Origin: Bacteroides rodentium JCM 16496
GTDB lineage: Bacteria; Bacteroidota; Bacteroidia; Bacteroidales; Bacteroidaceae
Reading direction: 5' to 3'
Assembly: GCF_000614125.1 (NCBI RefSeq)
Contig: NZ_BAKJ01000006.1
Coordinates: 103,463-167,462 of the forward strand
Length of the DNA stretch: 64,000 bases
Part shown: piece after piece, positions 1 through 64,000 of the stretch
Layout: each line of letters begins with the position of its first letter
Numbering within the stretch: the first letter of the stretch is position 1
The notes under the pieces: model-generated
The model's database searches: none
What the model saw: only the letters and a program-made list of their open reading frames with translations
Told to the model about the DNA's origin: nothing
Made by a program: the position numbers and the translations under genes

Positions 1-38
1 CTGTTGTAACTACCGGCTGCTAATATAACAATTGTTAA

Positions 39-77
39 AGCCGTTGTTACTTCATGGCAAGTAATGACGGCTTTTTT
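39..77 (+). terminator. Rho-independent terminator of an upstream gene
   Basis: A 14-bp stem (arms 39-52 and 59-72, with two G-U pairs) and a 6-nt loop are followed by a T-run. It points on the plus strand, so it probably ends a gene lying before the window. No coding sequence could be supported in bases 1-38. Confidence 0.7.
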
Positions 78-200
78 CATTAACGTAGATTAAGAACATG
101 CGGAATTGTGAATTGAATGATTAATTTTTTATTAAATTTGCAAACCAAAGGCTTGTGTTTTTGTTATAATGCTCATAATACAACCTAAAAAATGGTCTTC

Positions 201-268
201 GGTTAATTTACGAGAACGTCCGGTTAAATCAGGTTAATAGGTTAGGAGTGTTAATTAGGGAGTGTTAA
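201..268 (+). promoter_or_regulatory. GTTAA direct repeats upstream of rprX
   Basis: Five GTTAA motifs begin at 202, 223, 233, 250 and 264, directly before the rprX start. The first three are GGTTAA and lie 21 and 10 bp apart, so they face the same side of the helix. That spacing suits the tandem half-sites bound by OmpR-family regulators. Autoregulation by RprY is an inference; its site in Bacteroides is not known to me. Confidence 0.3.
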
Positions 269-278
269 TTTTGTGACT

Positions 279-1823
279 ATGAAAAAGTCAACTATATGGA
301 TATTAGGTGTTGTTATGGGGCTTTCCTTCCTTAGTTTGCTGTATCTGCAGATAAGCTATATTGAGGAAATGGTGAAGATGCGTAACGGACAATTTGAAGA
401 GGCGGTGAAGCGTGCGTTGATGGCTGCTTCGAAAGAGGCGGAGTCCGCAGAGGTTGTGCGCTGGCTGAATGAGGATATCTCCGAGGCGGAAAAGAAGGCA
501 TGGGAACAGTCGCAAAGCAGTAGCGGAGTGATGCGTACCCAGCGGTTTGTGATGACGGCTCCGGATGGCAGTGTCCGTTCTTCGGTGGAATTGAAAACTT
601 TCAGCAACGAGTCTTCTGAATTGCCAAGAGCAATGATTTCACGCAAACATGGGGCAAAAACCATTCCCCAGACTTCACGCTCGCAGATAGAGATGCTTAA
701 AAACCGCTATCTTTACCAGCGTGCATTGGTGGATGAGGTGGTGTTGCAGATGGTGTACAATGCCAGCGACAAGCCGATTGAGGAGCGTGTCAATTTCAAA
801 AGTCTGGACCAGTATCTAAAAGCAGGTCTGATAGAGAATGGTCTCGGTGATATGGATTATCACTTCAAGGTGATAGACCGGGAAGGCAGGGAGGTATACC
901 GTTGTGCGGATTATAGCGATGCAGGGAGTGAAAGCTCTTATTCGCAGCCATTGTTTTTGAATGACCCGCCGGCTCGTATGAGTATCGTCAAGATACATTT
1001 TCCGGGAAAGAAGGATTATATCTTCGATTCGGTCAGGTTTATGATACCGTCGATGATATTTACTTTTGTACTGCTGGTGACATTCATCTTTACGATTTAC
1101 ATCGTATTCCGCCAGAAGAAGCTGACGGAAATGAAGAATGATTTCATCAACAATATGACGCACGAGTTCAAGACGCCGATATCGACGATTTCTCTGGCAG
1201 CGCAGATGTTGAAAGACCCGGCTGTGGGCAAGTCTCCGGCCATGTTCCAGCATATATCGGGTGTCATCAATGATGAGACGAAGCGCTTGAGGTTCCAGGT
1301 TGAGAAAGTGCTCCAGATGTCGATGTTCGACCGCCAGAAGGCTACTTTGAAGATGAAGGAACTGGATGCCAATGAACTGATAGCAGGTGTCATCAATACG
1401 TTTACACTGAAAGTGGAGCGTTATAATGGAAAGATAGAGTCGGAGCTTAAGGCTACGGACCCGATGATTTTTGCCGATGAGATGCACATCACCAATGTAG
1501 TTTTCAATCTCATGGATAATGCCGTGAAGTATAAACGTCCGGACGAGGATTTGCAGCTGACGGTGAAAACTTGGAACGAGCCGGGCAAACTGATGATTTC
1601 TATTCAGGATAACGGCATCGGCATCAAGAAGGAGAATTTGAAAAAGATATTCGAGAAGTTCTATCGCGTGCATACAGGTAATCTGCACGATGTGAAAGGC
1701 TTCGGCTTGGGACTGGCTTATGTGAAGAAGATTATTATGGATCATAAGGGAACTATCCGGGCAGAGAGCGAACTGAACGTAGGAACTAAATTTATTATTG
1801 CATTACCTTTATTAAAAAATTGA
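279..1823 (+). CDS. rprX: Sensor histidine kinase RprX
   Basis: Membrane histidine kinase that phosphorylates the response regulator encoded next to it. A transmembrane helix lies near residues 5-25. An extracytoplasmic region follows, then a second helix near 250-280. The HisKA domain carries the phospho-accepting His in THEFKTP (around residue 295). The ATPase domain has the N box NLMDNAVKYK, the G1 box DNGIGI and the G2 box GFGLGLAYV. A GTG at 273 would add two residues (MTM); the ATG at 279 is more natural. The stop overlaps the region before rprY, so the two are one transcript. In B. fragilis the pair was named for effects on porin expression; the signal sensed is unknown. Confidence 0.92.
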   Translation: MKKSTIWILGVVMGLSFLSLLYLQISYIEEMVKMRNGQFEEAVKRALMAASKEAESAEVVRWLNEDISEAEKKAWEQSQSSSGVMRTQRFVMTAPDGSVRSSVELKTFSNESSELPRAMISRKHGAKTIPQTSRSQIEMLKNRYLYQRALVDEVVLQMVYNASDKPIEERVNFKSLDQYLKAGLIENGLGDMDYHFKVIDREGREVYRCADYSDAGSESSYSQPLFLNDPPARMSIVKIHFPGKKDYIFDSVRFMIPSMIFTFVLLVTFIFTIYIVFRQKKLTEMKNDFINNMTHEFKTPISTISLAAQMLKDPAVGKSPAMFQHISGVINDETKRLRFQVEKVLQMSMFDRQKATLKMKELDANELIAGVINTFTLKVERYNGKIESELKATDPMIFADEMHITNVVFNLMDNAVKYKRPDEDLQLTVKTWNEPGKLMISIQDNGIGIKKENLKKIFEKFYRVHTGNLHDVKGFGLGLAYVKKIIMDHKGTIRAESELNVGTKFIIALPLLKN

Positions 1824-1828
1824 TTGAT

Positions 1829-2530
1829 ATGGACGAGAAACTGCGTATTTTATTGTGCGAAGACGATGAAAATCTTGGCATGCTTTTAAGAGAATATTTA
1901 CAGGCAAAAGGTTACTCTGCCGAGTTGTGCCCTGATGGAGAAGCCGGATATAAGGCTTTCTTGAAGAATAAATATGACTTGTGTGTGTTTGATGTGATGA
2001 TGCCGAAGAAAGACGGATTCACATTGGCACAGGAAGTGCGTGCGGCCAATGCCGAAATACCTATTATCTTCTTGACGGCAAAGACGTTGAAGGAAGATAT
2101 TCTGGAAGGTTTCAAGATTGGTGCCGATGACTACATCACCAAGCCCTTCAGTATGGAAGAGTTGACTTTCAGAATTGAAGCTATTCTGAGACGCGTTCGC
2201 GGAAAGAAGAACAAGGAGAGCAGCATCTATAAGATTGGTAAGTTTACATTCGACACGCAGAAACAGATTCTGGCGACTGCTGAGAAGCAGACTAAACTGA
2301 CCACCAAAGAATCCGAACTGCTGGGTTTGCTTTGTGCGCATGCCAACGAAATTCTGCAGCGTGACTTTGCGTTGAAGACTATCTGGATTGATGACAACTA
2401 TTTCAATGCACGTAGTATGGATGTATATATCACAAAGCTGCGTAAGCACCTGAAAGAAGATGATTCGATTGAAATCATCAACATTCACGGAAAGGGATAT
2501 AAACTGATTACTCCGGAAGCTGAGTCTTGA
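1829..2530 (+). CDS. rprY: Response regulator RprY (OmpR family)
   Basis: DNA-binding partner of RprX. The N-terminal receiver domain has the acidic pair CEDDE, the phosphorylated Asp in FDVMMP (residue 55) and the conserved Lys in TKPFS. A C-terminal winged-helix DNA-binding domain ends in the typical IHGKGYKL strand. The ATG at 1829 lies 5 nt after the rprX stop. A TTG at 1820 would overlap rprX and is less likely. The length (233 aa) is normal for the OmpR/PhoB class. A bidirectional terminator follows at 2566. Confidence 0.92.
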   Translation: MDEKLRILLCEDDENLGMLLREYLQAKGYSAELCPDGEAGYKAFLKNKYDLCVFDVMMPKKDGFTLAQEVRAANAEIPIIFLTAKTLKEDILEGFKIGADDYITKPFSMEELTFRIEAILRRVRGKKNKESSIYKIGKFTFDTQKQILATAEKQTKLTTKESELLGLLCAHANEILQRDFALKTIWIDDNYFNARSMDVYITKLRKHLKEDDSIEIINIHGKGYKLITPEAES

Positions 2531-2565
2531 TGAGACTCGGCTCTCTTTGGGAGGGGGGAATAAAA

Positions 2566-2597
2566 AAGACGGTTTGCATGTATATGCTAACCGTCTT
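2566..2597. terminator. Bidirectional terminator between rprY and a small minus-strand gene
   Basis: A perfect 9-bp stem, AAGACGGTT (2566-2574) pairing with AACCGTCTT (2589-2597), is flanked by an A-run on the left and a T-rich tract on the right. It can end rprY on the plus strand and the 58-aa gene on the minus strand. Confidence 0.75.
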
Positions 2598-2619
2598 CTT
2601 TATTTCTTTCCTTTTGATA

Positions 2620-2796
2620 TTAGTCGGCAATTCTCTTGTTGATAACAATGTAGGAAATCAATCCCACTACAACCAAAACGGCAGAACTGCCCAAGATGGC
2701 ATTGTTGTTAACGTTGCCGGTAAAAGAACATGCAACCAGGATTACAGCTCCTATTACGACTAATATCAATCCCAGATTTTTTAATAAGCCTTTCAT
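2620..2796 (-). CDS. Small membrane protein, 58 aa
   Basis: The minus strand encodes a 58-residue protein starting MKGLLKNLGL and ending VINKRIAD. It has two hydrophobic helices, about residues 8-22 and 37-53, separated by a short polar turn with FTGNVNNNA. The Cys in LVAC could be a lipidation site, but the helix seems too deep for a clear lipobox. Codon use looks normal and a terminator sits 23 nt after the stop. An overlapping plus-strand frame (2527-2763) has no recognisable features and is rejected. I do not recognise a function. Its placement between rprY and marR suggests a conserved small membrane protein. Confidence 0.75.
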   Translation of the reverse strand: MKGLLKNLGLILVVIGAVILVACSFTGNVNNNAILGSSAVLVVVGLISYIVINKRIAD

Positions 2797-2901
2797 GTGT
2801 GTGTATTTTAATTAGATTATTATATTCTTTCGTATTCTTGTCACAAAGAAAAGCATAATTCTTTAACAAGCGAAATTATTTTTGCAAAAAATCCATATTT
2901 T

Positions 2902-2988
2902 AATGAAGAATGAAGAATGAAGAATGAAAAATGAAGTTTCATCCCCTTGTTTTCTCCTTTCTTAATCCTTAATCTTTAATCCTTAATC
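2902..2988. repeat. Heptamer repeat arrays in inverted arms
   Basis: Bases 2902-2936 are five tandem copies of a 7-bp unit, AATGAAG (one reads AATGAAA). After a 24-nt pyrimidine-rich spacer, bases 2961-2988 are four copies of CTTAATC (one reads TTTAATC). The second block lies directly after the marR stop on the minus strand. The same period and inverted layout recur at other gene ends in this window. Confidence 0.85.
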
Positions 2989-2996
2989 CCTATACT

Positions 2997-3443
2997 TTAG
3001 TCCTTGGTATTGAAGAAAATCTTCCTCAGCACCTCCTGGCTCACACTGAGCTCTTCGATGGTGATGCCTTTCAAGGCTTCTTTGAGGGTCTGGTTGGCAA
3101 TGACGCGCGCGCGTTCTTCCAGCTCCTTGCCGTCCTTGGTCAGGTGTATCAGATTGGTTCGGCGGTCTTTTTTGTCCGATATGCGCACGACGAGATGCTG
3201 ACGCTCCATATTGTCTATCAAACGCGTCATGCTGGGCTTGTCTTTGAAAGTTGCATTACACAACTCTTGTTGCGTCACCCCGTCCTTTTCCCATAAGAAG
3301 ATGAGGACGGTCCACTGTTCCGGAGTAATCTCCAGACCGTTCTGGCGGAAGTTGCGGGACAGCTTTCGGTTAATGGCAGCCGACACTTTACCGTTCAGTA
3401 TGGCAAAGATAAGGCGGATATCGAAGTTAAATTGCTCTATCAT
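2997..3443 (-). CDS. MarR family transcriptional regulator
   Basis: A 148-aa DNA-binding protein of the MarR class, which usually acts as a dimeric repressor released by small aromatic ligands or oxidants. The central winged helix is visible: the TPEQWTVLIFLWEK helix, then GVTQQELCNATFKDKPSMTRLID, which includes the recognition helix, and the wing with DRRTNLIHLTKDG. The start at 3443 is chosen because a promoter -7 element at 3468-3475 places transcription start near 3461. That excludes the longer frame starting at 3470. A 12-bp palindrome sits on the expected start site and is a likely operator. The gene is divergent from rpsF. Its targets are unknown. Confidence 0.88.
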   Translation of the reverse strand: MIEQFNFDIRLIFAILNGKVSAAINRKLSRNFRQNGLEITPEQWTVLIFLWEKDGVTQQELCNATFKDKPSMTRLIDNMERQHLVVRISDKKDRRTNLIHLTKDGKELEERARVIANQTLKEALKGITIEELSVSQEVLRKIFFNTKD

Positions 3444-3450
3444 GAAATTA

Positions 3451-3475
3451 TTGTTTAAACAACTTTGCAAAGATA
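3451..3475 (-). promoter_or_regulatory. marR promoter -7 element with palindromic operator
   Basis: On the minus strand TATCTTTG (3468-3475) matches the Bacteroides -7 consensus TAnnTTTG. Just downstream, 3451-3462 is the perfect palindrome TTGTTTAAACAA, covering the predicted transcription start. This is the normal position for an autorepressor site of a MarR protein. No good -33 element was seen. Confidence 0.5.
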
Positions 3476-3525
3476 GTGCAAGCCGAAGACAATTCCTATA
3501 TCCCTACACAAAAAAACATTAAATG

Positions 3526-3556
3526 TTTGTAGTTCAAAATAAAATGTCTACCTTTG
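3526..3556 (+). promoter_or_regulatory. Promoter of the rpsF-rpsR-rplI operon
   Basis: TTTG (3526-3529) and TACCTTTG (3549-3556) are separated by 19 nt, which fits the Bacteroides sigma-ABfr consensus exactly. Transcription should begin near 3563 and leave a leader of about 40 nt, AT-rich and without a clear Shine-Dalgarno sequence. Confidence 0.8.
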
Positions 3557-3602
3557 CACCGCATTTTTAAAACGAATAATTTATTTATTTAATTAAACGA
3601 GT

Positions 3603-3947
3603 ATGAATCAATACGAAACCGTTTTCATTTTGACTCCCGTTTTGTCTGATGTTCAGATGAAGGAAGCGGTAGAAAAATTCAAAGGCATCCTTACTGCTGA
3701 AGGTGCTGAGATTGTAAATGAAGAAAACTGGGGACTGAAGAAGCTGGCATATCCTATCCAGAAGAAGTCAACAGGTTTCTATCAGCTGATTGAGTTCAAT
3801 GCAGAACCTACTGTTATTGAGAAATTGGAAGTAAACTTCCGTCGTGACGAGCGCGTTATCCGTTTCTTGACTTTCAAGCAAGATAAGTACGCTGCTGAAT
3901 ATGCTGCGAAGAGAAGAAGTGTTAAATCAACTAAAAAGGAGGATTAA
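3603..3947 (+). CDS. rpsF: 30S ribosomal protein S6
   Basis: S6 forms a heterodimer with S18 on the platform of the small ribosomal subunit. The 114-aa protein begins with the family motif [15 protein letters not shown] and contains [13 protein letters not shown], both typical of bS6. The C terminus is lysine-rich. It is the first gene of a three-gene operon, 2 nt before rpsR, with a consensus promoter upstream. Confidence 0.97.
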
Positions 3948-3949
3948 TC

Positions 3950-4222
3950 ATGGCACAACAAGTTCAATCAGAAATCAGATATTTAACTCCGCCCTCAGTA
4001 GACGTTAAGAAGAAGAAATACTGCCGTTTCAAAAAGAGCGGCATTAAGTACATCGACTACAAAGATCCCGAATTCTTGAAGAAATTCTTGAATGAGCAAG
4101 GTAAAATCCTTCCGCGTCGTATTACCGGTACTTCTTTGAAGTTCCAACGTCGTGTAGCTCAAGCTGTGAAGAGAGCACGTCACTTGGCGTTGCTGCCCTA
4201 TGTAACTGACATGATGAAATAA
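3950..4222 (+). CDS. rpsR: 30S ribosomal protein S18
   Basis: S18 binds S6 and 16S rRNA on the platform of the small subunit. The 90-aa protein has the conserved core [19 protein letters not shown] and the C-terminal segment [14 protein letters not shown], followed by [10 protein letters not shown]. It starts 2 nt after rpsF, so translation of the two is probably coupled, which suits their equal stoichiometry. Confidence 0.97.
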
Positions 4223-4237
4223 TAGGAGGAGGAAAGT

Positions 4238-4687
4238 ATGGAAATTATATTGAAAGAAGACATCGTAAACTTGGGTTATAAGAACGACATCGTAACAGTA
4301 AAGTCTGGCTACGGTCGTAACTACCTCATCCCGACTGGTAAAGCTGTCATCGCTTCACCGGCTGCAAAGAAAATGTTGGCTGAAGAGCTGAAACAACGCG
4401 CTCATAAGCTGGAGAAAATCAAAAAGGATGCTGAAGAACTGGCTGCTAAGCTGGAAGGCGTATCATTGAAGATTGCTACTAAGGTTAGCTCTACTGGTAC
4501 TATCTTCGGTTCTGTTGGTAATATCCAGATTGCTGAAGAGTTGGCTAAATTGGGTCACAACATCGATCGTAAGATTATCGTTGTTAAGGACGCAGTGAAA
4601 GAAGTTGGTAACTACAAGGCTATCGTTAAGCTGCACAAGGAAGTTTCTGTAGAAGTTCCTTTCGAAGTGGTTGCTGAAGAAGCATAA
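4238..4687 (+). CDS. rplI: 50S ribosomal protein L9
   Basis: L9 is an elongated protein of the large subunit that helps keep the reading frame. The N-terminal domain has the signature DIVNLGYKNDIVTVKSGYGRNYLIP. A long lysine/glutamate-rich helix follows, then a C-terminal domain with the GTIFGSVG motif. Length (149 aa) is typical. It lies 15 nt after rpsR with a purine-rich AGGAGGA before the start, one of the few clear Shine-Dalgarno-like sequences here. A terminator follows. Confidence 0.97.
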   Translation: MEIILKEDIVNLGYKNDIVTVKSGYGRNYLIPTGKAVIASPAAKKMLAEELKQRAHKLEKIKKDAEELAAKLEGVSLKIATKVSSTGTIFGSVGNIQIAEELAKLGHNIDRKIIVVKDAVKEVGNYKAIVKLHKEVSVEVPFEVVAEEA

Positions 4688-4711
4688 GAAAAAGACTTTA
4701 TAATGATAAGA

Positions 4712-4746
4712 AAGCTTGGTTCTGGTAAAGGACCGGGCTTTTCTAT
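4712..4746 (+). terminator. Terminator of the ribosomal protein operon
   Basis: A GC-rich hairpin with arms AAGCTTGGTT and GACCGGGCTT, stabilised by G-U pairs, is followed by a T-rich tract. It lies 25 nt after the rplI stop. Confidence 0.7.
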
Positions 4747-4813
4747 TTTGGGGCGTATGTGTGGGGGCTTATTGAGGGATACGTATGTCTCTTTGCGAGG
4801 TTACTAATGCAAA

Positions 4814-4845
4814 AAAGAGCATATCCACTCAGGGGTATGCTCTTT
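4814..4845 (-). terminator. Terminator of the RRM protein gene
   Basis: A 10-bp stem, AAAGAGCATA (4814-4823) against TATGCTCTTT (4836-4845), is followed on the minus strand by a run of T. It lies 26 nt past the stop of the RNA-binding protein gene. Confidence 0.75.
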
Positions 4846-4870
4846 GCCTTATTGTCAGCCAATAATTCTT

Positions 4871-5116
4871 TTAGTTTCTTGGCAATGCTTCTTTCACTAC
4901 CATTTGGCGGCCTACATATTCTGCTCCATTCAATTTGTTGATTGCTTGTTGGGCTTCAGCAGCTTCGGGCATCTCTACGAAGGCAAAACCTTTTGATCTG
5001 TTTGTATTACGGTCCATAATCAGTTTTACTGATTCTACTGTTCCATACTCTTCCATTACTTGTCTCAAATCTGATTCCCTAACGTTGTAGCTAAGGTTTC
5101 CAATGTACATATTCAT
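4871..5116 (-). CDS. RRM-domain RNA-binding protein
   Basis: A single RNA recognition motif fills this 81-aa protein. RNP2 is seen as MYIGNLSY at the N terminus and RNP1 as KGFAFVEM near the middle. The aromatic residues that stack on RNA are present in both. Bacteroidetes carry several such small RRM proteins, and one (RbpB) has been linked to control of polysaccharide utilisation genes; which paralogue this is cannot be told by eye. The ATG at 5116 matches the start of the RNP2 strand; a start three codons earlier is possible. A 270-nt gene-free stretch lies upstream and may hold a long leader. Confidence 0.9.
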   Translation of the reverse strand: MNMYIGNLSYNVRESDLRQVMEEYGTVESVKLIMDRNTNRSKGFAFVEMPEAAEAQQAINKLNGAEYVGRQMVVKEALPRN

Positions 5117-5388
5117 AAAATACAAAAATAAAAAATTAATAATTCAATAAAGGAGTCTTAGGAAGTTGTAGTCAGAAATGAAAATTCTCAATGTGGTTAA
5201 TCGAGGAGAGACATAGTGAAAAGCAGATCGTAATAAACCTCTTATTGTTTTGTTGATGCAAAGTAACGGCTTTTATTCGGTATATGCACTATACTTTATC
5301 ATTTATCTGCCATATAATACCCTTTTTTGTGAAATAAGACCAAGACTTAACAATTAGAAGGGAACGGAAGGAGAGGATAGGGCATAAA
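5117..5388. other. Gene-free stretch upstream of the RRM gene
   Basis: No open frame with recognisable protein features is seen on either strand. A weak -7-like TTACTTTG on the minus strand (5259-5266) could start the RRM transcript and leave a leader of about 135 nt. A regulatory leader or a small RNA is possible but not shown by the sequence. Confidence 0.4.
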
Positions 5389-5423
5389 AAAAGTCTGGTG
5401 TGCTTGTATGCACGTCAGACTTT
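5389..5423 (-). terminator. Terminator of the alanine-rich lipoprotein gene
   Basis: AAAGTCTG-GTGTGC pairs with TGCAC-GTCAGACTTT around a short loop. On the minus strand it is followed by seven Ts. It lies 27 nt after the stop of the gene at 5450. Confidence 0.7.
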
Positions 5424-5449
5424 CAATTCTCTCGAGTGTTGTACTGAAA

Positions 5450-5662
5450 TTATTCAGCTACAACAGCTGCGCTATCTACTGCTACAGTGTCAGCTGCTGC
5501 TGCGGCGGCGGCTGCTTCAGCTGCGGCTGCTTCTACAGCTGCGATTGAGTCAGCGATACGGATAGAATCTGCAGTTGCTTGTTCAGCGTTAGCTGCTTTG
5601 TTGCCACAAGATGCGAAAGATACTGCTACGATAGCTGCAGCCATCAAAACTAATTTTTTCAT
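5450..5662 (-). CDS. Small alanine-rich lipoprotein
   Basis: A 70-aa predicted lipoprotein. The signal peptide MKKLVLMAAAIVAVSFASC ends in a lipobox with Cys19. The mature part is almost only Ala, Asp, Glu, Val and Ser, with two DSI repeats (DSIRIADSIA) and runs of Ala and Glu. It may form one amphipathic helix. The start at 5662 is chosen because it begins the signal peptide; nine residues lie before it in the longer frame. It has its own terminator. I recognise it only as a small Bacteroides lipoprotein of unknown role. Confidence 0.75.
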   Translation of the reverse strand: MKKLVLMAAAIVAVSFASCGNKAANAEQATADSIRIADSIAAVEAAAAEAAAAAAAADTVAVDSAAVVAE

Positions 5663-5819
5663 TTTCCTTACTTTTAAAACGTAATACAATCAATTGCTTT
5701 ATTAAAACGTTGCAAAGGTATGTACTTTTTGAATATGTTGTTCTCGAAACCCCAACTTTTTTTATATTTTTTTTGGAGCTTCGGTTGTTTTTGAAGCTAT
5801 TCGTATGTTTTACAACATG

Positions 5820-7493
5820 TTAATCTACGGCAATGCTATTGTATAAGTATCTCTTGATACTTCTTTTGGGTGTTTTCTCAAATTCTGTCGGATAAAGTTG
5901 GATTTGGCTTACCTTTTCGTAGGCTGCCACGCTGTTATTCAGATTTTTGAGATTTTCATCCATAATGGTTTTAAGGTTATCCGGCTGGTTCAGTCCCAAG
6001 GAATCCAGGGCTTCATAGTCGGCATATACCAATGCTACTAGTTTCTTGTTCCGTTCGATGACAAGGCTTTCCAGGACGAAAGGCATGTTATTGAGCCGCG
6101 CTTCTATTTCTTCGGGGAAGATATTCTGTCCGCTGGAACTGAGAATCATGGTCTTGCTGCGTCCGCGGATATAGAGGTTGTTGTTCTCGTCCAGTGTGCC
6201 CAGGTCGCCGGTGCGGAGCCATCCGTCTGCGGTGAAGACTTCTTTGGTGGCTTCCGGATTCTTATAATAGCCGGTCATCACGTTCTCGCCGCGTACTTGT
6301 ATTTCGCCGAGTTTGTCGTCCGGGTTTTCCTTGTAGATACGGGCTTCCATGATGTCGAGTACCCGTCCGGAAGAAGTCGGGACAAATTCATCCCAGGGAG
6401 CGTAGCTGATGAGAGGAGCACATTCGGTCATGCCGTAGCCGATGGTGAAGGGGAACTTGATGCGGTGGAAGAATTCTTCCACTTCCGGGTTCATGGCTGC
6501 ACCTCCTATGATGACTTCCTTGAAACGTCCGCCCAGTGCGTCAATCAGTTTCTTGCGGATTTGCCCGTATATCTGTCCGTCAAGCAAGGGAATGCTGAGC
6601 GCCCATTTCATGGTCTTTTTGTTGATGATGGGCTGGATTACGTTCTTGTATATCTTTTCAATGACAAGGGGTACGGTGATAATCAGGTTGGGTTTCACTT
6701 CCTCGAAAGCTTTCATCAGAATCTTTGGGGAAGGCACTTTTCCCAACAGTGTGACGTGTGTGCCGACGGCCGTGGCGGTAAGGAAATCGAATGCGCAGCC
6801 GTATGCATGTGCCAAAGGCAGGAAAGAGAGCACTTTGTCCCCTTTCTTCAGCAGCCCGGTACGTATGCCGAAGGTGACGTTGCCGGCCAGGTTGTTTCCC
6901 GTCAGCATGACGCCCTTGCTGAATCCGGTGGTGCCCGAGGTATAATTCAGCAGCATGACCTTGTCGTTGGAAAGGTCCGTATAGACAATATCTTCTTTGT
7001 GGAAACCGTTCGGATAAACTTTTCCCATCTCACTGTTCTGGTGCTTGAGGAAACGTTGGATGGTTTCTCCGTCCCGTTGATACAGGCAGCGGAAGTCGCT
7101 CAGCGAGAACACGCCGCGCAGCCCGTTGAGCCGTTCTTCTTCCAGATGTTCCCAAATGGCATCGCTGGTAAAGAGGAACGTTGATTCGGAGTGGTTTATG
7201 ATATGATGTACATCATTGGGGTTGAAATCTTGCAAGATGGGGACTACGATACCGCCATAGGTAATGGTAGCCATGTAGGCGATACACCAGCGGGCATTGT
7301 TCTTGCCGATGATGGATATTTTGTCACCGCGGCGCAGTTGGCAGTGTTTGAAGAGAAGGTGCAGTTTCGCAATTTCTTGCGCCACTTCGCCATAAGTATA
7401 ACCCTCGTTTTCTCCATAGTCGGTATAGCAGGGGAGGTCCCAATTCTCGCGGAAACTATGCTCGTATAGTTTGATAAAGTTCTCTTGTATCAT
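5820..7493 (-). CDS. AMP-binding long-chain fatty acid-CoA ligase
   Basis: Adenylate-forming enzyme that should activate a fatty acid to its acyl-CoA with ATP. The 557-aa protein carries the AMP-binding P-loop-like motif YTSGTTGFSKG, the TE motif YGMTECAP and the ribose-binding motif GWLRTGDLG. It also has RGRSKTMILSSSGQNIFPEEIE at the start of the C-terminal lid domain. The catalytic lysine region near the C terminus reads TPKRSIKRYLY. No signal peptide or membrane span is seen. A minus-strand -7 element TACTTTTG lies at 7517-7524, back to back with the mtaB promoter. The actual acyl substrate is not deducible. Confidence 0.88.
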   Translation of the reverse strand: MIQENFIKLYEHSFRENWDLPCYTDYGENEGYTYGEVAQEIAKLHLLFKHCQLRRGDKISIIGKNNARWCIAYMATITYGGIVVPILQDFNPNDVHHIINHSESTFLFTSDAIWEHLEEERLNGLRGVFSLSDFRCLYQRDGETIQRFLKHQNSEMGKVYPNGFHKEDIVYTDLSNDKVMLLNYTSGTTGFSKGVMLTGNNLAGNVTFGIRTGLLKKGDKVLSFLPLAHAYGCAFDFLTATAVGTHVTLLGKVPSPKILMKAFEEVKPNLIITVPLVIEKIYKNVIQPIINKKTMKWALSIPLLDGQIYGQIRKKLIDALGGRFKEVIIGGAAMNPEVEEFFHRIKFPFTIGYGMTECAPLISYAPWDEFVPTSSGRVLDIMEARIYKENPDDKLGEIQVRGENVMTGYYKNPEATKEVFTADGWLRTGDLGTLDENNNLYIRGRSKTMILSSSGQNIFPEEIEARLNNMPFVLESLVIERNKKLVALVYADYEALDSLGLNQPDNLKTIMDENLKNLNNSVAAYEKVSQIQLYPTEFEKTPKRSIKRYLYNSIAVD

Positions 7494-7546
7494 TGCACAA
7501 ATTTTAGTTGAATGTGCAAAAGTAGGAAAAATAGATTAATAATGTA

Positions 7547-7554
7547 TATCTTTG
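7547..7554 (+). promoter_or_regulatory. mtaB promoter -7 element
   Basis: TATCTTTG matches TAnnTTTG and puts the transcription start near 7561, upstream of the ATG at 7579. This argues against the longer reading frame that begins with TTG at 7552. No convincing -33 TTTG was found. Confidence 0.5.
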
Positions 7555-7578
7555 CGGCATAAATGTGTTTATAAGCTC

Positions 7579-8895
7579 ATGATAGATACCAATATATTTC
7601 AAGATAAGACGGCGGTTTACTATACGTTGGGGTGCAAACTGAACTTCTCGGAGACCTCTACTATCGGTAAAATTTTGCGGGAAGCGGGCGTACGTACGGC
7701 GCGCAAGGGTGAGAAAGCGGATATTTGCGTAGTGAATACCTGCTCGGTGACGGAAGTGGCGGACAAGAAGTGCCGCCAGGCTATCCACAAACTGGTGAAG
7801 CAACATCCGGGCGCATTTGTCGTGGTGACTGGTTGTTATGCCCAGCTGAAACCGGAGACGGTGGCAAAGATAGAAGGTGTGGACGTCGTGCTGGGAGCCG
7901 AGCAGAAGAAGGACCTGCTTCACTATCTGGGCAATCTGCAGAAGCACGAGACCGGCGAGGCCTACACTTCCGCTTTGAAGGACATACGTTCGTTTGCCCC
8001 GTCTTGTTCGCGTGGCGACCGGACCCGTTTCTTCCTGAAAGTACAGGACGGCTGCGATTATTATTGTTCCTATTGCACCATTCCCTTTGCCCGCGGACGT
8101 AGCCGTAACGGCAGCATTGCTTCTATGGTGGAGCAGGCCAGCCAGGCGGCTGCCGAAGGTGGAAAGGAAATTGTATTGACCGGTGTCAATATCGGAGACT
8201 TCGGCAAGTCTACCGGTGAAACTTTCTTCGACCTGGTGAAGGCGCTGGACGAGGTGGAAGGCATTGCGCGTTACCGCATATCCTCCATCGAGCCGAATCT
8301 GCTGACAGATGAAATCATAGAATACGTATCCCGTTCCCGGCGTTTCATGCCTCATTTCCATATACCGCTGCAGTCGGGCAGTGACGAGGTGCTGAAGCTG
8401 ATGCGACGCCGTTACGATACTGCCTTGTTTGCCTTGAAGATAAAGAAGATAAAGGAAGTGATGCCCGATTCCTTTATAGGGGTAGACGTGATTGTGGGCA
8501 CCCGTGGAGAGACGGAGGAGTATTTCGGGCAGGCTTATGAGTTTATCAAGAGCCTGGATGTGACGCAGCTCCATGTCTTTAGCTATTCGGAGCGTCCCGG
8601 CACGCAGGCCTTGAAGATAGACCACGTGGTGGCACCCGAAGAAAAGCATCGGCGGAGCCAGCAATTGTTGGAGCTTTCGGACGAAAAGACCCGTACTTTC
8701 TATGTGCGCCATATCGGGCAGACAATGCCGGTGTTGCTGGAACGTCCCAAGCCCGGACTGCCGATGCACGGCTTCACTTCCAATTATATCCGTGTGGAAG
8801 TCCCTCACGATGCGGCCTTGGACAACCAGCTCGTGTCTGTGCGCCTGGGCGATTTCAATGCCGACGGCACCGCACTCATGGGAGCAATGGAATGA
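7579..8895 (+). CDS. mtaB: tRNA t6A37 methylthiotransferase MtaB
   Basis: Radical SAM enzyme that adds a methylthio group to threonylcarbamoyl-adenosine 37 of tRNAs reading ANN codons. The N-terminal domain has three Cys expected to hold an auxiliary iron-sulphur cluster (TLGCKLN, NTCSVTE, TGCYAQ). The radical SAM triad is GCDYYCSYC, followed by TIPFARGRSR. A C-terminal TRAM-like segment is present. The YTLGCKLNFSE start and FARGRSR motif favour MtaB over MiaB or RimO. It heads a plus-strand run with the acyltransferase and glycosyltransferase. Confidence 0.92.
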   Translation: MIDTNIFQDKTAVYYTLGCKLNFSETSTIGKILREAGVRTARKGEKADICVVNTCSVTEVADKKCRQAIHKLVKQHPGAFVVVTGCYAQLKPETVAKIEGVDVVLGAEQKKDLLHYLGNLQKHETGEAYTSALKDIRSFAPSCSRGDRTRFFLKVQDGCDYYCSYCTIPFARGRSRNGSIASMVEQASQAAAEGGKEIVLTGVNIGDFGKSTGETFFDLVKALDEVEGIARYRISSIEPNLLTDEIIEYVSRSRRFMPHFHIPLQSGSDEVLKLMRRRYDTALFALKIKKIKEVMPDSFIGVDVIVGTRGETEEYFGQAYEFIKSLDVTQLHVFSYSERPGTQALKIDHVVAPEEKHRRSQQLLELSDEKTRTFYVRHIGQTMPVLLERPKPGLPMHGFTSNYIRVEVPHDAALDNQLVSVRLGDFNADGTALMGAME

Positions 8896-8911
8896 GGAAT
8901 GCCGCCTTTGC

Positions 8912-8960
8912 AATTTATAATTTGTAACTTATAATTTGTAGCTTGTAACTTATAATTAAC
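8912..8960 (+). repeat. Heptamer tandem array after mtaB
   Basis: Seven consecutive 7-bp units fill this interval: AATTTAT, AATTTGT, AACTTAT, AATTTGT, AGCTTGT, AACTTAT and AATTAAC. The array begins 16 nt after the mtaB stop and ends 7 nt before the next start codon. Confidence 0.8.
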
Positions 8961-8967
8961 TGACGAA

Positions 8968-9852
8968 GTGAAATCAAAAATTGTCTATTGGCTGACTTAT
9001 GCGGGTATGTGGCTTGTGGCACTTTTGCCTTTCCGGGCGCTTTATGCGTTGTCCGACGGGCTGTACTTCTTGATGCGCCACGTCGTGCATTATCGGAAGA
9101 AAGTCATTCGCCGCAACCTTCGCAATTCCTTTCCGGAGAAGTCGGAGACCGAATTGATGGAGATAGAGCGCAAGTTCTACCATTATATCTGCGACTATAT
9201 GCTGGAAGAGGTGAAGATGCTGCGCATCTCTTTCGAGACACTTTGCCGCCGGATGGAGTATGATAATAAGGAAGACTTCCTTGCCATGATGGAGAAGCAT
9301 GGAGGCATTGTATTGTTGATTCCCCATTATGCCAATTTTGAGTGGATTATAGGCATGGGGGCCATCATGTATCCGGGCGACATCCCGGTGCAGGTATACA
9401 AACCGCTAAGCAATAAGTATCTGGACGAGATGTTCAAGCATATCCGCGCACGGTTCGGAGGATACAATGTGGCGAAACATTCCACGGCACGCGAAGTGAT
9501 AAAGCTTCGCCGTGAAAGCAGGCGGATAGCCATCGGCCTGATTACGGACCAGTCGCCCAACCGCAGCGAGGCCCATTATTGGACCACTTTCTTGAATCAG
9601 GATACCGTGTTCATGGATGGCGCCGAGCGCATTGCCAAGCTGATGGACTTCCCCGTCTTTTATTGTGAGCTGGAGCGGATATCCAGGGGATATTGTAAAG
9701 TAAGTTTTGATTTGGTGACCGAAACTCCCAAACAGACGGCAGATGGCGAGATAACCGAGTGCTTCGCCCGTCGTCTGGAGCAGACCATCCGGCGAGAACC
9801 GGCTTATTGGTTCTGGTCGCACAAGCGCTGGAAACTGACACGCCAGCAGTGA
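8968..9852 (+). CDS. Lysophospholipid acyltransferase family protein (LpxL/HtrB-like)
   Basis: Membrane-associated acyltransferase of the lipid A secondary acyltransferase family. The active-site motif is HYANFEW (His-x4-Glu) near residue 117. An N-terminal hydrophobic segment, around residues 9-24, anchors it. The late motif AYWFWSHKRW is typical of the family. The start is a GTG, 7 nt after the heptamer array. Length (294 aa) is normal. In Bacteroides such enzymes add fatty acids to lipid A or to other lipids; the acceptor is not shown by the sequence. Confidence 0.88.
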   Translation: MKSKIVYWLTYAGMWLVALLPFRALYALSDGLYFLMRHVVHYRKKVIRRNLRNSFPEKSETELMEIERKFYHYICDYMLEEVKMLRISFETLCRRMEYDNKEDFLAMMEKHGGIVLLIPHYANFEWIIGMGAIMYPGDIPVQVYKPLSNKYLDEMFKHIRARFGGYNVAKHSTAREVIKLRRESRRIAIGLITDQSPNRSEAHYWTTFLNQDTVFMDGAERIAKLMDFPVFYCELERISRGYCKVSFDLVTETPKQTADGEITECFARRLEQTIRREPAYWFWSHKRWKLTRQQ

Positions 9853-9900
9853 ACGTTGTGATTTTAATGTCTTACTATAACTAATCCTCTCCTTACTTGT

Positions 9901-10842
9901 ATGGATAAAATAGCTGTCGTGATATTGAACTGGAACGGATGTGACATGCTCCGTTCCTTCCTTCCCTCTGTGGTACGCTTTTCGGAAGCGGACGGTGCCG
10001 TGGTGTATGTGGCGGACAATGGTTCTACGGATGCCTCCGTGGCAATGCTCCGTCGCGAGTTTCCTTCTGTGCACTTGATTCTGCTGGAAGAGAATCACGG
10101 TTTTGCCGACGGATACAACCTGGCATTGAAGCAGGTGGAGGCAGAATATGTAGTGCTGCTCAACTCCGATGTAGAGGTCACGCCACATTGGCTTGTCCCG
10201 TTGGCAGAGTATATGGATGCCCATCCGGAGACGGCGGCTTGTCAGCCGAAGATACGCAGTTGGCGCAACAAGGAGCGGTTTGAATACGCCGGTGCTGCGG
10301 GAGGTTTCATCGACCACTATGGCTATCCCTTCTGCCGCGGTCGTATCATGGGCGTGGTCGAGGAGGACAAGGGGCAATACGACACGGTGATACCCATTTT
10401 CTGGGCTACGGGGGCGGCTCTGTTCATCCGTCTGGCAGATTACCGGGAAGCGGGTGGGCTGGACGGACGCTTTTTTGCCCACATGGAGGAGATAGATTTG
10501 TGTTGGCGGCTTCGCGCCCGAGGCAGGCAGTTGGTGTGCGTACCGCAAAGCGTGGTGTTTCATGTGGGAGGAGCCACTTTGAAGAAGGAAAATCCGCGCA
10601 AGACCTTCCTCAATTTCCGTAACAACCTTGTCATGCTTTATAAGAATTTGCCGCAGGAGGACTTGGCATCCGTGATGCGTGCGCGTGCGGTGCTCGATTA
10701 TGTGGCTGCGTTCAGTTTCATGCTGAAAGGCCAGTTACCCAATGCTTTGGCCGTATTCCGTGCGCGCCGTGCCTACCACTCCCTCCGCACTTCATTGGGA
10801 GCGTCGCGCAAAGAGAATCTGAAAAAACTACGCTTGCCGTAA
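9901..10842 (+). CDS. Glycosyltransferase family 2
   Basis: A GT-A fold glycosyltransferase of the rhamnosyltransferase-like GT2 group. The nucleotide-sugar fold starts IAVVILNWNGCDMLRSFLPS. The Asp motif reads VLLNSDVEV and the acceptor-side motif is FFAHMEEIDLCWRLRARG, typical of dTDP-rhamnosyl or related transferases. No signal peptide is seen. It follows the acyltransferase by 48 nt on the same strand, so both may serve envelope lipid or polysaccharide assembly. The sugar and acceptor are unknown. Confidence 0.88.
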   Translation: MDKIAVVILNWNGCDMLRSFLPSVVRFSEADGAVVYVADNGSTDASVAMLRREFPSVHLILLEENHGFADGYNLALKQVEAEYVVLLNSDVEVTPHWLVPLAEYMDAHPETAACQPKIRSWRNKERFEYAGAAGGFIDHYGYPFCRGRIMGVVEEDKGQYDTVIPIFWATGAALFIRLADYREAGGLDGRFFAHMEEIDLCWRLRARGRQLVCVPQSVVFHVGGATLKKENPRKTFLNFRNNLVMLYKNLPQEDLASVMRARAVLDYVAAFSFMLKGQLPNALAVFRARRAYHSLRTSLGASRKENLKKLRLP

Positions 10843-10963
10843 TACCGGAACGGACAAAAAGCAGTATATTGGCGCAGTTTTATTTACATGGAAAGAAATT
10901 CTTTTTCCAATTGTAGGAACTGTTGCCTTTTATAATTGTTCAATCTATTAAAGGTTTTGGATT

Positions 10964-11480
10964 ATGGAAAAATTAGTTAGAAAAATCGGATTAGTGGCAC
11001 ACGACGCCATGAAGAAAGACCTCATCGAGTGGGTGTTGTGGAACTCGGAATTGCTGATGGGGCATAAGTTCTATTGTACGGGCACCACGGGTACCCTCAT
11101 CCTCGAAGCTCCGGGAGAAACATCCCGATGTGGAGTGGGATTTCACTATCCTTAAATCCGGCCCTTTGGGCGGTGACCAGCAGATGGGCTCGCGCATTGT
11201 GGACGGAGAGATTGACTATCTTTTCTTCTTCACCGACCCGATGACCCTTCAGCCTCACGATACGGATGTGAAGGCGCTGACCCGCCTTGCCGGTGTGGAG
11301 AACATCGTGTTCTGCTGCAACCGCAGTACGGCAGATCATATCATTTCCAGCCCGTTGTTCCTCGACCCGACGTATGAACGTACCGTTCCCGATTACAGCA
11401 ACTACACCAAGCGGTTTGCAAACAAGCCGGTGGTGGCCGAAGCGGTGGAATCCGCGAAGAAGCGGAAACGGAAGAAATAG
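10964..11480 (+). pseudogene. mgsA: Methylglyoxal synthase, frameshifted
   Basis: Converts dihydroxyacetone phosphate to methylglyoxal and phosphate. The first frame (from 10964) holds the catalytic LVAHD motif and GTTGTLILEA. The second frame (to 11480) holds SGPLGGDQQMGS, FFTDPMTLQPHDTDVKAL and the C-terminal ATAD-type segment STADHIISSP. They are out of register near 11108. There the expected peptide LEALREKHPDVEW appears to have lost two bases, probably one GC of a GCGC. All catalytic His and Asp residues are otherwise present, and the mended protein is about 172 aa. A sequence error is as likely as a real mutation. A strong terminator follows. Confidence 0.85.
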
Positions 11481-11489
11481 GCTGAATGA

Positions 11490-11536
11490 GCATCACTGCC
11501 GGAATTGAATTCTGTTCATTCCGACGGTGATGCTTT
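11490..11536 (+). terminator. Terminator of mgsA
   Basis: A 16-bp stem, GCATCACTGCCGGAAT against ATTCCGACGGTGATGC with two wobble pairs, is followed by TTTG. It begins 9 nt after the mgsA stop. Confidence 0.75.
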
Positions 11537-11627
11537 GTAGTCTATTTTAGTACTTTCTTATATAGAGTTTTAGCTTTTGTATCAGAATTGATAGCCTGCA
11601 CTGAACTGATAGCCATAGTTGCGGAGG

Positions 11628-12023
11628 TTACACAGTTTCTGTGAGGTCTTGAGAAAGTATTGCTTTATCCTTATCCGTAAAGCAGCATTCGTACAAATCT
11701 TTATATATCTTTCCTGCTTTCTCGTACAATTGTACATCATGAGTGGGGTTGTCTGAGCACTTGTCGATGATACGTATATGATGTCCTCACGGAATGCCGC
11801 TTGGCATAGCGTATGTTTGTTTCCGAAAGTCCCTCTATACCGGGCATTTCCTTGCGCAAGTTTGCACTAAGGGTGGCATGGAATTTCCCTCCGTATTTGT
11901 TGTCAACAGCCAACGAAACGATATCCTTCCCAACCCCCAATAGAACTCAATGAGAACTCCGTTCACTTTTACTGCCGCTTTTTCTGGCTCTGACGGTAAC
12001 GGATACTCAATTCCTTTATTCAT
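11628..12023 (-). pseudogene. Decayed DUF1016 (YhcG-like) nuclease-family gene
   Basis: Three fragments on the minus strand join into the N-terminal domain of DUF1016/YhcG proteins. Fragment one ends IEFYWGLG. Fragment two continues KDIVSLAVDNKYGGKF and RKEMPGIEGLSETNIRYAKR. Fragment three reads IP, then a stop in place of Trp, then GHHIRIIDKCSDNP. The lesions are a one-base loss near 11940, an internal deletion after YAKR of perhaps 40 codons, and TGG changed to TGA. The catalytic C-terminal half is missing. A consensus promoter is still intact upstream. YhcG-type proteins are linked to restriction and DNA-repair loci in other bacteria. Bases 11537-11627 show nothing recognisable. Confidence 0.75.
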
Positions 12024-12081
12024 TGCAGGTAGTCTTTGTCTAATATACCGATGGATTTGCTCATGCTTTTTATGTTTCTTG

Positions 12082-12112
12082 CAAAAGTAGTTTTTCTCTT
12101 TTTATCTGCAAA
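12082..12112 (-). promoter_or_regulatory. Intact promoter upstream of the DUF1016 remnant
   Basis: On the minus strand TTTG (12109-12112) and TACTTTTG (12082-12089) are separated by 19 nt, an exact fit to the Bacteroides consensus. Transcription would start near 12075, about 50 nt before the start codon of the decayed gene. Confidence 0.7.
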
Positions 12113-12165
12113 CAACTTCCTCTGTTTGATTCAGGCTTTTGCAGATGTCAGATAAAATAAAAAAA

Positions 12166-12531
12166 TTATAAGGGGCGGTTGAGGCGTACTTCTATTCCGG
12201 CAGTTTCGATGTCTGCTCCCATGGGTGGGTTGCGTTTGGACAGTTTGAGTTCTATTTCCTCTATCTGTGGAAAATTGCGGAACAATCTGTCGGTGATTCG
12301 TCCGCAAACATGTTCCAACAGTCGGGAAGGAATCGCCATTTCTGTCTTGACTACCTCATACACATCTGCATAGCTCACGGTATCGGCCACGTCGTCCGTT
12401 TTTGCCGCACGCCGGATGTCGACTTGCAGGCGCAGGCTGACGGTAAACTCATTGCCTACCAAAGTCTCCTGCCGGCCCACACCGTGATGGGCAAAGAAGC
12501 GGAGGTTGTCGAGAAAAATATAACTGATCAT
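12166..12531 (-). CDS. folB: Dihydroneopterin aldolase
   Basis: Folate pathway enzyme that cleaves dihydroneopterin to hydroxymethyl-dihydropterin and glycolaldehyde. The 121-aa protein has the family start IFLDNLRFFAHHGVGRQE and the catalytic region RLLEHVCGRITDRLF. It ends with the typical LSKRNPPMGADIETAGIEVR, which includes the conserved Lys. The ATG at 12531 is supported by a consensus promoter ending at 12552, which lies inside the longer reading frame and so rules out its earlier start. Confidence 0.93.
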   Translation of the reverse strand: MISYIFLDNLRFFAHHGVGRQETLVGNEFTVSLRLQVDIRRAAKTDDVADTVSYADVYEVVKTEMAIPSRLLEHVCGRITDRLFRNFPQIEEIELKLSKRNPPMGADIETAGIEVRLNRPL

Positions 12532-12551
12532 CGCTTGTAGGTTGTTTGCTG

Positions 12552-12583
12552 CAAATCTACTGATATTTTGTGGGACGGGCAAA
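12552..12583 (-). promoter_or_regulatory. folB promoter
   Basis: Minus-strand TTTG (12580-12583), 20 nt spacer, TAGATTTG (12552-12559). The start of transcription near 12545 gives a leader of about 14 nt before the folB ATG. Confidence 0.7.
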
Positions 12584-12677
12584 CCGGAATCCGATTGTTG
12601 TAGCTTTTTGTGTGAATTGTATTCCACAAAATACAAAAAAGGAAGCGGAATTGTTTTTTAGAGAATACAATGAAATG

Positions 12678-12801
12678 GTGTGTCGAAACTGGTATTCACC
12701 ACAGATTACACAGATTTACACAGATAAGCATCTTTGATTATCAGTAGATTAAGCTCATTTTGTGTTAATCCGTGTAATCTGTGGTGAATTTTGACACACC
12801 C
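12678..12801. repeat. Long inverted repeat, REP-like (CACCACAGATTACACAG type)
   Basis: ATTCACCACAGATTACAC (12694-12711) has an exact inverted copy at 12772-12789. The pairing extends outwards into GTGTGTC and GACACAC and inwards with mismatches. It lies after the malQ stop. A related inverted repeat with the shared core CACCACAGA..ACACAGA is found at 33375-33464. Confidence 0.85.
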
Positions 12802-12843
12802 CCTTCTTCGTGTCTTGACTTATAGGGTGTTTACCACTCTTTC

Positions 12844-15536
12844 TTATCTTCCGGTGCTTTCTATCATGCTCCTTATTTTCTCGTTCAGGCTTTCTGCCTT
12901 CATCAGTTGTTCCAGTGTCAGGTGCATGCGCCAGCGCCAGTAGTGGCGCGGGTTGGCAGGGATGTTGATGCGCTCTTCCTGCACGTCCGGGTTGCGCCAT
13001 TTGCCGTCCATCGACATCCAGTCTTGCAGGGAGAGGATGCAGAGGATGGAGTTGCTGCAGAGGTGATTGCGAACCACTTCTTCGCAGAGCTCCGGCGTGG
13101 CCGTCGCCGGTGCGGCACCGTAGTGTCCGAGCATGGTGTTGTAGTAACGCTGCGTCTGCTGGAAGTCTTCTTCCCACCAGCCGCGCAGGGTAGACATGTC
13201 GTGCGTGGAGATGGTGCAGACCGAGCGGTACGGATACCAGTCCGGGTGGCCGAATTCTTGTTTCGGGTCTTTCGGCATACGTTGTATCTCCAGGGAGAGG
13301 ATGCGCAGGTCGTTCATCACCCATGCCACGCAGTCGGGAATCATGCCCAAGTCCTCACCGCATACCAGCATGCGTGTGGACTGTGTCAGTTGCGGCAGTT
13401 TCTTCATGGCTTGCTGTCCCCAGAAGTCGTTGTGGCGATGATAGTAGTACTGGTCATACAGCCGGTTGAAGGCAGCCTTCTCCCAATCGTTCAGCGCGCG
13501 GTAGATGTAGTCGTGCTGCACGCCGATGCGCGGATGGTATTCGTGCGGATTGTTGCGGTCGGGCACGAACAGCACATCGCTGATAAGGGCGTAAAGCCCG
13601 TCACGAATCCAGATGCTGTCATCGTCCGTCTTTCCGGCAAAATAGGCTTCCACCTTGCGCTGGGTGTCGAACTCGGGACGCATGCGGTAGATTTCGTAAG
13701 TGTCCGTCGGCTCTATGAAGGTCTGCTTCACATAGTCGGTGTGCGGGCCGAAGATTTGTCCGAGGAAGTACTCATGGATATAGGGCTTCAGGAAGAAGTC
13801 TTCGCGGAATGCCAGCCCGTAGCTTTCTATCTCCTCGCGTGTCATGGGCAGGGCGGGGACGAACTGTCCCAGCAGACCGTGTACGGCGTGCATCGGTATC
13901 TCCCAAATGCGGAAGAAGCCGAGGATGTGGTCTATGCGGTAGGCATCGAAGTATTCCGCCATTTTGTGGAAACGCTTCATCCACCAGGCATAGCCGTCCT
14001 TCTCCATCACGTCCCAGTTGTAGGTAGGGAAACCCCAGTTCTGCCCGTTCACGGAGAAGTCATCGGGCGGTGCGCCGGCTTGGCCGTTCAGGTTGAAGTA
14101 GTGGGGTTCCTTCCAGGCTTCCACACTGTTGCGGCTGATGCCGATGGGGATGTCGCCTTTCAGCACTACGCCGTTGGCGCGTGCATGCTCGGTGGCGGCA
14201 AGCAGTTGCAGGTGCAGATTGAACTGGATGTAGTAGTAGATGGCGATATGCGGATAGTCGGCAGAGTCCGGCCGGCACAATGTCTCTATCTCCTTGGCAT
14301 CGTAGGTGGCATACTTGGGCCACTCGCGGAAATTCGGGGTCTTGTAGGCATCACGCAGGTAGCTGAAGACGGCATATGGCTGCAACCATTCCTTGTTGGC
14401 TTCGTAGAAATTACGGAAAGCATCCGATGCCAGCACCTTTTCCCCTTCCTGCTTGAAGATGAGGTGGAAGTATTCCCACTTTGTCTTGTTCACAGCTTCG
14501 TAGTCTACGGCGGGCAGGGCATTCAGTTCCTTCTGGCGTTTGTTGAATTCGGCCATCACCTTTTTGTCCTTCAAGCTGCCCAACTGCTTCAGGTCGGCGT
14601 ACATGGGATGGAAGGCATAGATGGAGATGCTACTGTAAGGGTAGGAGTCTGTCCAGGTATGCGTCATGGTAGTGTCGTTGATGGGCAGAATCTGCACCGC
14701 CTTCTGATTGGTGGCAACTGCCCAGTCAATCATGCGCTTCAAGTCGCCGAAATCGCCTACACCGAAGCTTTTCTCGGAGCGCAGGGAGAATACGGGTACG
14801 GCCACTCCCGCACCTTTCCATGCAGGAAGATTGAAGTATACATAGCGGTCGCCGACAGCCAGCGTTTCGTTGGCGGCTATCTGCGGGTCGGCCATATAGC
14901 GGTTGGGATTATTCTCCCAGGCCACGGCACGGCGCTCTTTCTTGTTGTAAAGGACGAATTTATACTCCAGCGGGAAGTTGATTTTGCCGGCATCCACTTC
15001 TACCTGCCATTCGGGGAAGTCGATGTCGCTCATAAGGGCAGCTTTGTCCGGGTTCCAGTCACCCAGCGCTTTCTGGTTTCCGCAAAGTGCCAGGCAGTGG
15101 TCATTGTCTATGCAGGGGCGTACGCCTTTATCAGCAACCCCTTTTTGTAGCTTTTCGGGGCGGCACTGCGTTCGCGATGCGCCAGCAGGGATTCTGTGAA
15201 AGCGGATGTATAAAAATACTGCTGCTCGGGCAGGTTCTTCCAGCAATCTTCCAGTCGGTAAACTTTCTTCGGATTGTCTGTAACGTGCAGGATGCGTGGC
15301 AGGCTGTTCCACTCTGTCCGTATGGTTCTGCCATCCCGGTAGATGTGGTAACTGTACTCGACGTTTCCATTACCGGGAATCTGGATATCCACTTCCGCGG
15401 TCCAGTGAATGCCGTCTACAGTGTGCAGGGGGGTGGCTTTGTCGGGCTGGTTGTTGCCAAGTTCCGGGATGGAACCCAGGACTCTGACTTCTTCACCCCA
15501 GCTGGTGCGATACTCGATATTGAATATTAGTGTCAT
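12844..15536 (-). pseudogene. malQ: 4-alpha-glucanotransferase (MalQ/DPE2-like), frameshifted
   Basis: GH77 amylomaltase that transfers glucan segments between maltooligosaccharides. The protein is about 897 aa, the length of Bacteroides MalQ with two N-terminal starch-binding (CBM20) domains. The first reads FNIEYRTSWGEEVRVLGSIPELG, the second DNDHCLALCGNQKALGDW. The GH77 core has GVGDFGDLKRMIDWA, AYRIDHILGFFRIWEIP with the nucleophile Asp, and VCGEDLGMIPDCV with the acid/base Glu. One base is missing near 15114 in a C-run: KAYAPA stops, while the other frame continues CIDNDHCL. Otherwise it is complete, so a sequencing error is likely. It is alone, not in a sus-type cluster. Confidence 0.88.
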
Positions 15537-15667
15537 ATTATATTAGATTTAGAAATAGCAATAGCTGCAATGATTATGCAAGTATAGAAATTATTCCTCA
15601 TAATCATGCAGCTACCGTTATCTAAGTCATTTAAATTCCTATGCAAACGTTTGTGCTTGCCGTGGAA

Positions 15668-18203
15668 TTATCCACAGCGGGAAGCTCCACACGTCTTGCA
15701 GATGAGGCAACCTTCTTGGTAAACCAGTGTTTCGTTGCCGCAGTTGGGGCATTTCTTGCCTTTGGCTTCCGTGCCGTCCTGGATGTATTTCTTCAGGGCG
15801 CGTTCCACACCGTTCTTCCAGGTATTGATGTTTTCGCTGTCCAGTTGCAGTGAACCTACCAGCTTGATGACCTGCTCGATAGGCATGCGATAACGCAATA
15901 CACCGGAAATCAGCTTGGCATAGTTCCAGTACTCTTTGTTGAACTTCTCGGACAGACCCTCGATGGTGACTTTGTATCCGCGCTTGTTCTCGAACTGGAA
16001 GTCGTAACGCTTGTTTCCGTGCTCATCCACATTCTTGATGATGTGGCCCGACACCACATTCTTCGGCAGGATGATGCCTTCATCATCGTCCAGCACACCG
16101 GTGAATATCTCGTAGATGATTGTCCAGCAAGCCGACGAATGCCACCCATTTCTCCTTGTTGTTCTGGAAGCGGACAACGTCTGCATCCAATATTCTGGGA
16201 CGTGTTTCAACGACCGTAGGCGGTTTGCACGGGGGAAGCTCGGGCTTCTTGTCGCTCTTGGTAGAGATGAGCACGCCGGAACGCGAACCGTCGCGGTAAA
16301 CCGTACAGCCCTTGCAGCCTGATTTCCATGCTTCTACATACAGACGGTTCACGAGGTCTTCGTCTACGTCGTTCGGCAGGTTGATGGTTACGCTGATAGA
16401 GTGGTCCACCCATTTCTGGATACGTCCTTGCATCTTGACTTTCATCAGCCAGTCCACGTCGTTGGAGGTTGCTTTATAATAAGGTGATTTCTCTACCAGG
16501 GCATCCACTTCTTCCTGCGTGTAGCGTTTGGCGGGGTTGTATCCTTGTGCTTCCATCCAAGTCACAAACTTGGGGTGGAACACGATATATTCTTCAAAGG
16601 CATCCCCGGTTTCGTCGATGAAGTCCACATGAACGTTCGTATCGTTGGGATTCACTTTGCGGCGGCGCTTGTACACGGGCAGGAATACGGGCTCGATACC
16701 GGAGGTGGTTTGAGTCATCAGGCTGGTGGTGCCGGTCGGGGCGATGGTCAGACAAGCAATGTTGCGGCGTCCGTACTTCTTCATCTCCTCGTACATTTCC
16801 GGGTCGGCTTCGCGCAGGCGGTTGATGAACGGGTTGTTCTTTTCGCGTTCTGTATCGTATACCTCGAATGCGCCGCGCTCTTTGGCCATTTCTATGGAGG
16901 AGCGATAGGCGTTGAGTGCCACCGTCTTGTGTACTTTCTCCGAGAACTCGGTTGCCTCTTCAGTACCATAACGCAATCCCAGGGCGGCAAGCATGTCGCC
17001 TTCTGCCGTGATACCTACACCGGTACGGCGGCCTTGGGCGCTTTTCTTGTAAATCTTCTGCCACAAAACGCGTTCTGTACGTTTCACGTCTTCGCTTTCG
17101 GGGTCGGCATCTATCTTGCTCATGATGCGCTCTATCTTCTCCAGTTCAAGGTCGATGATGTCGTCCATGATGCGTTGGGCCAAAGCTACATGCTTCTTGA
17201 ATAGCTCAAAGTCAAAGTAGGCGTCAGGCTTGAACGGATTGACCACGTATGAGTAAAGGTTGATGGCGAGCAGACGGCAGGAGTCGTACGGACACAGTGG
17301 AATTTCGCCGCATGGATTGGTGGATACGGTACGGTAGCCCAGGTCTGCATAGCAGTCGGGTACGGATTCCTTTAATATGGTATCCCAGAACAATACACCG
17401 GGTTCTGCCGATTTCCATGCATTGTGCACAATCTTTTTCCATAATGCGGATGCGTCAATGTCTTTTTGGAATGCCGGCTCTGTGGCGTCAATCGGATATT
17501 GCTGTGTATATGGTTTGCCTTCGATGGCGGCCTGCATGAAGTCGTCGGTCAGTTTTACGGAGACGTTGGCTCCGGTCACCTTGCCCTCGGTCATCTTGGC
17601 ATCGATGAAGGCTTCCGAGTCGGGGTGTTTGATGGATACGCTGAGCATCAGTGCGCCGCGGCGTCCATCTTGAGCTACTTCGCGTGTAGAGTTTGAATAG
17701 CGTTCCATGAAGGGGACCAAGCCGGTGGAGGTCAATGCCGAGTTCTTTACCGGTGAACCTTTCGGACGGATATGGGATAAGTCGTGTCCCACGCCGCCAC
17801 GGCGTTTCATCAGCTGTACTTGTTCTTCGTCTATCTTGAAGATGGCACCATAAGAATCCGCTTCGCCGTCCACACCGATAACAAAGCAGTTGGACAGAGA
17901 GGCTACCTGATAGTTGTTTCCAATTCCGGTCATCGGGCTTCCTTGCGGAACAATGTACTTGAAGTGGTCGAGCAAGCCGAAAAGTTCCTCTGAACTTAAT
18001 GGATTGGGGTACTTGGCCTCAATGCGGGCTACCTCATTGGCTATTCGCCAATGCATGTCCTCCGGAGACTTTTCGTAAATATTTCCGAAAGAATCCTTGA
18101 CTGCATATTTGTTTACCCAAACTCTGGCAGCCAACTCGTCGCCTTGGAAGTATTTTAAAGATTCTCCGTAGGCTTCGTCATAAGAATAATTTTTCTTTTC
18201 CAC
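15668..18203 (-). pseudogene. nrdJ: B12-dependent (class II) ribonucleotide reductase, frameshifted
   Basis: Adenosylcobalamin-dependent enzyme that reduces ribonucleotides to deoxyribonucleotides. The first frame (706 aa) carries SLSNCFVIGVDGEADSYG, the catalytic STNPCGEIPL motif and the nucleotide loop CLTIAPTGTTSLMTQTTSG. The second frame carries YEIFTGVLDDDEGI and ends in a zinc-ribbon-like tail with CPNCG and CKTCGASRCG. The frames part near 16121, where GLLDN should run into PYEIFTG; two bases appear lost, or one gained. The mended length is about 845 aa. Because this is a core DNA-precursor enzyme, an error in the sequence is likely. A consensus promoter lies 77 nt upstream, too close for a cobalamin riboswitch. 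Confidence 0.88.
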
Positions 18204-18279
18204 AATGTTGTATCTCTTAGGATTAGTTACAAATAAGTAAAGTTGTAGAAGTTGTACTTATCGTTAACAAATGCATTTG

Positions 18280-18310
18280 CAAAGCTATGAATGTTTTTCA
18301 ACTTGGCAAA
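18280..18310 (-). promoter_or_regulatory. nrdJ promoter
   Basis: Minus-strand TTTG (18307-18310), 19 nt spacer, TAGCTTTG (18280-18287), a near-perfect Bacteroides promoter. Transcription should start near 18273. The rest of the 18204-18621 gap is AT-rich. Apart from a -7-like TATCTTTG at 18600-18607 for the divergent nitroreductase gene, nothing else is seen in it. Confidence 0.75.
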
Positions 18311-18621
18311 ATTAAAATGAATGTTTTTATTAACCGATGGATAGTTTTCTATTGATTGCTATTAATTTATTGGTTTATAATGTTTTAATGCTTTGGATGA
18401 ACGAATAAGTTTTCCAAAATGGAATTTATTAACAACTTATTGGGCCGAAAGGTTCTCGGTTCAGTCGAACATGACTTTGCTTTTATCTGCTCGTAAAGAT
18501 AATAATTGTTCATTTCTTGTTGAAAAGATAGATTTTATTCCGGATATATGATGATAAAAAAAAGTGTGAACTCTTGAATGAATTGTTTGTGGATTACATT
18601 ATCTTTGCAAAAAAAGAAAGA

Positions 18622-19356
18622 ATGGAAAGCTTGAAACAAAGGAGAACAATCCGAAAATACCAGCAGAAGGATATTTCTGCTGATTTGTTAAATGATTTGC
18701 TTAAAACCTCTTTCCGGGCTTCTACAGTCGGAAACATGCAGGTTTATAGTGTGATTGTGACGCGTGATGCAGAGCGTAAAACCAAACTGGCGCCTGCACA
18801 TTTCAATCAGCCGATGGTTCGGACGGCGCCGGTAGTGCTTACTTTCTGCATAGATTTGCGCCGCTTCAGCAAGTGGTGTGAGCAACGTAAGGCTGAGCCG
18901 GGATACAACAACTTTGAGTGGTTTGTGACGGGGGCTGTCGATACCTTGCTGGTGGCACAGACTTTTTGCGTGGCTGCCGAGGAGAAGGGGTTGGGCATTT
19001 GCTATCTGGGAACTACCACTTACAACCCTCAGATGATTGTCGAAGCGTTGGAGTTACCGGAATTGGTGTTTCCCATCACGACAGTCACAGTGGGATGGCC
19101 TGCCGAACAGCCGGAACAAGTGGACCGTTTGCCGCTGGAGGCCATTGTACACGAAGAGTTTTATCATGATTATACCCCTCAGGACATTGACCGGTTGTAT
19201 GCCTATAAAGAATCGCTTCCTGAGAACAAGCGGTTCATCTTGGAGAACAATAAGGAAACGCTGGCGCAGGTCTTTACAGATGTACGCTATACGAAGAAAG
19301 ACAGTGAGGCAATGTCGGAGAATCTTTGGAAGATAATGAAAAAGCAGGGATTCTGA
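18622..19356 (+). CDS. Nitroreductase family protein
   Basis: FMN-dependent oxidoreductase of the NfsA/nitroreductase fold. The 244-aa protein starts MESLKQRRTIRKYQ, where the Arg pair binds FMN phosphate, and has the conserved AEEKGLGICYLGTT motif near the middle. The ATG at 18622 is chosen because the -7 element TATCTTTG (18600-18607) lies inside the longer frame. Such enzymes reduce nitro compounds, quinones or flavins with NAD(P)H; the natural substrate is unknown. It is convergent with dnaA. Confidence 0.85.
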   Translation: MESLKQRRTIRKYQQKDISADLLNDLLKTSFRASTVGNMQVYSVIVTRDAERKTKLAPAHFNQPMVRTAPVVLTFCIDLRRFSKWCEQRKAEPGYNNFEWFVTGAVDTLLVAQTFCVAAEEKGLGICYLGTTTYNPQMIVEALELPELVFPITTVTVGWPAEQPEQVDRLPLEAIVHEEFYHDYTPQDIDRLYAYKESLPENKRFILENNKETLAQVFTDVRYTKKDSEAMSENLWKIMKKQGF

Positions 19357-19358
19357 AA

Positions 19359-19468
19359 ATTAGGGATTAAGGATTAGGGATAAAGGATTAAGGATAAGGG
19401 GTAAGGGGCTAAGCTAATGTATACTTAGCTGCATTTAATCCTTTATCCTTAATCCTTTATTCTTATCC
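19359..19468. repeat. Heptamer repeat arrays in inverted arms between nitroreductase and dnaA
   Basis: Right after the nitroreductase stop, 19359-19407 is seven 7-bp units of the type ATTAAGG (ATTAGGG, ATTAAGG, ATTAGGG, ATAAAGG, ATTAAGG, ATAAGGG, GTAAGGG). After a spacer, 19434-19468 is five inverted units of the type CTTAATC, running into the last codons of dnaA. The arms can pair over more than 20 bp and probably terminate both genes. Confidence 0.85.
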
Positions 19469-20848
19469 TTTTTTCAGTGCGGCTTGAATCTCGTCGATTT
19501 CCGCACGGAATGATTTGTCTACCTCTTTCAGCTCTTTGATGGTTTTGCATGCATGCAATACGGTGGCATGGTCTTTATGTCCAATTAGCGCACCGATTTT
19601 TGCAGTAGAGAAGTCTGTATAGTTTTTGGCTAAATACATGGCTATTTGTCGTGCTTGCACCACTTCCCGCTTTCTGGATTTTGTGTGGATGGTGGCAGTT
19701 TCCAATCCGAAATGCTTGCATACGGTGTTGATGATTTCATCGACAGTCACTGCCTTGCTTTCGCTGTTCACCACCTTGCGGACGATACGTTGCGTCAGTT
19801 CCAGGTCTATTTCTTTATTGTATATGGTGGAATGTGCCATAATGGAAATGACGATACCCTCCAGGTCACGTACACTGTCGCCCACGTTCTCTGCAATATA
19901 GTCAATCACTTCCTGGGGGAATTGCAAGCCGTCGCGGTGTATCTTGTTGCGCAGGATGTTCTTGCGGAGTTCTACGGTAGGTTTCTCCAGCTCAGCTACC
20001 ATTCCCCATTTAAAACGTGTAATCAGGCGCTCTTCCATGCCCTGCAGCAATACCGGTGCACGGTCGGAGGTGAGGATGAGCTGCTTGCCGTTCTGATGCA
20101 GGTGGTTGAAGATATGGAAGAATGTATTCTGCGTTTTGGTTACACCGGCAAATTCTTGAATATCGTCAATGATTAAGACATCAATGGTTTGGTAGAAGTT
20201 GATGAAGTCGTTAGTCGTATTGTTGCGCACGGAATCGGTGTATTGCACTTGGAATAGGTGTGCAGATACATACAATACCCTTTTCTCCGGGTATAGTTCC
20301 TTGATTTTGGTTCCGATAGCATTGGCAAGGTGGGTTTTGCCTACACCTGATGCTCCGTATAGGAACAGCGGATTGAAGATTGTTTTAGCCGGATTGAGAG
20401 CGACAGCTTCTGCAACGCTGCGCGACAGCTTGTTGCTGTAGCCTTCGATGAAGGTTTCAAAGTTGTATTCTGGATTAAGGTGCGGGTCAAGTTCGGGGAC
20501 GGGAATCTGCGGAATCCTTTTGTCCATCACTTGTTTTTGCGGTATGATGGTGCGCTGTGTAGACTCCAGGTCGACGGTTTTCCGCGAGCTCTTGTCCACC
20601 ATTACGTTATACATCAATTTAGTTCCCTCACCAATGACCTTATAGAGAGTCTTGCGCAACAAATCAACAAATTTGTCCTCCAAAAACTCATAGAAGAACT
20701 GGCTGGGCACTTGTACGACCAGCGTTTTGTCTTCATATTTTAAAGGTATGATGGGAAGAAACCATGTTTTGTATGTCTGCTCCGGAACATTGTCTCTGAT
20801 GATTTCAAGACAGCGGTTCCACAGCCCGACATGATCTATTTCACTCAT
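19463..20848 (-). CDS. dnaA: Chromosomal replication initiator protein DnaA
   Basis: AAA+ ATPase that opens the replication origin. Domain I is N-terminal ([24 protein letters not shown]). The ATPase has Walker [18 protein letters not shown], Walker [13 protein letters not shown] and sensor II-like residues. The C-terminal DNA-binding helix-turn-helix ends with the signature [21 protein letters not shown]. Length (461 aa) is normal. No cluster of DnaA boxes is seen in the flanking 350 bp, so the origin is not evident here. The heptamer array overlaps its last codons. Confidence 0.97.
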
Positions 20849-21100
20849 AACGGCTATAAATACATTTATTAATTAAGCATAACTTCTACGATTGCAAAAT
20901 TGGCAATCTTATTCGAGAAAAACAAATCCTTTTTTTCTTGCGTTTTTAGGGAAAGTAATAAGCTCTTTACTTTCAGCTACTTATCGGTTACTATGAGTAT
21001 ACTCCTTATATAAGGTGTATTGCATTTATCTAATGCTTTGTCATATAGTGGTTTATGTAGCTTTGCGTCTCTTGTTTTCCTTCTGTGTCCAGAGCAGGAA

Positions 21101-21142
21101 AAAGCCCTTTTTCGCTCCTTGTATAGAGCAAATGAGGGCTTT
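21101..21142 (-). terminator. Terminator of the MlaD/amidase transcript
   Basis: AAAGCCCT and AGGGCTTT arms, with an inner CGCTC/GAGC pairing, form a hairpin followed by T-rich sequence on the minus strand. It lies about 60 nt past the stop of the MCE gene. The rest of the 20849-21199 gap is AT-rich and shows nothing else. Confidence 0.65.
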
Positions 21143-21199
21143 CCTTTTAATTTCTTTATAGGCTTATTATTTAGACAAAATCTATATAACGCCTGTCTT

Positions 21200-22093
21200 T
21201 TACTTATCTTTCTTGCCGAATAGGGAGAAATGGACGTATCGTTTCGGATGCGATTTCAAGTCTTCCAATAAACTTGCTGCGTTGGCAGTGGTGGCGTTCA
21301 GATTATTATATAGAGAAGGGTCGTTTAGCAAAAGTCCGACGGTATTGTCTTTCTGGTTCAATTTGTCTGTAATCATTTTTACATTGTTCAAAGTTGCGTC
21401 TACCTTTTGCATGGCGGCAGCATAATCTATTTCCTTTAAGTTGTTGGAAATGAGTGCAAAGTTGTCTCCAATGGTATTGAGCTTGCCGGTCAGTTGTGGA
21501 ATATCATCTTTCATTAGAGTTTGCAACTGGCGGCTTGTGACGGCCATACTTGCTGTTAAATCTTGTACGTTATGCAAGGTTGCAGGGATGGCGGGGTCGG
21601 CCAGTATGACATTTAAGGATGCGAGGATGGAATCCAGCTTGGGCAGCATCTTCTCTACTTGCGGCATCATGGTGGCGACTTTTTCCATCATTCCGTTGTT
21701 CAGCACGCCGGGGATTGTGTCTCCAATCTGGTATTTCTCCCGTGGGTTATTGGCAAGCAGCAGGTTCATCTTTACGCCGCCAAGCATTTCGGCTGCCAGT
21801 TCTGCCGTACTTCCTTTGGGAATGCGCAGCTCTGGGTCAACATCTATTTCGGCAACGACTTTGCCCGGTTGGGTATAGTCGTAGTACAAGTCGCGGACAA
21901 TACCCACGCGGAAGCCGTCGGCAAAGACCGGGCTGGATTTTGTCAGCCCGTTGACATTCTGGAATTTCACGTAGAAATAGCTGGAGGGCTTGAACATATT
22001 TATCCCTTTCAGGTAGTTGATGCCGTATACCAATATGCAAAGTGCAGCTATGCCTGCTATTCCTATTCTAACTTCTTTTGTAATATACTTCAT
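21200..22093 (-). CDS. MCE/MlaD family lipid-transport protein
   Basis: Substrate-binding component of an Mla-type ABC phospholipid transporter, anchored in the inner membrane. One N-terminal helix (about residues 9-27) precedes the MCE domain, which has NVNGLTKSSPVFADGFRVGIV and the strand IPKGSTAELAAEMLGGVKM. A long C-terminal helical region with many Leu, Asn and Asp residues could form the periplasmic tube. The 297-aa length fits. It lies 13 nt downstream of the amidase, in one transcript; the MlaE and MlaF partners are not in this window. Confidence 0.88.
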   Translation of the reverse strand: MKYITKEVRIGIAGIAALCILVYGINYLKGINMFKPSSYFYVKFQNVNGLTKSSPVFADGFRVGIVRDLYYDYTQPGKVVAEIDVDPELRIPKGSTAELAAEMLGGVKMNLLLANNPREKYQIGDTIPGVLNNGMMEKVATMMPQVEKMLPKLDSILASLNVILADPAIPATLHNVQDLTASMAVTSRQLQTLMKDDIPQLTGKLNTIGDNFALISNNLKEIDYAAAMQKVDATLNNVKMITDKLNQKDNTVGLLLNDPSLYNNLNATTANAASLLEDLKSHPKRYVHFSLFGKKDK

Positions 22094-22106
22094 GATGTAT
22101 CTTTTG

Positions 22107-23340
22107 TTATTTATTTCTGTTCTTTTTAAATTCGCTGATGGCTGTGTTGACGTTTATCTTTTCTCCATTCTTGAACGCAATGATGAATGCGTCCTTGAAT
22201 TTGTCCGTAATGCTACGTTTGCTGCGCAGCACCTTGTTGTAATCGGGTGATGCGCCGTACGTATATTTGTAGATTCCGCCTTCTTTATAATAATCCACGT
22301 CTTTCAGCTTTCAGCCTTTTGTCATTCTTGGCCAGAGGACGTGAAGAAGTGAGTATCTGTATCTTAAACACGATGCCGCTCTGTTCTGTTTGGGAAACGG
22401 CTGCATTTTCTGACCTTTGCGGGCGTTGGGCAGCTTGGTTACTCTCTGCTTGAGGTGCATTTTTCTTTTCCGGTGTCGCTGTAGTTGCGTTGCCTTCTTC
22501 TTGAACGGGCTCGGGTACCTCTTCCGGAAGAATGGTATTGCTGCTTCCGTTCAACCGGATTTCCTGTTCGCGCTTGTAGCTGAGGAAAGCACGGAAGATG
22601 CCGTTGGCAAGTGAGGTGGTTCCTGTTTCAGTGTTCAGATACCGTTCCTCTTCCGGTGTAGAGATGAATCCGAGTTCCACCAGTATGCTTGGCATGGCAC
22701 TGGCCTTCAATACCAGAAAACCTGCCTGGTGCACGCCCCGGTCTGTACGTTTGCAGGTCTGGCGGAAATGCTTTTGTACGAGGGAGGCGAGGTGTACACT
22801 CTGTGACATGTATTTGTCCTGCATGAATTCGAAGATGATGTAGGACTCTGCCGAGCTGGGATTGAAGCCGGCATACCGCGTCTTGTAGTCGCTTTCGTAG
22901 AGGATAACGGCATTTTCGCGCTTGGCTACTTCCAGATTGTCATCCGATTTTGCCAGACCCAGTGTCCAGGTAGAGGCCCCTTTGGTCGTTCGGTTTTTGG
23001 CCAGGGCATTGGTATGTATGGAGATGAACAAATCAGCTTTGGCGTTATTGGCAATTTCAGCGCGCCGGTCCAGGGGGATGAATATGTCCCGGTCCCGCGT
23101 ATAGATAACTTTTACATCAGGGCAGTTCTTCTTGATTTGTTTGCCAAGTTTGAGTGCTACATTCAGGTTGATATTCTTCTCTTTGGAAATTTTTCCCACT
23201 GCACCCGGGTCGTGTCCGCCGTGTCCGGGGTCTATAACGACAACAAAGTCTTTCGCTTCAGCGCTGCCACTGCAAAAGGGGGAGATAAGCAGCCCTAAGC
23301 ATATACTTATATATAATATGTATCGTCTGTATAGTTTCAT
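22107..23340 (-). pseudogene. N-acetylmuramoyl-L-alanine amidase, disrupted by a 7-bp duplication
   Basis: Exported zinc amidase (Amidase_3) that cuts the peptide from peptidoglycan glycan chains during cell separation. A signal peptide covers about residues 1-29. Zinc ligands lie in VIDPGHGGHDPGA and FISIHTNA, and the catalytic Glu in SILVELGFIS. A low-complexity linker rich in Glu, Pro and Ala leads to a SPOR-like domain starting VFKIQILTSS. The frame breaks at 22301-22314, where CTTTCAG is exactly repeated twice. Removing one copy restores KRLKDVDYYKEGGIYKYTYG and a protein of about 408 aa. The duplication truncates the C-terminal domain but leaves the catalytic domain whole. Confidence 0.88.
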
Positions 23341-23541
23341 ATAATTGTAGCAAAGACAATGCTTCCTTTTCGCTTGGCAAATGTAGTGGAAATTTATAGA
23401 AAACTAATGGTTTATGTTCAGTTTTATTGTTCTTCTTCTCATTTTTAGTGTAATTAATGTCTGTGTTTGGGGTAATTAGTGGCTCAATGTATTGATAATA
23501 TGCGTAACTTTGCGGCAGATAATTTAAATAGCAAATCAAGT

Positions 23542-24495
23542 ATGCTGGTTCGTTTTATAAAGAACTGGACGTTGCCTTTGGCAATGCTTACCGGTACTTT
23601 GGGGTATTTCTTTTTTGCAGACATTCCTTTTGTGGCGCCTGCCAAACCTTATGTGAATGGGGTGGTGGCTTTCCTGACTCCGCTTTTGATTTTTTCCCAA
23701 CTTCTGCTCACTTTCTGCAAGGTGGAGGTGCATGAACTGAAACCCAAATCGTGGCATGGATGGTTACTGCTGTTCCAGACGGTTTCTTGCCTGCTTGTTG
23801 CGGTATTGTTGGTGTGTTGTCCCATGGAGGAGGTCTACCGGGAAGTGTTTGAAGGTGCAATGGTCTGCCTCATTTGTCCCACTGCAACCGCTGCGGCTGT
23901 CATTACCGGTAAACTGGGTGGAAGCGCATCCAGCCTGACGACCTATACGTTGTTGTCCAATCTTCTGGCGGCTGTGGCTGTTCCTTTGGTTTTCCCGTTG
24001 GTGGAGCCTCATGCTGACATTACTTTTTTTGTTGCATTCCTGAAAATCCTGGGTAAAGTCTTTCCATTGCTGCTTTGTCCTTTCTTGCTGGCATGGTTTC
24101 TGCGTGCGTTCGTGCCGAAGGTACATCATTTTCTGTTGGGTTTCCATGATGCAGCCTTCTATTTGTGGGCGGTAGCTCTTGCCATTGTCTCAGGGCAGAC
24201 GGTACGTTCGTTGGTCAATAGTGATGCACCGGTATTTGTTGAACTGCTGATAGCCCTGGCGGGACTGATAACCTGCTGCGTGCAATTCTATTTGGGAAAG
24301 AGAATCGGTGGTCATTATGGTGAGCGCATCAGCGGAGGGCAGGCGCTGGGGCAAAAGAATACGGTGCTTGCCATCTGGATGGCATATACTTATCTTAATC
24401 CGTTATCTTCCGTCGGTCCGGGATCGTATGTGCTGTGGCAGAACATCATCAATAGTTATCAACTGTGGAAGAAAAGGAAAAATGAGACGATGTGA
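23542..24495 (+). CDS. BASS-family (bile acid:sodium symporter-like) transporter
   Basis: Integral membrane protein of about 317 aa with some nine or ten hydrophobic helices. It shows the discontinuous-helix pattern of the BASS family: CLICPTATAAAVITGKLGG in the first half and GQKNTVLAIWMAYTYLNP in the second. The ATG at 23542 is chosen because a -7-like TAACTTTG (23505-23512) lies within the longer frame. BASS proteins take up bile acids, pantothenate or keto acids with sodium; the substrate here is not known. It is the only gene of its transcript. Confidence 0.75.
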   Translation: MLVRFIKNWTLPLAMLTGTLGYFFFADIPFVAPAKPYVNGVVAFLTPLLIFSQLLLTFCKVEVHELKPKSWHGWLLLFQTVSCLLVAVLLVCCPMEEVYREVFEGAMVCLICPTATAAAVITGKLGGSASSLTTYTLLSNLLAAVAVPLVFPLVEPHADITFFVAFLKILGKVFPLLLCPFLLAWFLRAFVPKVHHFLLGFHDAAFYLWAVALAIVSGQTVRSLVNSDAPVFVELLIALAGLITCCVQFYLGKRIGGHYGERISGGQALGQKNTVLAIWMAYTYLNPLSSVGPGSYVLWQNIINSYQLWKKRKNETM

Positions 24496-24539
24496 TGATT
24501 TAAGCAACCTCTTCATCTAAACAAGCCGGCATACAGCCG

Positions 24540-25031
24540 TTATGGGATTTCATTCAACCAGCCTTTTGCCATCCAAAAATTGGTGAGATAAAGCTGGTTG
24601 GCTTTGCGTTTCTGTTCCACTTCTACTATATAGCCTCTTTTTTCAAAGAATGGACGGGCTGTCAGGCTTACTTCCGATGTAATCCGCCTGATTCCTGTTG
24701 CGGTTGCATACCGTTCTATCTCATTTAGAAGTATCGTGGCAATGCCTTTACCTTGAAAATCTTTATGAACAAACATAGAATGCAGATATCCTTGTTGGGT
24801 AATGGATGAAAAGCCGACAATCTGTGACTGTGGATTGGTTGCCACAATAAAATAATGTGTCTCAATCATTTCTTTTATGCGGGAGAGGTCGTTTCCGCAC
24901 GATGCCCAGTCTGCCACTTCAGCTTCTGAATAGTCACGCTTGTTTATATGGAGGACTGTCTCTTGAAACAAACTCATAAGTTCAAGGGCATCAGACTGTC
25001 GGGCAATTCTAATTGCAAAATCTGTATTCAT
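24540..25031 (-). CDS. GNAT family N-acetyltransferase
   Basis: Acetyl-CoA-dependent acetyltransferase of about 163 aa. The acetyl-CoA pyrophosphate loop is VHKDFQGKGIATILLNEIE, the family's Q-x-x-G-x-G/A motif, followed by the late strand with FFEKRGYIVE. The start MNTDFAIR at 25031 begins the first beta strand; an ATG at 25070 would add 13 residues. A minus-strand -7 element TATCTTTG lies at 25110-25117. The acceptor could be a small amine or a protein N terminus. It is convergent with the BASS gene. Confidence 0.83.
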   Translation of the reverse strand: MNTDFAIRIARQSDALELMSLFQETVLHINKRDYSEAEVADWASCGNDLSRIKEMIETHYFIVATNPQSQIVGFSSITQQGYLHSMFVHKDFQGKGIATILLNEIERYATATGIRRITSEVSLTARPFFEKRGYIVEVEQKRKANQLYLTNFWMAKGWLNEIP

Positions 25032-25123
25032 ATTCTTAAGTGCTAAAATGTATGATTTTAGATGTTCCATGTTCTGACAGAAAGTCTTTCAATGTATTTA
25101 CTGTGTTTGCAAAGATAATCTTT

Positions 25124-25444
25124 TCATTTATAACAAAGTATTCCCAATAAAAGCAAAACTAAAGCGCATGCTGCAAGCACCGCCTTTGCTCTGAATAGAT
25201 GCTCTTTATCTGATAATTCCTTTTCAGTAGTATTTCTTCGGATTTCTTCTATTTCCTCAATGGTTGCACCGGCTCTCTTCGGACCTTTTCTTTCTACAAG
25301 GTATTTGTAGTGCTCCCGCATCCGTCCTCTGCTCAACTTGCGGAGAGCGCGGTTCTCTTTATCCCTTTGTAGCATGTCATTTACGCAGCCTAATGTTCCC
25401 ATAAACAGATTTTTGACACATTTCCGTGTACTAAGATACGGCAT
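25124..25444 (-). CDS. Hypothetical protein with C-terminal membrane anchor
   Basis: A 106-aa protein I do not recognise. The N-terminal 80 residues are highly charged, with many Lys, Arg and Glu, and may be helical (RDKENRALRKLSRGRMREHY and TIEEIEEIRRNTTEKEL). A single hydrophobic helix follows near residues 86-104, ending LLLLGILCYK. The layout is that of a tail-anchored protein facing the cytoplasm. No neighbour suggests a role. A 22-bp tandem repeat array lies about 110 nt upstream of its start. Confidence 0.6.
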   Translation of the reverse strand: MPYLSTRKCVKNLFMGTLGCVNDMLQRDKENRALRKLSRGRMREHYKYLVERKGPKRAGATIEEIEEIRRNTTEKELSDKEHLFRAKAVLAACALVLLLLGILCYK

Positions 25445-25558
25445 TTCTGCCGCTTTAGCAAGCGATTCTGTGTTTTTTGGCTTGATTCCACTATCTTTTC
25501 TTGGAAGAAACTAATGATTGGGAGATGTCGATGCAGGCTTGTATGTTGGTTTCTGCTT

Positions 25559-25720
25559 GTTGGAACAATAGTTTCTGACTGTTGAAACTGATAGTTTTAC
25601 TTGTTGAAACCAATTGTTTTGTACGTTGAAACTAATTGTCTTCCTCACTAAAACTAATAGTCTTCCTTGCTGAAACTTTTGGTTTCAATGGATAAAACTA
25701 AAAGTTTCATGCTGAAAACT
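25559..25720. repeat. Imperfect 22-bp tandem repeat array with palindromic core
   Basis: Units begin at 25559, 25581, 25603, 25625, 25647, 25669, 25691 and about 25712, a spacing of 22 bp. Each starts with a variant of GTTGAAAC. Most then read AATAGTTT, AATTGTCT or similar, so that AAACTAATAGTTT is a near-perfect palindrome in the unit. There are no unique spacers, so this is not a CRISPR array. The array is the main content of the 25445-25839 gap. Confidence 0.85.
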
Positions 25721-25839
25721 AAGTATATAGCATTATCAGGAGGCAGATGAGATAAGTACGCCGGATGTCACTTTTATCATAGCGTGATAGATGATTTTGA
25801 AAAACAAACTTTATAGAGAGAGGATGAGATGGGCTCCTT

Positions 25840-26811
25840 TTATTCTGTTTTGCCGGACGGCATCAACAGTTCTTCTTCATTGTAGCGCGGTCGGTCCTTC
25901 ACCTCAATGTATATTTTGCCGATGTATTCGCCTACAATCCCCAGCGACACAAGTATCACACCTCCTACCAGCCAGACGGAAATCATCAGTGATGACCATC
26001 CGGGGACGGTGTTGTGCTGTGTGTAAGAGTGAAGTGTCCATCCGGTGACACACAGTGCCACAAGAATAAAGATGCAGCCTATCCAAAAAATCATACGGAC
26101 CGGTTTGACGGAAAAGGAAGTGATACCGTCGATGGCAAAATTAAGCATCTTCCGGAAAGGATACTTTGATTCTCCGGCAAAACGCTTGTCGCGGTTGTAG
26201 TACACGCTGTCCGTCTGGTAGCCGATGAGGGGAACCAGTCCCCGAAGAAAAAGGTTGCGCTCGCGGAAGCGGCATAGGTGTTGTACAGCCCGCTGGCTCA
26301 TCAGGCGGTAGTCGGCATGGTTGTAGACGGATTTTACCCCCATTGCCTTCATCAGCCGATAAAAGACCAAAGCGGTGTTGCGTTTGAAGAAAGTGTCGGT
26401 CTTCCGTTCTTTACGTACGCCATAAACGATGTCATTGCCCGCCTTGTAGCTGTTTACCATGTCCGGAATCACCTGGATGTCGTCTTGCAGGTCTGCATCA
26501 ATGGAAATGGCTATCTCGCAACGGTCTTTCACTGCATTGAGTCCTGCCAGCAAGGCATTCTGGTGTCCTACGTTTCCTGCCAGGTTCAGTCCGCAGGCAT
26601 AGGCCGTATGCTGGTGCAGTTCTTTGATGATGGCCCATGTCCGGTCGGTGCTTCCGTCGTTTACATACAGTATATAGCTTTCCGGGGAAATCTGCCGGGC
26701 TTGTATCAGCCGGTCGAATAATTGGCTCAATCGTTTATGGGTTTCATGCAGCACTGCCTCCTCTTTGTAGCAAGGTACGACAACGGCGAGTATGGGAGAG
26801 TTTTCCATCAT
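25840..26811 (-). CDS. GT2 glycosyltransferase, polyprenyl-phosphate sugar synthase (GtrB/DPM1-like)
   Basis: Membrane-bound GT2 enzyme that should transfer a sugar from a nucleotide to undecaprenyl phosphate. The fold begins VVVPCYKEEAVL, with VNDGSTDRTW and the Asp motif ISIDADLQDD. Two C-terminal transmembrane helices are seen, around residues 235-257 and 270-295 (MIFWIGCIFILVALCVTGW and VWLVGGVILVSLGIVGEYIG). This matches GtrB/Yfdh proteins, which work with a GtrA flippase; gtrA lies 51 nt upstream on the same strand. Together with the divergent GT39 gene it forms a lipid-linked sugar transfer module. Confidence 0.88.
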   Translation of the reverse strand: MMENSPILAVVVPCYKEEAVLHETHKRLSQLFDRLIQARQISPESYILYVNDGSTDRTWAIIKELHQHTAYACGLNLAGNVGHQNALLAGLNAVKDRCEIAISIDADLQDDIQVIPDMVNSYKAGNDIVYGVRKERKTDTFFKRNTALVFYRLMKAMGVKSVYNHADYRLMSQRAVQHLCRFRERNLFLRGLVPLIGYQTDSVYYNRDKRFAGESKYPFRKMLNFAIDGITSFSVKPVRMIFWIGCIFILVALCVTGWTLHSYTQHNTVPGWSSLMISVWLVGGVILVSLGIVGEYIGKIYIEVKDRPRYNEEELLMPSGKTE

Positions 26812-26862
26812 AGAACAAATCTTTTTGCAATATTCGTAAGAAATCGGGAGAAAACCAAATTA

Positions 26863-27239
26863 TCACTCTTTTCTTTTGAAAACGAAGCGTACGAGCAGGA
26901 AGTTGACCGGGATGGCGATGGCGAAAACCGGAATGGGTGCCAAAGGCTTGGGCAGTCCCATCCAGAGGAAGGTGTTTAGTAACCCCATGTGTAATAAATA
27001 GTTGAGCAGATGCGCCCCGCCAAATCCGAAGGCTTTTCTCCATGAGGGCTTTCGGGCGAAGGTGAAGTAGGCGGTCAGATAGAAATTGGCGATGAAGCTG
27101 AGGGCATACCCCAGTGTGTAGGCTATGTTTACGTTGATAACCCGTTGTAATACGAAATACAATCCGTAGTGCAGGCTGTGGCAAAGACGCCCACCATTAC
27201 GAAGCGTACAAATTCCGGTAGTTGTTTTATTCTCATCAT
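26863..27239 (-). pseudogene. GtrA family flippase-like protein, frameshifted
   Basis: Small four-helix membrane protein thought to flip undecaprenyl-phosphate sugars to the periplasmic face. The start MMRIKQLPEFVRFVMVGVFATA is in one frame; the remainder, LQRVINVNIAYTLGYALSFIANF onward, is in another. One C is missing near 27177: the expected reading is ATALHYGLYFVLQRVIN. Mended length is 125 aa, normal for GtrA. A shorter start inside the second frame (27162) would lose the first helix. It precedes the GtrB-like gene, as in phage and chromosomal gtr operons. Confidence 0.8.
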
Positions 27240-27501
27240 TTACTTGATTTTTGCTTGTTGGCTGAATTAAGAAACAGGTGATGGGATTCTTCTGTCTCCT
27301 ACCAGCTCCCTATCTGCTCCCTACCAGCTCCCTGTCTGCTCCCACTGTATAGAGACGGAGAAGATAGGGGGACGACAGAGGTAAGGCAGGGAAGCAACCG
27401 GCTGTTTCTAGCTTTCATACTACTATTCGGATGGCAAAGTTAGGCATAGTTTCATTATTATTTGTATTTTTGCGCCCAGAAAACATAAAAACAGATAAGG
27501 T

Positions 27502-29226
27502 ATGTCGGACAGAAAGAAGGCGTTCTGGTTTATTGCGCTGCTGAGTGTGCTTGTGGTTGTTCCTTTTTTGGGAGAAACCATTTTTTATTCCAAGGGAGAA
27601 CCGCGGGAGGCGATTGTTGCCCTTTCTATGCTGGAAAGTGAAAACTGGATACTTCCGGTGAACTATGGTACTGATATTGCTTATAAACCCCCTTTCTTCT
27701 ACTGGTCGATAGCTGCCGTCTCTTCCCTTTTTGGAGAGGTGACGGAGTTTTCTGCCCGTTTCCCGTCTGCACTCGCCTTTGTGGCCATGCAGTTGGTGTT
27801 CTTTGCCTTTGTGGCAAAACGTAAAAACGTCCGGACGGCATTTCTGGCTTCTATCCTTCTTTTGTCTTCTTTCGAGGTGCACCGGGCGGCTGTGGCTTGC
27901 CGGGTCGATATGGTTCAGGTTGCCTTTATCGTTATTTCCCTTTGCCTGCTGTTCCGCTGGGACGAGAAGGGATGCCGCGGAGTGCCCTGGCTTGCGGTGT
28001 TGCTGATGGGATGTGCCACGCTGACCAAAGGGCCGGTAGGCTTCCTGTTCCCTTGCGCATGTATCGGTGTGTATCAGTTGTTGCGCGGACGTTCTTTCTG
28101 GAAAGCGTTTTTCTCGCTGGCAGGTATCGGCTTGCTTTCTTTTGTTCCTTATTTTGCTTGGGTATACGTAGCTTACAGACAAGGCGGACAACCGTTCCTC
28201 GATTTGGTTCTGGAGGAGAATACCGGGCGGTTTATGGGCAAAATGTCCTACGAGTCCCACGAAAATCCTATATGGTATAATTTCCTGACTTTGATTTGGG
28301 GATGGATTCCCTGGACGCTGGTTCTGGTAATTTCCTTGTTTGGCTTGAAGTGGAAAAACATGCGCTGCCTGCCGGAAGGGGAGACCCTGCTGTTGCGGTT
28401 GAAGAAGGGCTGGACTGCTTTCCGCAACCAGTCTCCGCTACAATTGTTCATGTGGCTGGTCATTCTGATAATCTTTGTCTTCTACTGCATCCCCAAGAGT
28501 AAGCGGAGCGTTTATCTGCTTCCCATCTATCCGTTTATGGCAGTGCTGATAGCCGAGTATCTGTTGGCTTTGGTACAAAAGGGGGCCCGGGTTTTCAGGA
28601 TTTGTGCCGTCGTCTTTGCTTCTTTAGGCTTGTTGCTTACGCTTGTTTTTGTCGTAGTTCGTCTCGGCCTGGTTCCCGACAGCATTTTTGGAAGCGGGCG
28701 CCATGCCGCCGAGAATGTAGCCTTTATGTATGCGTTGGAGAATGTGGCTTTGTCTGTTCCCAAGTGGCTCTTGGTGGCGCTTCCCGTAGTAGCCGCTGTC
28801 TGCACGTTACGCATGGTGGCGAAGCGTGCGGATAGCCGGTCATTATTATATGGTATAGCAGGATGTATGCTTTGTCTTTTCGTATCATTGGATTCGGTTT
28901 ATCAGCCTACGGTGCTGGCTGTGAAATCAGACAGACATCTGGCTGAAAGGGTCAATACGTATGTTCCGGAAGGTGTGGTTTATTCTTACTCAAAAATGAG
29001 CTTCTATGGTGTCAACTTCTATCTGAAGGACCGCATGCGGCACATTGAAAAGGAACGTCCGTCTGACGGGGAGGGGTATTTGTTGGTTCCCGTAAAGGAG
29101 GAGGAGAATATGTTGGGAGAGCTGGGACAGACATATCATCTGGAAAAGATATTCCGTACAGACAGACGCAGTTGTGATATGCGTAATGAAGTTTGCATGT
29201 ATAAATTCAGGGCGTTTGACAATTGA
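27502..29226 (+). CDS. GT39/ArnT-like lipid-sugar glycosyltransferase
   Basis: Polytopic membrane protein of 574 aa with about eleven helices. It belongs to the dolichyl-phosphate-mannose mannosyltransferase/ArnT superfamily, which uses polyprenyl-phosphate sugars as donors. The first periplasmic loop carries KGEPREAIVALSML with the catalytic acidic residue, and the second YKPPFFYWSIA. A soluble C-terminal periplasmic part follows. The gene is divergent from the GtrA/GtrB pair, which could supply its donor. The acceptor could be lipid A, O-antigen or protein. The stop overlaps a heptamer array and the next gene starts 30 nt later. Confidence 0.85.
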   Translation: MSDRKKAFWFIALLSVLVVVPFLGETIFYSKGEPREAIVALSMLESENWILPVNYGTDIAYKPPFFYWSIAAVSSLFGEVTEFSARFPSALAFVAMQLVFFAFVAKRKNVRTAFLASILLLSSFEVHRAAVACRVDMVQVAFIVISLCLLFRWDEKGCRGVPWLAVLLMGCATLTKGPVGFLFPCACIGVYQLLRGRSFWKAFFSLAGIGLLSFVPYFAWVYVAYRQGGQPFLDLVLEENTGRFMGKMSYESHENPIWYNFLTLIWGWIPWTLVLVISLFGLKWKNMRCLPEGETLLLRLKKGWTAFRNQSPLQLFMWLVILIIFVFYCIPKSKRSVYLLPIYPFMAVLIAEYLLALVQKGARVFRICAVVFASLGLLLTLVFVVVRLGLVPDSIFGSGRHAAENVAFMYALENVALSVPKWLLVALPVVAAVCTLRMVAKRADSRSLLYGIAGCMLCLFVSLDSVYQPTVLAVKSDRHLAERVNTYVPEGVVYSYSKMSFYGVNFYLKDRMRHIEKERPSDGEGYLLVPVKEEENMLGELGQTYHLEKIFRTDRRSCDMRNEVCMYKFRAFDN

Positions 29227-29248
29227 TAATTGATAACTCATAACTCAT
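29221..29248 (+). repeat. Heptamer tandem array at the end of the GT39 gene
   Basis: Four exact 7-bp units: AATTGAT twice, then AACTCAT twice, followed by AGTTTAA. The array includes the GT39 stop codon and ends just before the next start. Confidence 0.75.
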
Positions 29249-29256
29249 AGTTTAAA

Positions 29257-29793
29257 ATGAATCCGATAGATATCATTAACAAATATTATCCGGAAGAGAA
29301 TGAATTGCGGCATATACTGTTGACGCACAGCCGTTCCGTAGCCGACAAGTCGTTATGGATTGCCGACCGCCATCCGGAGCTTTCATTGGATAAGGATTTT
29401 CTGTACGAGGCTGCCATGCTGCACGATATAGGCATTTTTCTTACCGATGCGGCAGGTATCCATTGTTTTGGCGACAAGCCTTATATCTGTCACGGTTATT
29501 TGGGGGCCGACTTGATGCGCGGCGAGGGCTATCCCCGCCATGCTTTGGTTTGTGAACGCCATACGGGTGCCGGACTTTCATTGAAGGAAATCATTGCGCA
29601 GGATTTGCCCGTGCCGCATCGCGAAATGGTTCCGGTCAGCCTGGAAGAACAAGTTATCTGTTTTGCCGATAAGTTTTATTCGAAGACTCATTTGGAAAAG
29701 GAGAAAAGTGTAGAAAAGGCCCGTAAAAGTTTGGAACGTTATGGTGAAGAAGGGGTACGGCGCTTTGATAATTGGTGCGAACTCTTCTTGTAG
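29257..29793 (+). CDS. HD domain protein
   Basis: A 178-aa predicted metal-dependent phosphohydrolase. The HD motif is visible as AAMLHDIGIFL. A first His lies in LLTHSRSVADKS, and later ligands in ICHGYLGADLMR and CERHTGAGLS. The protein fits the small uncharacterised HDIG family found in Bacteroidetes. It is read with the GT39 gene. The substrate is unknown; nucleotides are common targets for this fold. Confidence 0.85.
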   Translation: MNPIDIINKYYPEENELRHILLTHSRSVADKSLWIADRHPELSLDKDFLYEAAMLHDIGIFLTDAAGIHCFGDKPYICHGYLGADLMRGEGYPRHALVCERHTGAGLSLKEIIAQDLPVPHREMVPVSLEEQVICFADKFYSKTHLEKEKSVEKARKSLERYGEEGVRRFDNWCELFL

Positions 29794-29872
29794 CAATCTA
29801 AATTTCTTTAAAAAGGGAGATTATCCGTATAAATTGCGTACTTTTGCCCCTCCAAGCGTAAACTATTAGTTA

Positions 29873-32662
29873 ATGACGCCATTGAAAGCAAATACATTCA
29901 TATCATTCATACTACTATTCGTCTTGCTTCTTCTCTCCGGTGGGGCTGCTTCTCAGCGCCGTAGAGGGAAGGTCACGCCTCCGGATATTCAGCGGACAGA
30001 CACGTTGCAGGGTGGTGACGCGCTGCAGGTAGGGGATAGTCTGCAGATGGGAGACTCCCTGCGAGGGGGAAAGGGGCTTCCTGCCGATTCGTTGCAACAA
30101 GATACGGTAGCGGCTGCACCTCCCAAGAAGGATGCGCTGGACGCTCCCGTAGCCTACGAGGCCAATGACTCCATTGTATTTACGCAGAGTGGCTTTGCCC
30201 ACCTTTACGGCCAGGGAAAGGTGAGCTATCCGGGTGCTGACCTGGAGGCTGATGTCATCTCCATGGATATGGACAACAGTACGGTTTTTGCCCGTGGCGT
30301 AGTAGATTCTGTAGGAACAGCCAAGGGACGTCCGGTCTTCAAAGACGGGGACACCTCCTACGAAACCGATACTATCCGCTATAACTTCAAGAGTAAAAGA
30401 GGTCTTATCAGCAATGTTGTCAGCCAGCAGGGCGAGGGATACGTGACCGGTAATAATGCCAAGAAAGGGAATAATGATGAACTCTATATGCGGAGCGGTC
30501 GTTACACGACTTGTGACCATCACGACCACCCCCACTTTTATATGCAGATGACATACGCCAAGGTACGTCCCAAAAAGAATGTGGTGACGGGGCCTGCCTA
30601 TCTGGTAGTAGAGGATGTGCCGCTTCCGCTTGCCGTCCCGTTTTTCTTTTTCCCGTTCTCCAGCAGCTACCAGTCCGGTTTCCTGATGCCTACTTATATG
30701 GATGACTCCAATCGCGGCTTCGGTCTGACGGACGGTGGATATTACTTTGCCATCAGTGACCAAATGGACTTGAAGCTGAGGGCGGACATCTTTACGAAAG
30801 GTTCCTGGGCGCTGAATATGGAGTCGAACTATGTGAAGCGTTACAAATATTCCGGTTTGCTGCAGGCAAGCTATCAGGTGACCAAGACCGGTGACAAAGG
30901 CTTGCCCGACTACTCGGTTGCCAAAGACTTCAAGGTGGTGTGGTCTCACCGGCAGGACCCGAAAGCGAGCCCGAACTCCACATTCTCTGCCAGTGTGAAC
31001 TTTGCTACCAGTAGTTATGAGCGTACCAATATCGGCAATATGTACAACTCTCAGGCAATGTCGCAGAATACCAAGACCTCCAGTGTCAGCTATTCGCGTA
31101 ACTTTCCCGACCAGCATCTGAGCATCTCCGCTTCAGGTAATATTGCCCAGACCATGCGTGACTCCTCTATCGCGGTGACCTTGCCGGACATGACCATTTC
31201 CTTGAGTACCATTTTCCCTTTCAAGCGTAAACATGCAGTGGGAGACGAGAAGTGGTATGAGAAGATTTCCGTTCGCTATACCGGTCGTGTGAAGAACAGC
31301 ATCAAGACGAAGGACAATCTGTTGTTCAAGAAGAACCTGATACGCGATTGGGAGAACGGTATGCAGCATGAGATTCCTGTGAGCGCCACGTTTACTTTGT
31401 TCAAGTTCTTCAATGTGACGCCTACCGTAAACTATACGGAGCGTTGGTACACCCGCAAGGTGAAGAAGGATTGGGACGATGAGCAAGGCAAGGAGGTGAA
31501 TGATACGACCTACGGCTTTCACCGTGTATACGATTACAGTGCCAGTCTGGGTATCAATACCAAAGTTTATGGTATGTACAAGCCGCTGTTCATGAAGAAG
31601 AAGGAGATACAGATACGTCACGTCATCACTCCCTCCATCAGTTTCAGCGCTGCGCCCGATTTCACTTCGTCCCGTTTTGGCTATTATGACTCTTATATAA
31701 AAGAACAGAACGGTATTCGCGATACCGTGCAGTATTCCTATTATGCCGGTCAGGTGTTCAGTCCGCCAAGTGGAGGAAAGCAGGGGCTTATCAGTTTCAA
31801 TATCTCCAACAACCTTGAAATGAAGTTCAAGGATAAGAACGACTCTATCCGCAAGGTGAGCTTGATTGATGAGTTGGGAATGGGAATCAGTTATAATACA
31901 GCTGCCACTACCCGACCTTGGAGTGACTTGAGCTTCAACCTCCGTCTGAAGTTGAGCAAGAGTTATACGTTGAGTATGAGCTCCACCTTTGCTACCTATG
32001 CCTACGAGTTTGACGAGAGCGGAAGGGTGGTGACCGGTAACCGTACGGAATGGTCATATGGTCGTTTTGGCCGTTGGTCTGGATATGGTACATCCTTCAG
32101 TTGGACCGTGAACAATGATTCGTGGAAAAAAATAAGGAACTTCTTCACCGGTCAGAAGGATGACGAGGGGCAGGACCAGAATGCCTCGACGGAAGAAGAC
32201 GGCGGCATGGAGGGCGAAACTACCGAGGACGGCACTCCGAAGAAGAAGAAAGAAAAGGCTACTGCCGATGCTGACGGTTATCAGGTATTCAAGATGCCTT
32301 GGTCAATCAATTTCAGTACCGGTTTCAATATTACGGAAGACACCAGTAAGCCCATTAATCGTAAGAACATGCGCTATCCGTACAAATTCAGCCTGAACTC
32401 CCTTAATATAAACGGTAACGTCAAGCTTACCAACAAATGGGCTGTCAGCTTCAATTCCGGTTATGACTTCAATGTGAAGGAGATAACGCAGACCGCTTTC
32501 AACATCACACGTGACCTGCACTGTTTCAGCATGACGGCTGCCATATCGCCTTTCGGACGTTGGAAATACTATAACTTTACCATTCGTGCCAATGCCAGCA
32601 TCCTGCAGGACTTGAAATGGGAACAGAGAAGCCAGACTCAGAGCAATATTCAGTGGTATTGA
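29873..32662 (+). CDS. LPS-assembly protein LptD (Bacteroidetes type)
   Basis: Outer-membrane protein expected to insert lipopolysaccharide into the outer leaflet. The 929-aa protein has an N-terminal hydrophobic signal (to about residue 27) and a low-complexity region rich in Gly, Asp and Gln. The OstA/LptA-like beta-jellyroll follows (LYGQGKVSYPGADLEADVISMDM and SYETDTIRYNFKSKRG). The long C-terminal part is rich in alternating aromatic strands, as in a beta barrel, and contains SSYQSGFLMPTYMDD. Two acidic, low-complexity stretches sit near residue 765. A -7 element TACTTTTG lies at 29839-29846. It is convergent with ung with only 3 nt between stops. Confidence 0.85.
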   Translation: MTPLKANTFISFILLFVLLLLSGGAASQRRRGKVTPPDIQRTDTLQGGDALQVGDSLQMGDSLRGGKGLPADSLQQDTVAAAPPKKDALDAPVAYEANDSIVFTQSGFAHLYGQGKVSYPGADLEADVISMDMDNSTVFARGVVDSVGTAKGRPVFKDGDTSYETDTIRYNFKSKRGLISNVVSQQGEGYVTGNNAKKGNNDELYMRSGRYTTCDHHDHPHFYMQMTYAKVRPKKNVVTGPAYLVVEDVPLPLAVPFFFFPFSSSYQSGFLMPTYMDDSNRGFGLTDGGYYFAISDQMDLKLRADIFTKGSWALNMESNYVKRYKYSGLLQASYQVTKTGDKGLPDYSVAKDFKVVWSHRQDPKASPNSTFSASVNFATSSYERTNIGNMYNSQAMSQNTKTSSVSYSRNFPDQHLSISASGNIAQTMRDSSIAVTLPDMTISLSTIFPFKRKHAVGDEKWYEKISVRYTGRVKNSIKTKDNLLFKKNLIRDWENGMQHEIPVSATFTLFKFFNVTPTVNYTERWYTRKVKKDWDDEQGKEVNDTTYGFHRVYDYSASLGINTKVYGMYKPLFMKKKEIQIRHVITPSISFSAAPDFTSSRFGYYDSYIKEQNGIRDTVQYSYYAGQVFSPPSGGKQGLISFNISNNLEMKFKDKNDSIRKVSLIDELGMGISYNTAATTRPWSDLSFNLRLKLSKSYTLSMSSTFATYAYEFDESGRVVTGNRTEWSYGRFGRWSGYGTSFSWTVNNDSWKKIRNFFTGQKDDEGQDQNASTEEDGGMEGETTEDGTPKKKKEKATADADGYQVFKMPWSINFSTGFNITEDTSKPINRKNMRYPYKFSLNSLNINGNVKLTNKWAVSFNSGYDFNVKEITQTAFNITRDLHCFSMTAAISPFGRWKYYNFTIRANASILQDLKWEQRSQTQSNIQWY

Positions 32663-32665
32663 TGT

Positions 32666-33328
32666 TTACCAAATTATTTCCGTCTCTCCGTGTTCCCGCA
32701 AATACTCGTTTGTTTTGCTGAAATGCTTGTTCCCGAAGAAACCGTTATAGGCGGATAGGGGAGATGGATGTGCCGAGGTAAGTACCAAATGCCGGCTACG
32801 GTCGATGAATGCCCCTTTGCGTTGGGCGTAGGCTCCCCAAAGAATAAATACAAGATGCTCTTTTTCTTCGGCGAGAATGCGGATGGCCGCATCTGTAAAT
32901 GTTTCCCAACCGCGGTTTTGGTGAGAACCGGCTTGGTGTGCACGTACGGTGAGGGTAGCATTGAGCAGCAATATGCCTTGTTCTGCCCATCGTGTCAGAT
33001 TGCCGGTAGTGGGGGCATCAGTGCCAATGTCATTTTTTATTTCCTTGAAGATATTGAGCAGGGAAGGAGGGAAGGGAACACCGTCATTTACGGAGAAACA
33101 AAGTCCGTGTGCTTGTCCCGGACCATGATAGGGGTCTTGACCGATTATCACGACTTTTACTTTGTCAAAAGGACATAGGTTGAATGCATTGAATATCAGC
33201 TTTCCCGGAGGATATATTGCATATTTTCCATATTCGTCCCGTACAAAATCAGTCAATGTACGGAAATAATCTTTCTCAAATTCAGGTTGCAGATGTGCTT
33301 TCCAGCTTTCTTCTATTTGAACATTCAT
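32666..33328 (-). CDS. ung: Uracil-DNA glycosylase
   Basis: Family 1 enzyme that removes uracil from DNA to start base excision repair. The catalytic Asp lies in IGQDPYHGPGQAHGLCFSV, the uracil-binding Asn in LLLNATLTV, and the catalytic His in SAHPSPLSAYNGFFG. Length is 220 aa from the ATG at 33328. The open frame extends 58 codons further, but that part overlaps the inverted repeat at 33375-33464 and has no protein features. It faces lptD tail to tail. Confidence 0.95.
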   Translation of the reverse strand: MNVQIEESWKAHLQPEFEKDYFRTLTDFVRDEYGKYAIYPPGKLIFNAFNLCPFDKVKVVIIGQDPYHGPGQAHGLCFSVNDGVPFPPSLLNIFKEIKNDIGTDAPTTGNLTRWAEQGILLLNATLTVRAHQAGSHQNRGWETFTDAAIRILAEEKEHLVFILWGAYAQRKGAFIDRSRHLVLTSAHPSPLSAYNGFFGNKHFSKTNEYLREHGETEIIW

Positions 33329-33374
33329 AATTGGTGGTGTTAGTTGCCTGCGAAGATACGAATATTTAATTACT

Positions 33375-33464
33375 ATTTCACCACAGAGGACACAGAGTTC
33401 CGCAGAGTTTTTTTGAATTTGCAATTCATTATTCAAGAAAACTCTGTGTCCTCTGTGGTGAAAT
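33375..33464. repeat. Inverted repeat, REP-like (CACCACAGAGGACACAGAG type)
   Basis: A perfect 23-bp inverted repeat (33375-33397 against 33442-33464) flanks an inner imperfect one, GCAGAGTTTTTTTGAA against TTCAAGAAAACTCTG. It sits between asnA and ung on the minus strand, 8 nt after the asnA stop. Its core is shared with the repeat at 12678-12801. Confidence 0.85.
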
Positions 33465-33471
33465 ATTTTTT

Positions 33472-34508
33472 TTAAATCAGATGTATATCGTGTTTCTTGC
33501 ACTCCATTCGCATCTCTTCCGGCCAGATACTGGCTTGTATCTCACCGATATGCGCCTTGCGCAGATAGAACATACAGAGGCGGGACTGTCCTATACCGCC
33601 ACCGATGGAAAGCGGCAGTGTATCATTCATCAAGCGTTTGTGGAAGTAAAGTTCCAGACGGTCCTCTTCGCCTTCCTCTTTGAGCTGGCGAAGCAGGGCT
33701 TCCTTGTCTACGCGGATACCCATGGAGGAAAGTTCGATGCTGCGTTGCAGGATGTGGTCCCATAGCAAGAGGTCACCGTTCAGTCCGGGGAGGTCGTTCA
33801 GCCTTTGCTGGTATAGTCATCGTAGTCCGGGGCGCGTCCGTCGTGCTTCTTGCCGTCGCTCAGCTTGCATCCGATACCGATGATGAACACCGCACCGTAT
33901 TTCTTGCAAATGGCATGTTCACGGCATTTGGGTTCCAAGTCCGGATACAGTTGGCGCAATTCTTCGGCATGGATGAAGTGAAGTTTCTGGGGCAGGCAAG
34001 GCTTGATTTGCGGATACATCTCATATACCATATATTCTGTGCGCACCATGGCTGCATAGATGCGGGTTACTATCTCCTTGAGGAACTCCACATTGCGGTC
34101 TTCGGCAGTAATGACACGTTCCCAGTCCCACTGGTCTACATAAAGGGAATGCAGGTTGCCCAGCTCCTCATCGGCACGGATGGCATTCATGTCTGTGTAG
34201 ATGCCATATCCCGGTTCTATATGGTATTCGGCAAGCGTGAGCCGTTTCCATTTGGCGAGGGAGTGCACTACTTCAGCCTTGGCGTCGCCCAAATCTTTGA
34301 TAGGGAAAGTCACGGCACGTTCCACTCCATTGAGGTCGTCATTGATACCCATTCCTTTCAATACGAACAGTGGAGCTGTCACACGTCGCAGGCGCAGTTC
34401 GGAAGAGAGGTTCAATTGGAAGAACTCTTTAATTTGTTTAATTCCTAATTCAGTCTGTTTTAGGTCCAATAAAGGTTTGTAACCTTCAGGTGTTATCAGG
34501 TAGCTCAT
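33472..34508 (-). pseudogene. asnA: Aspartate-ammonia ligase, frameshifted
   Basis: Asparagine synthetase A makes Asn from Asp, ammonia and ATP, and is related to class II aminoacyl-tRNA synthetases. The first frame holds LKGMGINDDLNGVERAV, YVDQWDWERVI and KYGAVFIIGIG. The second holds [22 protein letters not shown] and [19 protein letters not shown], the motif 3 equivalent. The frames separate near 33800, where [10 protein letters not shown] should continue [12 protein letters not shown]; one base is missing. Mended length is 345 aa, exactly right for the family. A -7 element TATCTTTG lies at 34545-34552. The start at 34508 gives the usual MSYLITPEGY. Confidence 0.9.
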
Positions 34509-34720
34509 AAATCTATTCAGTATAACTTCTGTTAAATTGCTTGGCAAAGATAGGAATAATATTGATACTTGCTCCTATTTTATGGAGAAAAAGAACAAAA
34601 TGTTTGTGTAATTGCGGTTAGTCTTCTCAAAGTAATAATGAAAATATTCCCCGTTTTGATATAAAAAGCGTTTGAATGTTAGGAGTCTGCAGATTTTTTT
34701 ATATTTTTGCACTCGCATTT

Positions 34721-34793
34721 GGCTCCGTAGCTTAGTGAATAGAGCGTCAGATTCCGGTTCTGAAGGTCGTGCGTTTGAATCGCACCGGGGTCA
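34721..34793 (+). tRNA. tRNA-Arg (anticodon CCG)
   Basis: A full cloverleaf is seen. The acceptor stem is GGCTCCG with CGGGGTC (two G-U pairs). The D arm is GCTTAGTGAATAGAGC, the anticodon stem TCAGA with TCTGA around TTCCGGT, and the T arm GTGCG-TTTGAAT-CGCAC. The discriminator base is A. CCA is not encoded. Anticodon CCG reads CGG arginine codons. A -7-like TATTTTTG is at 34702-34709. Confidence 0.95.
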
Positions 34794-34795
34794 CA

Positions 34796-34846
34796 AAGAA
34801 AGGAACTCTCTTTGCATGAATACTTTGCAAAGGGAGTTCCTTTCTT
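34796..34846 (+). terminator. 21-bp hairpin directly after tRNA-Arg
   Basis: The arms 34796-34816 and 34826-34846 pair over 21 bp with a single G-U, around a 9-nt loop. It starts 3 nt after the tRNA 3' end. It most likely terminates or protects the tRNA precursor, although the T-run is short. Confidence 0.7.
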
Positions 34847-34944
34847 ATACAATACAATTCTAATGGCAGGACCAAAGAAAAATGGCTATGAAAATATTAA
34901 ATCAGTTTATCGATGATTTTGTAGGTGTTTTCTAATATCGGTTT

Positions 34945-35166
34945 ATGGACACCTTTCAATATTTTAAAGAAAGGAAGAAAAGTAAATATTGGGGAGACGG
35001 ATTTGAGGAATGGGTTGTGAAGAACTCCAATATTAGTAAAGATGGTTATTCGGACCAGAGTGACAAGAAAATATTTTGGCGGCTTTTAGATTGGAGAGGT
35101 GATAAATACATTGAGGGTTATAGACCTCTGTCTTCATCGTTGCCGGATTTGTTGATGGAATGTTGA
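34945..35166 (+). CDS. Hypothetical protein, 73 aa, possibly a remnant
   Basis: A short frame, starting MDTFQYFKERKKSKYWGDGF and ending SLPDLLMEC, rich in Lys, Asp and aromatic residues. I do not recognise it. A shorter open frame (MAGPKKNGYENIKSVYR) ends just before it at about 34917. AT-rich orphan sequence after a tRNA gene is a common sign of a lost integrated element, but no integrase or repeat of the tRNA 3' end is seen. The inverted repeat ATATTGGTA/TACCAATAT near 35185-35235 spans the end of the next gene. Confidence 0.35.
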   Translation: MDTFQYFKERKKSKYWGDGFEEWVVKNSNISKDGYSDQSDKKIFWRLLDWRGDKYIEGYRPLSSSLPDLLMEC

Positions 35167-35223
35167 ATATTGACCTAACCCGGGGATATTGGTACGGGAA
35201 AATGGACGTCAGGAGGTTTGCCC

Positions 35224-36447
35224 TTACCAATATTTCTCAATTCTTTTGTAACCGAAAACCAGACTGCGCTCATCCTCGATACCTTGTAGTCGACTGCAGA
35301 TGATTTGTGCTCCGATCATGCTGAAAGTGATACCGTTTCCACCATATCCCAGGTCGAAAAATATTCGCTCTTTGCCTGGCCAGTTTCCGATGAAAGGCAA
35401 TCCGTCTTTGGTAGTGCTGAATGTGCCGCACCATGCCATTTCTGTTTTGAAAGGGATATCGGGTAGCAGTTTTCTGAATTTGTTCTCCAGAATGCTGACT
35501 TTCTTTCTGAGTAGTGAATCACGGCGCTGCGGAGCACTGAACTTTTCGTCTTCACCACCTATGATAATCCGGTTTCCGTTGGTGGTGCGGATATATAGAT
35601 AAGGGTCGGTCGTTTCCCAAATCAGGCAACGTGTCGGCCATAGCTGTTCCGGAGCTACCGGATGTGATATGAGTGCATAGGTAGAAGTCAAATCCATGAT
35701 TTTCTGCGGAAGAAATTGTCTGGCTTCAAATCCTGCGGCTACGATTATATATCCGCATTTAATTTTATGTCCTTTGTCTGTTGTCATGATACAGCCATCA
35801 GGCATTTCCTTGTATTCCTTTATATCGGTGTGGGTGAAAACACTCAGTCCCTTTTCCTTTATATTGTGTATCAGCAATCCGGTGGCGGCTCTATAGGCAT
35901 CCATCTGTGCGGCGGCTTCGTTTACCAGAGCATTACCGGGTACTTTTACATGATATTGTTCTGCGACTTCGTTCTTCTTGAGCAGGCTGATTGGTAATTT
36001 ATGCTTTTTCCGTATTTCATATTCTTGTTTCAGCAACTTGTTGTCTGCCTGACTACTGGCGTAAAAGAGGCTGGGCCGTTGCTCGTAGTCGGCACTGACC
36101 CCGGTTTCTTCTAATTCTTTTTTAATATCGGCAATGGACTGCAGACATGCTTGGTAAGCTGTCACAGCATTCTTCTCGCCGATGATTTTTGCCATCCGGC
36201 AGAGGGGAACATCTATTTCATATTGCAGCAAGGCGGTACTCGCCGCAGAACTTCCGGTTGCAATGCTGCGTTTGTCAATCACGCAGCATTCTATTCCGGC
36301 ACGACACAATTCGTGTGCCATCAACGCTCCCGTTATACCGGAACCTATAATGACGACATCTGTTGACAAATCATCCTCCAAAGGGTGGAAATAGTCCAAT
36401 AAGGAGTTCTTGATGATCCAATAGGGTAATCCTGAATGTAAGTCCAT
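35224..36447 (-). CDS. FAD-dependent oxidoreductase (DAO/glycine oxidase family)
   Basis: Flavoprotein of about 407 aa. The dinucleotide-binding motif DVVIIGSGITGALMAHELCRAG begins near residue 29. The second FAD contact is the C-terminal GYGGNGITFSMIGAQII. The fold is that of D-amino acid oxidase, sarcosine oxidase and gamma-glutamylputrescine oxidase proteins; YurR-like members are close. Likely it oxidises an amine or amino acid, but the substrate cannot be read from sequence. The ATG at 36447 (MDLHSGLPYW) is preferred over a start ten codons earlier, which falls in the ompA terminator hairpin. Confidence 0.85.
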   Translation of the reverse strand: MDLHSGLPYWIIKNSLLDYFHPLEDDLSTDVVIIGSGITGALMAHELCRAGIECCVIDKRSIATGSSAASTALLQYEIDVPLCRMAKIIGEKNAVTAYQACLQSIADIKKELEETGVSADYEQRPSLFYASSQADNKLLKQEYEIRKKHKLPISLLKKNEVAEQYHVKVPGNALVNEAAAQMDAYRAATGLLIHNIKEKGLSVFTHTDIKEYKEMPDGCIMTTDKGHKIKCGYIIVAAGFEARQFLPQKIMDLTSTYALISHPVAPEQLWPTRCLIWETTDPYLYIRTTNGNRIIIGGEDEKFSAPQRRDSLLRKKVSILENKFRKLLPDIPFKTEMAWCGTFSTTKDGLPFIGNWPGKERIFFDLGYGGNGITFSMIGAQIICSRLQGIEDERSLVFGYKRIEKYW

Positions 36448-36464
36448 AATATTGTCTTGTTGAT

Positions 36465-36518
36465 TTTCCCCTCTCACTTCCTTTTTGCTGGAAAAGCAGA
36501 AAGAAAGTGAGGGGGAAA
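36465..36518 (-). terminator. Terminator-like hairpin between the OmpA gene and the oxidoreductase
   Basis: TTTTCCCCTCTCACTTCCTTTTTGCT pairs closely with AGCAGAAAGAAAGTGAGGGGGAAA around a GGAAA loop. It is 50 nt past the stop of the OmpA-family gene on the minus strand. Confidence 0.55.
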
Positions 36519-36569
36519 TTAAAAATAGAGAAGTTGCCTTGTTGGAATTTACTTTCCGTTTATAGAAGA

Positions 36570-37712
36570 TTATTTACCTTCCTCGATAGTACAAATGCTG
36601 ACACGGTTCCAGTCCGGTTCGGAGAACATATCGCCAATTCCTTGTCCTTCGGCGGTAATGCGGGTATCATTGATTTTGTATTTTCTTACAAGTATGCTCT
36701 TCACTGCTTCGGCACGTGCTTTTGCCAGTTTCTCATTGAAAGCAAGGTTACCTTCGGGAGAAGCATATCCTTTGATGATGACTTTGGCTTCAGGATGTTT
36801 CTTCATGTAAGTAGCTACACGTTCTACATTAGGTAATTGAGAGGCATCAACCACCGACTTTCCTTGCCTGAAAGTAATAATAGATTCCGGAATGCGATTG
36901 GTCTTTACTACAGTTTCTATATTGGCGGCTTGGGTTCTACATTCGGCCAGTTCCCTTTGCAAGTTGTTTGCTTGCTGTACGGCATTGTTTAGCCGCATGT
37001 CTTTGTCGTTCAATTGTGACCGCAGGTCGTTGACTGCATCATTCAGTTCCTCTACTTCTACCGGATCGTAAGGTTTCACGGTTGTGAAATGGTGTGAGCC
37101 GTTACTGCACATGAAATGGTAGGTTAATCCGGCGGTCAGTTCGAAAGTTGCATTGTTAGCGTTGAAACGGCTTTTTGCTTTGTTGAAGTCTCCCTGCATG
37201 TCATATACGATGGCCGGTTTGATGCCGAGTGTCCATGCTTTTTCCTCACCTAGGTTGAAGTTCAAGTTTAGGCCAAGGCGTGTAGACCAGGAGTTTGTAT
37301 CACCGGGGCCATTCTGATAGTAATGTAGCCAGCCGATACCCGTCAGAGTCTCGATTTCAAAAACGCGTGGTTCGCCCATATAGCCTCCAAAAAGATTCAT
37401 TAGGTTGACTCTGCCGAGTAAGCTTACTTCGGAGGCATCAAATGCAGTCTTGCTGGCTGAGGTATTTACATATCCCATGCCTTGAATACCCAGACCGAAT
37501 ATGGGAGTAAGTTGTTTTCCAATCCCGAATCCGAAGGCCGGTCGGGCATTTCTTAAGAAGGAACTGTGGGTCAAAGGGGTTACAGCACCGGCTTTCAATT
37601 CAATGGACCAGTTATCACCAGGGCGTGTACCTTCAAGGGCCGTACGGTCATTTTGCGCATGCATGGTAAGAATACCCATGCTTAGTGCTAGAATAAAGAT
37701 AGATTTTTTCAT
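36570..37712 (-). CDS. OmpA family outer membrane protein
   Basis: A 380-aa exported protein. The signal peptide MKKSIFILALSMGILTMHAQ is clear. An N-terminal beta-barrel region of about 220 residues has GFGIGKQLTPIFGLGIQGMGY and ends in aromatic strands. A coiled-coil linker follows (EELNDAVNDLRSQLNDKDMR), then a C-terminal OmpA peptidoglycan-binding domain with IKGYASPEGNLAFNEKLAKARAEAV. The usual Asp and Arg that hold diaminopimelate are only partly matched. It should link the outer membrane to peptidoglycan. It is monocistronic. Confidence 0.88.
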   Translation of the reverse strand: MKKSIFILALSMGILTMHAQNDRTALEGTRPGDNWSIELKAGAVTPLTHSSFLRNARPAFGFGIGKQLTPIFGLGIQGMGYVNTSASKTAFDASEVSLLGRVNLMNLFGGYMGEPRVFEIETLTGIGWLHYYQNGPGDTNSWSTRLGLNLNFNLGEEKAWTLGIKPAIVYDMQGDFNKAKSRFNANNATFELTAGLTYHFMCSNGSHHFTTVKPYDPVEVEELNDAVNDLRSQLNDKDMRLNNAVQQANNLQRELAECRTQAANIETVVKTNRIPESIITFRQGKSVVDASQLPNVERVATYMKKHPEAKVIIKGYASPEGNLAFNEKLAKARAEAVKSILVRKYKINDTRITAEGQGIGDMFSEPDWNRVSICTIEEGK

Positions 37713-38114
37713 AATTAAATAAATTAATAGTAATACAATAAATATGTCACACATGTGGTATTGTCAGTTGTGTAGTTATGATTGTATATAATCTAATGAA
37801 TTACTTTGTCATAACCTTTGTTTAAAAAACAGTTCGTTAAATAGGATGGTTCGAAAAACAGAAACGGATTTAACATCTATTTAAGAAGTCATAGGCTGCT
37901 AGATACTTGTGTTAGCGGTGAAAATACATCCTGGATATATAAGGTGGAATTTTGGGGATTTATGTATAACGGCATCAAATATAACTTTATATACACATGC
38001 GTTTTTTAACACAAATATCTGTTGGAATGACAAATATTCATCAAACAAATATTCTTTTGATGCTGTTTTTTTATGAAGTATCAAACTATAGTATTAATTA
38101 AAAAACTGACGATT
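37713..38114. other. Intergenic region between divergent ompA-like and membrane protein genes
   Basis: A 400-bp AT-rich region that should hold both promoters. No exact TTTG-N19-TAnnTTTG match is seen on either strand. The direct repeat CAAATATTC occurs twice at about 38031 and 38046. No coding frame is supported. Confidence 0.35.
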
Positions 38115-39149
38115 ATGAAAAAATTAAGTTTAGCAGAGCTTAAGGGCAGAGTGTCTTGGGGCAGTGTTTTGGGTGGTGTCATGACTGTATTGGCAATATC
38201 CGTGTTGTTGTCTATTCTAAATTCGAGTATAGGATTGTTTATGTTTGAGCCGCTATCCGAGCATCCTACGTCTGGTATAGGTACTGCCGTAGGGATTGGT
38301 TCTGCCGTCATTCTGATTGCTGGTATGGCTGCAGGTGGTTTTGTTGCTGGGAAATTGGCCGGTATGGACGGAGTGATACACGGATTTTTGGTTTGGGCCA
38401 CCACGTTGATTGTTGTCGTTGTATTAGGTGCTTTTTTAGCTGCTGGTGCGGTGAAAATGACTGCAAATACACTTGGAGCTGTTTCATCAGTTACGGGCAG
38501 TGTCTTATCCGGAGCAGGCAATGCTGTCGGAAGTGGTATTTCTGTATTGTCTGAAGAAGCGGAAGAGGTATTTGGTAGGATCAATTTCAATGCGACTCTA
38601 AAAGAAGAAAACATACCGCAGAATATACGTACTGCACTTGTCAAGAGCAATGTGAAAGAATTACAGCCGGACTATCTTAAGAAGCAATTGGAGGAGGTAA
38701 AGGATGATTTAAGTAAATCTGTCAAGGCTATTATTGCTTCTCCTCAGGAAACGGATGAGGCGATTAATAGTTTTTTGGAACGTTTGAAACAACGTGTGGA
38801 AAATCTTAGCCAAAGTATAGACCGGGATGATTTGGCTAAGGTTATAGTCAACAATACCAATATGTCCAAACAAGAAGTAGACAAAACAGTCGAACAGTAT
38901 ATGAATCTGATAGATAATGCACATATAGAAGTCGAAAAACAGATAGACAATTTGGAAATGGAACTACAAAAAGCAGTACAAGAATGGAAAGAACTCAAAC
39001 ACAAAGCACTGGTGGCTGCTGATAAAGCAGCGGATGCAGCTGCGCGGTCTGCTTTGATTTCATTTTTCGCTCTTTTGTTCGGGGCTATATTATGTTGTGC
39101 CGCCGGTGCTTGTGGCAGTAGAAAAACACAAGAAAGAGTAGATATCTGA
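38115..39149 (+). CDS. Membrane protein with long coiled coil, unknown function
   Basis: A 344-aa protein I do not recognise by name. The N-terminal third has three hydrophobic helices (near residues 14-40, 55-78 and 86-110), rich in Gly and Ala, including AGMAAGGFVAGKLAGMDG. The middle 180 residues are charged and helical (KKQLEEVKDDLSKSV, VEKQIDNLEMELQKAVQEW), likely a coiled coil. A final helix, SALISFFALLFGAILCCAAGACG, lies near the C terminus. GlsB-like glycine-rich helices and amphipathic repeats also occur in the stress cluster 6 kb downstream, so a related envelope-stress role is an inference. The ATG at 38115 is preferred to one 14 codons earlier. Confidence 0.75.
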   Translation: MKKLSLAELKGRVSWGSVLGGVMTVLAISVLLSILNSSIGLFMFEPLSEHPTSGIGTAVGIGSAVILIAGMAAGGFVAGKLAGMDGVIHGFLVWATTLIVVVVLGAFLAAGAVKMTANTLGAVSSVTGSVLSGAGNAVGSGISVLSEEAEEVFGRINFNATLKEENIPQNIRTALVKSNVKELQPDYLKKQLEEVKDDLSKSVKAIIASPQETDEAINSFLERLKQRVENLSQSIDRDDLAKVIVNNTNMSKQEVDKTVEQYMNLIDNAHIEVEKQIDNLEMELQKAVQEWKELKHKALVAADKAADAAARSALISFFALLFGAILCCAAGACGSRKTQERVDI

Positions 39150-39248
39150 TGACTGGAAAATATCAAGTAGGAAATATTACAAAAGAAAGCCAACTAATTC
39201 ATCTCGAGTTAGTTGGCTGATTTTGGAATGTCTTCTTATTATTAATAA

Positions 39249-42200
39249 TCACTCTTCCGGCTTTTTATTGAATTTGCTTGGACTTACATTGTAATACTTC
39301 TTGAATACTTCGCGAAAGTATTTTGCATCCGAGAATCCAACCATGTCGGCAATCTCAGTTATTGTATATTTGTCTTGTTTCAATAATTGTGTGGCGTGTT
39401 GCAAACGTATCATCCGGATATAATCAGCTGGAGCATAGCCGGTCAATGCCTTTAATTTGTTGAAGAAGCTTGTACGACTCATGTGATGCAAACTGCTGAG
39501 CATGTCCACATTGAAGTCCGGATTTCCCAGGTTGTTCTCTATGCATTCTTTGACAGAGGCAATGAACTTCCAATCCAAGGAATTGGTGCAGTTGGCAGGA
39601 AGATTTTGTTCTTTATCTTCAATGCAGTTATAAACCTGGCGGAGCAAAGCACGATTTGTAAGTATGTTCTTAACCGTTGCCTTGAGTATTCCTACACTAA
39701 AGGGTTTGGTGATGTAGGCATCCGCTCCGATTTCCAGTCCTTCAAGCATATTTTTCTCATCTCCCAGGGCAGTCAACAAAATGACCGGAATATGGGATAT
39801 TTCAAGATCACCTTTTATAATCGAACATAGTTCGTCCCCGCCCATTTCGGGCATCATTATGTCGGATATGACAAGAGCCGGGTTAAATTCCCGTATTATA
39901 ACAAGAGCCTCTTTCCCATTTGGACAAGACTGGACATAATAACCCGTTTTGAACATGTCAATAAGATAATTGCGTAAATCATCATTGTCCTCTACTATCA
40001 GGATACGTTGTAAAGTGCCGTTTGCTTGAGATGTTTCCATGGGTGGTAATTCTGAAGTATCACTACTAGGTATGGTAGTCTCCGAACACTCGTCCAATGT
40101 CTTGGGAGAAATGAATTTTGCTTTATGGAGATGGCTGTTTCCTTTCGGAAAGGTAATTTGCACACATGTACCTTGATGTTCGGTACTCTGGATCTGAATC
40201 CTGCCTTTATGTAATCTGACCAGTTTGTATACCAACATCAGCCCGATTCCACTGCCCGTTACTTTCAGATTGATAACATTGCTTCCTCGAAAATAGTTCT
40301 TGAACAATTTCTTCTGTTCGCATGAGGGAATGCCGATTCCTGTATCTTTCACCTCAATGCTCCAGGAGTCTCCTTCCTCGCAGGCATAAATACGTATACT
40401 TCCACCTTCAGGTGTATACTTCAATGCATTTGACAGGACATTTTTTAATATGGATCCCATCTTGTCGCTGTCAAACCACACATTCAGATAATCAAAGTTA
40501 CTTTCATAAACAAATCTGACATGTTTCATTTCGGCATATTTGCGGAAAGTGGCGCAAATATTGTTCATATAATGGTTCAGTTCGTATTCGGAAACGTAAA
40601 GGGTGGAAGAATATACATCTATCCGTTCAAAATTTATCAGGTTGGTTGTCAGTTGAAGTAATGCATTCACGTTTTTAAGCGCCATATTTACATGGGGCAA
40701 TGCTTGTTCCGGCACTATGCGGCTTTCTACGACCTCTTCTAGTGGAGCCTTTATTAATGTGAGCGGAGTACGTATATCATGGGCCGTATTGATGAAAAAA
40801 CGGGTCTTTTCATCTGAAACCTTCTTCTGTTTGTGCAACATGATGATACGGAATATGATGCCCGTAATCAGTACCAGCAGGATTGCATATCCGGTCATAG
40901 CCCAAACACTGGCCCACGCAGGAGGTGTTATGACAATCTGAATACTTCGTGTCTCATAGGTCTTGTACTTTTCCTCATTGGATATGGCACGAATCTGTAA
41001 CGTATAACTGCCGGGAGGCAGGTTTCTTACAACAATCCGGTTGTCCAGGCTCGGGCGGCTCCATTCTTTATGAAAACCGTCAATCTTCCATGAATAAAGA
41101 ATGTTGGAAGGATAATCATAATTAATGGAAGCTACGTCAAGAGAAAAAGAGTTTTGTCCATAGGCTAGTTCCAGCCGCTCAGTCTCATCAATATCCTTCT
41201 CCAGTGGAGAACCCTCATCACCTGGATAAACGGATGATAGGCTATCATGAAATCGCGCAGTAACAGACGTGAGTAATGCGGTTCTGGTATCTGTATGTCT
41301 ATCGGAAATCTGACAGCTCCGTCATTTCCACCAAAAACAAGTGTATTCTTGCTATAAGTTGTTGCAGAGCCGGTATTGAAATTGACACTCATCAACCCTT
41401 GTTCTCGTGTCCAATTGCGGAAGGAATGTTCTTTGGGAGAATAAATGGTAATTCCGTTTTCCGTACCCATGAGGAAACTCCCGTCTTGACGTGGAAGAAT
41501 TGTATAGATATTGTCGGAAATCAATGCGCAGTTGTCTGTACGGTACTGATGAATGAACTTCTTTTTACTGATGTCATATACAAGCAGCCCGGCTCCACGG
41601 GTACCGATATATAGGATACCGTCGTCCCTCTGGTGCAAAGAGCATATATAGGGGGATTCAACGGGCAGGTCGACATACTGGTAGATTCCCGATTTCTTGT
41701 CAAGTTGGTAGAGCCCCATTCTTGTACCGATCCACATCTGCCGGGTGTTTTTTTCCTGAATGGTAGTAATGGAGCTTACTCCCGGGTATAGGCGCACACT
41801 TCTAGTAGCAAGATTGATACGCTTCAAATGATAGTATCCGCCGGACCAGACATCACCGTCCGAATCTTTCTTGATGTCAAATATATATTGGTCGGGACGT
41901 ACTCCTGCAATGGTAGCAGGAGAAAGATGGCTAATCTTAAATCCTTTCCTCTTTTCTATCTTGCAAATGCCTGACATAAAACCGCCGGCCCATATCACGC
42001 CAGGAGAGGCTTCACACAGCGCCAAAAAGATGTGATTCTCATCGTCCGGCACCGGCTCGAAGGAACTGAGGAATGAGCGCCATTCTTTTGTATCGGTCTG
42101 ATAAAGGCTGATGCCGTTACTGGTCGCAAACCAGAGGTCACCGTCACTGTCTTCCAGTACATCATGAACCTGATCGTTCACCAGTGAAAAGCTGTTGCCA

Positions 42201-43243
42201 ATGGAGTGTCTTATCAGGTCGTAACTTCCATAGCGGTTGTTACGGATGGTAATGCCGGTAGGATAATTGGCGAGCCAGATGCGTTCTTCCTCGTCCACAT
42301 AAATATCATTGATGTTGTTTCCGTTCATTCCATTATAACTATCATAATCAGCTGTTATATAGGGCTCACTTATGCATGTATTCATATCTAGTTTATATAC
42401 TCCCTTGCCACCTGTAGCTATTAGGAGCTCATGGGCGTTCAAGGCGACAATCTGGTTTATCTCTACATTATTGGGCGATTGGCAAGGGATGATTTTTCCT
42501 GCTCCTCCCACATCATATATAAGTACTCCCTCCTTATAGCTTCCCACAAACAGTTGTTTTGAAACGGCATGATAATAGAGTTCGTGTACCGGTGCGCTGA
42601 TACTTTCCACCGCTTTATCAGGTATTATATTTAGTTTCCCTCTTTCTATTCCAGTATGGAACAGACCATTTCCTGTACCGATAAAGAAATGGTTGCCATC
42701 CGTCTGTTCAATGGCGGTTATTTCCCCGTTGACCGGGGTCGGCATATGTAAAGTTGTTCCGGTATGGATATCATACCATGTAACGCTATCTTTATAGCAT
42801 AACCAGATGCGGTCATTCTTGTCCAGATAACCATAATTCAAAAATGCCTGCGATTTATTTCTGAGCAGTTCCGGGTGCACGTATACCAGTTCAAATTTAT
42901 CATGCAGTGAATCATATCTGAAAATACGGCCTTTCTGACCGATTACCCATAATACATTTCCGCTGTCCATATAGAACCAATTTAAGGCAACCCGTGAGTC
43001 TAGTTTCATGCTGTCGTCCGAGAAGTTATAATGCTTGATATGTTTTCCGTCATAACGGTCTACTCCCTCTTGAGTCAGAAACCACATATATCCCCGTCGT
43101 CCTTTTTGGATATGATATATTTTTTGGTTACTCAGGCCATTTTCCAGTCCTATGTACTTATAAATCTGGCCCCTGCTTACGGAACTACTGATGAAAAAGA
43201 GAGTAAAAAGAAAAATTCGTCTAATGTTTAAAGATATTTTCAT
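39249..43243 (-). pseudogene. Hybrid two-component system regulator (HTCS), frameshifted
   Basis: One-protein sensor and regulator typical of Bacteroides polysaccharide utilisation. A signal peptide covers about residues 1-25. Many periplasmic propeller repeats follow (WFLTQEGVDRYDG, LWFATSNGISLYQ), then a Y_Y_Y domain and one transmembrane helix (ILLVLITGIIFRII). The kinase has NTAHDIRTPLTL and NVLSNALKYTPEGG. The receiver domain has ISDIMMPEMGG. An AraC-type helix-turn-helix ends the protein (ITEIADMVGFSDAKYFREVFK). One base is missing near 41240, where AYHP should run into VYPGDEGSPLEKD. Mended length is 1331 aa. No susC/susD genes lie nearby, so its target locus is elsewhere or lost. Confidence 0.9.
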
Positions 43244-43626
43244 GTTTGTCGCAAAAGATTTAAAAACGTGTTTGCAAATTTATAGAATATTGGTTAAAAT
43301 ACCATTCGACAAATGAATTTTATTTTATTCTGGTTCATCCATTTGGCAATGATAACCCTTATAAGTAAATGATTAAACTAAATTTGAACGTCTACTTAAC
43401 TGATATTTGTTGTGTATATGCTTTACTATTTGTTGTGAGGATAGGACTTTCAATCCGTTCAAGCTCTCCCAAAGAATTAAGATTCTGCTATTCACTTCTT
43501 TCTTTTATTAATCCAAGGGCTCTCCTGGATTCTTATTGCATATCGCATTAATCGGCTTTGGCAAATTTGAACAAGGAACCTTCTTCCAAAGGAGAACCTG
43601 TCTCTTTCAATCCTATTCATAGATTA

Positions 43627-43746
43627 TTATAGGCGTGTCGCTGTTTCAGGATGATAGGCACGACAATTTGTTTCCTTGTAAAGCTTTTTGAAACTATCAA
43701 GATTGAGATGGTCAACAACAGTGTTGGCTATGCGGACCGGATTGTT
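43627..43746 (-). pseudogene. Fragment of an IS1182-type transposase
   Basis: The minus strand reads NNPVRIANTVVDHLNLDSF and continues KKLYKETNCRAYHPETATRL before a stop. This resembles the N-terminal region of IS1182/DUF772 transposases (ENHPVRVVN...YHP). Only about 40 residues remain, with stops on both sides and no terminal inverted repeats. It is a relic. The remainder of 43244-43996 is AT-rich with no supported gene. Confidence 0.55.
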
Positions 43747-43903
43747 GCGGCGATGTTCTCATCAATTCTTTATGAAAAAACGTTTGGTTGGGGATGTAAG
43801 GACGAAAATGTAACTTTGCTATAACGAAAAAATGAGGTCTAAAGTTACATGAACTTTGGGCAATAACAAAGCCCGGGCTTGGGAAAGTCTGGGCTTTGCG
43901 TAT

Positions 43904-43936
43904 AAAAAAAGGTTGTGCTACGTTTTGACAACCTTA
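43904..43936 (-). terminator. Terminator of the small beta-barrel protein gene
   Basis: AAGGTTGT and ACAACCTT arms form a hairpin that is followed on the minus strand by seven Ts. It lies 61 nt past the stop at 43997. A second hairpin, CAAAGCCC/GGGCTTTG, sits just beyond at 43867-43898. Confidence 0.7.
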
Positions 43937-43996
43937 TAGTGCCTGATAAAGGTGTCTGTCGTTTGAAAAACAATGGATTATCAGCATACTTGCTTT

Positions 43997-44512
43997 TTAG
44001 AATTTGTATCCATATCCCAACATGATTGCCATATTGTCATCTTTGGCGAACATAAACCTGGCTTCGGCATTCAGATAACTGCGCTCGGAGATGGGTAGTG
44101 TGATACCTCCTCCCAGGTTGAAAGCAAATTTTGTGGAGTTGCTCCGATCCATTTCCATTTCTTTCCCGTCTATTTCAACACTCTTTTTGCCATAGAAGTT
44201 GTTCTGCATACCGATACCGGCAAGAGGATAGACTGAAAATCCTTGACCGTCTTCTTTGAAGTTGAATACATAATGGAAATTCACGCTTACATCCAGTCCG
44301 GTAACTTTGTCTTTAGGAAAGTAGAACGTCACATCCGGAGCAATCCGAAGATTATTCGCTATCGCATAGCGTCCTTGTACTCCCAGGCCAAACCTTTCGT
44401 AGTTTGTCTGATAACCGACATTGCCCATCAAAGAGCCTTCACCTTTCACTGTCTGGGCGTTCATGCCCACTGATGCCAATGTAATCATGGCCAGCAAAAA
44501 TAATTTTTTCAT
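43997..44512 (-). CDS. Small outer membrane beta-barrel protein
   Basis: A 171-aa exported protein. The signal peptide MKKLFLLAMITLASVGMNAQ is clear. The mature part has alternating hydrophobic and polar residues that suit eight strands, with Gly and aromatic girdles (NVGYQTNYERFGLGVQGRYA, LNAEARFMFAKDD). It ends in the aromatic C-terminal strand IMLGYGYKF, as BAM-dependent proteins do. It fits the porin-like OMP_b-brl group. It precedes the stress cluster on the opposite strand. No ligand can be inferred. Confidence 0.82.
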   Translation of the reverse strand: MKKLFLLAMITLASVGMNAQTVKGEGSLMGNVGYQTNYERFGLGVQGRYAIANNLRIAPDVTFYFPKDKVTGLDVSVNFHYVFNFKEDGQGFSVYPLAGIGMQNNFYGKKSVEIDGKEMEMDRSNSTKFAFNLGGGITLPISERSYLNAEARFMFAKDDNMAIMLGYGYKF

Positions 44513-44878
44513 AATTAAGGCATTTAGTTAATAAAATGTTTCTTTAAAAGAAGAATAATCCTCTTTTAAGGTGTACAACAAATGTTTGATTACATTTGTT
44601 TGCTATATATTATTACATATATGAAAAATATGAATGTTAATGTGTAAGCTCTTTTCTTTAATTTTCATAAAGTGAAAAAATGATGTTAATTTCATGTTTA
44701 TGTCTCGAACTATTTTTTTGAATACAGTGTTTTTTCAATATATGACAAAGGATAAGGTTAGTTGTATCTCGATTTTTTAGTTTGAAAAAGGAATATAATT
44801 ATTGATATAACTAATTTGTAATCAATGTCTTATTTGATATAAAGGATTTATTTTATTTTATTTTTGAAATCTATAGCC

Positions 44879-44980
44879 ATGAAAAGTCTAAGTTTTGATT
44901 TACGAGTCAGATTAATGGTTTGTTCTGTTATCGGAGCAATAGCATATTTGTTTTCAAGCAACTGCAGACAGATGAAATGA
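44879..44980 (+). CDS. Possible 33-aa small membrane peptide
   Basis: A short frame beginning MKSLSFDLRVRLMVCSVIG and ending FSSNCRQMK. It has a basic N terminus and one hydrophobic stretch (MVCSVIGAIAYLFSS), like a small single-span membrane peptide. It stands 116 nt before the GlsB-like gene in the otherwise empty 44513-45096 gap and could be the first gene of the stress cluster. No homologue is recalled, so it may be chance. Confidence 0.35.
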   Translation: MKSLSFDLRVRLMVCSVIGAIAYLFSSNCRQMK

Positions 44981-45096
44981 TAGCAATATGCAAGATTGAT
45001 TTTTTTTCTTTTTATTTGAAATAAGAGGATGATATATCTATCTATATATTTACATGTAAATTCAGAATCAAGTGTGTAACTTAAAAAAATTAGCCT

Positions 45097-45354
45097 ATGT
45101 ATTTTCTATGGTACATTATTATTGGAATTGTTGCCGGATTCATAGCCGGTAAACTTATGCGGGGCGGAGGTTTCGGTCTCCTTGTCAACTTGTTAGTGGG
45201 TGTCGTTGGTGGCGTTTTAGGCGGGTGGGTGTTCGGCCTGCTGGGAATTGCAACGACAGGCCTTCTGGGTAGCTTGGTGACTTCAATCGTGGGAGCTGTC
45301 GTACTACTGTGGATTGTTTCGTTGTTTAATAGCAGAAAGAAGATTGAACTTTAA
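45097..45354 (+). CDS. GlsB/YeaQ/YmgE family stress membrane protein
   Basis: An 85-aa protein of the transglycosylase-associated family. It has three hydrophobic helices very rich in Gly, with the signature AGFIAGKLMRGGGFGLLVNLLVG and VGGVLGGWVFGLLG. Family members respond to osmotic, acid or bile stress in other bacteria; the biochemical role is unknown. It is followed by a YtxH-like gene after 30 nt and seems to lead a plus-strand cluster of small stress-type genes. Confidence 0.9.
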   Translation: MYFLWYIIIGIVAGFIAGKLMRGGGFGLLVNLLVGVVGGVLGGWVFGLLGIATTGLLGSLVTSIVGAVVLLWIVSLFNSRKKIEL

Positions 45355-45384
45355 TTATTTTAACCATTTAAAAACAACTTAATT

Positions 45385-45681
45385 ATGGAAAATAGAAATT
45401 CTAGTTTATGGATCGGCCTGGGAGTAGGTTCGGTCATCGGTGCTTTGGTTTATCGTTTCTCACGCACGTCGAAAGCAAAAAAATTGAAGGAAAAAGTATG
45501 TGACGCCTTTCATAAGATAACCGGTCAGGCAGAAGACATGCTGGATGAAGCCGGGGAAAAAGTGGCGGATACCGGAAAAGCCGTAGTGGATAAGGTAGCT
45601 GACAAAGCTTCCGAATTTGCCGGGAAAGCGGATGAATTTAAAGGCAAAGTGCATACAGTGGCTTCCGAGGTAAAAAAGTGA
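45385..45681 (+). CDS. YtxH-like small stress protein
   Basis: A 98-aa protein with an N-terminal membrane anchor (SLWIGLGVGSVIGALVYRF) and a basic stretch SRTSKAKKLKEK. A long amphipathic helix follows, built on approximate 11-residue repeats (EKVADTGKAVVDKVADKAS, EFAGKADEFKGKV). This is the layout of YtxH-domain and LEA-like proteins made under stress. It lies between the GlsB-like gene and a Cys-rich protein gene. Confidence 0.85.
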   Translation: MENRNSSLWIGLGVGSVIGALVYRFSRTSKAKKLKEKVCDAFHKITGQAEDMLDEAGEKVADTGKAVVDKVADKASEFAGKADEFKGKVHTVASEVKK

Positions 45682-45717
45682 ATTTGAACAAGTAACTTGT
45701 TGACTGCTCATACGCTT

Positions 45718-46011
45718 ATGAAATGGGAAGAAAGCTTGAAACAATTGCCCGCCGATGGTGGAGGAAAAAATTATGAGAAACTGTACCGGATATCGTTGTT
45801 GGCATACCTCGAAGGATGCAGCGAGGAAAAAAGGAAAGCCCTCGAAGCATATCGCCTTTGTTGCAGCCGGTTGTTTGGGAACAGATGCATGCCGTCTATC
45901 GGAAACAGGGCAGAGAGGAAAAAGCTATGTGATGCGAACTGCCCTTACATAAGGAAGTATGAATTTGAGTTGTACAAGCTCGGCGGGTGTGTGGAAAGCA
46001 CACCCGAATGA
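45718..46011 (+). CDS. Cysteine-rich protein of unknown function
   Basis: A 97-aa protein starting MKWEESLKQLPADGG. Seven Cys occur in the C-terminal 65 residues in the order C, CC, C, C-x3-C, C (EGCSEEK, RLCCSRLFGNRC, LCDANCPYI, LGGC). Such spacing could bind a metal, but no known motif fits. The ATG at 45718 is preferred over one seven codons earlier. It lies 32 nt before the manganese catalase gene, so a role in metal or redox handling is possible but only inferred. Confidence 0.72.
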   Translation: MKWEESLKQLPADGGGKNYEKLYRISLLAYLEGCSEEKRKALEAYRLCCSRLFGNRCMPSIGNRAERKKLCDANCPYIRKYEFELYKLGGCVESTPE

Positions 46012-46043
46012 ACCTAAATTTTTAACTCCAAATTGAAAAGATT

Positions 46044-46976
46044 ATGTTTTATCATGTAAAAGACTTGCAGTTCAACGCCCGGGTTTCACAACCCGACCCA
46101 CGCTTTGCACGTGTGATGCTTGAGGCATTCGGCGGTGCGAACGGAGAATTGAAATCTGCTTTGCAGTATTTCGTGCAGGCTTTCAGTTGCCATAATCCGT
46201 TTCCGGATAAATATGACATGCTGATGGATATCGCTACTGAAGAATTCGGCCATCTGGAGATTGTGGGAGCCACTATCCAGATGCTTCTGGGAAAGGTGAA
46301 CGGAGAAATGAAGGATGCTCTTGAAGATACGCCCCTTCATACAATGATGTGTGGTAAATCTGCTAAAGAAGAGCTGATACATCAGGCGTTCACTAATCCA
46401 CAATTCCTGGTGGGAGCTCCCGGAAGTCCGGCCTTGACAGACAGTAACGGAAATCCCTGGTGTGCCACCTATGTATCAGCCACAGCCGAACTGACTGTGG
46501 ATCTCCGTTCCAATATGGCAGGAGAAGCTCGTGCCAAAATAGGTTATGAAAACCTTCTTCAGCTGACAGACGACCCTTTGGTAAAGGAGACACTCGGATT
46601 CTTGATGGCTCGTGAGGTGACACACTACCAGCAGTTTGAAGCTGCTTTGGAAACAATCCAGCCCAATTTTCCACCGGGAGTATTCCAAACTTCCCCCAAA
46701 TACAGTAACCTATATTTCAATTTGTCGAAAGGTGGAGATGTCCGCGGGCCTTGGAATGAAGGCGAAAGTACACAACTGAAAGAGCGGTGGCAATATGTAG
46801 AAAAGTCGCTTGAAGAAGTGAGGAGTACCAACGGATTGCTGGATAGGGAGCCGGAAGGTACGGACCGTTCGGAAAAAAATATTGCCAAGAAAGAAGCGCA
46901 TTTGTCTAAAGAACGTAGTGAACAGGTTTTGTCGGCTACTCCGGAGAAGAAGGCGTCTTGGTGCAAATATGAGTGA
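46044..46976 (+). CDS. Manganese catalase family protein
   Basis: Ferritin-fold dimanganese enzyme that breaks down hydrogen peroxide without haem. The first ligand is Glu35 in ANGELKSAL. The E-x-x-H motif follows in ATEEFGHLEIVG (Glu67, His70). The second half has VDLRSNMAGEARAKIGYENLL (Glu near 158) and FLMAREVTHYQQFEAAL with the His near 191. All four helices of the core are present. The 310-aa length is normal. The C-terminal 50 residues are charged and less conserved. It sits in a run of stress-type genes. Confidence 0.92.
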   Translation: MFYHVKDLQFNARVSQPDPRFARVMLEAFGGANGELKSALQYFVQAFSCHNPFPDKYDMLMDIATEEFGHLEIVGATIQMLLGKVNGEMKDALEDTPLHTMMCGKSAKEELIHQAFTNPQFLVGAPGSPALTDSNGNPWCATYVSATAELTVDLRSNMAGEARAKIGYENLLQLTDDPLVKETLGFLMAREVTHYQQFEAALETIQPNFPPGVFQTSPKYSNLYFNLSKGGDVRGPWNEGESTQLKERWQYVEKSLEEVRSTNGLLDREPEGTDRSEKNIAKKEAHLSKERSEQVLSATPEKKASWCKYE

Positions 46977-47007
46977 AATTGAAAGAAACACCGGCCTTTG
47001 GCTGTTG

Positions 47008-47035
47008 TAATTATTAATTATTAACCATAAACCAT
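47008..47035 (+). repeat. Short heptamer array after the manganese catalase gene
   Basis: Four 7-bp units, TAATTAT twice, TAACCAT and AAACCAT, lie 31 nt past the catalase stop and end just before the next small gene. Confidence 0.6.
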
Positions 47036-47041
47036 TTGATT

Positions 47042-47152
47042 ATGAACAAGAAAACAGAAAAGAAACAGGAAGCGGTAAAGAACACGAAGAAGAGTGTTCA
47101 GACCAAAGAGTGTAAGTCTTCAACCGCATGCAAAAAAGCGGAGAAGAAGTAA
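47042..47152 (+). CDS. Lysine-rich 36-aa protein
   Basis: A small frame, MNKKTEKKQEAVKNTKK followed by SVQTKECKSSTACKKAEKK. Thirteen of 36 residues are Lys and there are two Cys. It looks disordered and could bind nucleic acid or act as a charged protectant. It is placed tightly between the catalase and the LEA-like lipoprotein, with normal spacing for a Bacteroides gene. I do not recognise it. Confidence 0.6.
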   Translation: MNKKTEKKQEAVKNTKKSVQTKECKSSTACKKAEKK

Positions 47153-47234
47153 GAGTTTGAAATCTTGAAATTTGTAAAGACTGTTCGGGAATGTAGTTTC
47201 CGGACAGTCTTAAGATGATTAAATTTGAATAGGT

Positions 47235-47525
47235 ATGAAAAAGTTATTGTTTGCAATTTTGATATTGACACTGGTAGTGTCTTTCACTTCTTGTCGTGAT
47301 AAGAAAGAGCGGAACAGGGCACAACACCAGGTTGAAAAAGTAAAAGAAGATATTAATGATGCGGCAGACAAAGTGTCTGATAAGGTTCAAGACGGTGCTG
47401 ATGCTGTAAAGGACGCATGGAACGATGCGAAGAAAGATGTCAAGCAAGGTGCTGAGAAGGCCAAGAAGGAGATAAAGGAAGGATACAATGATTTGAAAAA
47501 AGAAGCAAGTAAGAAGCTTGATTGA
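47235..47525 (+). CDS. LEA-like small lipoprotein
   Basis: A 96-aa predicted lipoprotein. The signal peptide MKKLLFAILILTLVVSFTSC ends at a lipobox Cys20. The mature part is one long amphipathic helix of Lys, Asp and Ala repeats of about 11 residues (DAADKVSDKVQDGADAVKD, AEKAKKEIKEGYNDLKKEA). Such sequences are typical of LEA and apolipoprotein-like proteins that protect membranes or proteins in dry or osmotic stress. It belongs to the cluster around the manganese catalase. Confidence 0.82.
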   Translation: MKKLLFAILILTLVVSFTSCRDKKERNRAQHQVEKVKEDINDAADKVSDKVQDGADAVKDAWNDAKKDVKQGAEKAKKEIKEGYNDLKKEASKKLD

Positions 47526-47578
47526 TTTTTGAATATGTATTTTTCTGTTAGTTGTAATATTTTGCATATAAATAGATT

Positions 47579-47785
47579 ATGGTTGGATTTGTAATATGGA
47601 TTGTAGGCTTGGTACTGACTATCAGGGCGGCTCTGGAAATATGGCGTATTCATGCGCCGGCAGAAAGAAGGCTGATAGCCATTATCCTGGTGGTTCTTAC
47701 CAGTTGGGTAGGGTTGCTGTTCTACTACTTTTATGGTAAGTCCCGTATGCCACAGTGGTTGGGCGCTGGGTTCGAAGGGGCTTGA
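47579..47785 (+). CDS. PLDc_N-like two-helix membrane protein
   Basis: A 68-aa protein with two transmembrane helices (about residues 2-20 and 31-52). The second, AIILVVLTSWVGLLFYYFYGKSR, matches the end of the PLDc_N domain found at the front of cardiolipin synthases and as a free-standing small protein. The ATG follows a 53-nt gap after the lipoprotein gene. It is the last gene of the stress cluster, before a bidirectional terminator. Confidence 0.8.
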   Translation: MVGFVIWIVGLVLTIRAALEIWRIHAPAERRLIAIILVVLTSWVGLLFYYFYGKSRMPQWLGAGFEGA

Positions 47786-47888
47786 CGGCTGTATCGCCAT
47801 TTATGTTGACTGGAATATCTTAAAACAAAAATACATTGGTTGATAGTAGTGGCCTGAGCTGTTTTTGTTTTGAGCTGTAGAAAATCAG

Positions 47889-47934
47889 TAAAGTACTACC
47901 GTATACCGATAAAAAGTATAACAGTAGTACTTTA
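47889..47934. terminator. Bidirectional terminator
   Basis: A perfect 11-bp stem, TAAAGTACTAC (47889-47899) with GTAGTACTTTA (47924-47934), ends the plus-strand stress cluster and the minus-strand HAD gene. Confidence 0.7.
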
Positions 47935-47975
47935 TTATATAAGCTCCAATCAGCTGTCATTGTTTGGCCGCCGCC

Positions 47976-48731
47976 TCAATCTTTGTGGCGAAGGCTATTG
48001 CTGGCATCTAATGCGGTTTGCAACCTTTCCCAGTCGTCACAAAGCGCCTGCATGGACGGAAACAATAAATCTGCTCCGGCATCCAGTAATACCTGCCTGT
48101 CCAGCGGACCGGTATTGACTGCCACAGTGAATATGCCGGCTGCTGTTCCGGCTTGTACCCCGATAGGTGCATTTTCCACAACTATAGCTTCGTTGGCTTG
48201 TACCCCTGCCTTTTCCAGTCCCATCAGATAAGGTTCGGGATGGGGTTTCCCATATTTCACATCAAAGGCGGTCACCATGTGGTCGGGCTGAAACATACCG
48301 GGGAAGTTGTGGGCAAGGCGGCTCAGCAGGGAGTGTTGGCCCGATCCGGTGACAAGTACCGGAACAAGTCCTGCCGCTTTTACCTTTTGTAGTACTTCCC
48401 AAGCGCCCGGCATACGCTCCGGTTCCGGGTGGGTACTGAATTCGGCGCTTTTCTCTGCATAGATGTTTTCTATCATCTCGGGAGTGGCATCCTTGCCATA
48501 TTGGCGTTGGTAAACGATGTTGATGGTAGCGGCCCCGGTACGCCCCTCGTGCATGTACGCCTCTTCACGGCTCAGGTGCAGGCCGTGGCGTTCCATCACC
48601 TTGTGCCAGGCATCAGCATGGTAGGGCATGGAGTTGAACAGTACGCCGTCCATGTCAAAAAGAACAGCTTTCAATTGGATGTTGGGATGCCCGTGCTTTT
48701 CTAGATAACGGGCGATAGAGTTTTCGAACAC
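47976..48731 (-). CDS. HAD family hydrolase, beta-phosphoglucomutase-like
   Basis: Phosphatase or phosphomutase of the haloacid dehalogenase superfamily, 251 aa. The nucleophile motif is AVLFDMDGVLFNSMPYH. Motif II lies in LVTGSGQHS, the Lys in KYGKPHPEPYLMG, and the Asp/Glu motif in IVVENAPIGVQAG, where Glu-Asn replaces the usual Glu-Asp. A helical cap lies between motifs I and II. The substrate is likely a sugar phosphate. It is downstream of pgi but separated from it by a heptamer array. Confidence 0.88.
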   Translation of the reverse strand: MFENSIARYLEKHGHPNIQLKAVLFDMDGVLFNSMPYHADAWHKVMERHGLHLSREEAYMHEGRTGAATINIVYQRQYGKDATPEMIENIYAEKSAEFSTHPEPERMPGAWEVLQKVKAAGLVPVLVTGSGQHSLLSRLAHNFPGMFQPDHMVTAFDVKYGKPHPEPYLMGLEKAGVQANEAIVVENAPIGVQAGTAAGIFTVAVNTGPLDRQVLLDAGADLLFPSMQALCDDWERLQTALDASNSLRHKD

Positions 48732-48738
48732 TTGGTAG

Positions 48739-48859
48739 ATTGAGGATTAAAAATTAAGAAATGCAGGGTAAATAAATTGAGAGTTGAAAATCGGGAAACA
48801 GCTTTTCATTGCGCTTGTTGCACAGCCATTTCTCAATTTTCAACTCTCAATTCTTAATT
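48739..48859. repeat. Heptamer-armed hairpin after pgi
   Basis: Left arm units ATTGAGG, ATTAAAA and ATTAAGA begin at 48739. An exact 17-bp inverted repeat, 48775-48791 with 48836-48852, follows. The right arm reads CTCAATT, TTCAACT, CTCAATT and CTTAATT in 7-bp phase (48832-48859). It lies directly after the pgi stop on the minus strand. Confidence 0.8.
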
Positions 48860-48861
48860 TA

Positions 48862-50198
48862 TCAAAGTCTTGCCTGGATAGCTTTGGACTCTTCTTCGTA
48901 GCCGGGCTTGTTCAGCAATGCAAACATATTCTTCTTGTATGCTTCCACACCCGGTTGGTTGAACGGATTGACTCCCAAAATATAACCGCTGATGCCGCAA
49001 GCCTTTTCGAAGAAGTAGAGCAGACCTCCGATGCTTTCTTCATTCAGCGCGGGGATAACGATGCGCATGTTGGGTACACCACCGTCCACGTGGGCAAGCT
49101 GTGTTCCCAATTCGGCCATCTTGTTCACTTCGTCCACGTGCTTGCCTGCCAGGAAGTTCAGTCCGTCGAGGTTGGCTTCGTCCGAAGGTACCTGCAGGGA
49201 GTGCTGTGTCTTCTCCACTGAGATGACAGTTTCGTAGATGGTACGTTCGCCTTCCTGAATCCATTGTCCCATGGAGTGCAGGTCGGTGGAGAAATCTACG
49301 GCAGCAGGGAAGATACCCTTGTTTTCCTTACCTTCGGATTCACCGTAAAGTTGCTTCCACCATTCGCTTACGTAGTGCAGTTTGGGGTTGTAGTTTACTA
49401 GGATTTCAATTTTCTTGCCGTTCTTGTAGAGTTCGTTACGCGTAGCAGCATAGATGGCAGCGGGATTCTCTGCAAACGGAACGTCGATGCCGCAAGCTTT
49501 TTCCATGGCAACTGCGCCTGCCACCAGTTTCTCAATGTCGAAACCTGCCACGGCGATGGGCAGCAAGCTACCGGAGTCAGTACGGAGAAACGTCCGCCTA
49601 CGTTATCGGGGATGATGAAGGATTTGTAGCCTTCGTTGTCAGCCGTTACGCGGGCAGCGCCTTTCTTGGCATCGGTGATGGCAACGATAACCTTCTTTGC
49701 CATATCCTTGCCGCGTTGGTCTTCGCATTGCTTTTTCAGCAGACGGAACGCCAGGGCTGTTTCAGTAGTGGTACCGGATTTGGAGATGTTGATAACACCG
49801 AATTTCTTGTCTTTCAAGTATTCGGTAAGTTCATATAGATAATCTTCACCGATGTTGTGTCCTGCATACAGAATGACCGGAGCCGTTTTCTTTTCTTGCA
49901 ACCAGGTGAAGCTGTTTGACAAAGCCTCTATCACCGCACGTGCACCGAGGTAACTTCCGCCAATGCCGGCAACTACTACTACTTCGCAGTTGTCACGCAA
50001 CGTCTGTGCAGTAGCCTTCAGGTCGGCCAGGTGCTCTTTAGTGATGGAAGAGGGGAGGTGCAACCAGCCCAAGAAGTCGTTGCCCTTACCGGTACCATTC
50101 TCTAATGCTTCCTGTGCAGCCTTTACCTGGGTTTCATAGGCGAAAACGTTTTCTTTGGAGATGAATCCAAGAGTCTTTTCAATGTTCAAACTAATCAT
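48862..50198 (-). pseudogene. pgi: Glucose-6-phosphate isomerase, frameshifted
   Basis: Glycolytic enzyme that interconverts glucose 6-phosphate and fructose 6-phosphate. The first frame carries [20 protein letters not shown] and [20 protein letters not shown], the sugar-phosphate binding motifs. The second carries [21 protein letters not shown] and the C-terminal [17 protein letters not shown] with the catalytic Lys. The break near 49574 turns [14 protein letters not shown] into TPVACCPS; one base is missing. Mended length is 445 aa, normal for the short Pgi form. As the enzyme is central, a sequence error is probable. It follows gpsA by 48 nt. Confidence 0.9.
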
Positions 50199-50246
50199 AA
50201 TATTCAATGTTTTAAATTCAGTATTTCGTTTTATCTTTTTCCGCGC

Positions 50247-51242
50247 TTACCGGAATGAATCAGTAAGCAGCTTGATTTCAATCGTCGGCGAGATGCGCTC
50301 GTACAGAATGTTGTATACTGCATCTACAATAGGCATGTTGACATGATAATGCTTGTTGATTTCCTTGATACATTTTGTACCGTAGTACCCTTCGGCGATC
50401 ATTTCCATTTCAATCTGCGCGCTTTTCACGGAGTATCCCTTGCCAATCATCGTACCGAATGTACGGTTACGGCTGAAATTGGAGTATCCCGTCACCAGCA
50501 GGTCACCTAAATAAACAGAATCATTCACGTTTCTGTTCAAGGGGTTCACCGTTTGCAGGAATCTGTCCATTTCCTGTATGGCATTGGACATGAGCACAGC
50601 CTGAAAGTTGTCGCCATATTTCAGACCACTGCAGATGCCGGCTGCAATGGCATATACATTTTTCAGTACCGAACTGTATTCGATGCCTGAAACATCGTTG
50701 CTGACAGATGTCTTGATGAATGAACTGGCCAGCTTGCGGGCAATGGTGCAGGCCTTGTCGGTGTCGGGACAGCCGATGGTCAGATAAGAAAGGCGTTCCA
50801 GAGCCACTTCTTCCGCATGGCAGGGACCTGCCAATACAGCGATATTTTCAGCCGGGACGCCATATTCCTTGGTGAAATATTCCGAGACAATCATGTTGTC
50901 ATCGGGCACGATGCCTTTGATGGCGGTGATGATGAACTTATCTTTAATCTTAGTCTTCAGCTTCTTCAAGTGAGCTTTCAGATAGGGGGAAGGTGTAACG
51001 AAGATGAGCGTATCAGATTCTTTCACGACATCATTGATGTTGGAGTTGAAGTTGATACGCTTGGTGTCAAATTTGACGCCCGTCAGGTAGGCAGGGTTAT
51101 GGCCAAGCCGTTTGAAGTCGGCAATACGGTCATCTCGCCGCATATACCAGTTTATCGACTCCGCTTGAGCCAATACCATTTTGGCAATGGCGGTTGCCCA
51201 ACTTCCTCCGCCCATGATGGCTATCTTACCGGGTAGTTTCAT
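50247..51242 (-). CDS. gpsA: Glycerol-3-phosphate dehydrogenase (NAD(P)+)
   Basis: Makes sn-glycerol 3-phosphate from dihydroxyacetone phosphate for phospholipid synthesis. The Rossmann motif is IAIMGGGSWATAIAKMVL at the N terminus. AGPCHAEEVALERLSYLTIG is the family signature. The catalytic Lys lies in EYSSVLKNVYAIAAGICSGLKYGDN. Length (331 aa) is normal. It is in the same transcript as pgi and downstream of lysS, with a terminator-like heptamer element between lysS and gpsA. Confidence 0.95.
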   Translation of the reverse strand: MKLPGKIAIMGGGSWATAIAKMVLAQAESINWYMRRDDRIADFKRLGHNPAYLTGVKFDTKRINFNSNINDVVKESDTLIFVTPSPYLKAHLKKLKTKIKDKFIITAIKGIVPDDNMIVSEYFTKEYGVPAENIAVLAGPCHAEEVALERLSYLTIGCPDTDKACTIARKLASSFIKTSVSNDVSGIEYSSVLKNVYAIAAGICSGLKYGDNFQAVLMSNAIQEMDRFLQTVNPLNRNVNDSVYLGDLLVTGYSNFSRNRTFGTMIGKGYSVKSAQIEMEMIAEGYYGTKCIKEINKHYHVNMPIVDAVYNILYERISPTIEIKLLTDSFR

Positions 51243-51248
51243 ATCGAA

Positions 51249-51360
51249 ATTAATAATTAAAAACTAAAAATTAAAAGGGGGGTGAAGGAGTGCCTTCACC
51301 TTCCTCCTATCTTTAATTTTGCCTATTTAATTCTTTAATTTTTAATTCTTAATTCTTCCG
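51249..51360. repeat. Heptamer-armed hairpin between lysS and gpsA
   Basis: Left arm: ATTAATA, ATTAAAA, ACTAAAA, ATTAAAA (51249-51276). A GC-rich stem GGTGAAGG/CCTTCACC (51281-51300) follows. Right arm: TTTAATT, CTTTAAT, TTTTAAT, TCTTAAT (51326-51353), overlapping the last codons of lysS. On the minus strand it could act as a terminator or attenuator. Confidence 0.8.
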
Positions 51361-53071
51361 ACCCAGTCAGCAACTTCGTTTACGGTCGGGTTTGCCAGTT
51401 CCAATTTGTATTTTTTGTTGATGCCGCAGATGTCCATGTGGAGCTTTTGCGGATTCACATCTTTCATGTCACTCACCAGGTTGTAGCCGGCCTTCTGGAT
51501 GACGGGTACCCAATCTTCGGGGATACCCAGTTCCGTGTATCGTGCGGGAACATCTTTGGGGATAACTTTTTCCGGACGCATCTGCGGGAAGAAAAGCACT
51601 TCCTGGATGAATGATTCGCCCGTCATCAACATTGTCAGACGGTCGATACCGATACCGATGCCCGATGTGGGAGGCATACCGTATTGCAATGCTTTCAAGA
51701 AGTCCTGGTCGATGAACATCGCTTCGTCGTCTCCCTTTTCGCTCAAGCGAAGCTGGTCTTTGAAGCGTTCTTCCTGGTCTATCGGATCGTTCAGCTCGCT
51801 GTAGGCATTGGCAAGTTCCTTGCCGTTCACCATCAGCTCGAAGCGTTCGGTCAGTCCCGGCTTGCTGCGGTGCATCTTGGTCAGCGGGCTCATCTCTACG
51901 GGATAGTCGGTGATGAAGGTGGGCTGTATGAAAGTACCTTCGCAGAATTCTCCGAAGATTTCATCAATCAGCTTGCCCTTGCCCATGGTGTCGTCAATCT
52001 CCATATTCAGTTCCTTGCACACCTGGCGGATTTCGTCCTCACTCTTGCCTTCGAGGTCGTATCCGGTCTTTTCCTTGATGGCTTCCAGGATGGGCAGACG
52101 GCGGTAGGGAGCTTTGAAGCTGATGGTCTTGCCGTCTATCTCGGTTTCTGTGCAGCCGTTTACGGCGATACAGATGCGTTCCAGCAATTTCTCCGTAAAG
52201 CTCATCATCCAGTTGTAGTCCTTGTACTGCACGTACAGCTCCATACAAGTGAATTCCGGGTTATGGTTCTTGTCCATACCTTCGTTACGGAAGTTCTTGC
52301 CTATTTCATATACACCTTCGAATCCGCCCACAATCAGTCGCTTCAAGTAAAGCTCGGTGGCGATGCGCAGGTAGAGGTCCATGTCCAGGGAATTGTGGTG
52401 TGTGATGAACGGACGGGCGCTTGCTCCGCCGGGGATGGATTGCAGGATGGGAGTTTCCACTTCCGTATATCCGGCTTCGTCCAGCACGGCACGCATGGTC
52501 TTGATGACGGTGGCACGCTTCAGGAATTTTTCTTTCACGCCGTCGTTCACGATAAGGTCTACATAACGCTGGCGGTAGCGGAGTCGGGGTCTTCGAAAGA
52601 ATCGTAAGCCACGCCGTCCTTATATTTCACGATAGGCAGGGGCTTGATGCTCTTTGCAAGTACGGTCAGCTTCTTGGCATGGATGCTGATTTCGCCCATC
52701 TGGGTACGGAATACGAATCCTTCGATGCCGATAAAGTCGCCTAAATCGAGCAAACGTTTGAACACGGTGTTGTACATCTCCTTGTCCTCGTCCGGACAGA
52801 TGTCATCGCGGGTGATATATACCTGGATGCGTCCTTTGGAGTCCTGCAATTCGATGAAGGATGCTTTGCCCATGATACGGCGGCTCATGATACGTCCGGC
52901 AACGGACACTTGGCGAGGCTCTGCGTCGTCGTTGAATTCAGCTTTAATATCGGTAGAGAAAGCATTTGTTACATACTCTGCTGCGGGATAAGGTTCGATG
53001 CCCATCGCGCGAAGTTCATTCATGCTGTTGCGACGAATGATTTCTTGTTCACTTAGTTCTAATACGTTCAT
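51342..53071 (-). pseudogene. lysS: Lysyl-tRNA synthetase (class II), frameshifted
   Basis: Charges tRNA-Lys with lysine. The N-terminal OB-fold anticodon-binding domain is in the first frame (AGRIMSRRIMGKASFIELQD, VYITRDD). The second frame holds the catalytic core, with motif 2 [20 protein letters not shown] and motif 3 [15 protein letters not shown]. The break near 52585 reads [10 protein letters not shown] instead of [18 protein letters not shown], due to one missing C. Mended length is 576 aa, normal for Bacteroides. The gene is essential, so a true frameshift is very unlikely unless a second copy exists. A -7 element TACTTTTG lies at 53099-53106. Confidence 0.93.
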
Positions 53072-53185
53072 TTCGCTATATTTCACTCAATTTGGGTACA
53101 AAAGTACGAAACATTTTTCAGATAGCGAACCTTTTGACGGAAAATACGTACCTTTGCATCCGGTAAAAAGAAATAGGTATATAGT

Positions 53186-54541
53186 ATGACAGCACAAAAG
53201 ACACCCACAGCGCTGGGTACGGAGAGCATAGGAAAGCTCTTGATGCAATATGCCGTTCCGGCAATCATTGCCATGACGGCATCCTCTTTATATAATATGG
53301 TAGACAGTATTTTCATCGGTCATGGAGTGGGCACGATGGCTATTTCAGGATTGGCTTTGACTTTTCCGTTGATGAATCTGGCTGCGGCTTTCGGTTCGTT
53401 GGTGGGGGTGGGAGCTTCCACGCTGATCTCTGTCAAGCTGGGGCAGAAGGACTATGACACGGCACAGCGTGTGCTGGGTAATGTCTTTGTGCTGAACATA
53501 GTGCTGGGATTGGCTTTTACTGTCATAGTCATGCTCTTTCTCGATCCGATTCTTTACTTCTTCGGGGGCAGTGACCAGACGGTGGGCTATGCCAGGGATT
53601 ACATGCAGATTATCCTTCTGGGAAATACCGTGACCCATCTCTATCTGGGGCTGAATGCCGTGTTGCGTTCTTCGGGGCATCCGCAAAAGGCGATGTATGC
53701 CACCATAGCTACGGTGGTTGTCAATACCATACTCGACCCGGTGTTTATTTATGGTTTCGGTTGGGGCATACGTGGTGCTGCCATCGCTACTATCGTGGCG
53801 CAAGTCATCTCTTTGACATGGCAGCTCAAGCTGTTCGGCAATAAGGATGAGCTGTTGCATTTCCATCGGGGTATTTTCCGTCTGAGGCGTAAGATTGTAT
53901 TCGATTCACTTGCCATCGGCATGTCTCCTTTCTTAATGAACATGGCTGCCTGCTTCATCGTTATCCTTATCAATCAAGGATTGAAGAAGTATGGCGGCGA
54001 CTTGGCTATCGGGGCTTTTGGCATAGTGAACCGTCTGGTTTTCATTGTCGTGATGATTGTGATGGGACTGAATCAAGGCATGCAACCCATTGCCGGATAT
54101 AATTTTGGAGCGAAACTGTATGAACGGGTAAACAAGGTGCTGAAACTGACGATAATTTATGCCACGGCAGTGACCACTTTCGGTTTTCTTGTCGGCATGT
54201 TGCTACCGGACTTGGTGGTGGGCATCTTTACATCGGATGCGGAACTGACGGAGCTTTCGGCTACGGGACTGCGCATTACAGTAATGTTCTTTCCCATTAT
54301 CGGTTTCCAGATGGTGACTTCCAACTTTTTCCAGAGCATAGGCATGGCAGGCAAAGCGATCTTCCTTTCCCTTACGCGGCAGATGCTGATTCTGCTTCCT
54401 TGTCTGCTTATTCTGCCGCACTTTTTTGGCGTGGCCGGGGTGTGGTATAGCATGCCGGTATCTGATTTGCTTGCAAGCTTGATAGCACTGGTGATGCTGG
54501 TTTGTCAATTCCGTAAGTTTAAGACTGCTGCAGCACATTAA
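53186..54541 (+). CDS. MATE family efflux transporter
   Basis: Integral membrane antiporter of 451 aa with twelve predicted helices in two pseudo-symmetric halves. The N-terminal half has VDSIFIGHGVGTMAISGLAL and GVGASTLISVKLGQKDYDTA, typical of the DinF/NorM-like MATE group. The second half has IVMGLNQGMQPIAGYNFGAK. Such pumps export drugs or metabolites using sodium or proton gradients; the substrate is unknown. A -7 element TACCTTTG at 53149-53156 lies 30 nt before the ATG, back to back with the lysS promoter. Confidence 0.9.
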   Translation: MTAQKTPTALGTESIGKLLMQYAVPAIIAMTASSLYNMVDSIFIGHGVGTMAISGLALTFPLMNLAAAFGSLVGVGASTLISVKLGQKDYDTAQRVLGNVFVLNIVLGLAFTVIVMLFLDPILYFFGGSDQTVGYARDYMQIILLGNTVTHLYLGLNAVLRSSGHPQKAMYATIATVVVNTILDPVFIYGFGWGIRGAAIATIVAQVISLTWQLKLFGNKDELLHFHRGIFRLRRKIVFDSLAIGMSPFLMNMAACFIVILINQGLKKYGGDLAIGAFGIVNRLVFIVVMIVMGLNQGMQPIAGYNFGAKLYERVNKVLKLTIIYATAVTTFGFLVGMLLPDLVVGIFTSDAELTELSATGLRITVMFFPIIGFQMVTSNFFQSIGMAGKAIFLSLTRQMLILLPCLLILPHFFGVAGVWYSMPVSDLLASLIALVMLVCQFRKFKTAAAH

Positions 54542-54625
54542 AATAAAATTTTTTATATGCTTTCTGTAGATATTCCGTTAGAATATTTATATTTGCTATC
54601 TGCAAACTAATAGATGAACAAGCAT

Positions 54626-55255
54626 ATGGACAATAATTTTATAGTCAATATAGGCCGTCAGCTGGGTAGTGGCGGGCGGGAGATAGGCGAGAAGCTGGCT
54701 ACCCGTCTGGGAATTGATTTTTATGATAAGGAGCTGATTAGGCTGGCTTCTGAAGAGAGCGGACTGTGTTGTGAGTTTTTTGAAAAAGCTGATGAGAAAG
54801 CTTCACAAGGCATTATTGGAGGACTCTTCGGCATGCGTTTCCCTTTTGTCAGTGACGGGGCTATCCCAGCCACGAATTGCCTGAGTAATGATGCTCTGTT
54901 CAAAGTGCAAAGTGACGTGATACGCCGATTGGCGGGGGAGAAGCCCTGTTTGTTCGTTGGACGTTGTGCCGATTATATTCTTCGGGATAATCCACGCTGT
55001 GTCAATGTTTTCATTTCCTGTTCCAATGAGGAGCGCATCAAACGCCTCTGCCGAATGCATTCCATTTCTGAGCGTGAAGCGGAGGAGATGATGAACAAAG
55101 CGGACAAGAAACGCGCCGAATACTATAACTACTACAGCTATAAAAAATGGGGGGCTGCCGAGACATATCATTTGTGCATCGATTCTTCTGTATTGGGCAT
55201 TGATGCTACAGTGGATTTTATAGAAGAGTTCGTCAAGAAGAAACTGAAACTTTAA
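54626..55255 (+). CDS. Cytidylate kinase-like family protein
   Basis: P-loop kinase of the cytidylate kinase 2 family, about 209 aa. The phosphate-binding loop is GRQLGSGGREIGEKLATRLG, followed by IDFYDKELIRLA. The later motif FVGRCADYIL and the lid-like NEERIKRLCRMHSISEREAEE are also typical. It may phosphorylate a nucleotide or another small molecule. This group lacks the usual CMP-recognition insert, so the substrate is uncertain. The ATG at 54626 is preferred over one four codons earlier. It is convergent with the AspT-type gene. Confidence 0.85.
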   Translation: MDNNFIVNIGRQLGSGGREIGEKLATRLGIDFYDKELIRLASEESGLCCEFFEKADEKASQGIIGGLFGMRFPFVSDGAIPATNCLSNDALFKVQSDVIRRLAGEKPCLFVGRCADYILRDNPRCVNVFISCSNEERIKRLCRMHSISEREAEEMMNKADKKRAEYYNYYSYKKWGAAETYHLCIDSSVLGIDATVDFIEEFVKKKLKL

Positions 55256-55337
55256 GAATTTAAAGATTAAGAATTAAAACTAAAGAAGGTGTGCCATTAA
55301 CCGTTTTGACACACCTCTTTTAATTCCTTAATTCCTC
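55256..55337. repeat. Heptamer-armed terminator between convergent genes
   Basis: Starting one base after the stop: GAATTTA, AAGATTA, AGAATTA, AAACTAA, AGAAGGT (55256-55290). A hairpin AAAGAAGGTGTG/CACACCTCTTT (55282-55320) follows, then the inverted arm TTTTAAT, TCCTTAA, TTCCTCC (55318-55338). It should terminate both flanking genes. Confidence 0.82.
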
Positions 55338-56999
55338 CTACATCATTGTCAGCAATATCATCTGCCCCGCCAAGATGCGCAGGAACATTGTCAACGGATA
55401 TACTGTAGAATAACCTACTGCCGGAGCGTCATTGCCCGATGTCTGGTTGGCATATGCCAATGCAGGAGGGTCTGTGTTGCTACCGGCAATCAGACCCATT
55501 AACGTGAAGTAGTTCACCTTGCAGTAGAAGCGGGCAATCATACCGATTATCAGCAAAGGAATAACGGTTATCAGGAAGCCATATCCCACGTACAGCAATC
55601 CGCTGCCTTCTACCACCGTCTGCACAAAATGCTCACCGGCTTCTATACCGACACTGGCAAGGAAGAGCACGATACCGATTTCACGCAACATCAAGTTGGC
55701 ACTCATGGTGGTGTACGTCACAAGATGCATTTTGTGGCCGAAACGTCCGATGAGGATGGCCACTACCAGCGGCCCACCGGCCAGACCTAACTTAACTGGT
55801 GTCGGCATACCCGGGAATGCGATAGGCAGACTACCCAGCAGGATTCCCAAAAAGATTCCCACAAAAATAGTTACGATATTCGGAGTGTCCAAACGTTTCA
55901 ACTGATTACCCAATACGCCGGCTACACGTTCTACGGCATCCTGCTGGCCTACCACCATTACGCGGTCACCTACCTGAAGTACCAGATTGGGATCGGCAAA
56001 CAAGTCCATACCCGAACGGTTGATACGGGTTACATTTACACCGTACATGCTGCGGAAGTGGAGGCTTCCCAGCTTCTTGCCATTGATTTCGGACTTGGTG
56101 ACGAGGATACGGCGGGAAACCATCGGAGTGTCCTGCTTTTCCCAGTCTACGTGTATTTCTTTTCCGATAAAGGCAGCCACCGCTTCGGCATCTTCTTCGG
56201 AACATACGATGAAGAGCTGGTCTCCTACGTGGAATATTGTTTCGTGATTGGGGATACTGACGTGCCCCTCGTGGCGTATGCGCGAACATACAAACGGACG
56301 TCCCAGGAAATCCTTTATCTGGAGCAGGGTCTTTCCGGAAATTGATTCATTGCGTACTTCAAGGTGAAGCATGTGCGGCTGATGCTTTACATCGGCTTCC
56401 TGCGTGTTGAGTTCCTGTTCCTCTTTCTTGAGGTTCACCCGGCAGATATAGCGGATGGCTATGATGGAACCTATGATACCTACCACACCAAGCGGATAGG
56501 CGCAGGCATATCCCAGTGCAATGGGGTCTCCCGTATAGTTTATCTGGTTCAGGGCTTCTTGTGCGGCACCCAGACCCGGAGTGTTGGTTACGGCACCGTA
56601 GAGAATACCTACTATCATTGGCAAGTCTATCCCTCCGTCAATGAAGTAGATGCTCAATGCTACTGCGATATTCAGCAACACGATGCCGACAGCAAGCATG
56701 TTCAGCCGCATACCCCCTTTCTTAAAAGAAGAGAAGAAGGAGGGCCCGACTTGCAGACCGATACAGAATACAAATAAAATCAAACCGAATTCGCGGATGA
56801 AATGCAAAATGTGTGTTTCGCCCGTGAAGCCAAAATGGCCCATCAGGATACCGGCAAAGAGGACAAATGTAACCCCCAACGATACCCCGAAAATCTTAAT
56901 CTTACCCAGCAATACGCCCACAGATATTACGAATGCATACAAACAAACGATGTGAGCGACAGATGAAGGGTCCCATAGCAAGCTTTCTAACCAATTCAT
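55338..56999 (-). CDS. AspT/YidE-type transporter with two TrkA-C domains
   Basis: A 553-aa membrane protein of the aspartate:alanine exchanger family. Two blocks of about five helices flank a cytoplasmic part with two TrkA-C (RCK_C) domains, seen as [21 protein letters not shown] and [21 protein letters not shown]. The second membrane half holds [17 protein letters not shown] and the late motif [17 protein letters not shown], characteristic of the family. Members exchange amino or dicarboxylic acids; YidE and YbjL types have unknown substrates. It is monocistronic and divergent from mutA. Confidence 0.88.
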
Positions 57000-57269
57000 A
57001 GTACCTTATTAATATGTCGTTTTTTAAATTTCGCGCAAAATTACTTAATAAAAAGGAGGTGGCAAAGGCTTTGTGGTACTTTTTGCTATATCAACTTTGC
57101 AAAAGTAGAGTATGCTTCCGGTGAATACGCTGAATCCGTATGGACACGGAGTCATCTGTAAGTGCAATTTTCTCTAAAAAAAGATTTTGTTCTAAGTATT
57201 TCCTTATATTTGCAAGTCTCTTGATGACAAAAATGAATAGTATTCATCTATTTAAATTTTAAATAAACT

Positions 57270-59168
57270 ATGGCAGACAGTAAAGAAAAACTCTTCTCCG
57301 ACTTTTCTCCCGTTTCCACTGAGCAGTGGATGGAGAAAGTTACCGCAGACCTGAAAGGGGCGGATTTCGAGAAGAAGCTCGTTTGGAAGACAAACGAAGG
57401 ATTTAAGGTGAAACCTTTCTACCGTATGGAGGACCTGGAAGGGTTGAAGACGACAGATGCCCTTCCCGGCGAGTTTCCTTATCTCAGAGGTACCAAGAAA
57501 GACAACAATGAATGGCTTGTTCGTCAGGAAATCAAAGTGGAATGCCCCAAAGAGGCCAATGCCAAGGCGTTGGACATCTTGAATAAAGGTGTAGATTCAC
57601 TCTCTTTCCATGTAAAGGCCAAGGAATTGAACGCAGAGTATATTGAAACTTTGTTGAAAGATATTTGCGCGGAATGTGTCGAGTTGAATTTCTCTACCTG
57701 CCAGGGGCATGTGGTGGAACTTGCAGAACTTCTTGTCGCTTATTTCCAGAAAAAGGATTATGACTTGACGAAATTGCAGGGCTCCATCAACTATGACTAC
57801 TTCAACAAGATGCTGGCCAAAGGTAAAGAAAAAGGTGATATGGTGGCAACAGCCAAGGCGCTGCTCAAGGCTACCGCTTCCCTTCCGAAATACCATGTAT
57901 TGAATGTGAACGCGTTGACATTAAACAATGCGGGTTCTTATATTTTCCAGGAACTGGGTTATGCTTTGGCTTGGGGTAATGAATATATGAATCAGCTGGT
58001 TGATGCCGGTCTGCCGGCTGCAATGGTAGCCAAGAAGATTAAGTTCAATTTCGGTATCAGTTCCAACTACTTCCTTGAAATAGCCAAATTCCGCGCTGCA
58101 CGTATGCTGTGGGCTAATATTGTGGCTTCTTACAGTCCCGAGTGTCTGCGCGACTGCGACAACAAGGGTAAGGATAACGAATGCCGCTGTGCAGCCAAGA
58201 TGAAGATTCATGCGGAAACTTCTTCATTCAACCTGACTTTGTTTGATGCACACGTAAACTTGTTGCGTACGCAGACTGAGGCGATGAGTGCTGCCCTTGC
58301 CGGCGTTGACTCAATGACGGTTACTCCGTTCGACAAGACTTATGATGCTCCTAACGAATTCTCTGAGCGTATGGCGCGTAACCAACAACTGCTGTTGAAA
58401 GAAGAATCGCACTTCGATAAGGTTATTGACCCGGCTGCAGGTTCCTACTATATCGAGAACTTGACCGTCTCTATTGCTAAGCAGGCTTGGGACCTCTTCC
58501 TCGCTGTAGAAGAAGACGGTGGTTTCTATGCTTCCGTGAAAGCCGGAAAAGTGCAGGCTGCCGTAAACGAGAGCAACAAGGCCCGTCATGCTGCAGTCGC
58601 CAAGCGCAAGGAAGTGTTGCTGGGTACCAACCAGTTCCCCAACTTTAATGAAAAGGCCGGAGATAAGAAACCGGTTGAGGCTACTTGCTGTTGCGGCGGC
58701 GGACATACGTGCGAAAAAGATGTTCCGACACTGAACTTTGACCGTGCTGCCAGTGAATTTGAAGCGTTGCGTCTCGAAACAGAGGCTTCCGGCAAACGTC
58801 CGAAAGCGTTTATGCTGACTATCGGTAATTTGGCCATGCGCCAGGCACGTGCACAGTACTCTTGCAACTTCCTGGCTTGTGCCGGATACGAAGTTGTGGA
58901 TAACCTCGGTTTCCCCACCGTAGAAGAAGGTATAGAAGCAGCTATGGCTGCCAAGGCCGACATCGTGGTATTGTGTTCAAGTGATGATGAATATGCAGAA
59001 TATGCTGTTCCTGCCTTCAAGGCTCTGAATGGCCGTGCCATGTTTATCGTAGCCGGTGCTCCTGCTTGCATGGACGACTTGAAAGCTGCCGGTATCGAGA
59101 ACTTTATCCATGTCCGTGTCAACGTATTAGAGACATTAAAAGAATTCAACGCCAAACTTTTGAAGTAA
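57270..59168 (+). CDS. mutA: Methylmalonyl-CoA mutase small subunit
   Basis: Non-catalytic partner of MutB, 632 aa, in the succinate-to-propionate pathway. The barrel-like N-terminal half starts LFSDFSPVSTEQWMEKVTADL. The C-terminal domain has the cobalamin-binding fold but lacks the DxHxxG cobalt ligand (it reads GNLAMRQARAQYSCNF), as expected for MutA. Two Cys-rich inserts are unusual: one near residue 291 (ECLRDCDNKGKDNECRC) and one near 472 (ATCCCGGGHTCEKD). A -7 element TATATTTG lies at 57205-57212. mutB follows after 36 nt containing a short heptamer-like repeat. Confidence 0.93.
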   Translation: MADSKEKLFSDFSPVSTEQWMEKVTADLKGADFEKKLVWKTNEGFKVKPFYRMEDLEGLKTTDALPGEFPYLRGTKKDNNEWLVRQEIKVECPKEANAKALDILNKGVDSLSFHVKAKELNAEYIETLLKDICAECVELNFSTCQGHVVELAELLVAYFQKKDYDLTKLQGSINYDYFNKMLAKGKEKGDMVATAKALLKATASLPKYHVLNVNALTLNNAGSYIFQELGYALAWGNEYMNQLVDAGLPAAMVAKKIKFNFGISSNYFLEIAKFRAARMLWANIVASYSPECLRDCDNKGKDNECRCAAKMKIHAETSSFNLTLFDAHVNLLRTQTEAMSAALAGVDSMTVTPFDKTYDAPNEFSERMARNQQLLLKEESHFDKVIDPAAGSYYIENLTVSIAKQAWDLFLAVEEDGGFYASVKAGKVQAAVNESNKARHAAVAKRKEVLLGTNQFPNFNEKAGDKKPVEATCCCGGGHTCEKDVPTLNFDRAASEFEALRLETEASGKRPKAFMLTIGNLAMRQARAQYSCNFLACAGYEVVDNLGFPTVEEGIEAAMAAKADIVVLCSSDDEYAEYAVPAFKALNGRAMFIVAGAPACMDDLKAAGIENFIHVRVNVLETLKEFNAKLLK

Positions 59169-59204
59169 GCAACTTCAATCGTAAATCGTCAAATCGTAAA
59201 TAAC

Positions 59205-61354
59205 ATGATGCGAAAAGATTTTAAAAACTTAGATATATATGCCGCTTTTCAGCCCGTCAACGGTGCTGAGTGGCAAAAGGCTAACGGCATCCATGCTGAT
59301 TGGAAAACGCCGGAACACATTGAGGTGAAGCCTGTTTATACAAAAGAAGACCTTGAGGGAATGGAACACTTGGCTATGCTGCCGGGCTTCCTCCTTATCT
59401 GCGTGGTCCGTACTCGGTGATGTATACGTTGCGTCCTTGGACCATCCGCCAGTATGCAGGCTTTTCCACAGCGGAAGAGTCAAATGCCTTTTACCGTCGT
59501 AATTTGGCTTCCGGACAGAAAGGTTTGTCCGTAGCTTTCGACTTGGCCACTCACCGTGGCTACGACCCCGACCACGAACGTGTAGTGGGTGACGTAGGTA
59601 AGGCAGGTGTGTCTATCTGCTCCTTGGAGAATATGAAGGTGCTGTTCGACGGAATCCCTTTGAACAAGATGTCCGTCTCCATGACCATGAACGGTGCCGT
59701 ACTTCCTGTTATGGCATTCTACATCAACGCAGGTCTGGAGCAGGGTGCCAAGTTGGAAGAAATGGCCGGTACTATCCAGAACGATATCTTGAAGGAATTC
59801 ATGGTGCGTAATACCTATATCTACCCGCCTGCATTCTCTATGAAGATTATCTCTGACATCTTTGAATATACTTCTCAGAAAATGCCTAAGTTCAATTCTA
59901 TCTCCATCTCCGGCTACCACATGCAGGAAGCGGGTGCTACGGCAGACATCGAGTTGGCTTACACCCTGGCAGACGGTTTGGAATATCTGCGTGCCGGAAC
60001 GGCTGCGGGTATTGACATCGATGCTTTCGCACCGCGTCTCTCTTTCTTCTGGGCCATCGGAACGAACCACTTTATGGAAATCGCCAAGATGCGTGCCGCA
60101 CGTATGTTGTGGGCAAAGATTGTGAAGCAGTTCAACCCGAAGAATCCGAAGTCGCTGGCTTTGCGTACGCACTCCCAGACTTCCGGCTGGTCGCTGACAG
60201 AGCAAGACCCGTTCAACAATGTGGGCCGTACTTGTATCGAGGCGATGGCTGCTGCATTGGGACATACCCAGTCACTGCATACCAATGCTCTTGACGAGGC
60301 TATTGCTTTGCCGACGGATTTCTCTGCACGTATTGCACGTAATACGCAGATTTATATTCAGGAAGAAACTTACATTTGCAAGAATGTAGACCCATGGGGT
60401 GGCTCTTATTATGTGGAAAGTCTGACTAATGAATTGGCTCACAAGGCTTGGGAATTGATTCAGGAAGTAGAGAAGCTGGGCGGTATGGCAAAAGCCATCG
60501 AAACTGGTATCCCCAAGATGCGTATCGAAGAGGCTGCTGCGCGTACACAAGCCCGTATCGACAGCGGTTCGCAGACCATTGTCGGTGTGAACAAGTATCG
60601 TCTGGAGAAAGAAGCTCCGATTGATATTCTTGAAATCGACAATACGGCTGTCCGTCAGGAACAGATTGAGAACCTGAAGCGTCTGAAGGAAGGACGTAAC
60701 CAGGCGGAAGTGGACAAGGCATTGGAGGCTATTACTGAATGTGTAAAGACCGGTAAGGGCAACTTGCTGGAACTGGCAGTCGAGGCAGCCCGTGTCCGTG
60801 CCACTTTGGGGGAAATCTCTTATGCTTGCGAAAAGATTGTAGGACGTTATAAAGCAGTAATTAGAACTATATCAGGCGTGTATTCATCAGAAAGTAAAAA
60901 TGACAGCGACTTCCACCGTGCTTGTGAATTGGCGGAGAAGTTTGCGAAGAAAGAGGGACGTCAGCCTCGTATCATGGTAGCCAAGATGGGCCAGGACGGT
61001 CACGACCGCGGTGCCAAGGTTGTTGCAACCGGATATGCCGACTGTGGCTTCGATGTGGATATGGGACCCTTGTTCCAGACACCGGCCGAGGCTGCCCGCG
61101 AAGCGGTTGAGAACGACGTTCATGTAGTGGGGGTTTCTTCATTGGCTGCCGGACACAAGACATTGGTTCCGCAGATTATCGAAGAGCTCAAGAAGTTGGG
61201 ACGCGAGGATATCGTAGTGATTGCCGGTGGTGTAATTCCCGCACAAGACTATGACTTCCTTTACAAGGCAGGTGTAGCTGCCATCTTCGGCCCCGGTACT
61301 CCGGTTGCCAAGGCTGCTTGCCAGATATTGGAAATCTTGTTGGATGAGGAGTAA
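59205..61354 (+). pseudogene. mutB: Methylmalonyl-CoA mutase large subunit, frameshifted
   Basis: Adenosylcobalamin enzyme that interconverts succinyl-CoA and methylmalonyl-CoA. The short first frame gives MMRKDFKNLDIYAAF to AMLPGF. The long second frame has [38 protein letters not shown] and the cobalamin-binding [14 protein letters not shown], whose His ligates cobalt. The frames part near 59388, where [16 protein letters not shown] is expected; one base of a C/T run is missing. Mended length is 716 aa, normal. Both subunits form one operon. An error in the sequence is likely, as the rest is intact. Confidence 0.93.
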
Positions 61355-61366
61355 TCCGACATGTTA

Positions 61367-61405
61367 AAGTAAATGTGCATAATTAGTTTATGCACATTTA
61401 CTTCT
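61367..61405 (+). terminator. Terminator of mutA-mutB
   Basis: A perfect 14-bp stem, AAGTAAATGTGCAT (61367-61380) with ATGCACATTTACTT (61390-61403), lies 12 nt after the mutB stop. Confidence 0.75.
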
Positions 61406-61609
61406 CAATTCAGAAGCACTCAAGACAAAACTTGGTAATCCTGCCTGCATTTTGAAGTGGTCAAACTCGACCACCTTAAAATTGGGGTTATGAATCATTT
61501 ATATAAATTTTGTTGCAAATACTTTTCTCTATACAAATAGAATAAAGTAGAATTCTTTACTGAATATCCCTATTTAATTCATTAAGAATACATTAAATTC
61601 AAAAAGGCT

Positions 61610-61640
61610 TTTGCTTATCAAGAAAAATGTTATACTTTTG
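61610..61640 (+). promoter_or_regulatory. Promoter of the fimbrillin locus
   Basis: TTTG (61610-61613), 19 nt spacer, TACTTTTG (61633-61640) is an exact Bacteroides consensus. Transcription should begin near 61647. A hairpin CCGCCTTTG/CAAAGAGGCGG at 61660-61684 then lies in the leader, about 290 nt before the first likely start codon. No other gene is seen in 61406-61939. Confidence 0.75.
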
Positions 61641-61939
61641 CTCCCGTCAGTGCTTTTCGCCGCCTTTGGGAGGCAAAGAGGCGGGCAATCTCCGATTATT
61701 AACGCCTAAAACAGAAAGTGCCATGGCAAGCCTTAAAATCCCCCCCATATTGTAAGTATATTTCAATAAACGCGCTTGCGCATTCCTTTCTTCCTATTAC
61801 CGGTGAAAGTACGCTTCAATGGCTTTCCCGGCCTGTATTCCTTTCTCTTCGTGAAGATGATTTCCGGCTCTGTTGTCAAGATGACGGAGCGGCTTCGTTG
61901 TGCCTTGTCCCGTCTGCGGGCACGAGGCACACGAAGGAT

Positions 61940-62068
61940 ATGCCAGCACCGGTCTACACGCCGCCCCTTGTGGAGGTGGTGCTTGTGGAGGTGGAGCGCG
62001 GGATGGCCGCCAGCGACAGCGGCGGCAGCACCGGCGACATGGACATAGAAGACTTGTGGGCAGACTAA
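61940..62068 (+). CDS. 42-aa peptide gene upstream of the fimbrillin
   Basis: The frame from the ATG at 61940 encodes MPAPVYTPPLVEVVLVEVERG followed by MAASDSGGSTGDMDIEDLWAD. An AAGGA lies just upstream. The pattern (Tyr-x-x-Pro, a Val/Glu-rich strand, then ALAS-like residues and an acidic tail with Trp) resembles small peptides that often precede fimbrillin or lipoprotein genes in Bacteroides. A longer frame starting at 61718 is open, but its first 74 residues show no conserved character. Function unknown. Confidence 0.65.
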   Translation: MPAPVYTPPLVEVVLVEVERGMAASDSGGSTGDMDIEDLWAD

Positions 62069-62119
62069 AGCTGCCACTTCCCACCGATGGACAACAATCA
62101 CTTAAACATATTACCAGTT

Positions 62120-64000
62120 ATGAACAAACAAAGAATCTCTCTTTGCCTCCTTGCTTCCCTGATGGGCTTGGCGGCTGCGGGCTGCAGCGACGACGTTGCA
62201 ACCGGAACGACTCCCGTCCCTCCCGACGGGGAGGAACGAATCACCGTGACCGCCTCGGCGGGGATGCCGCAAGGTGGACCGGACACGAGGGTGGATTTCG
62301 AGGAGAATGCAGATGACAAAAAGCTTGAAATCACTTGGCGAGACCCTGCCGATGTCACTAAAGGCAACCCGGAGACCTTCTCCGTGCTGGGCGGCGCGGA
62401 TGCCGCCGCACCTGCCACGTTCACGCTGACGGAACTCGGTACCAATGCCCACAACGGCACGTTTACCGGAGAGATAACCCCGAAGGAAAACACCACCTAT
62501 TATGCCGTCTACCCGGAACTGAAGCTTCCTGAAAGCACGACCACTGCCCGGGCCACCGCCATATCCCTCGACATGACGGGGCAGACTGGCGACAAGCCGG
62601 ACGAGAGCAAGCTCTACATGTTCGGCACGAGTGCATACAGCGCAAGTAACCGTAAGCTTGATTTCAGCTTCAAGCACCTCACTTCCATCCTGAAGGTCAC
62701 CTTGCAGTTCCCGGCAGAGTCGAGTAGCGGAACTCCTGATATGGACATAACGCCGCTGACCCGTGCCAATGCCGGTGCATCCGTGAGTGATGTCACTTTC
62801 TCCGCCTCTTCGGGGTTGGCAAGCAAAGCTACGGTCGACATCACGCAGGCAACGGAAGCCGACGGCACTCTTCCTCCTGCTGCCTACACCTCTACGGCAG
62901 GCAGCCTTGTCTTGAGCAAAGCCTTTACCCTTTCCACCGATGCTACTCCCTCTGTTACCGTCTATCTGCACGTACTTCCGGGTGCATTGAAGAACCTTGC
63001 CGTCACTGCCAAGGTGGGCGCGGGTAGTGCTGCCAAGGGCTATGTGTATTCTCTCCACTTCCCCCACTTTGGCTGCGGGCAAGATGTACACGGCTACGGC
63101 AGAGATGGAGGTGCTTCCCTCGTATACCGTCACTACTACTGTAGCTTCGGGTAGTGATAATTATTACATAGACCGTGAGTTGCAGATAGGCACCACTACC
63201 GCTGAAGGCACTCCTGTCGTGCTTGGTTCGGCCACGGTGGGCAATGAAGGCAAAGCTGTTGTTCCTTCCGTTGCCCTGCTTGCCGCAGACACGAAGTTCT
63301 GGGTGTGCATCCCCAAGGTAGTGAAGTTCTTCCATACGCTGTCTGCCGATGAGTTGAGCAGCAAGGCGATTACGCTTCCCGACAAGGACGGGGGCAGCAC
63401 GCTGAAAACTTCTCCTACTATCGGGACAGACAACAAGCCTTACGAGAACGACTGGATTGTCGCCCTCTACATGGGTGTCAACAAGAACGGGGCTGCAACT
63501 TCCGGTACCGGTGACGGTGCCGTTCCCCTCTACTGGGCTACGGGCAATATCATTGCCACGAAGACGAATGATGCCAAGGCTGTGGATGGTGATGCCTCAT
63601 ATATTACCACCGCCTCCTTCCACATCGCCACTGCCGATGAGACGAAAGCAGAAGGTACTACCAGCGATAAAACGACTCCTTATGGTGCCGCACCTTCTTC
63701 AGAGAGCGCTACCGACGGTTACACCTCCTGCGCCCTCGGCAGCCAATGGAACATGTTCGGTTTTGGCGATGCAAGCGGACTGATGACAAGCAAGACCAAC
63801 AAGGATTACGTTCCTTCCTTCATGACCACGGGACAAAGCATCTGCGGCAATGCCGATTACGACATCGCCCGCAAGCAGCTGGGCGGCAGTTAGCGTCTTC
63901 CTGCTGTCGATTACACCACTGGCAATGAGTTTGCCGCTTTTGCCGATAACAGCAATAAGAACCTCCCTCCCGACGGTGAAAACTGGGAGGAGAACAGTAC
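62120..64000 (+). pseudogene. Fimbrillin family lipoprotein, disrupted and cut by the window end
   Basis: Surface lipoprotein of the Mfa/FimA-like fimbrillin family. The signal peptide MNKQRISLCLLASLMGLAAAGC carries a lipobox. The N-terminal beta domain has YAVYPELKLPES and FSFKHLTSILKVTLQFP. Two lesions are seen. Near 63061 a run of five C shifts the frame; four C would give LHFPTLAAGKMYTATAEMEV. At 63891 a TAG replaces the Trp of the motif GGSWRLPAVDY, and the same frame then stays open to the last base. The second half holds FWVCIPKVVKFF and PLYWATGNI. Either the gene is degenerate or the sequence is faulty. The C terminus is beyond the window. Confidence 0.82.

Follow-up and report, generated by a model that had tools for sequence, protein, structure and literature searches.

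Seven-base-pair tandem arrays in intergenic DNA of Bacteroides rodentium: inverted arrays beside stop codons and direct arrays near start codons

Results

Heptamer arrays in a 64-kb window of the B. rodentium genome

The window, a stretch of 64,000 nt from the Bacteroides rodentium JCM 16496 genome (contig NZ_BAKJ01000006.1, positions 103,463 to 167,462 of the forward strand), contains short tandem arrays with a period of 7 bp in the spacers that flank, among others, dnaA, pgi, lysS, gpsA, mutA, and mutB (Table 1). An initial annotation of this DNA had named nine such intergenic sites, and the arrays at these sites were recovered both by Tandem Repeats Finder and by an independent autocorrelation scan. 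At a score of at least 12, the window holds seven arrays of period 7, six of them in non-coding DNA, together with harmonics at period 14 (six arrays) and period 21 (three arrays). Each of the remaining periods within 5–24 gave 0–3 arrays at the same score, and six shuffles of the window gave none at periods 7, 14, or 21.

Table 1 Heptamer arrays in the window
Element	Position	Strand	Location and remarks
Direct heptamer array AATGAAG x5	2902..2936	+	61 nt from stop of MarR-like gene; without inverted partner
CTTAATC array (the genome's own GGATTAR word)	2961..3005	-	~7 nt from stop of MarR-like gene (2997-3443, minus)
Direct array AATTTGT/AACTTAT	8907..8957	+	11 nt past miaB-like stop (8895), before lipid A acyltransferase gene
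Inverted-arm hairpin GGATTAR	19358..19465	.	Nitroreductase gene (stop 19356) and dnaA (stop 19463) converge on it
Direct array AATTGAT/AACTCAT	29216..29249	+	Overlaps PMT_2 stop (29226); dG -0.7
Direct array TAATTAT/TAACCAT	47008..47035	+	31 nt past Mn-catalase stop (46976)
Inverted-arm hairpin GTTGANA/AATTGAG	48739..48862	-	Separates 3' part of pgi (end 48862) from HAD gene (start 48731)
Inverted-arm hairpin AATTAAA	51243..51341	-	Fills lysS-gpsA spacer; dG -29.1
Inverted-arm hairpin	55256..55337	.	Cytidylate-kinase-like gene (stop 55255) and Asp/Al-exchanger gene (stop 55338) converge on it; core GGTGTG/CACACC
Leader element AATCGTAAATCGTCAAATCGTAAAT	59177..59201	+	8 nt past mutA stop (59168), 3 nt before mutB ATG (59205)

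The array at 2961 and those at the other eight sites touch a stop codon or are at most about 31 nt away from one, as the annotation had proposed for all of the arrays, but the array at 2902 lies farther away. Moreover, the stop codon is not the sole anchor, because three of the arrays precede genes. In particular, the element at 59177, a copy of a dispersed 25-bp motif, all but abuts the mutB ATG; the array at 29216–29249 fills most of the 30-nt gap between the PMT_2 gene and an HD-domain gene, ending 7 nt before the start of the latter at 29257; and the array at 8907, which follows a miaB-like gene (UPF0004 and radical SAM), precedes a gene whose start is at either 8968 or 9073.

Inverted arms had been described at five sites. 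We found them at four (19358–19465, 48739–48862, 51248–51354, and 55266–55332), since the arrays at 2902–2936 and 2961–3005 run in opposite sense but consist of unlike units and form no inverted pairs. A search for inverted repeats at 29216, 47008, and 59177 returned none, and the array at 8907 has weak self-complementarity within the array only. The arms between the nitroreductase gene and dnaA (19361–19391 and 19435–19465; dG -46) can pair in several registers, in steps of 7 bp, and the hairpin in the lysS–gpsA spacer encloses an inner GC stem (GGTGAAGG CACT CCTTCACC). One A-T pair of the hairpin at 48739–48862 is G-C in the sister species G481 and in locus L001.

A terminator scan touched two of the five sites that it covered, calling the inner stem at 51276–51305 (+ strand) and a small terminator-like stem at 46992–47004, beside the array at 47008. 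U-tracts follow these two stems, at 51276–51305 (+ strand) and beside 47008, whereas most of the outer stems, judged by eye, have none. With Rfam at gathering thresholds, only a tRNA was returned in the window, and a known RNA family was therefore rejected as the source of the arrays. Promoters of the σ70-like type, from which those of Bacteroides differ, were likewise rejected as an explanation: 17 such sites were counted between 46900 and 59400 versus 18.4 in shuffles.

Period 7 stands out in intergenic DNA

We repeated the counts on a larger sample of this genome (861,675 bp), made up of the window and 40 fetched stretches, of which at least L098, L099, and L100 had been picked at earlier search matches. 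Genes were called with a home-made Markov predictor that found only 672 genes in 862 kb, so that some genes were missed. The 512 spacers (165,797 bp) of this sample contain 34 arrays of period 7, together with 29 and 12 arrays at periods 14 and 21, respectively. The comparison with shuffled DNA that the annotation had called for bore out the signal, the mean over five shuffles being 0.0 arrays, and the neighboring periods 6 and 8 gave 0 and 4 arrays, respectively. Period 22 (40 arrays) is as common as period 7 in these spacers and constitutes a separate, unrelated class. Period 7 also exceeded other periods in genomes G006 and G013, where the comparison was with periods and not with shuffles; it is prominent in the non-coding DNA of this genome and of several relatives.

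Duplicate spacers and those outside set length limits were removed before the next count and before stop-codon distances were measured. With inverted and direct arrays pooled, spacers between divergent genes were depleted of arrays in this genome (3 in 29.1 kb versus 44 in 106.0 kb elsewhere; p=0.0075). Depletion was also seen in a set of 80 loci that represent one neighborhood with common ancestry (p=0.025) and in G035, 13 of whose 20 stretches had been picked at pattern matches (p=0.009). G006 and G013 had 0 arrays in 24 divergent spacers; G001 and G031, which include stretches picked in the same way (L205 and L167, respectively), also had zero, but not significantly so.

Inverted arrays at gene 3' ends

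Within the genome sample, 22 of 51 arrays, in 14 spacers, had an inverted partner no more than 130 bp away (score at least 14), compared with 52 of 974 when flanks of other arrays were used as a control, and the scores were bimodal. Twenty-eight co-directional heptamer hairpins lay a median of 2.5 nt from the stop codon. The idea of a distinct 3'-end element is supported for the inverted arrays, because they begin at the stop codon, alternate in relatives with hairpins judged by eye to be ordinary terminators, and have arms that covary; it does not extend to the direct arrays that precede start codons.

Two spacers could be followed across species. Among 81 lysS–gpsA loci, 31 have a spacer of 70–170 nt (one trimmed by hand), with folding z-scores from -1.8 to -9.7. 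In 22 representatives of these, pairing between a spacer's own arms averaged -31.0 kcal/mol versus -14.7 for swapped arms, and own arms ranked 1 or 2 in 21 of the 22 rows; in the eight closest spacers, pairing was often better with arms other than the spacer's own. In other species lysS and gpsA abut, so that full termination at the hairpin would require a separate gpsA promoter. The spacer between the nitroreductase gene and dnaA carries six heptamer hairpins, written in about four words (GGATTAA here, ACRRTGA in L122, ARGTATT in L125 and L128, and TAGTGWT in L126 and L127); L123, L124, and L131 instead have hairpins there that look by eye like ordinary terminators. A single spacer can therefore be read across relatives as an ordinary terminator hairpin, a heptamer hairpin, or a heptamer hairpin in another word, which suggests that structure tends to be kept while its spelling drifts.

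Ten comparisons between close pairs, which share sequences, yielded 12 two-sided stem changes, 11 of which kept pairing versus 4.2 expected, and 49 one-sided changes, 30 of which broke it. In three lysS–gpsA pairs with little period 7, pairing was kept in 2 of 9 two-sided changes. With 20 of 269 hairpins of intermediate period-7 score left out, G.U exceeded A.C mismatches in co-directional stems (29:13 in heptamer hairpins, 121:56 in others) and not in convergent stems (2:6 in three non-redundant heptamer elements, 50:56 in others). For heptamer stems this bias is of modest size (p=0.02; counted by element, 10:3, p=0.09). The skew of the spacers (A above T, and C at or above G, in this genome and in the 80 loci) runs opposite to what a C-to-T artefact would give. 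A purine-first order was strong in the 80 loci, which are related sequences (p=1e-6), but was weak in this genome (p=0.13) and absent in G035. The inverted arrays are predicted to form a long hairpin at the 3' end of the mRNA and likely act as terminators or as 3'-end protectors.

Units differ between lineages

The units fall into lineage dialects (0 of 5000 permutations). GGATTAR has 32 matches in this genome, where it is spread over 16 contigs at about 21 sites, and, with this genome counted, is found in 6 of 149 genomes of the genus. A word common to the phylum was rejected, as GGATTAR occurs in only 3 of 395 Bacteroidota genomes, again with this one counted. In G013 the unit AATNGTC (68 units in 14 arrays) has a free position (C26 G18 T13 A11), with 85–99% one letter elsewhere, and TTGANAG in G035 has one as well (138 units; T69 A42 G15 C12), in stretches partly chosen at pattern matches. 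The TTARGGA unit of this genome (89 units; A46 G43) behaves in the same way only once arrays have been assigned to competing families, and variation extends to several positions in G006 and G001. G-quadruplexes were rejected as the basis of the arrays, as most units lack G-tracts (for example AATTAAA, AATGAAG, TTGANAG, and TAAATHG), although ATTAGGG variants of GGATTAR carry GGG; and because terminators and hairpins in different words occupy one and the same spacer, a quadruplex cannot be the general reason for them.

Array density varies widely, as 281 kb from genus relatives (26 loci, near dnaA and elsewhere) contained one period-7 array and five period-14 arrays with a score of at least 12. 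No arrays were found in 193 kb (17 loci) of order-level relatives, a sample too small to mean absence.

Copy number differs by steps of 7 nt at two sites

The annotation had raised the possibility of slippage hot spots and advised comparing strains. Such changes are indeed seen against the sister species G481, which differs by 7 nt at 59177 and, at the dnaA site, by 7 nt in one arm and 21 nt in the other. At these two of the five sites compared the differences are exact multiples of 7 nt, from which growth by replication slippage appears likely; the other three sites differ by substitutions, one-base gaps, or another core, with no 7-nt step. At 55256, the arms of G481 equal those of B. rodentium but surround a core that is also found in B. 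muris and in L003; B. muris has no arms there, and in B. rodentium the arms surround a different core.

A family of direct arrays precedes start codons

The best-studied direct family, AATHGTAAATHGTCAAATHGTAAAT, has 39 exact copies in this genome, and its motif was found in 17 of 60 genus genomes. Its layout is 7-8-7, with an irregular 8-nt step. Allowing up to two mismatches outside the free positions, we located it at 23 places in the genome sample and at 0 in a shuffle; the mismatch limit itself selects in part for conservation but leaves the letters at the free positions unaffected. An ORF starts within 25 nt of 18 of these 23 copies (15 with ATG), compared with 339 of 1502 random spots, and the leaders fold more weakly (dG -2.6 versus -6.8, p=0.0005). 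The free positions hold C28 A27 T14 G0, and among 95 listed copies from 17 genomes G stands at 1 of 285 free positions. The exclusion of G is explained by the false ATG that it would create, so that this second class follows a clear rule of sequence, namely that a free position should not complete an ATG. Ten leader copies lie upstream of ordinary genes. Being predicted to fold weakly and lying near starts, this family likely serves as a translation leader.

Two further observations concern these copies. The sequence GCGCAGC lies upstream of 5 of the 23, three of which share a single 20-kb stretch, compared with 7 occurrences in up to 2000 random windows. Among eight listed inverted pairs of leaders, six are spaced 66–76 bp apart and the others 41 and 148 bp; one of the three pairs in our sample of this genome consists simply of the leaders of two divergent genes.

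Discussion

We favor, with a probability of roughly 55%, the reading that the arrays represent two kinds of dispersed intergenic element, namely inverted arrays that start at stop codons and are predicted to fold into hairpins at gene 3' ends, and direct arrays close to start codons, of which the best-studied family is a probable translation leader. The period, the positions, the complementarity of the arms, the 7-nt differences at two sites, and the alternation with terminator-like hairpins are all direct observations. Arrays would grow through 7-nt replication slippage, selection on the RNA would keep the arms complementary, and template switching between arms may help to keep them alike; the pattern at 55256 suggests that heptamer arms can be added around an older terminator core. 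Related species would then likely use another spelling of the heptamer word for the same job.

It is possible, though we think it unlikely, that the arrays are instead neutral tracts, produced by a 7-nt slippage bias in DNA that is neither coding nor promoter, with arms kept alike by template switching and with no selected function. The 7-nt copy changes relative to the sister species, the rapid gain and loss of arrays in the same spacer, and the 30 of 49 one-sided stem changes that break pairing would all fit. So would the report that, among the longer repeats, heptamers are the most abundant class in most genomes, for which polymerase slippage has been proposed (Mrazek 2007, cited in PMC4679880 and PMC4692102). 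Neutrality does not readily account, however, for an excess of G.U over A.C that is confined to the transcribed strand of co-directional hairpins, for convergent spacers in which ordinary terminators alternate with heptamer hairpins, or for a leader family that keeps its irregular 8-nt step at 23 places and excludes G at otherwise unconstrained positions. Less probable still is transposition between spacers of mobile MITE- or REPIN-type elements with heptamer terminal inverted repeats. The 39 exact leader copies and the spread of the motif through 17 of 60 genus genomes would be expected of such elements, as would the 66–76 bp spacing in six of eight listed pairs, GCGCAGC at 5 of 23 copies, ACCATGC in 3 of 33 heptamer loops (versus 1 of 200 others), and the scatter of GGATTAR over 16 contigs; yet the other inner sequences and lengths differ among the heptamer hairpins, one inverted leader pair is just two leaders of divergent genes, and in certain spacers the array extends all the way from the stop codon to the next start.

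We consider it rather improbable that the arrays are binding platforms for a modular protein that reads most unit positions on RNA or DNA and changes together with the unit in each lineage. The single free position in G013 and G035 and the lineage dialects speak for it; the several variable positions in G006 and G001, a free position in TTARGGA that appears only after family sorting, the lack of a candidate factor, the ordinary genes behind ten leader copies, and an exclusion of G that avoidance of ATG accounts for speak against it. An equally long shot is a heptad code, in which many bacteria would write a lineage-specific word, in the clearest cases with six fixed letters and one free, as tandem copies at dozens of unlinked gene ends and starts, to be read on RNA by a co-evolving modular factor, and in which the Bacteroides, GGGNATC, and TAACTGA repeats form one system; if so, the fold, whether 3' hairpin or unfolded leader, would matter, the spelling would drift, and whole sets of terminators would be rewritten in step. 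Very improbable, finally, is a role as fail-safe stops, in which units carrying TAA, TGA, or TAG would, at period 7, place stops in every frame. By eye, a sense-strand stop triplet is indeed present in many arms after stop codons, but where arrays have a mixed composition, sense stops are generally no more frequent than antisense stops (26 versus 34 in this genome, 42 versus 55 in the 80-locus set, 8 versus 11 in G031, 11 versus 10 in G001, and 79 versus 66 in G035), and we rejected all-frame stop codons on that account; any period indivisible by 3 would suffice, yet among short periods only 7 is enriched.

The two-element reading can be set against several known systems. Intrinsic terminators share with the inverted arrays the same spacers, the same side of the stop codon, and a stable hairpin directly after the coding sequence, and some of the heptamer hairpins have an inner GC stem. 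An intrinsic terminator needs a shorter stem than the approximately 23–54 pairs of the heptamer arms, however, and the outer stem here mostly lacks a U-tract. REP/REPIN and MITE elements are dispersed intergenic inverted repeats of lineage-specific sequence, as are the arrays, and a few leader copies have a common inner sequence (GCGCAGC) and spacing (66–76 bp); unlike in those elements, the arms consist of a 7-bp tandem unit and the hairpins have neither a common core nor a common length.

Heptamer repeats are known in unrelated bacteria, with no agreed reason for the repeats or for the number 7. The annotation knew of no description of such arrays in Bacteroides. We found none in the open-access literature, although closely similar repeats are described from Xanthomonas, Nostoc, Beggiatoaceae, and five other Bacteroidetes, and in the accessible text of the two papers concerned the function of the repeats is left unsettled (PMC4692102, PMC4679880). 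The repeats that Rehm et al. (2015, PMC4692102) describe from Xanthomonas and Nostoc, GGGNATC or GGGGA(C/T)T, resemble ours in having a dispersed, mostly intergenic heptamer unit, near ordinary genes and variable between close species. They too are found close to stop codons, on the sense strand and in some cases overlapping the stop, and are scarce between divergent genes; in Xanthomonas many form inverted pairs. Their consensus has one free position, which is clear here in G013 and G035, partial in TTARGGA, and not seen in G006 or G001. Their G-rich unit forms quadruplexes in vitro, whereas most of our units are AT-rich without G-tracts. The direct TAACTGA repeats that MacGregor (2015, PMC4679880) described from marine Beggiatoaceae, cyanobacteria, and five Bacteroidetes parallel our leaders in lying a few nucleotides upstream of starts, in sense orientation, before unrelated genes, and in some Bacteroidetes beside other heptamer repeats; the genera named for them in the accessible text do not include Bacteroides, and the leader family described here differs in its unit, its 7-8-7 layout, and its G-excluding free positions. 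Relative to the accessible account of Rehm et al. (PMC4692102), our genomes use several words each, hairpins alternate with terminators, and the covariation of arms has been measured. New here are the mostly AT-rich units, the alternation with terminators, the arm covariation, and the dialects.

Period-7 arrays in intergenic DNA

The source genome (4,884,492 bases in 148 contigs, 85.85% complete) was sampled as the window plus 40 further stretches (861,675 bases; the own sample), and related species were sampled as 80 loci around gpsA (1,417,193 bases), together with further stretches from other relatives. The gpsA product of the window shares 98% identity with that of Bacteroides muris; the sister species G481, available as one contig, shares 98% identity in dnaA and 94–95% nucleotide identity with the window region across two blocks. 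Three core genes of the window are each split across two frames (Table), which suggests small assembly indels, not true loss.

The initial annotation had proposed that non-coding DNA holds tandem arrays of period 7 and had called for a comparison with shuffled sequence; a comparison of this kind bore the proposal out. At a period-scan score of at least 12, the window gave seven arrays at period 7, six at period 14 and three at period 21 (the latter two being harmonics), and at most three at each remaining period from 5 to 24, with shuffles giving none at periods 7, 14 and 21. The 512 spacers of the own sample gave 34, 29 and 12 arrays at these three periods, and their shuffles none. At the gpsA loci, 35 of the 40 arrays scoring at least 14 lay in spacers. 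Array density per Mb was 72 in the own genome and 100, 139, 32 and 17.5 in the relatives G006, G013, G001 and G031; it was 235 in G035, from stretches that were mostly chosen. No arrays were found in the 24–64 kb read from each of G003, G007, G011 and G014, or in 193 kb of order-level relatives. Heptamer arrays seem to break assemblies, because five fetched contigs of G035 start or stop inside them (L206 C1, L214 C36, L216 C67, L219 C2 and L223 C45).

Period 22 rivals period 7 in abundance in own spacers and makes up a distinct class (40 arrays with a score of at least 12 and 24 with at least 14 in the 512 spacers), whose units are many and different, some palindromic, and by sequence unrelated to period 7.

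Coordinates of features in the window and in fetched sequence of the same or related genomes
Feature	Location	Remark
Leader element	window 59177-59201 (+)	3 nt ahead of mutB ATG
nitroreductase/dnaA array	window, from 19358	convergent spacer
pgi-HAD hairpin	window, from 48739	
lysS-gpsA hairpin spacer	window 51243-51341	
cytidylate-kinase/exchanger array	window, from 55256	
Inverted hairpin of another word	window 33379-33460	
Period-22 arrays (examples among others)	window 25549-25677; L083 2394-2470; L086 6108-6181; L113 9165-9254	
pgi	window 48862-50207	split across two frames
lysS	window 51342-53086	split across two frames
mutB	window 59205-61354	split across two frames
Outward-facing leader elements	L088 14762-14958	divergent dUTPase and HD-domain genes, one element each
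Same outward layout	G012:C14:23097-23212; G031:C1:5115298-5115413; G446:C1:2414428-2414542	read from motif positions

Inverted and direct arrays

Each own array (51 in all) was scored for inverted pairing with a partner up to 130 bp away. The arrays fell into two groups, 22 (in 14 spacers) scoring at least 14 and the other 29 at most 9.5; inverted arms, as initially described, characterize the first group. With flanks swapped in from other arrays, 52 of 974 reached 14. Where the arrays are paired, the spacer has a folding energy between −29 and −62 kcal/mol, as in TAAGGAATAAGGGTTAGGG...CCCTAACCCCTACTCC. Some unpaired arrays occupy the whole of a short stop-to-start gap, including five co-directional spacers of 24–44 nt; one example, TAACTCATAACTTATAACTCATCACTCATG, has a folding energy of 0.0. 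In 28 co-directional heptamer hairpins the median distance between stop codon and stem start is 2.5 nt, as compared with 18 nt for 107 other hairpins. The two kinds of array, taken together, are under-represented in divergent spacers of the own genome (3 in 29.1 kb versus 44 in 106.0 kb elsewhere; p = 0.0075), and the same holds for the 80 gpsA loci (p = 0.025) and G035 (p = 0.009); G001 and G031 gave none, from too little sequence to weigh.

The array ahead of mutB is a copy of AATHGTAAATHGTCAAATHGTAAAT, with an irregular 8-nt step. This leader motif occurs 23 times in the own sample (at most two mismatches; none in a shuffle) and as 39 exact copies in the whole own genome, and 17 of 60 genomes of the genus contain it; the pattern read backwards gave no match in that genome search. 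The proposed tie to stop codons holds for the inverted stems, but starts are an anchor too, with leaders mostly sitting ahead of them: 18 of the 23 copies have a frame of at least 60 codons starting no more than 25 nt downstream (15 with ATG), versus 339 of 1,502 random spots. Leaders fold weakly (−2.6 kcal/mol, versus −6.8 for 140 other genes; p = 0.0005). Their free positions hold C 28, A 27, T 14 and G 0 times in own copies, with one G in 285 positions across 95 copies; because a G there would create an ATG, we infer that the leader is under selection on translation. For ten of the 18 the downstream gene is an ordinary one (SufE, FtsA, dUTPase, an HD-domain protein, a release factor, a WbqC-like protein, an ATP-grasp enzyme, ketopantoate hydroxymethyltransferase, P-II and a PLP enzyme). 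Some of the leaders may owe their spread to mobility as small hairpins, because five copies (three within one stretch) share an upstream GCGCAGC and a distance of 66–76 bp separates the partners in six of eight inverted pairs.

Lineage words and their change

Arrays within a genome tend to share a word. Two arrays have a common unit (distance of at most 1) at a frequency of 0.202 within genomes versus 0.097 between them, a value reached in 0 of 5,000 permutations (96 sites, five genomes). GGATTAR in three copies gives 32 matches at about 21 sites in the own genome and is found in six of 149 genus genomes (the own genome, G481 with 7, G469 with 7, G472 with 5, and G435 and G438 with 1 each) and in three of 395 genomes of the phylum. 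ARGTATT is commonest in G001 and G031, and AGTTGAR in G035. In two genomes a word has one free position: AATNGTC in G013 (68 units; C 26, G 18, T 13, A 11) and TTGANAG in G035 (138 units). In TTARGGA of the own genome (89 units; A 46, G 43) it becomes visible only once arrays are sorted into families, and none was seen in the words of G006 and G001. A reversed control pattern (AANGNTN units) matches up to 195 times in one genome among G006, G013, G015, G033 and G039, showing another abundant heptamer word there.

Five window sites were compared with G481. The leader site differs by exactly one inserted heptamer and the arms at the dnaA site are shorter in G481 by 7 and 21 nt; the other three sites, by substitutions, one-base gaps or another core. 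The suggested slippage hot spot fits the first two sites; the others show no 7-nt step. In the pgi-HAD hairpin a pair is A-T in the own genome and G-C in G481 and L001, at the free position of TTGANAG. These changes fit slippage in 7-nt steps and a coupled change of the two arms, which either selection or template switching may drive.

Hairpins also persist through changes of word. In many species the lysS-gpsA spacer carries a hairpin, with AATTAAA in the own genome, AATGAAG in B. fragilis and GTTGAAA in B. finegoldii; elsewhere lysS and gpsA directly adjoin each other. When 22 representatives of 31 such spacers were split at the loop of their own fold and their arms swapped, mean pairing fell from −31.0 to −14.7 kcal/mol, with own arms among the two best partners in 21 of the 22 rows (the exception being L059); among the eight closest spacers the best partner was often not the own arms. 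The nitroreductase/dnaA spacer holds six heptamer hairpins of about four words (own, L122 and L125–L128), and ordinary terminator hairpins, judged by eye, in L123, L124 and L131; the other 15 relatives listed either lack a comparable spacer or are more distant, and some of these also have terminator-like hairpins. The cytidylate-kinase/exchanger spacer has a TTGACAG hairpin in B. nordii and an ordinary terminator-like one (core GGCTGCG or GGCTGCA) in B. muris and L003. Because G481 has that core within the same heptamer arms that surround another core in the own genome, the arms were probably added outside a terminator.

Inverted hairpins of other words, which resemble CACAGAGGA (about 9 bp) or CACGGATT (about 10–12 bp), occur in the window (Table), in the L060 mutA-mutB spacer and in the L011 and L065 pgi-HAD spacers. 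Downstream of stop codons, the gpsA-pgi spacers of L016 and L064 carry GC-rich CCTCTCCCC...GGGGAGAGG-like inverted repeats, perhaps another dispersed family.

Possible selection on RNA

On the transcribed strand, the co-directional stems of 18 non-redundant heptamer hairpins contain 29 G·U and 13 A·C mismatches (p = 0.02; 10:3 by element, p = 0.09), and 99 other co-directional hairpins 121 and 56. Such an excess could also arise if C-to-T changes were favoured on the transcribed strand; however, spacers of the own genome and the 80 loci are skewed to A over T, with C at least equal to G. The G·U excess is absent from convergent (heptamer 2:6, other 50:56) and divergent hairpins (2:3 and 8:14). 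In ten close comparisons of heptamer hairpins, which share sequences, 11 of 12 two-sided changes keep pairing (4.2 expected) and 30 of 49 one-sided stem changes break it; where the hairpins show little period 7 (three comparisons), only two of nine two-sided changes keep it. A role as terminator or mRNA-stability element, as first suggested, gains from the G·U bias and from the terminators that alternate in the same spacer, and loses from the fact that most heptamer hairpins lack a U-tract; because of this lack, termination, a barrier to 3′ exonucleases and RNA processing may all be candidate routes.

Relation to known heptamer repeats

Among longer units, heptamers formed the commonest class in most genomes according to a 2007 study (as cited in PMC4679880). 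The initial annotation was right that they are known from cyanobacteria: Rehm et al. describe dispersed GGGGA(C/T)T in Nostoc and GGGNATC in Xanthomonas (PMC4692102), and MacGregor describes TAACTGA ahead of start codons in Beggiatoaceae, with further occurrences in cyanobacteria and five Bacteroidetes (PMC4679880). The Xanthomonas and Nostoc repeats lie close to stop codons on the sense strand and are rarer between divergent genes, with 70 and 75 inverted pairs of GGGNATC in two Xanthomonas genomes; Rehm et al. left their function unresolved (PMC4692102). The Bacteroides arrays are of the same kind as the GGGNATC and TAACTGA repeats described there, and we regard them as a variant of these because they combine stop-codon and start-codon placement, yet, unlike GGGNATC-type repeats, mostly have units unable to form quadruplexes.
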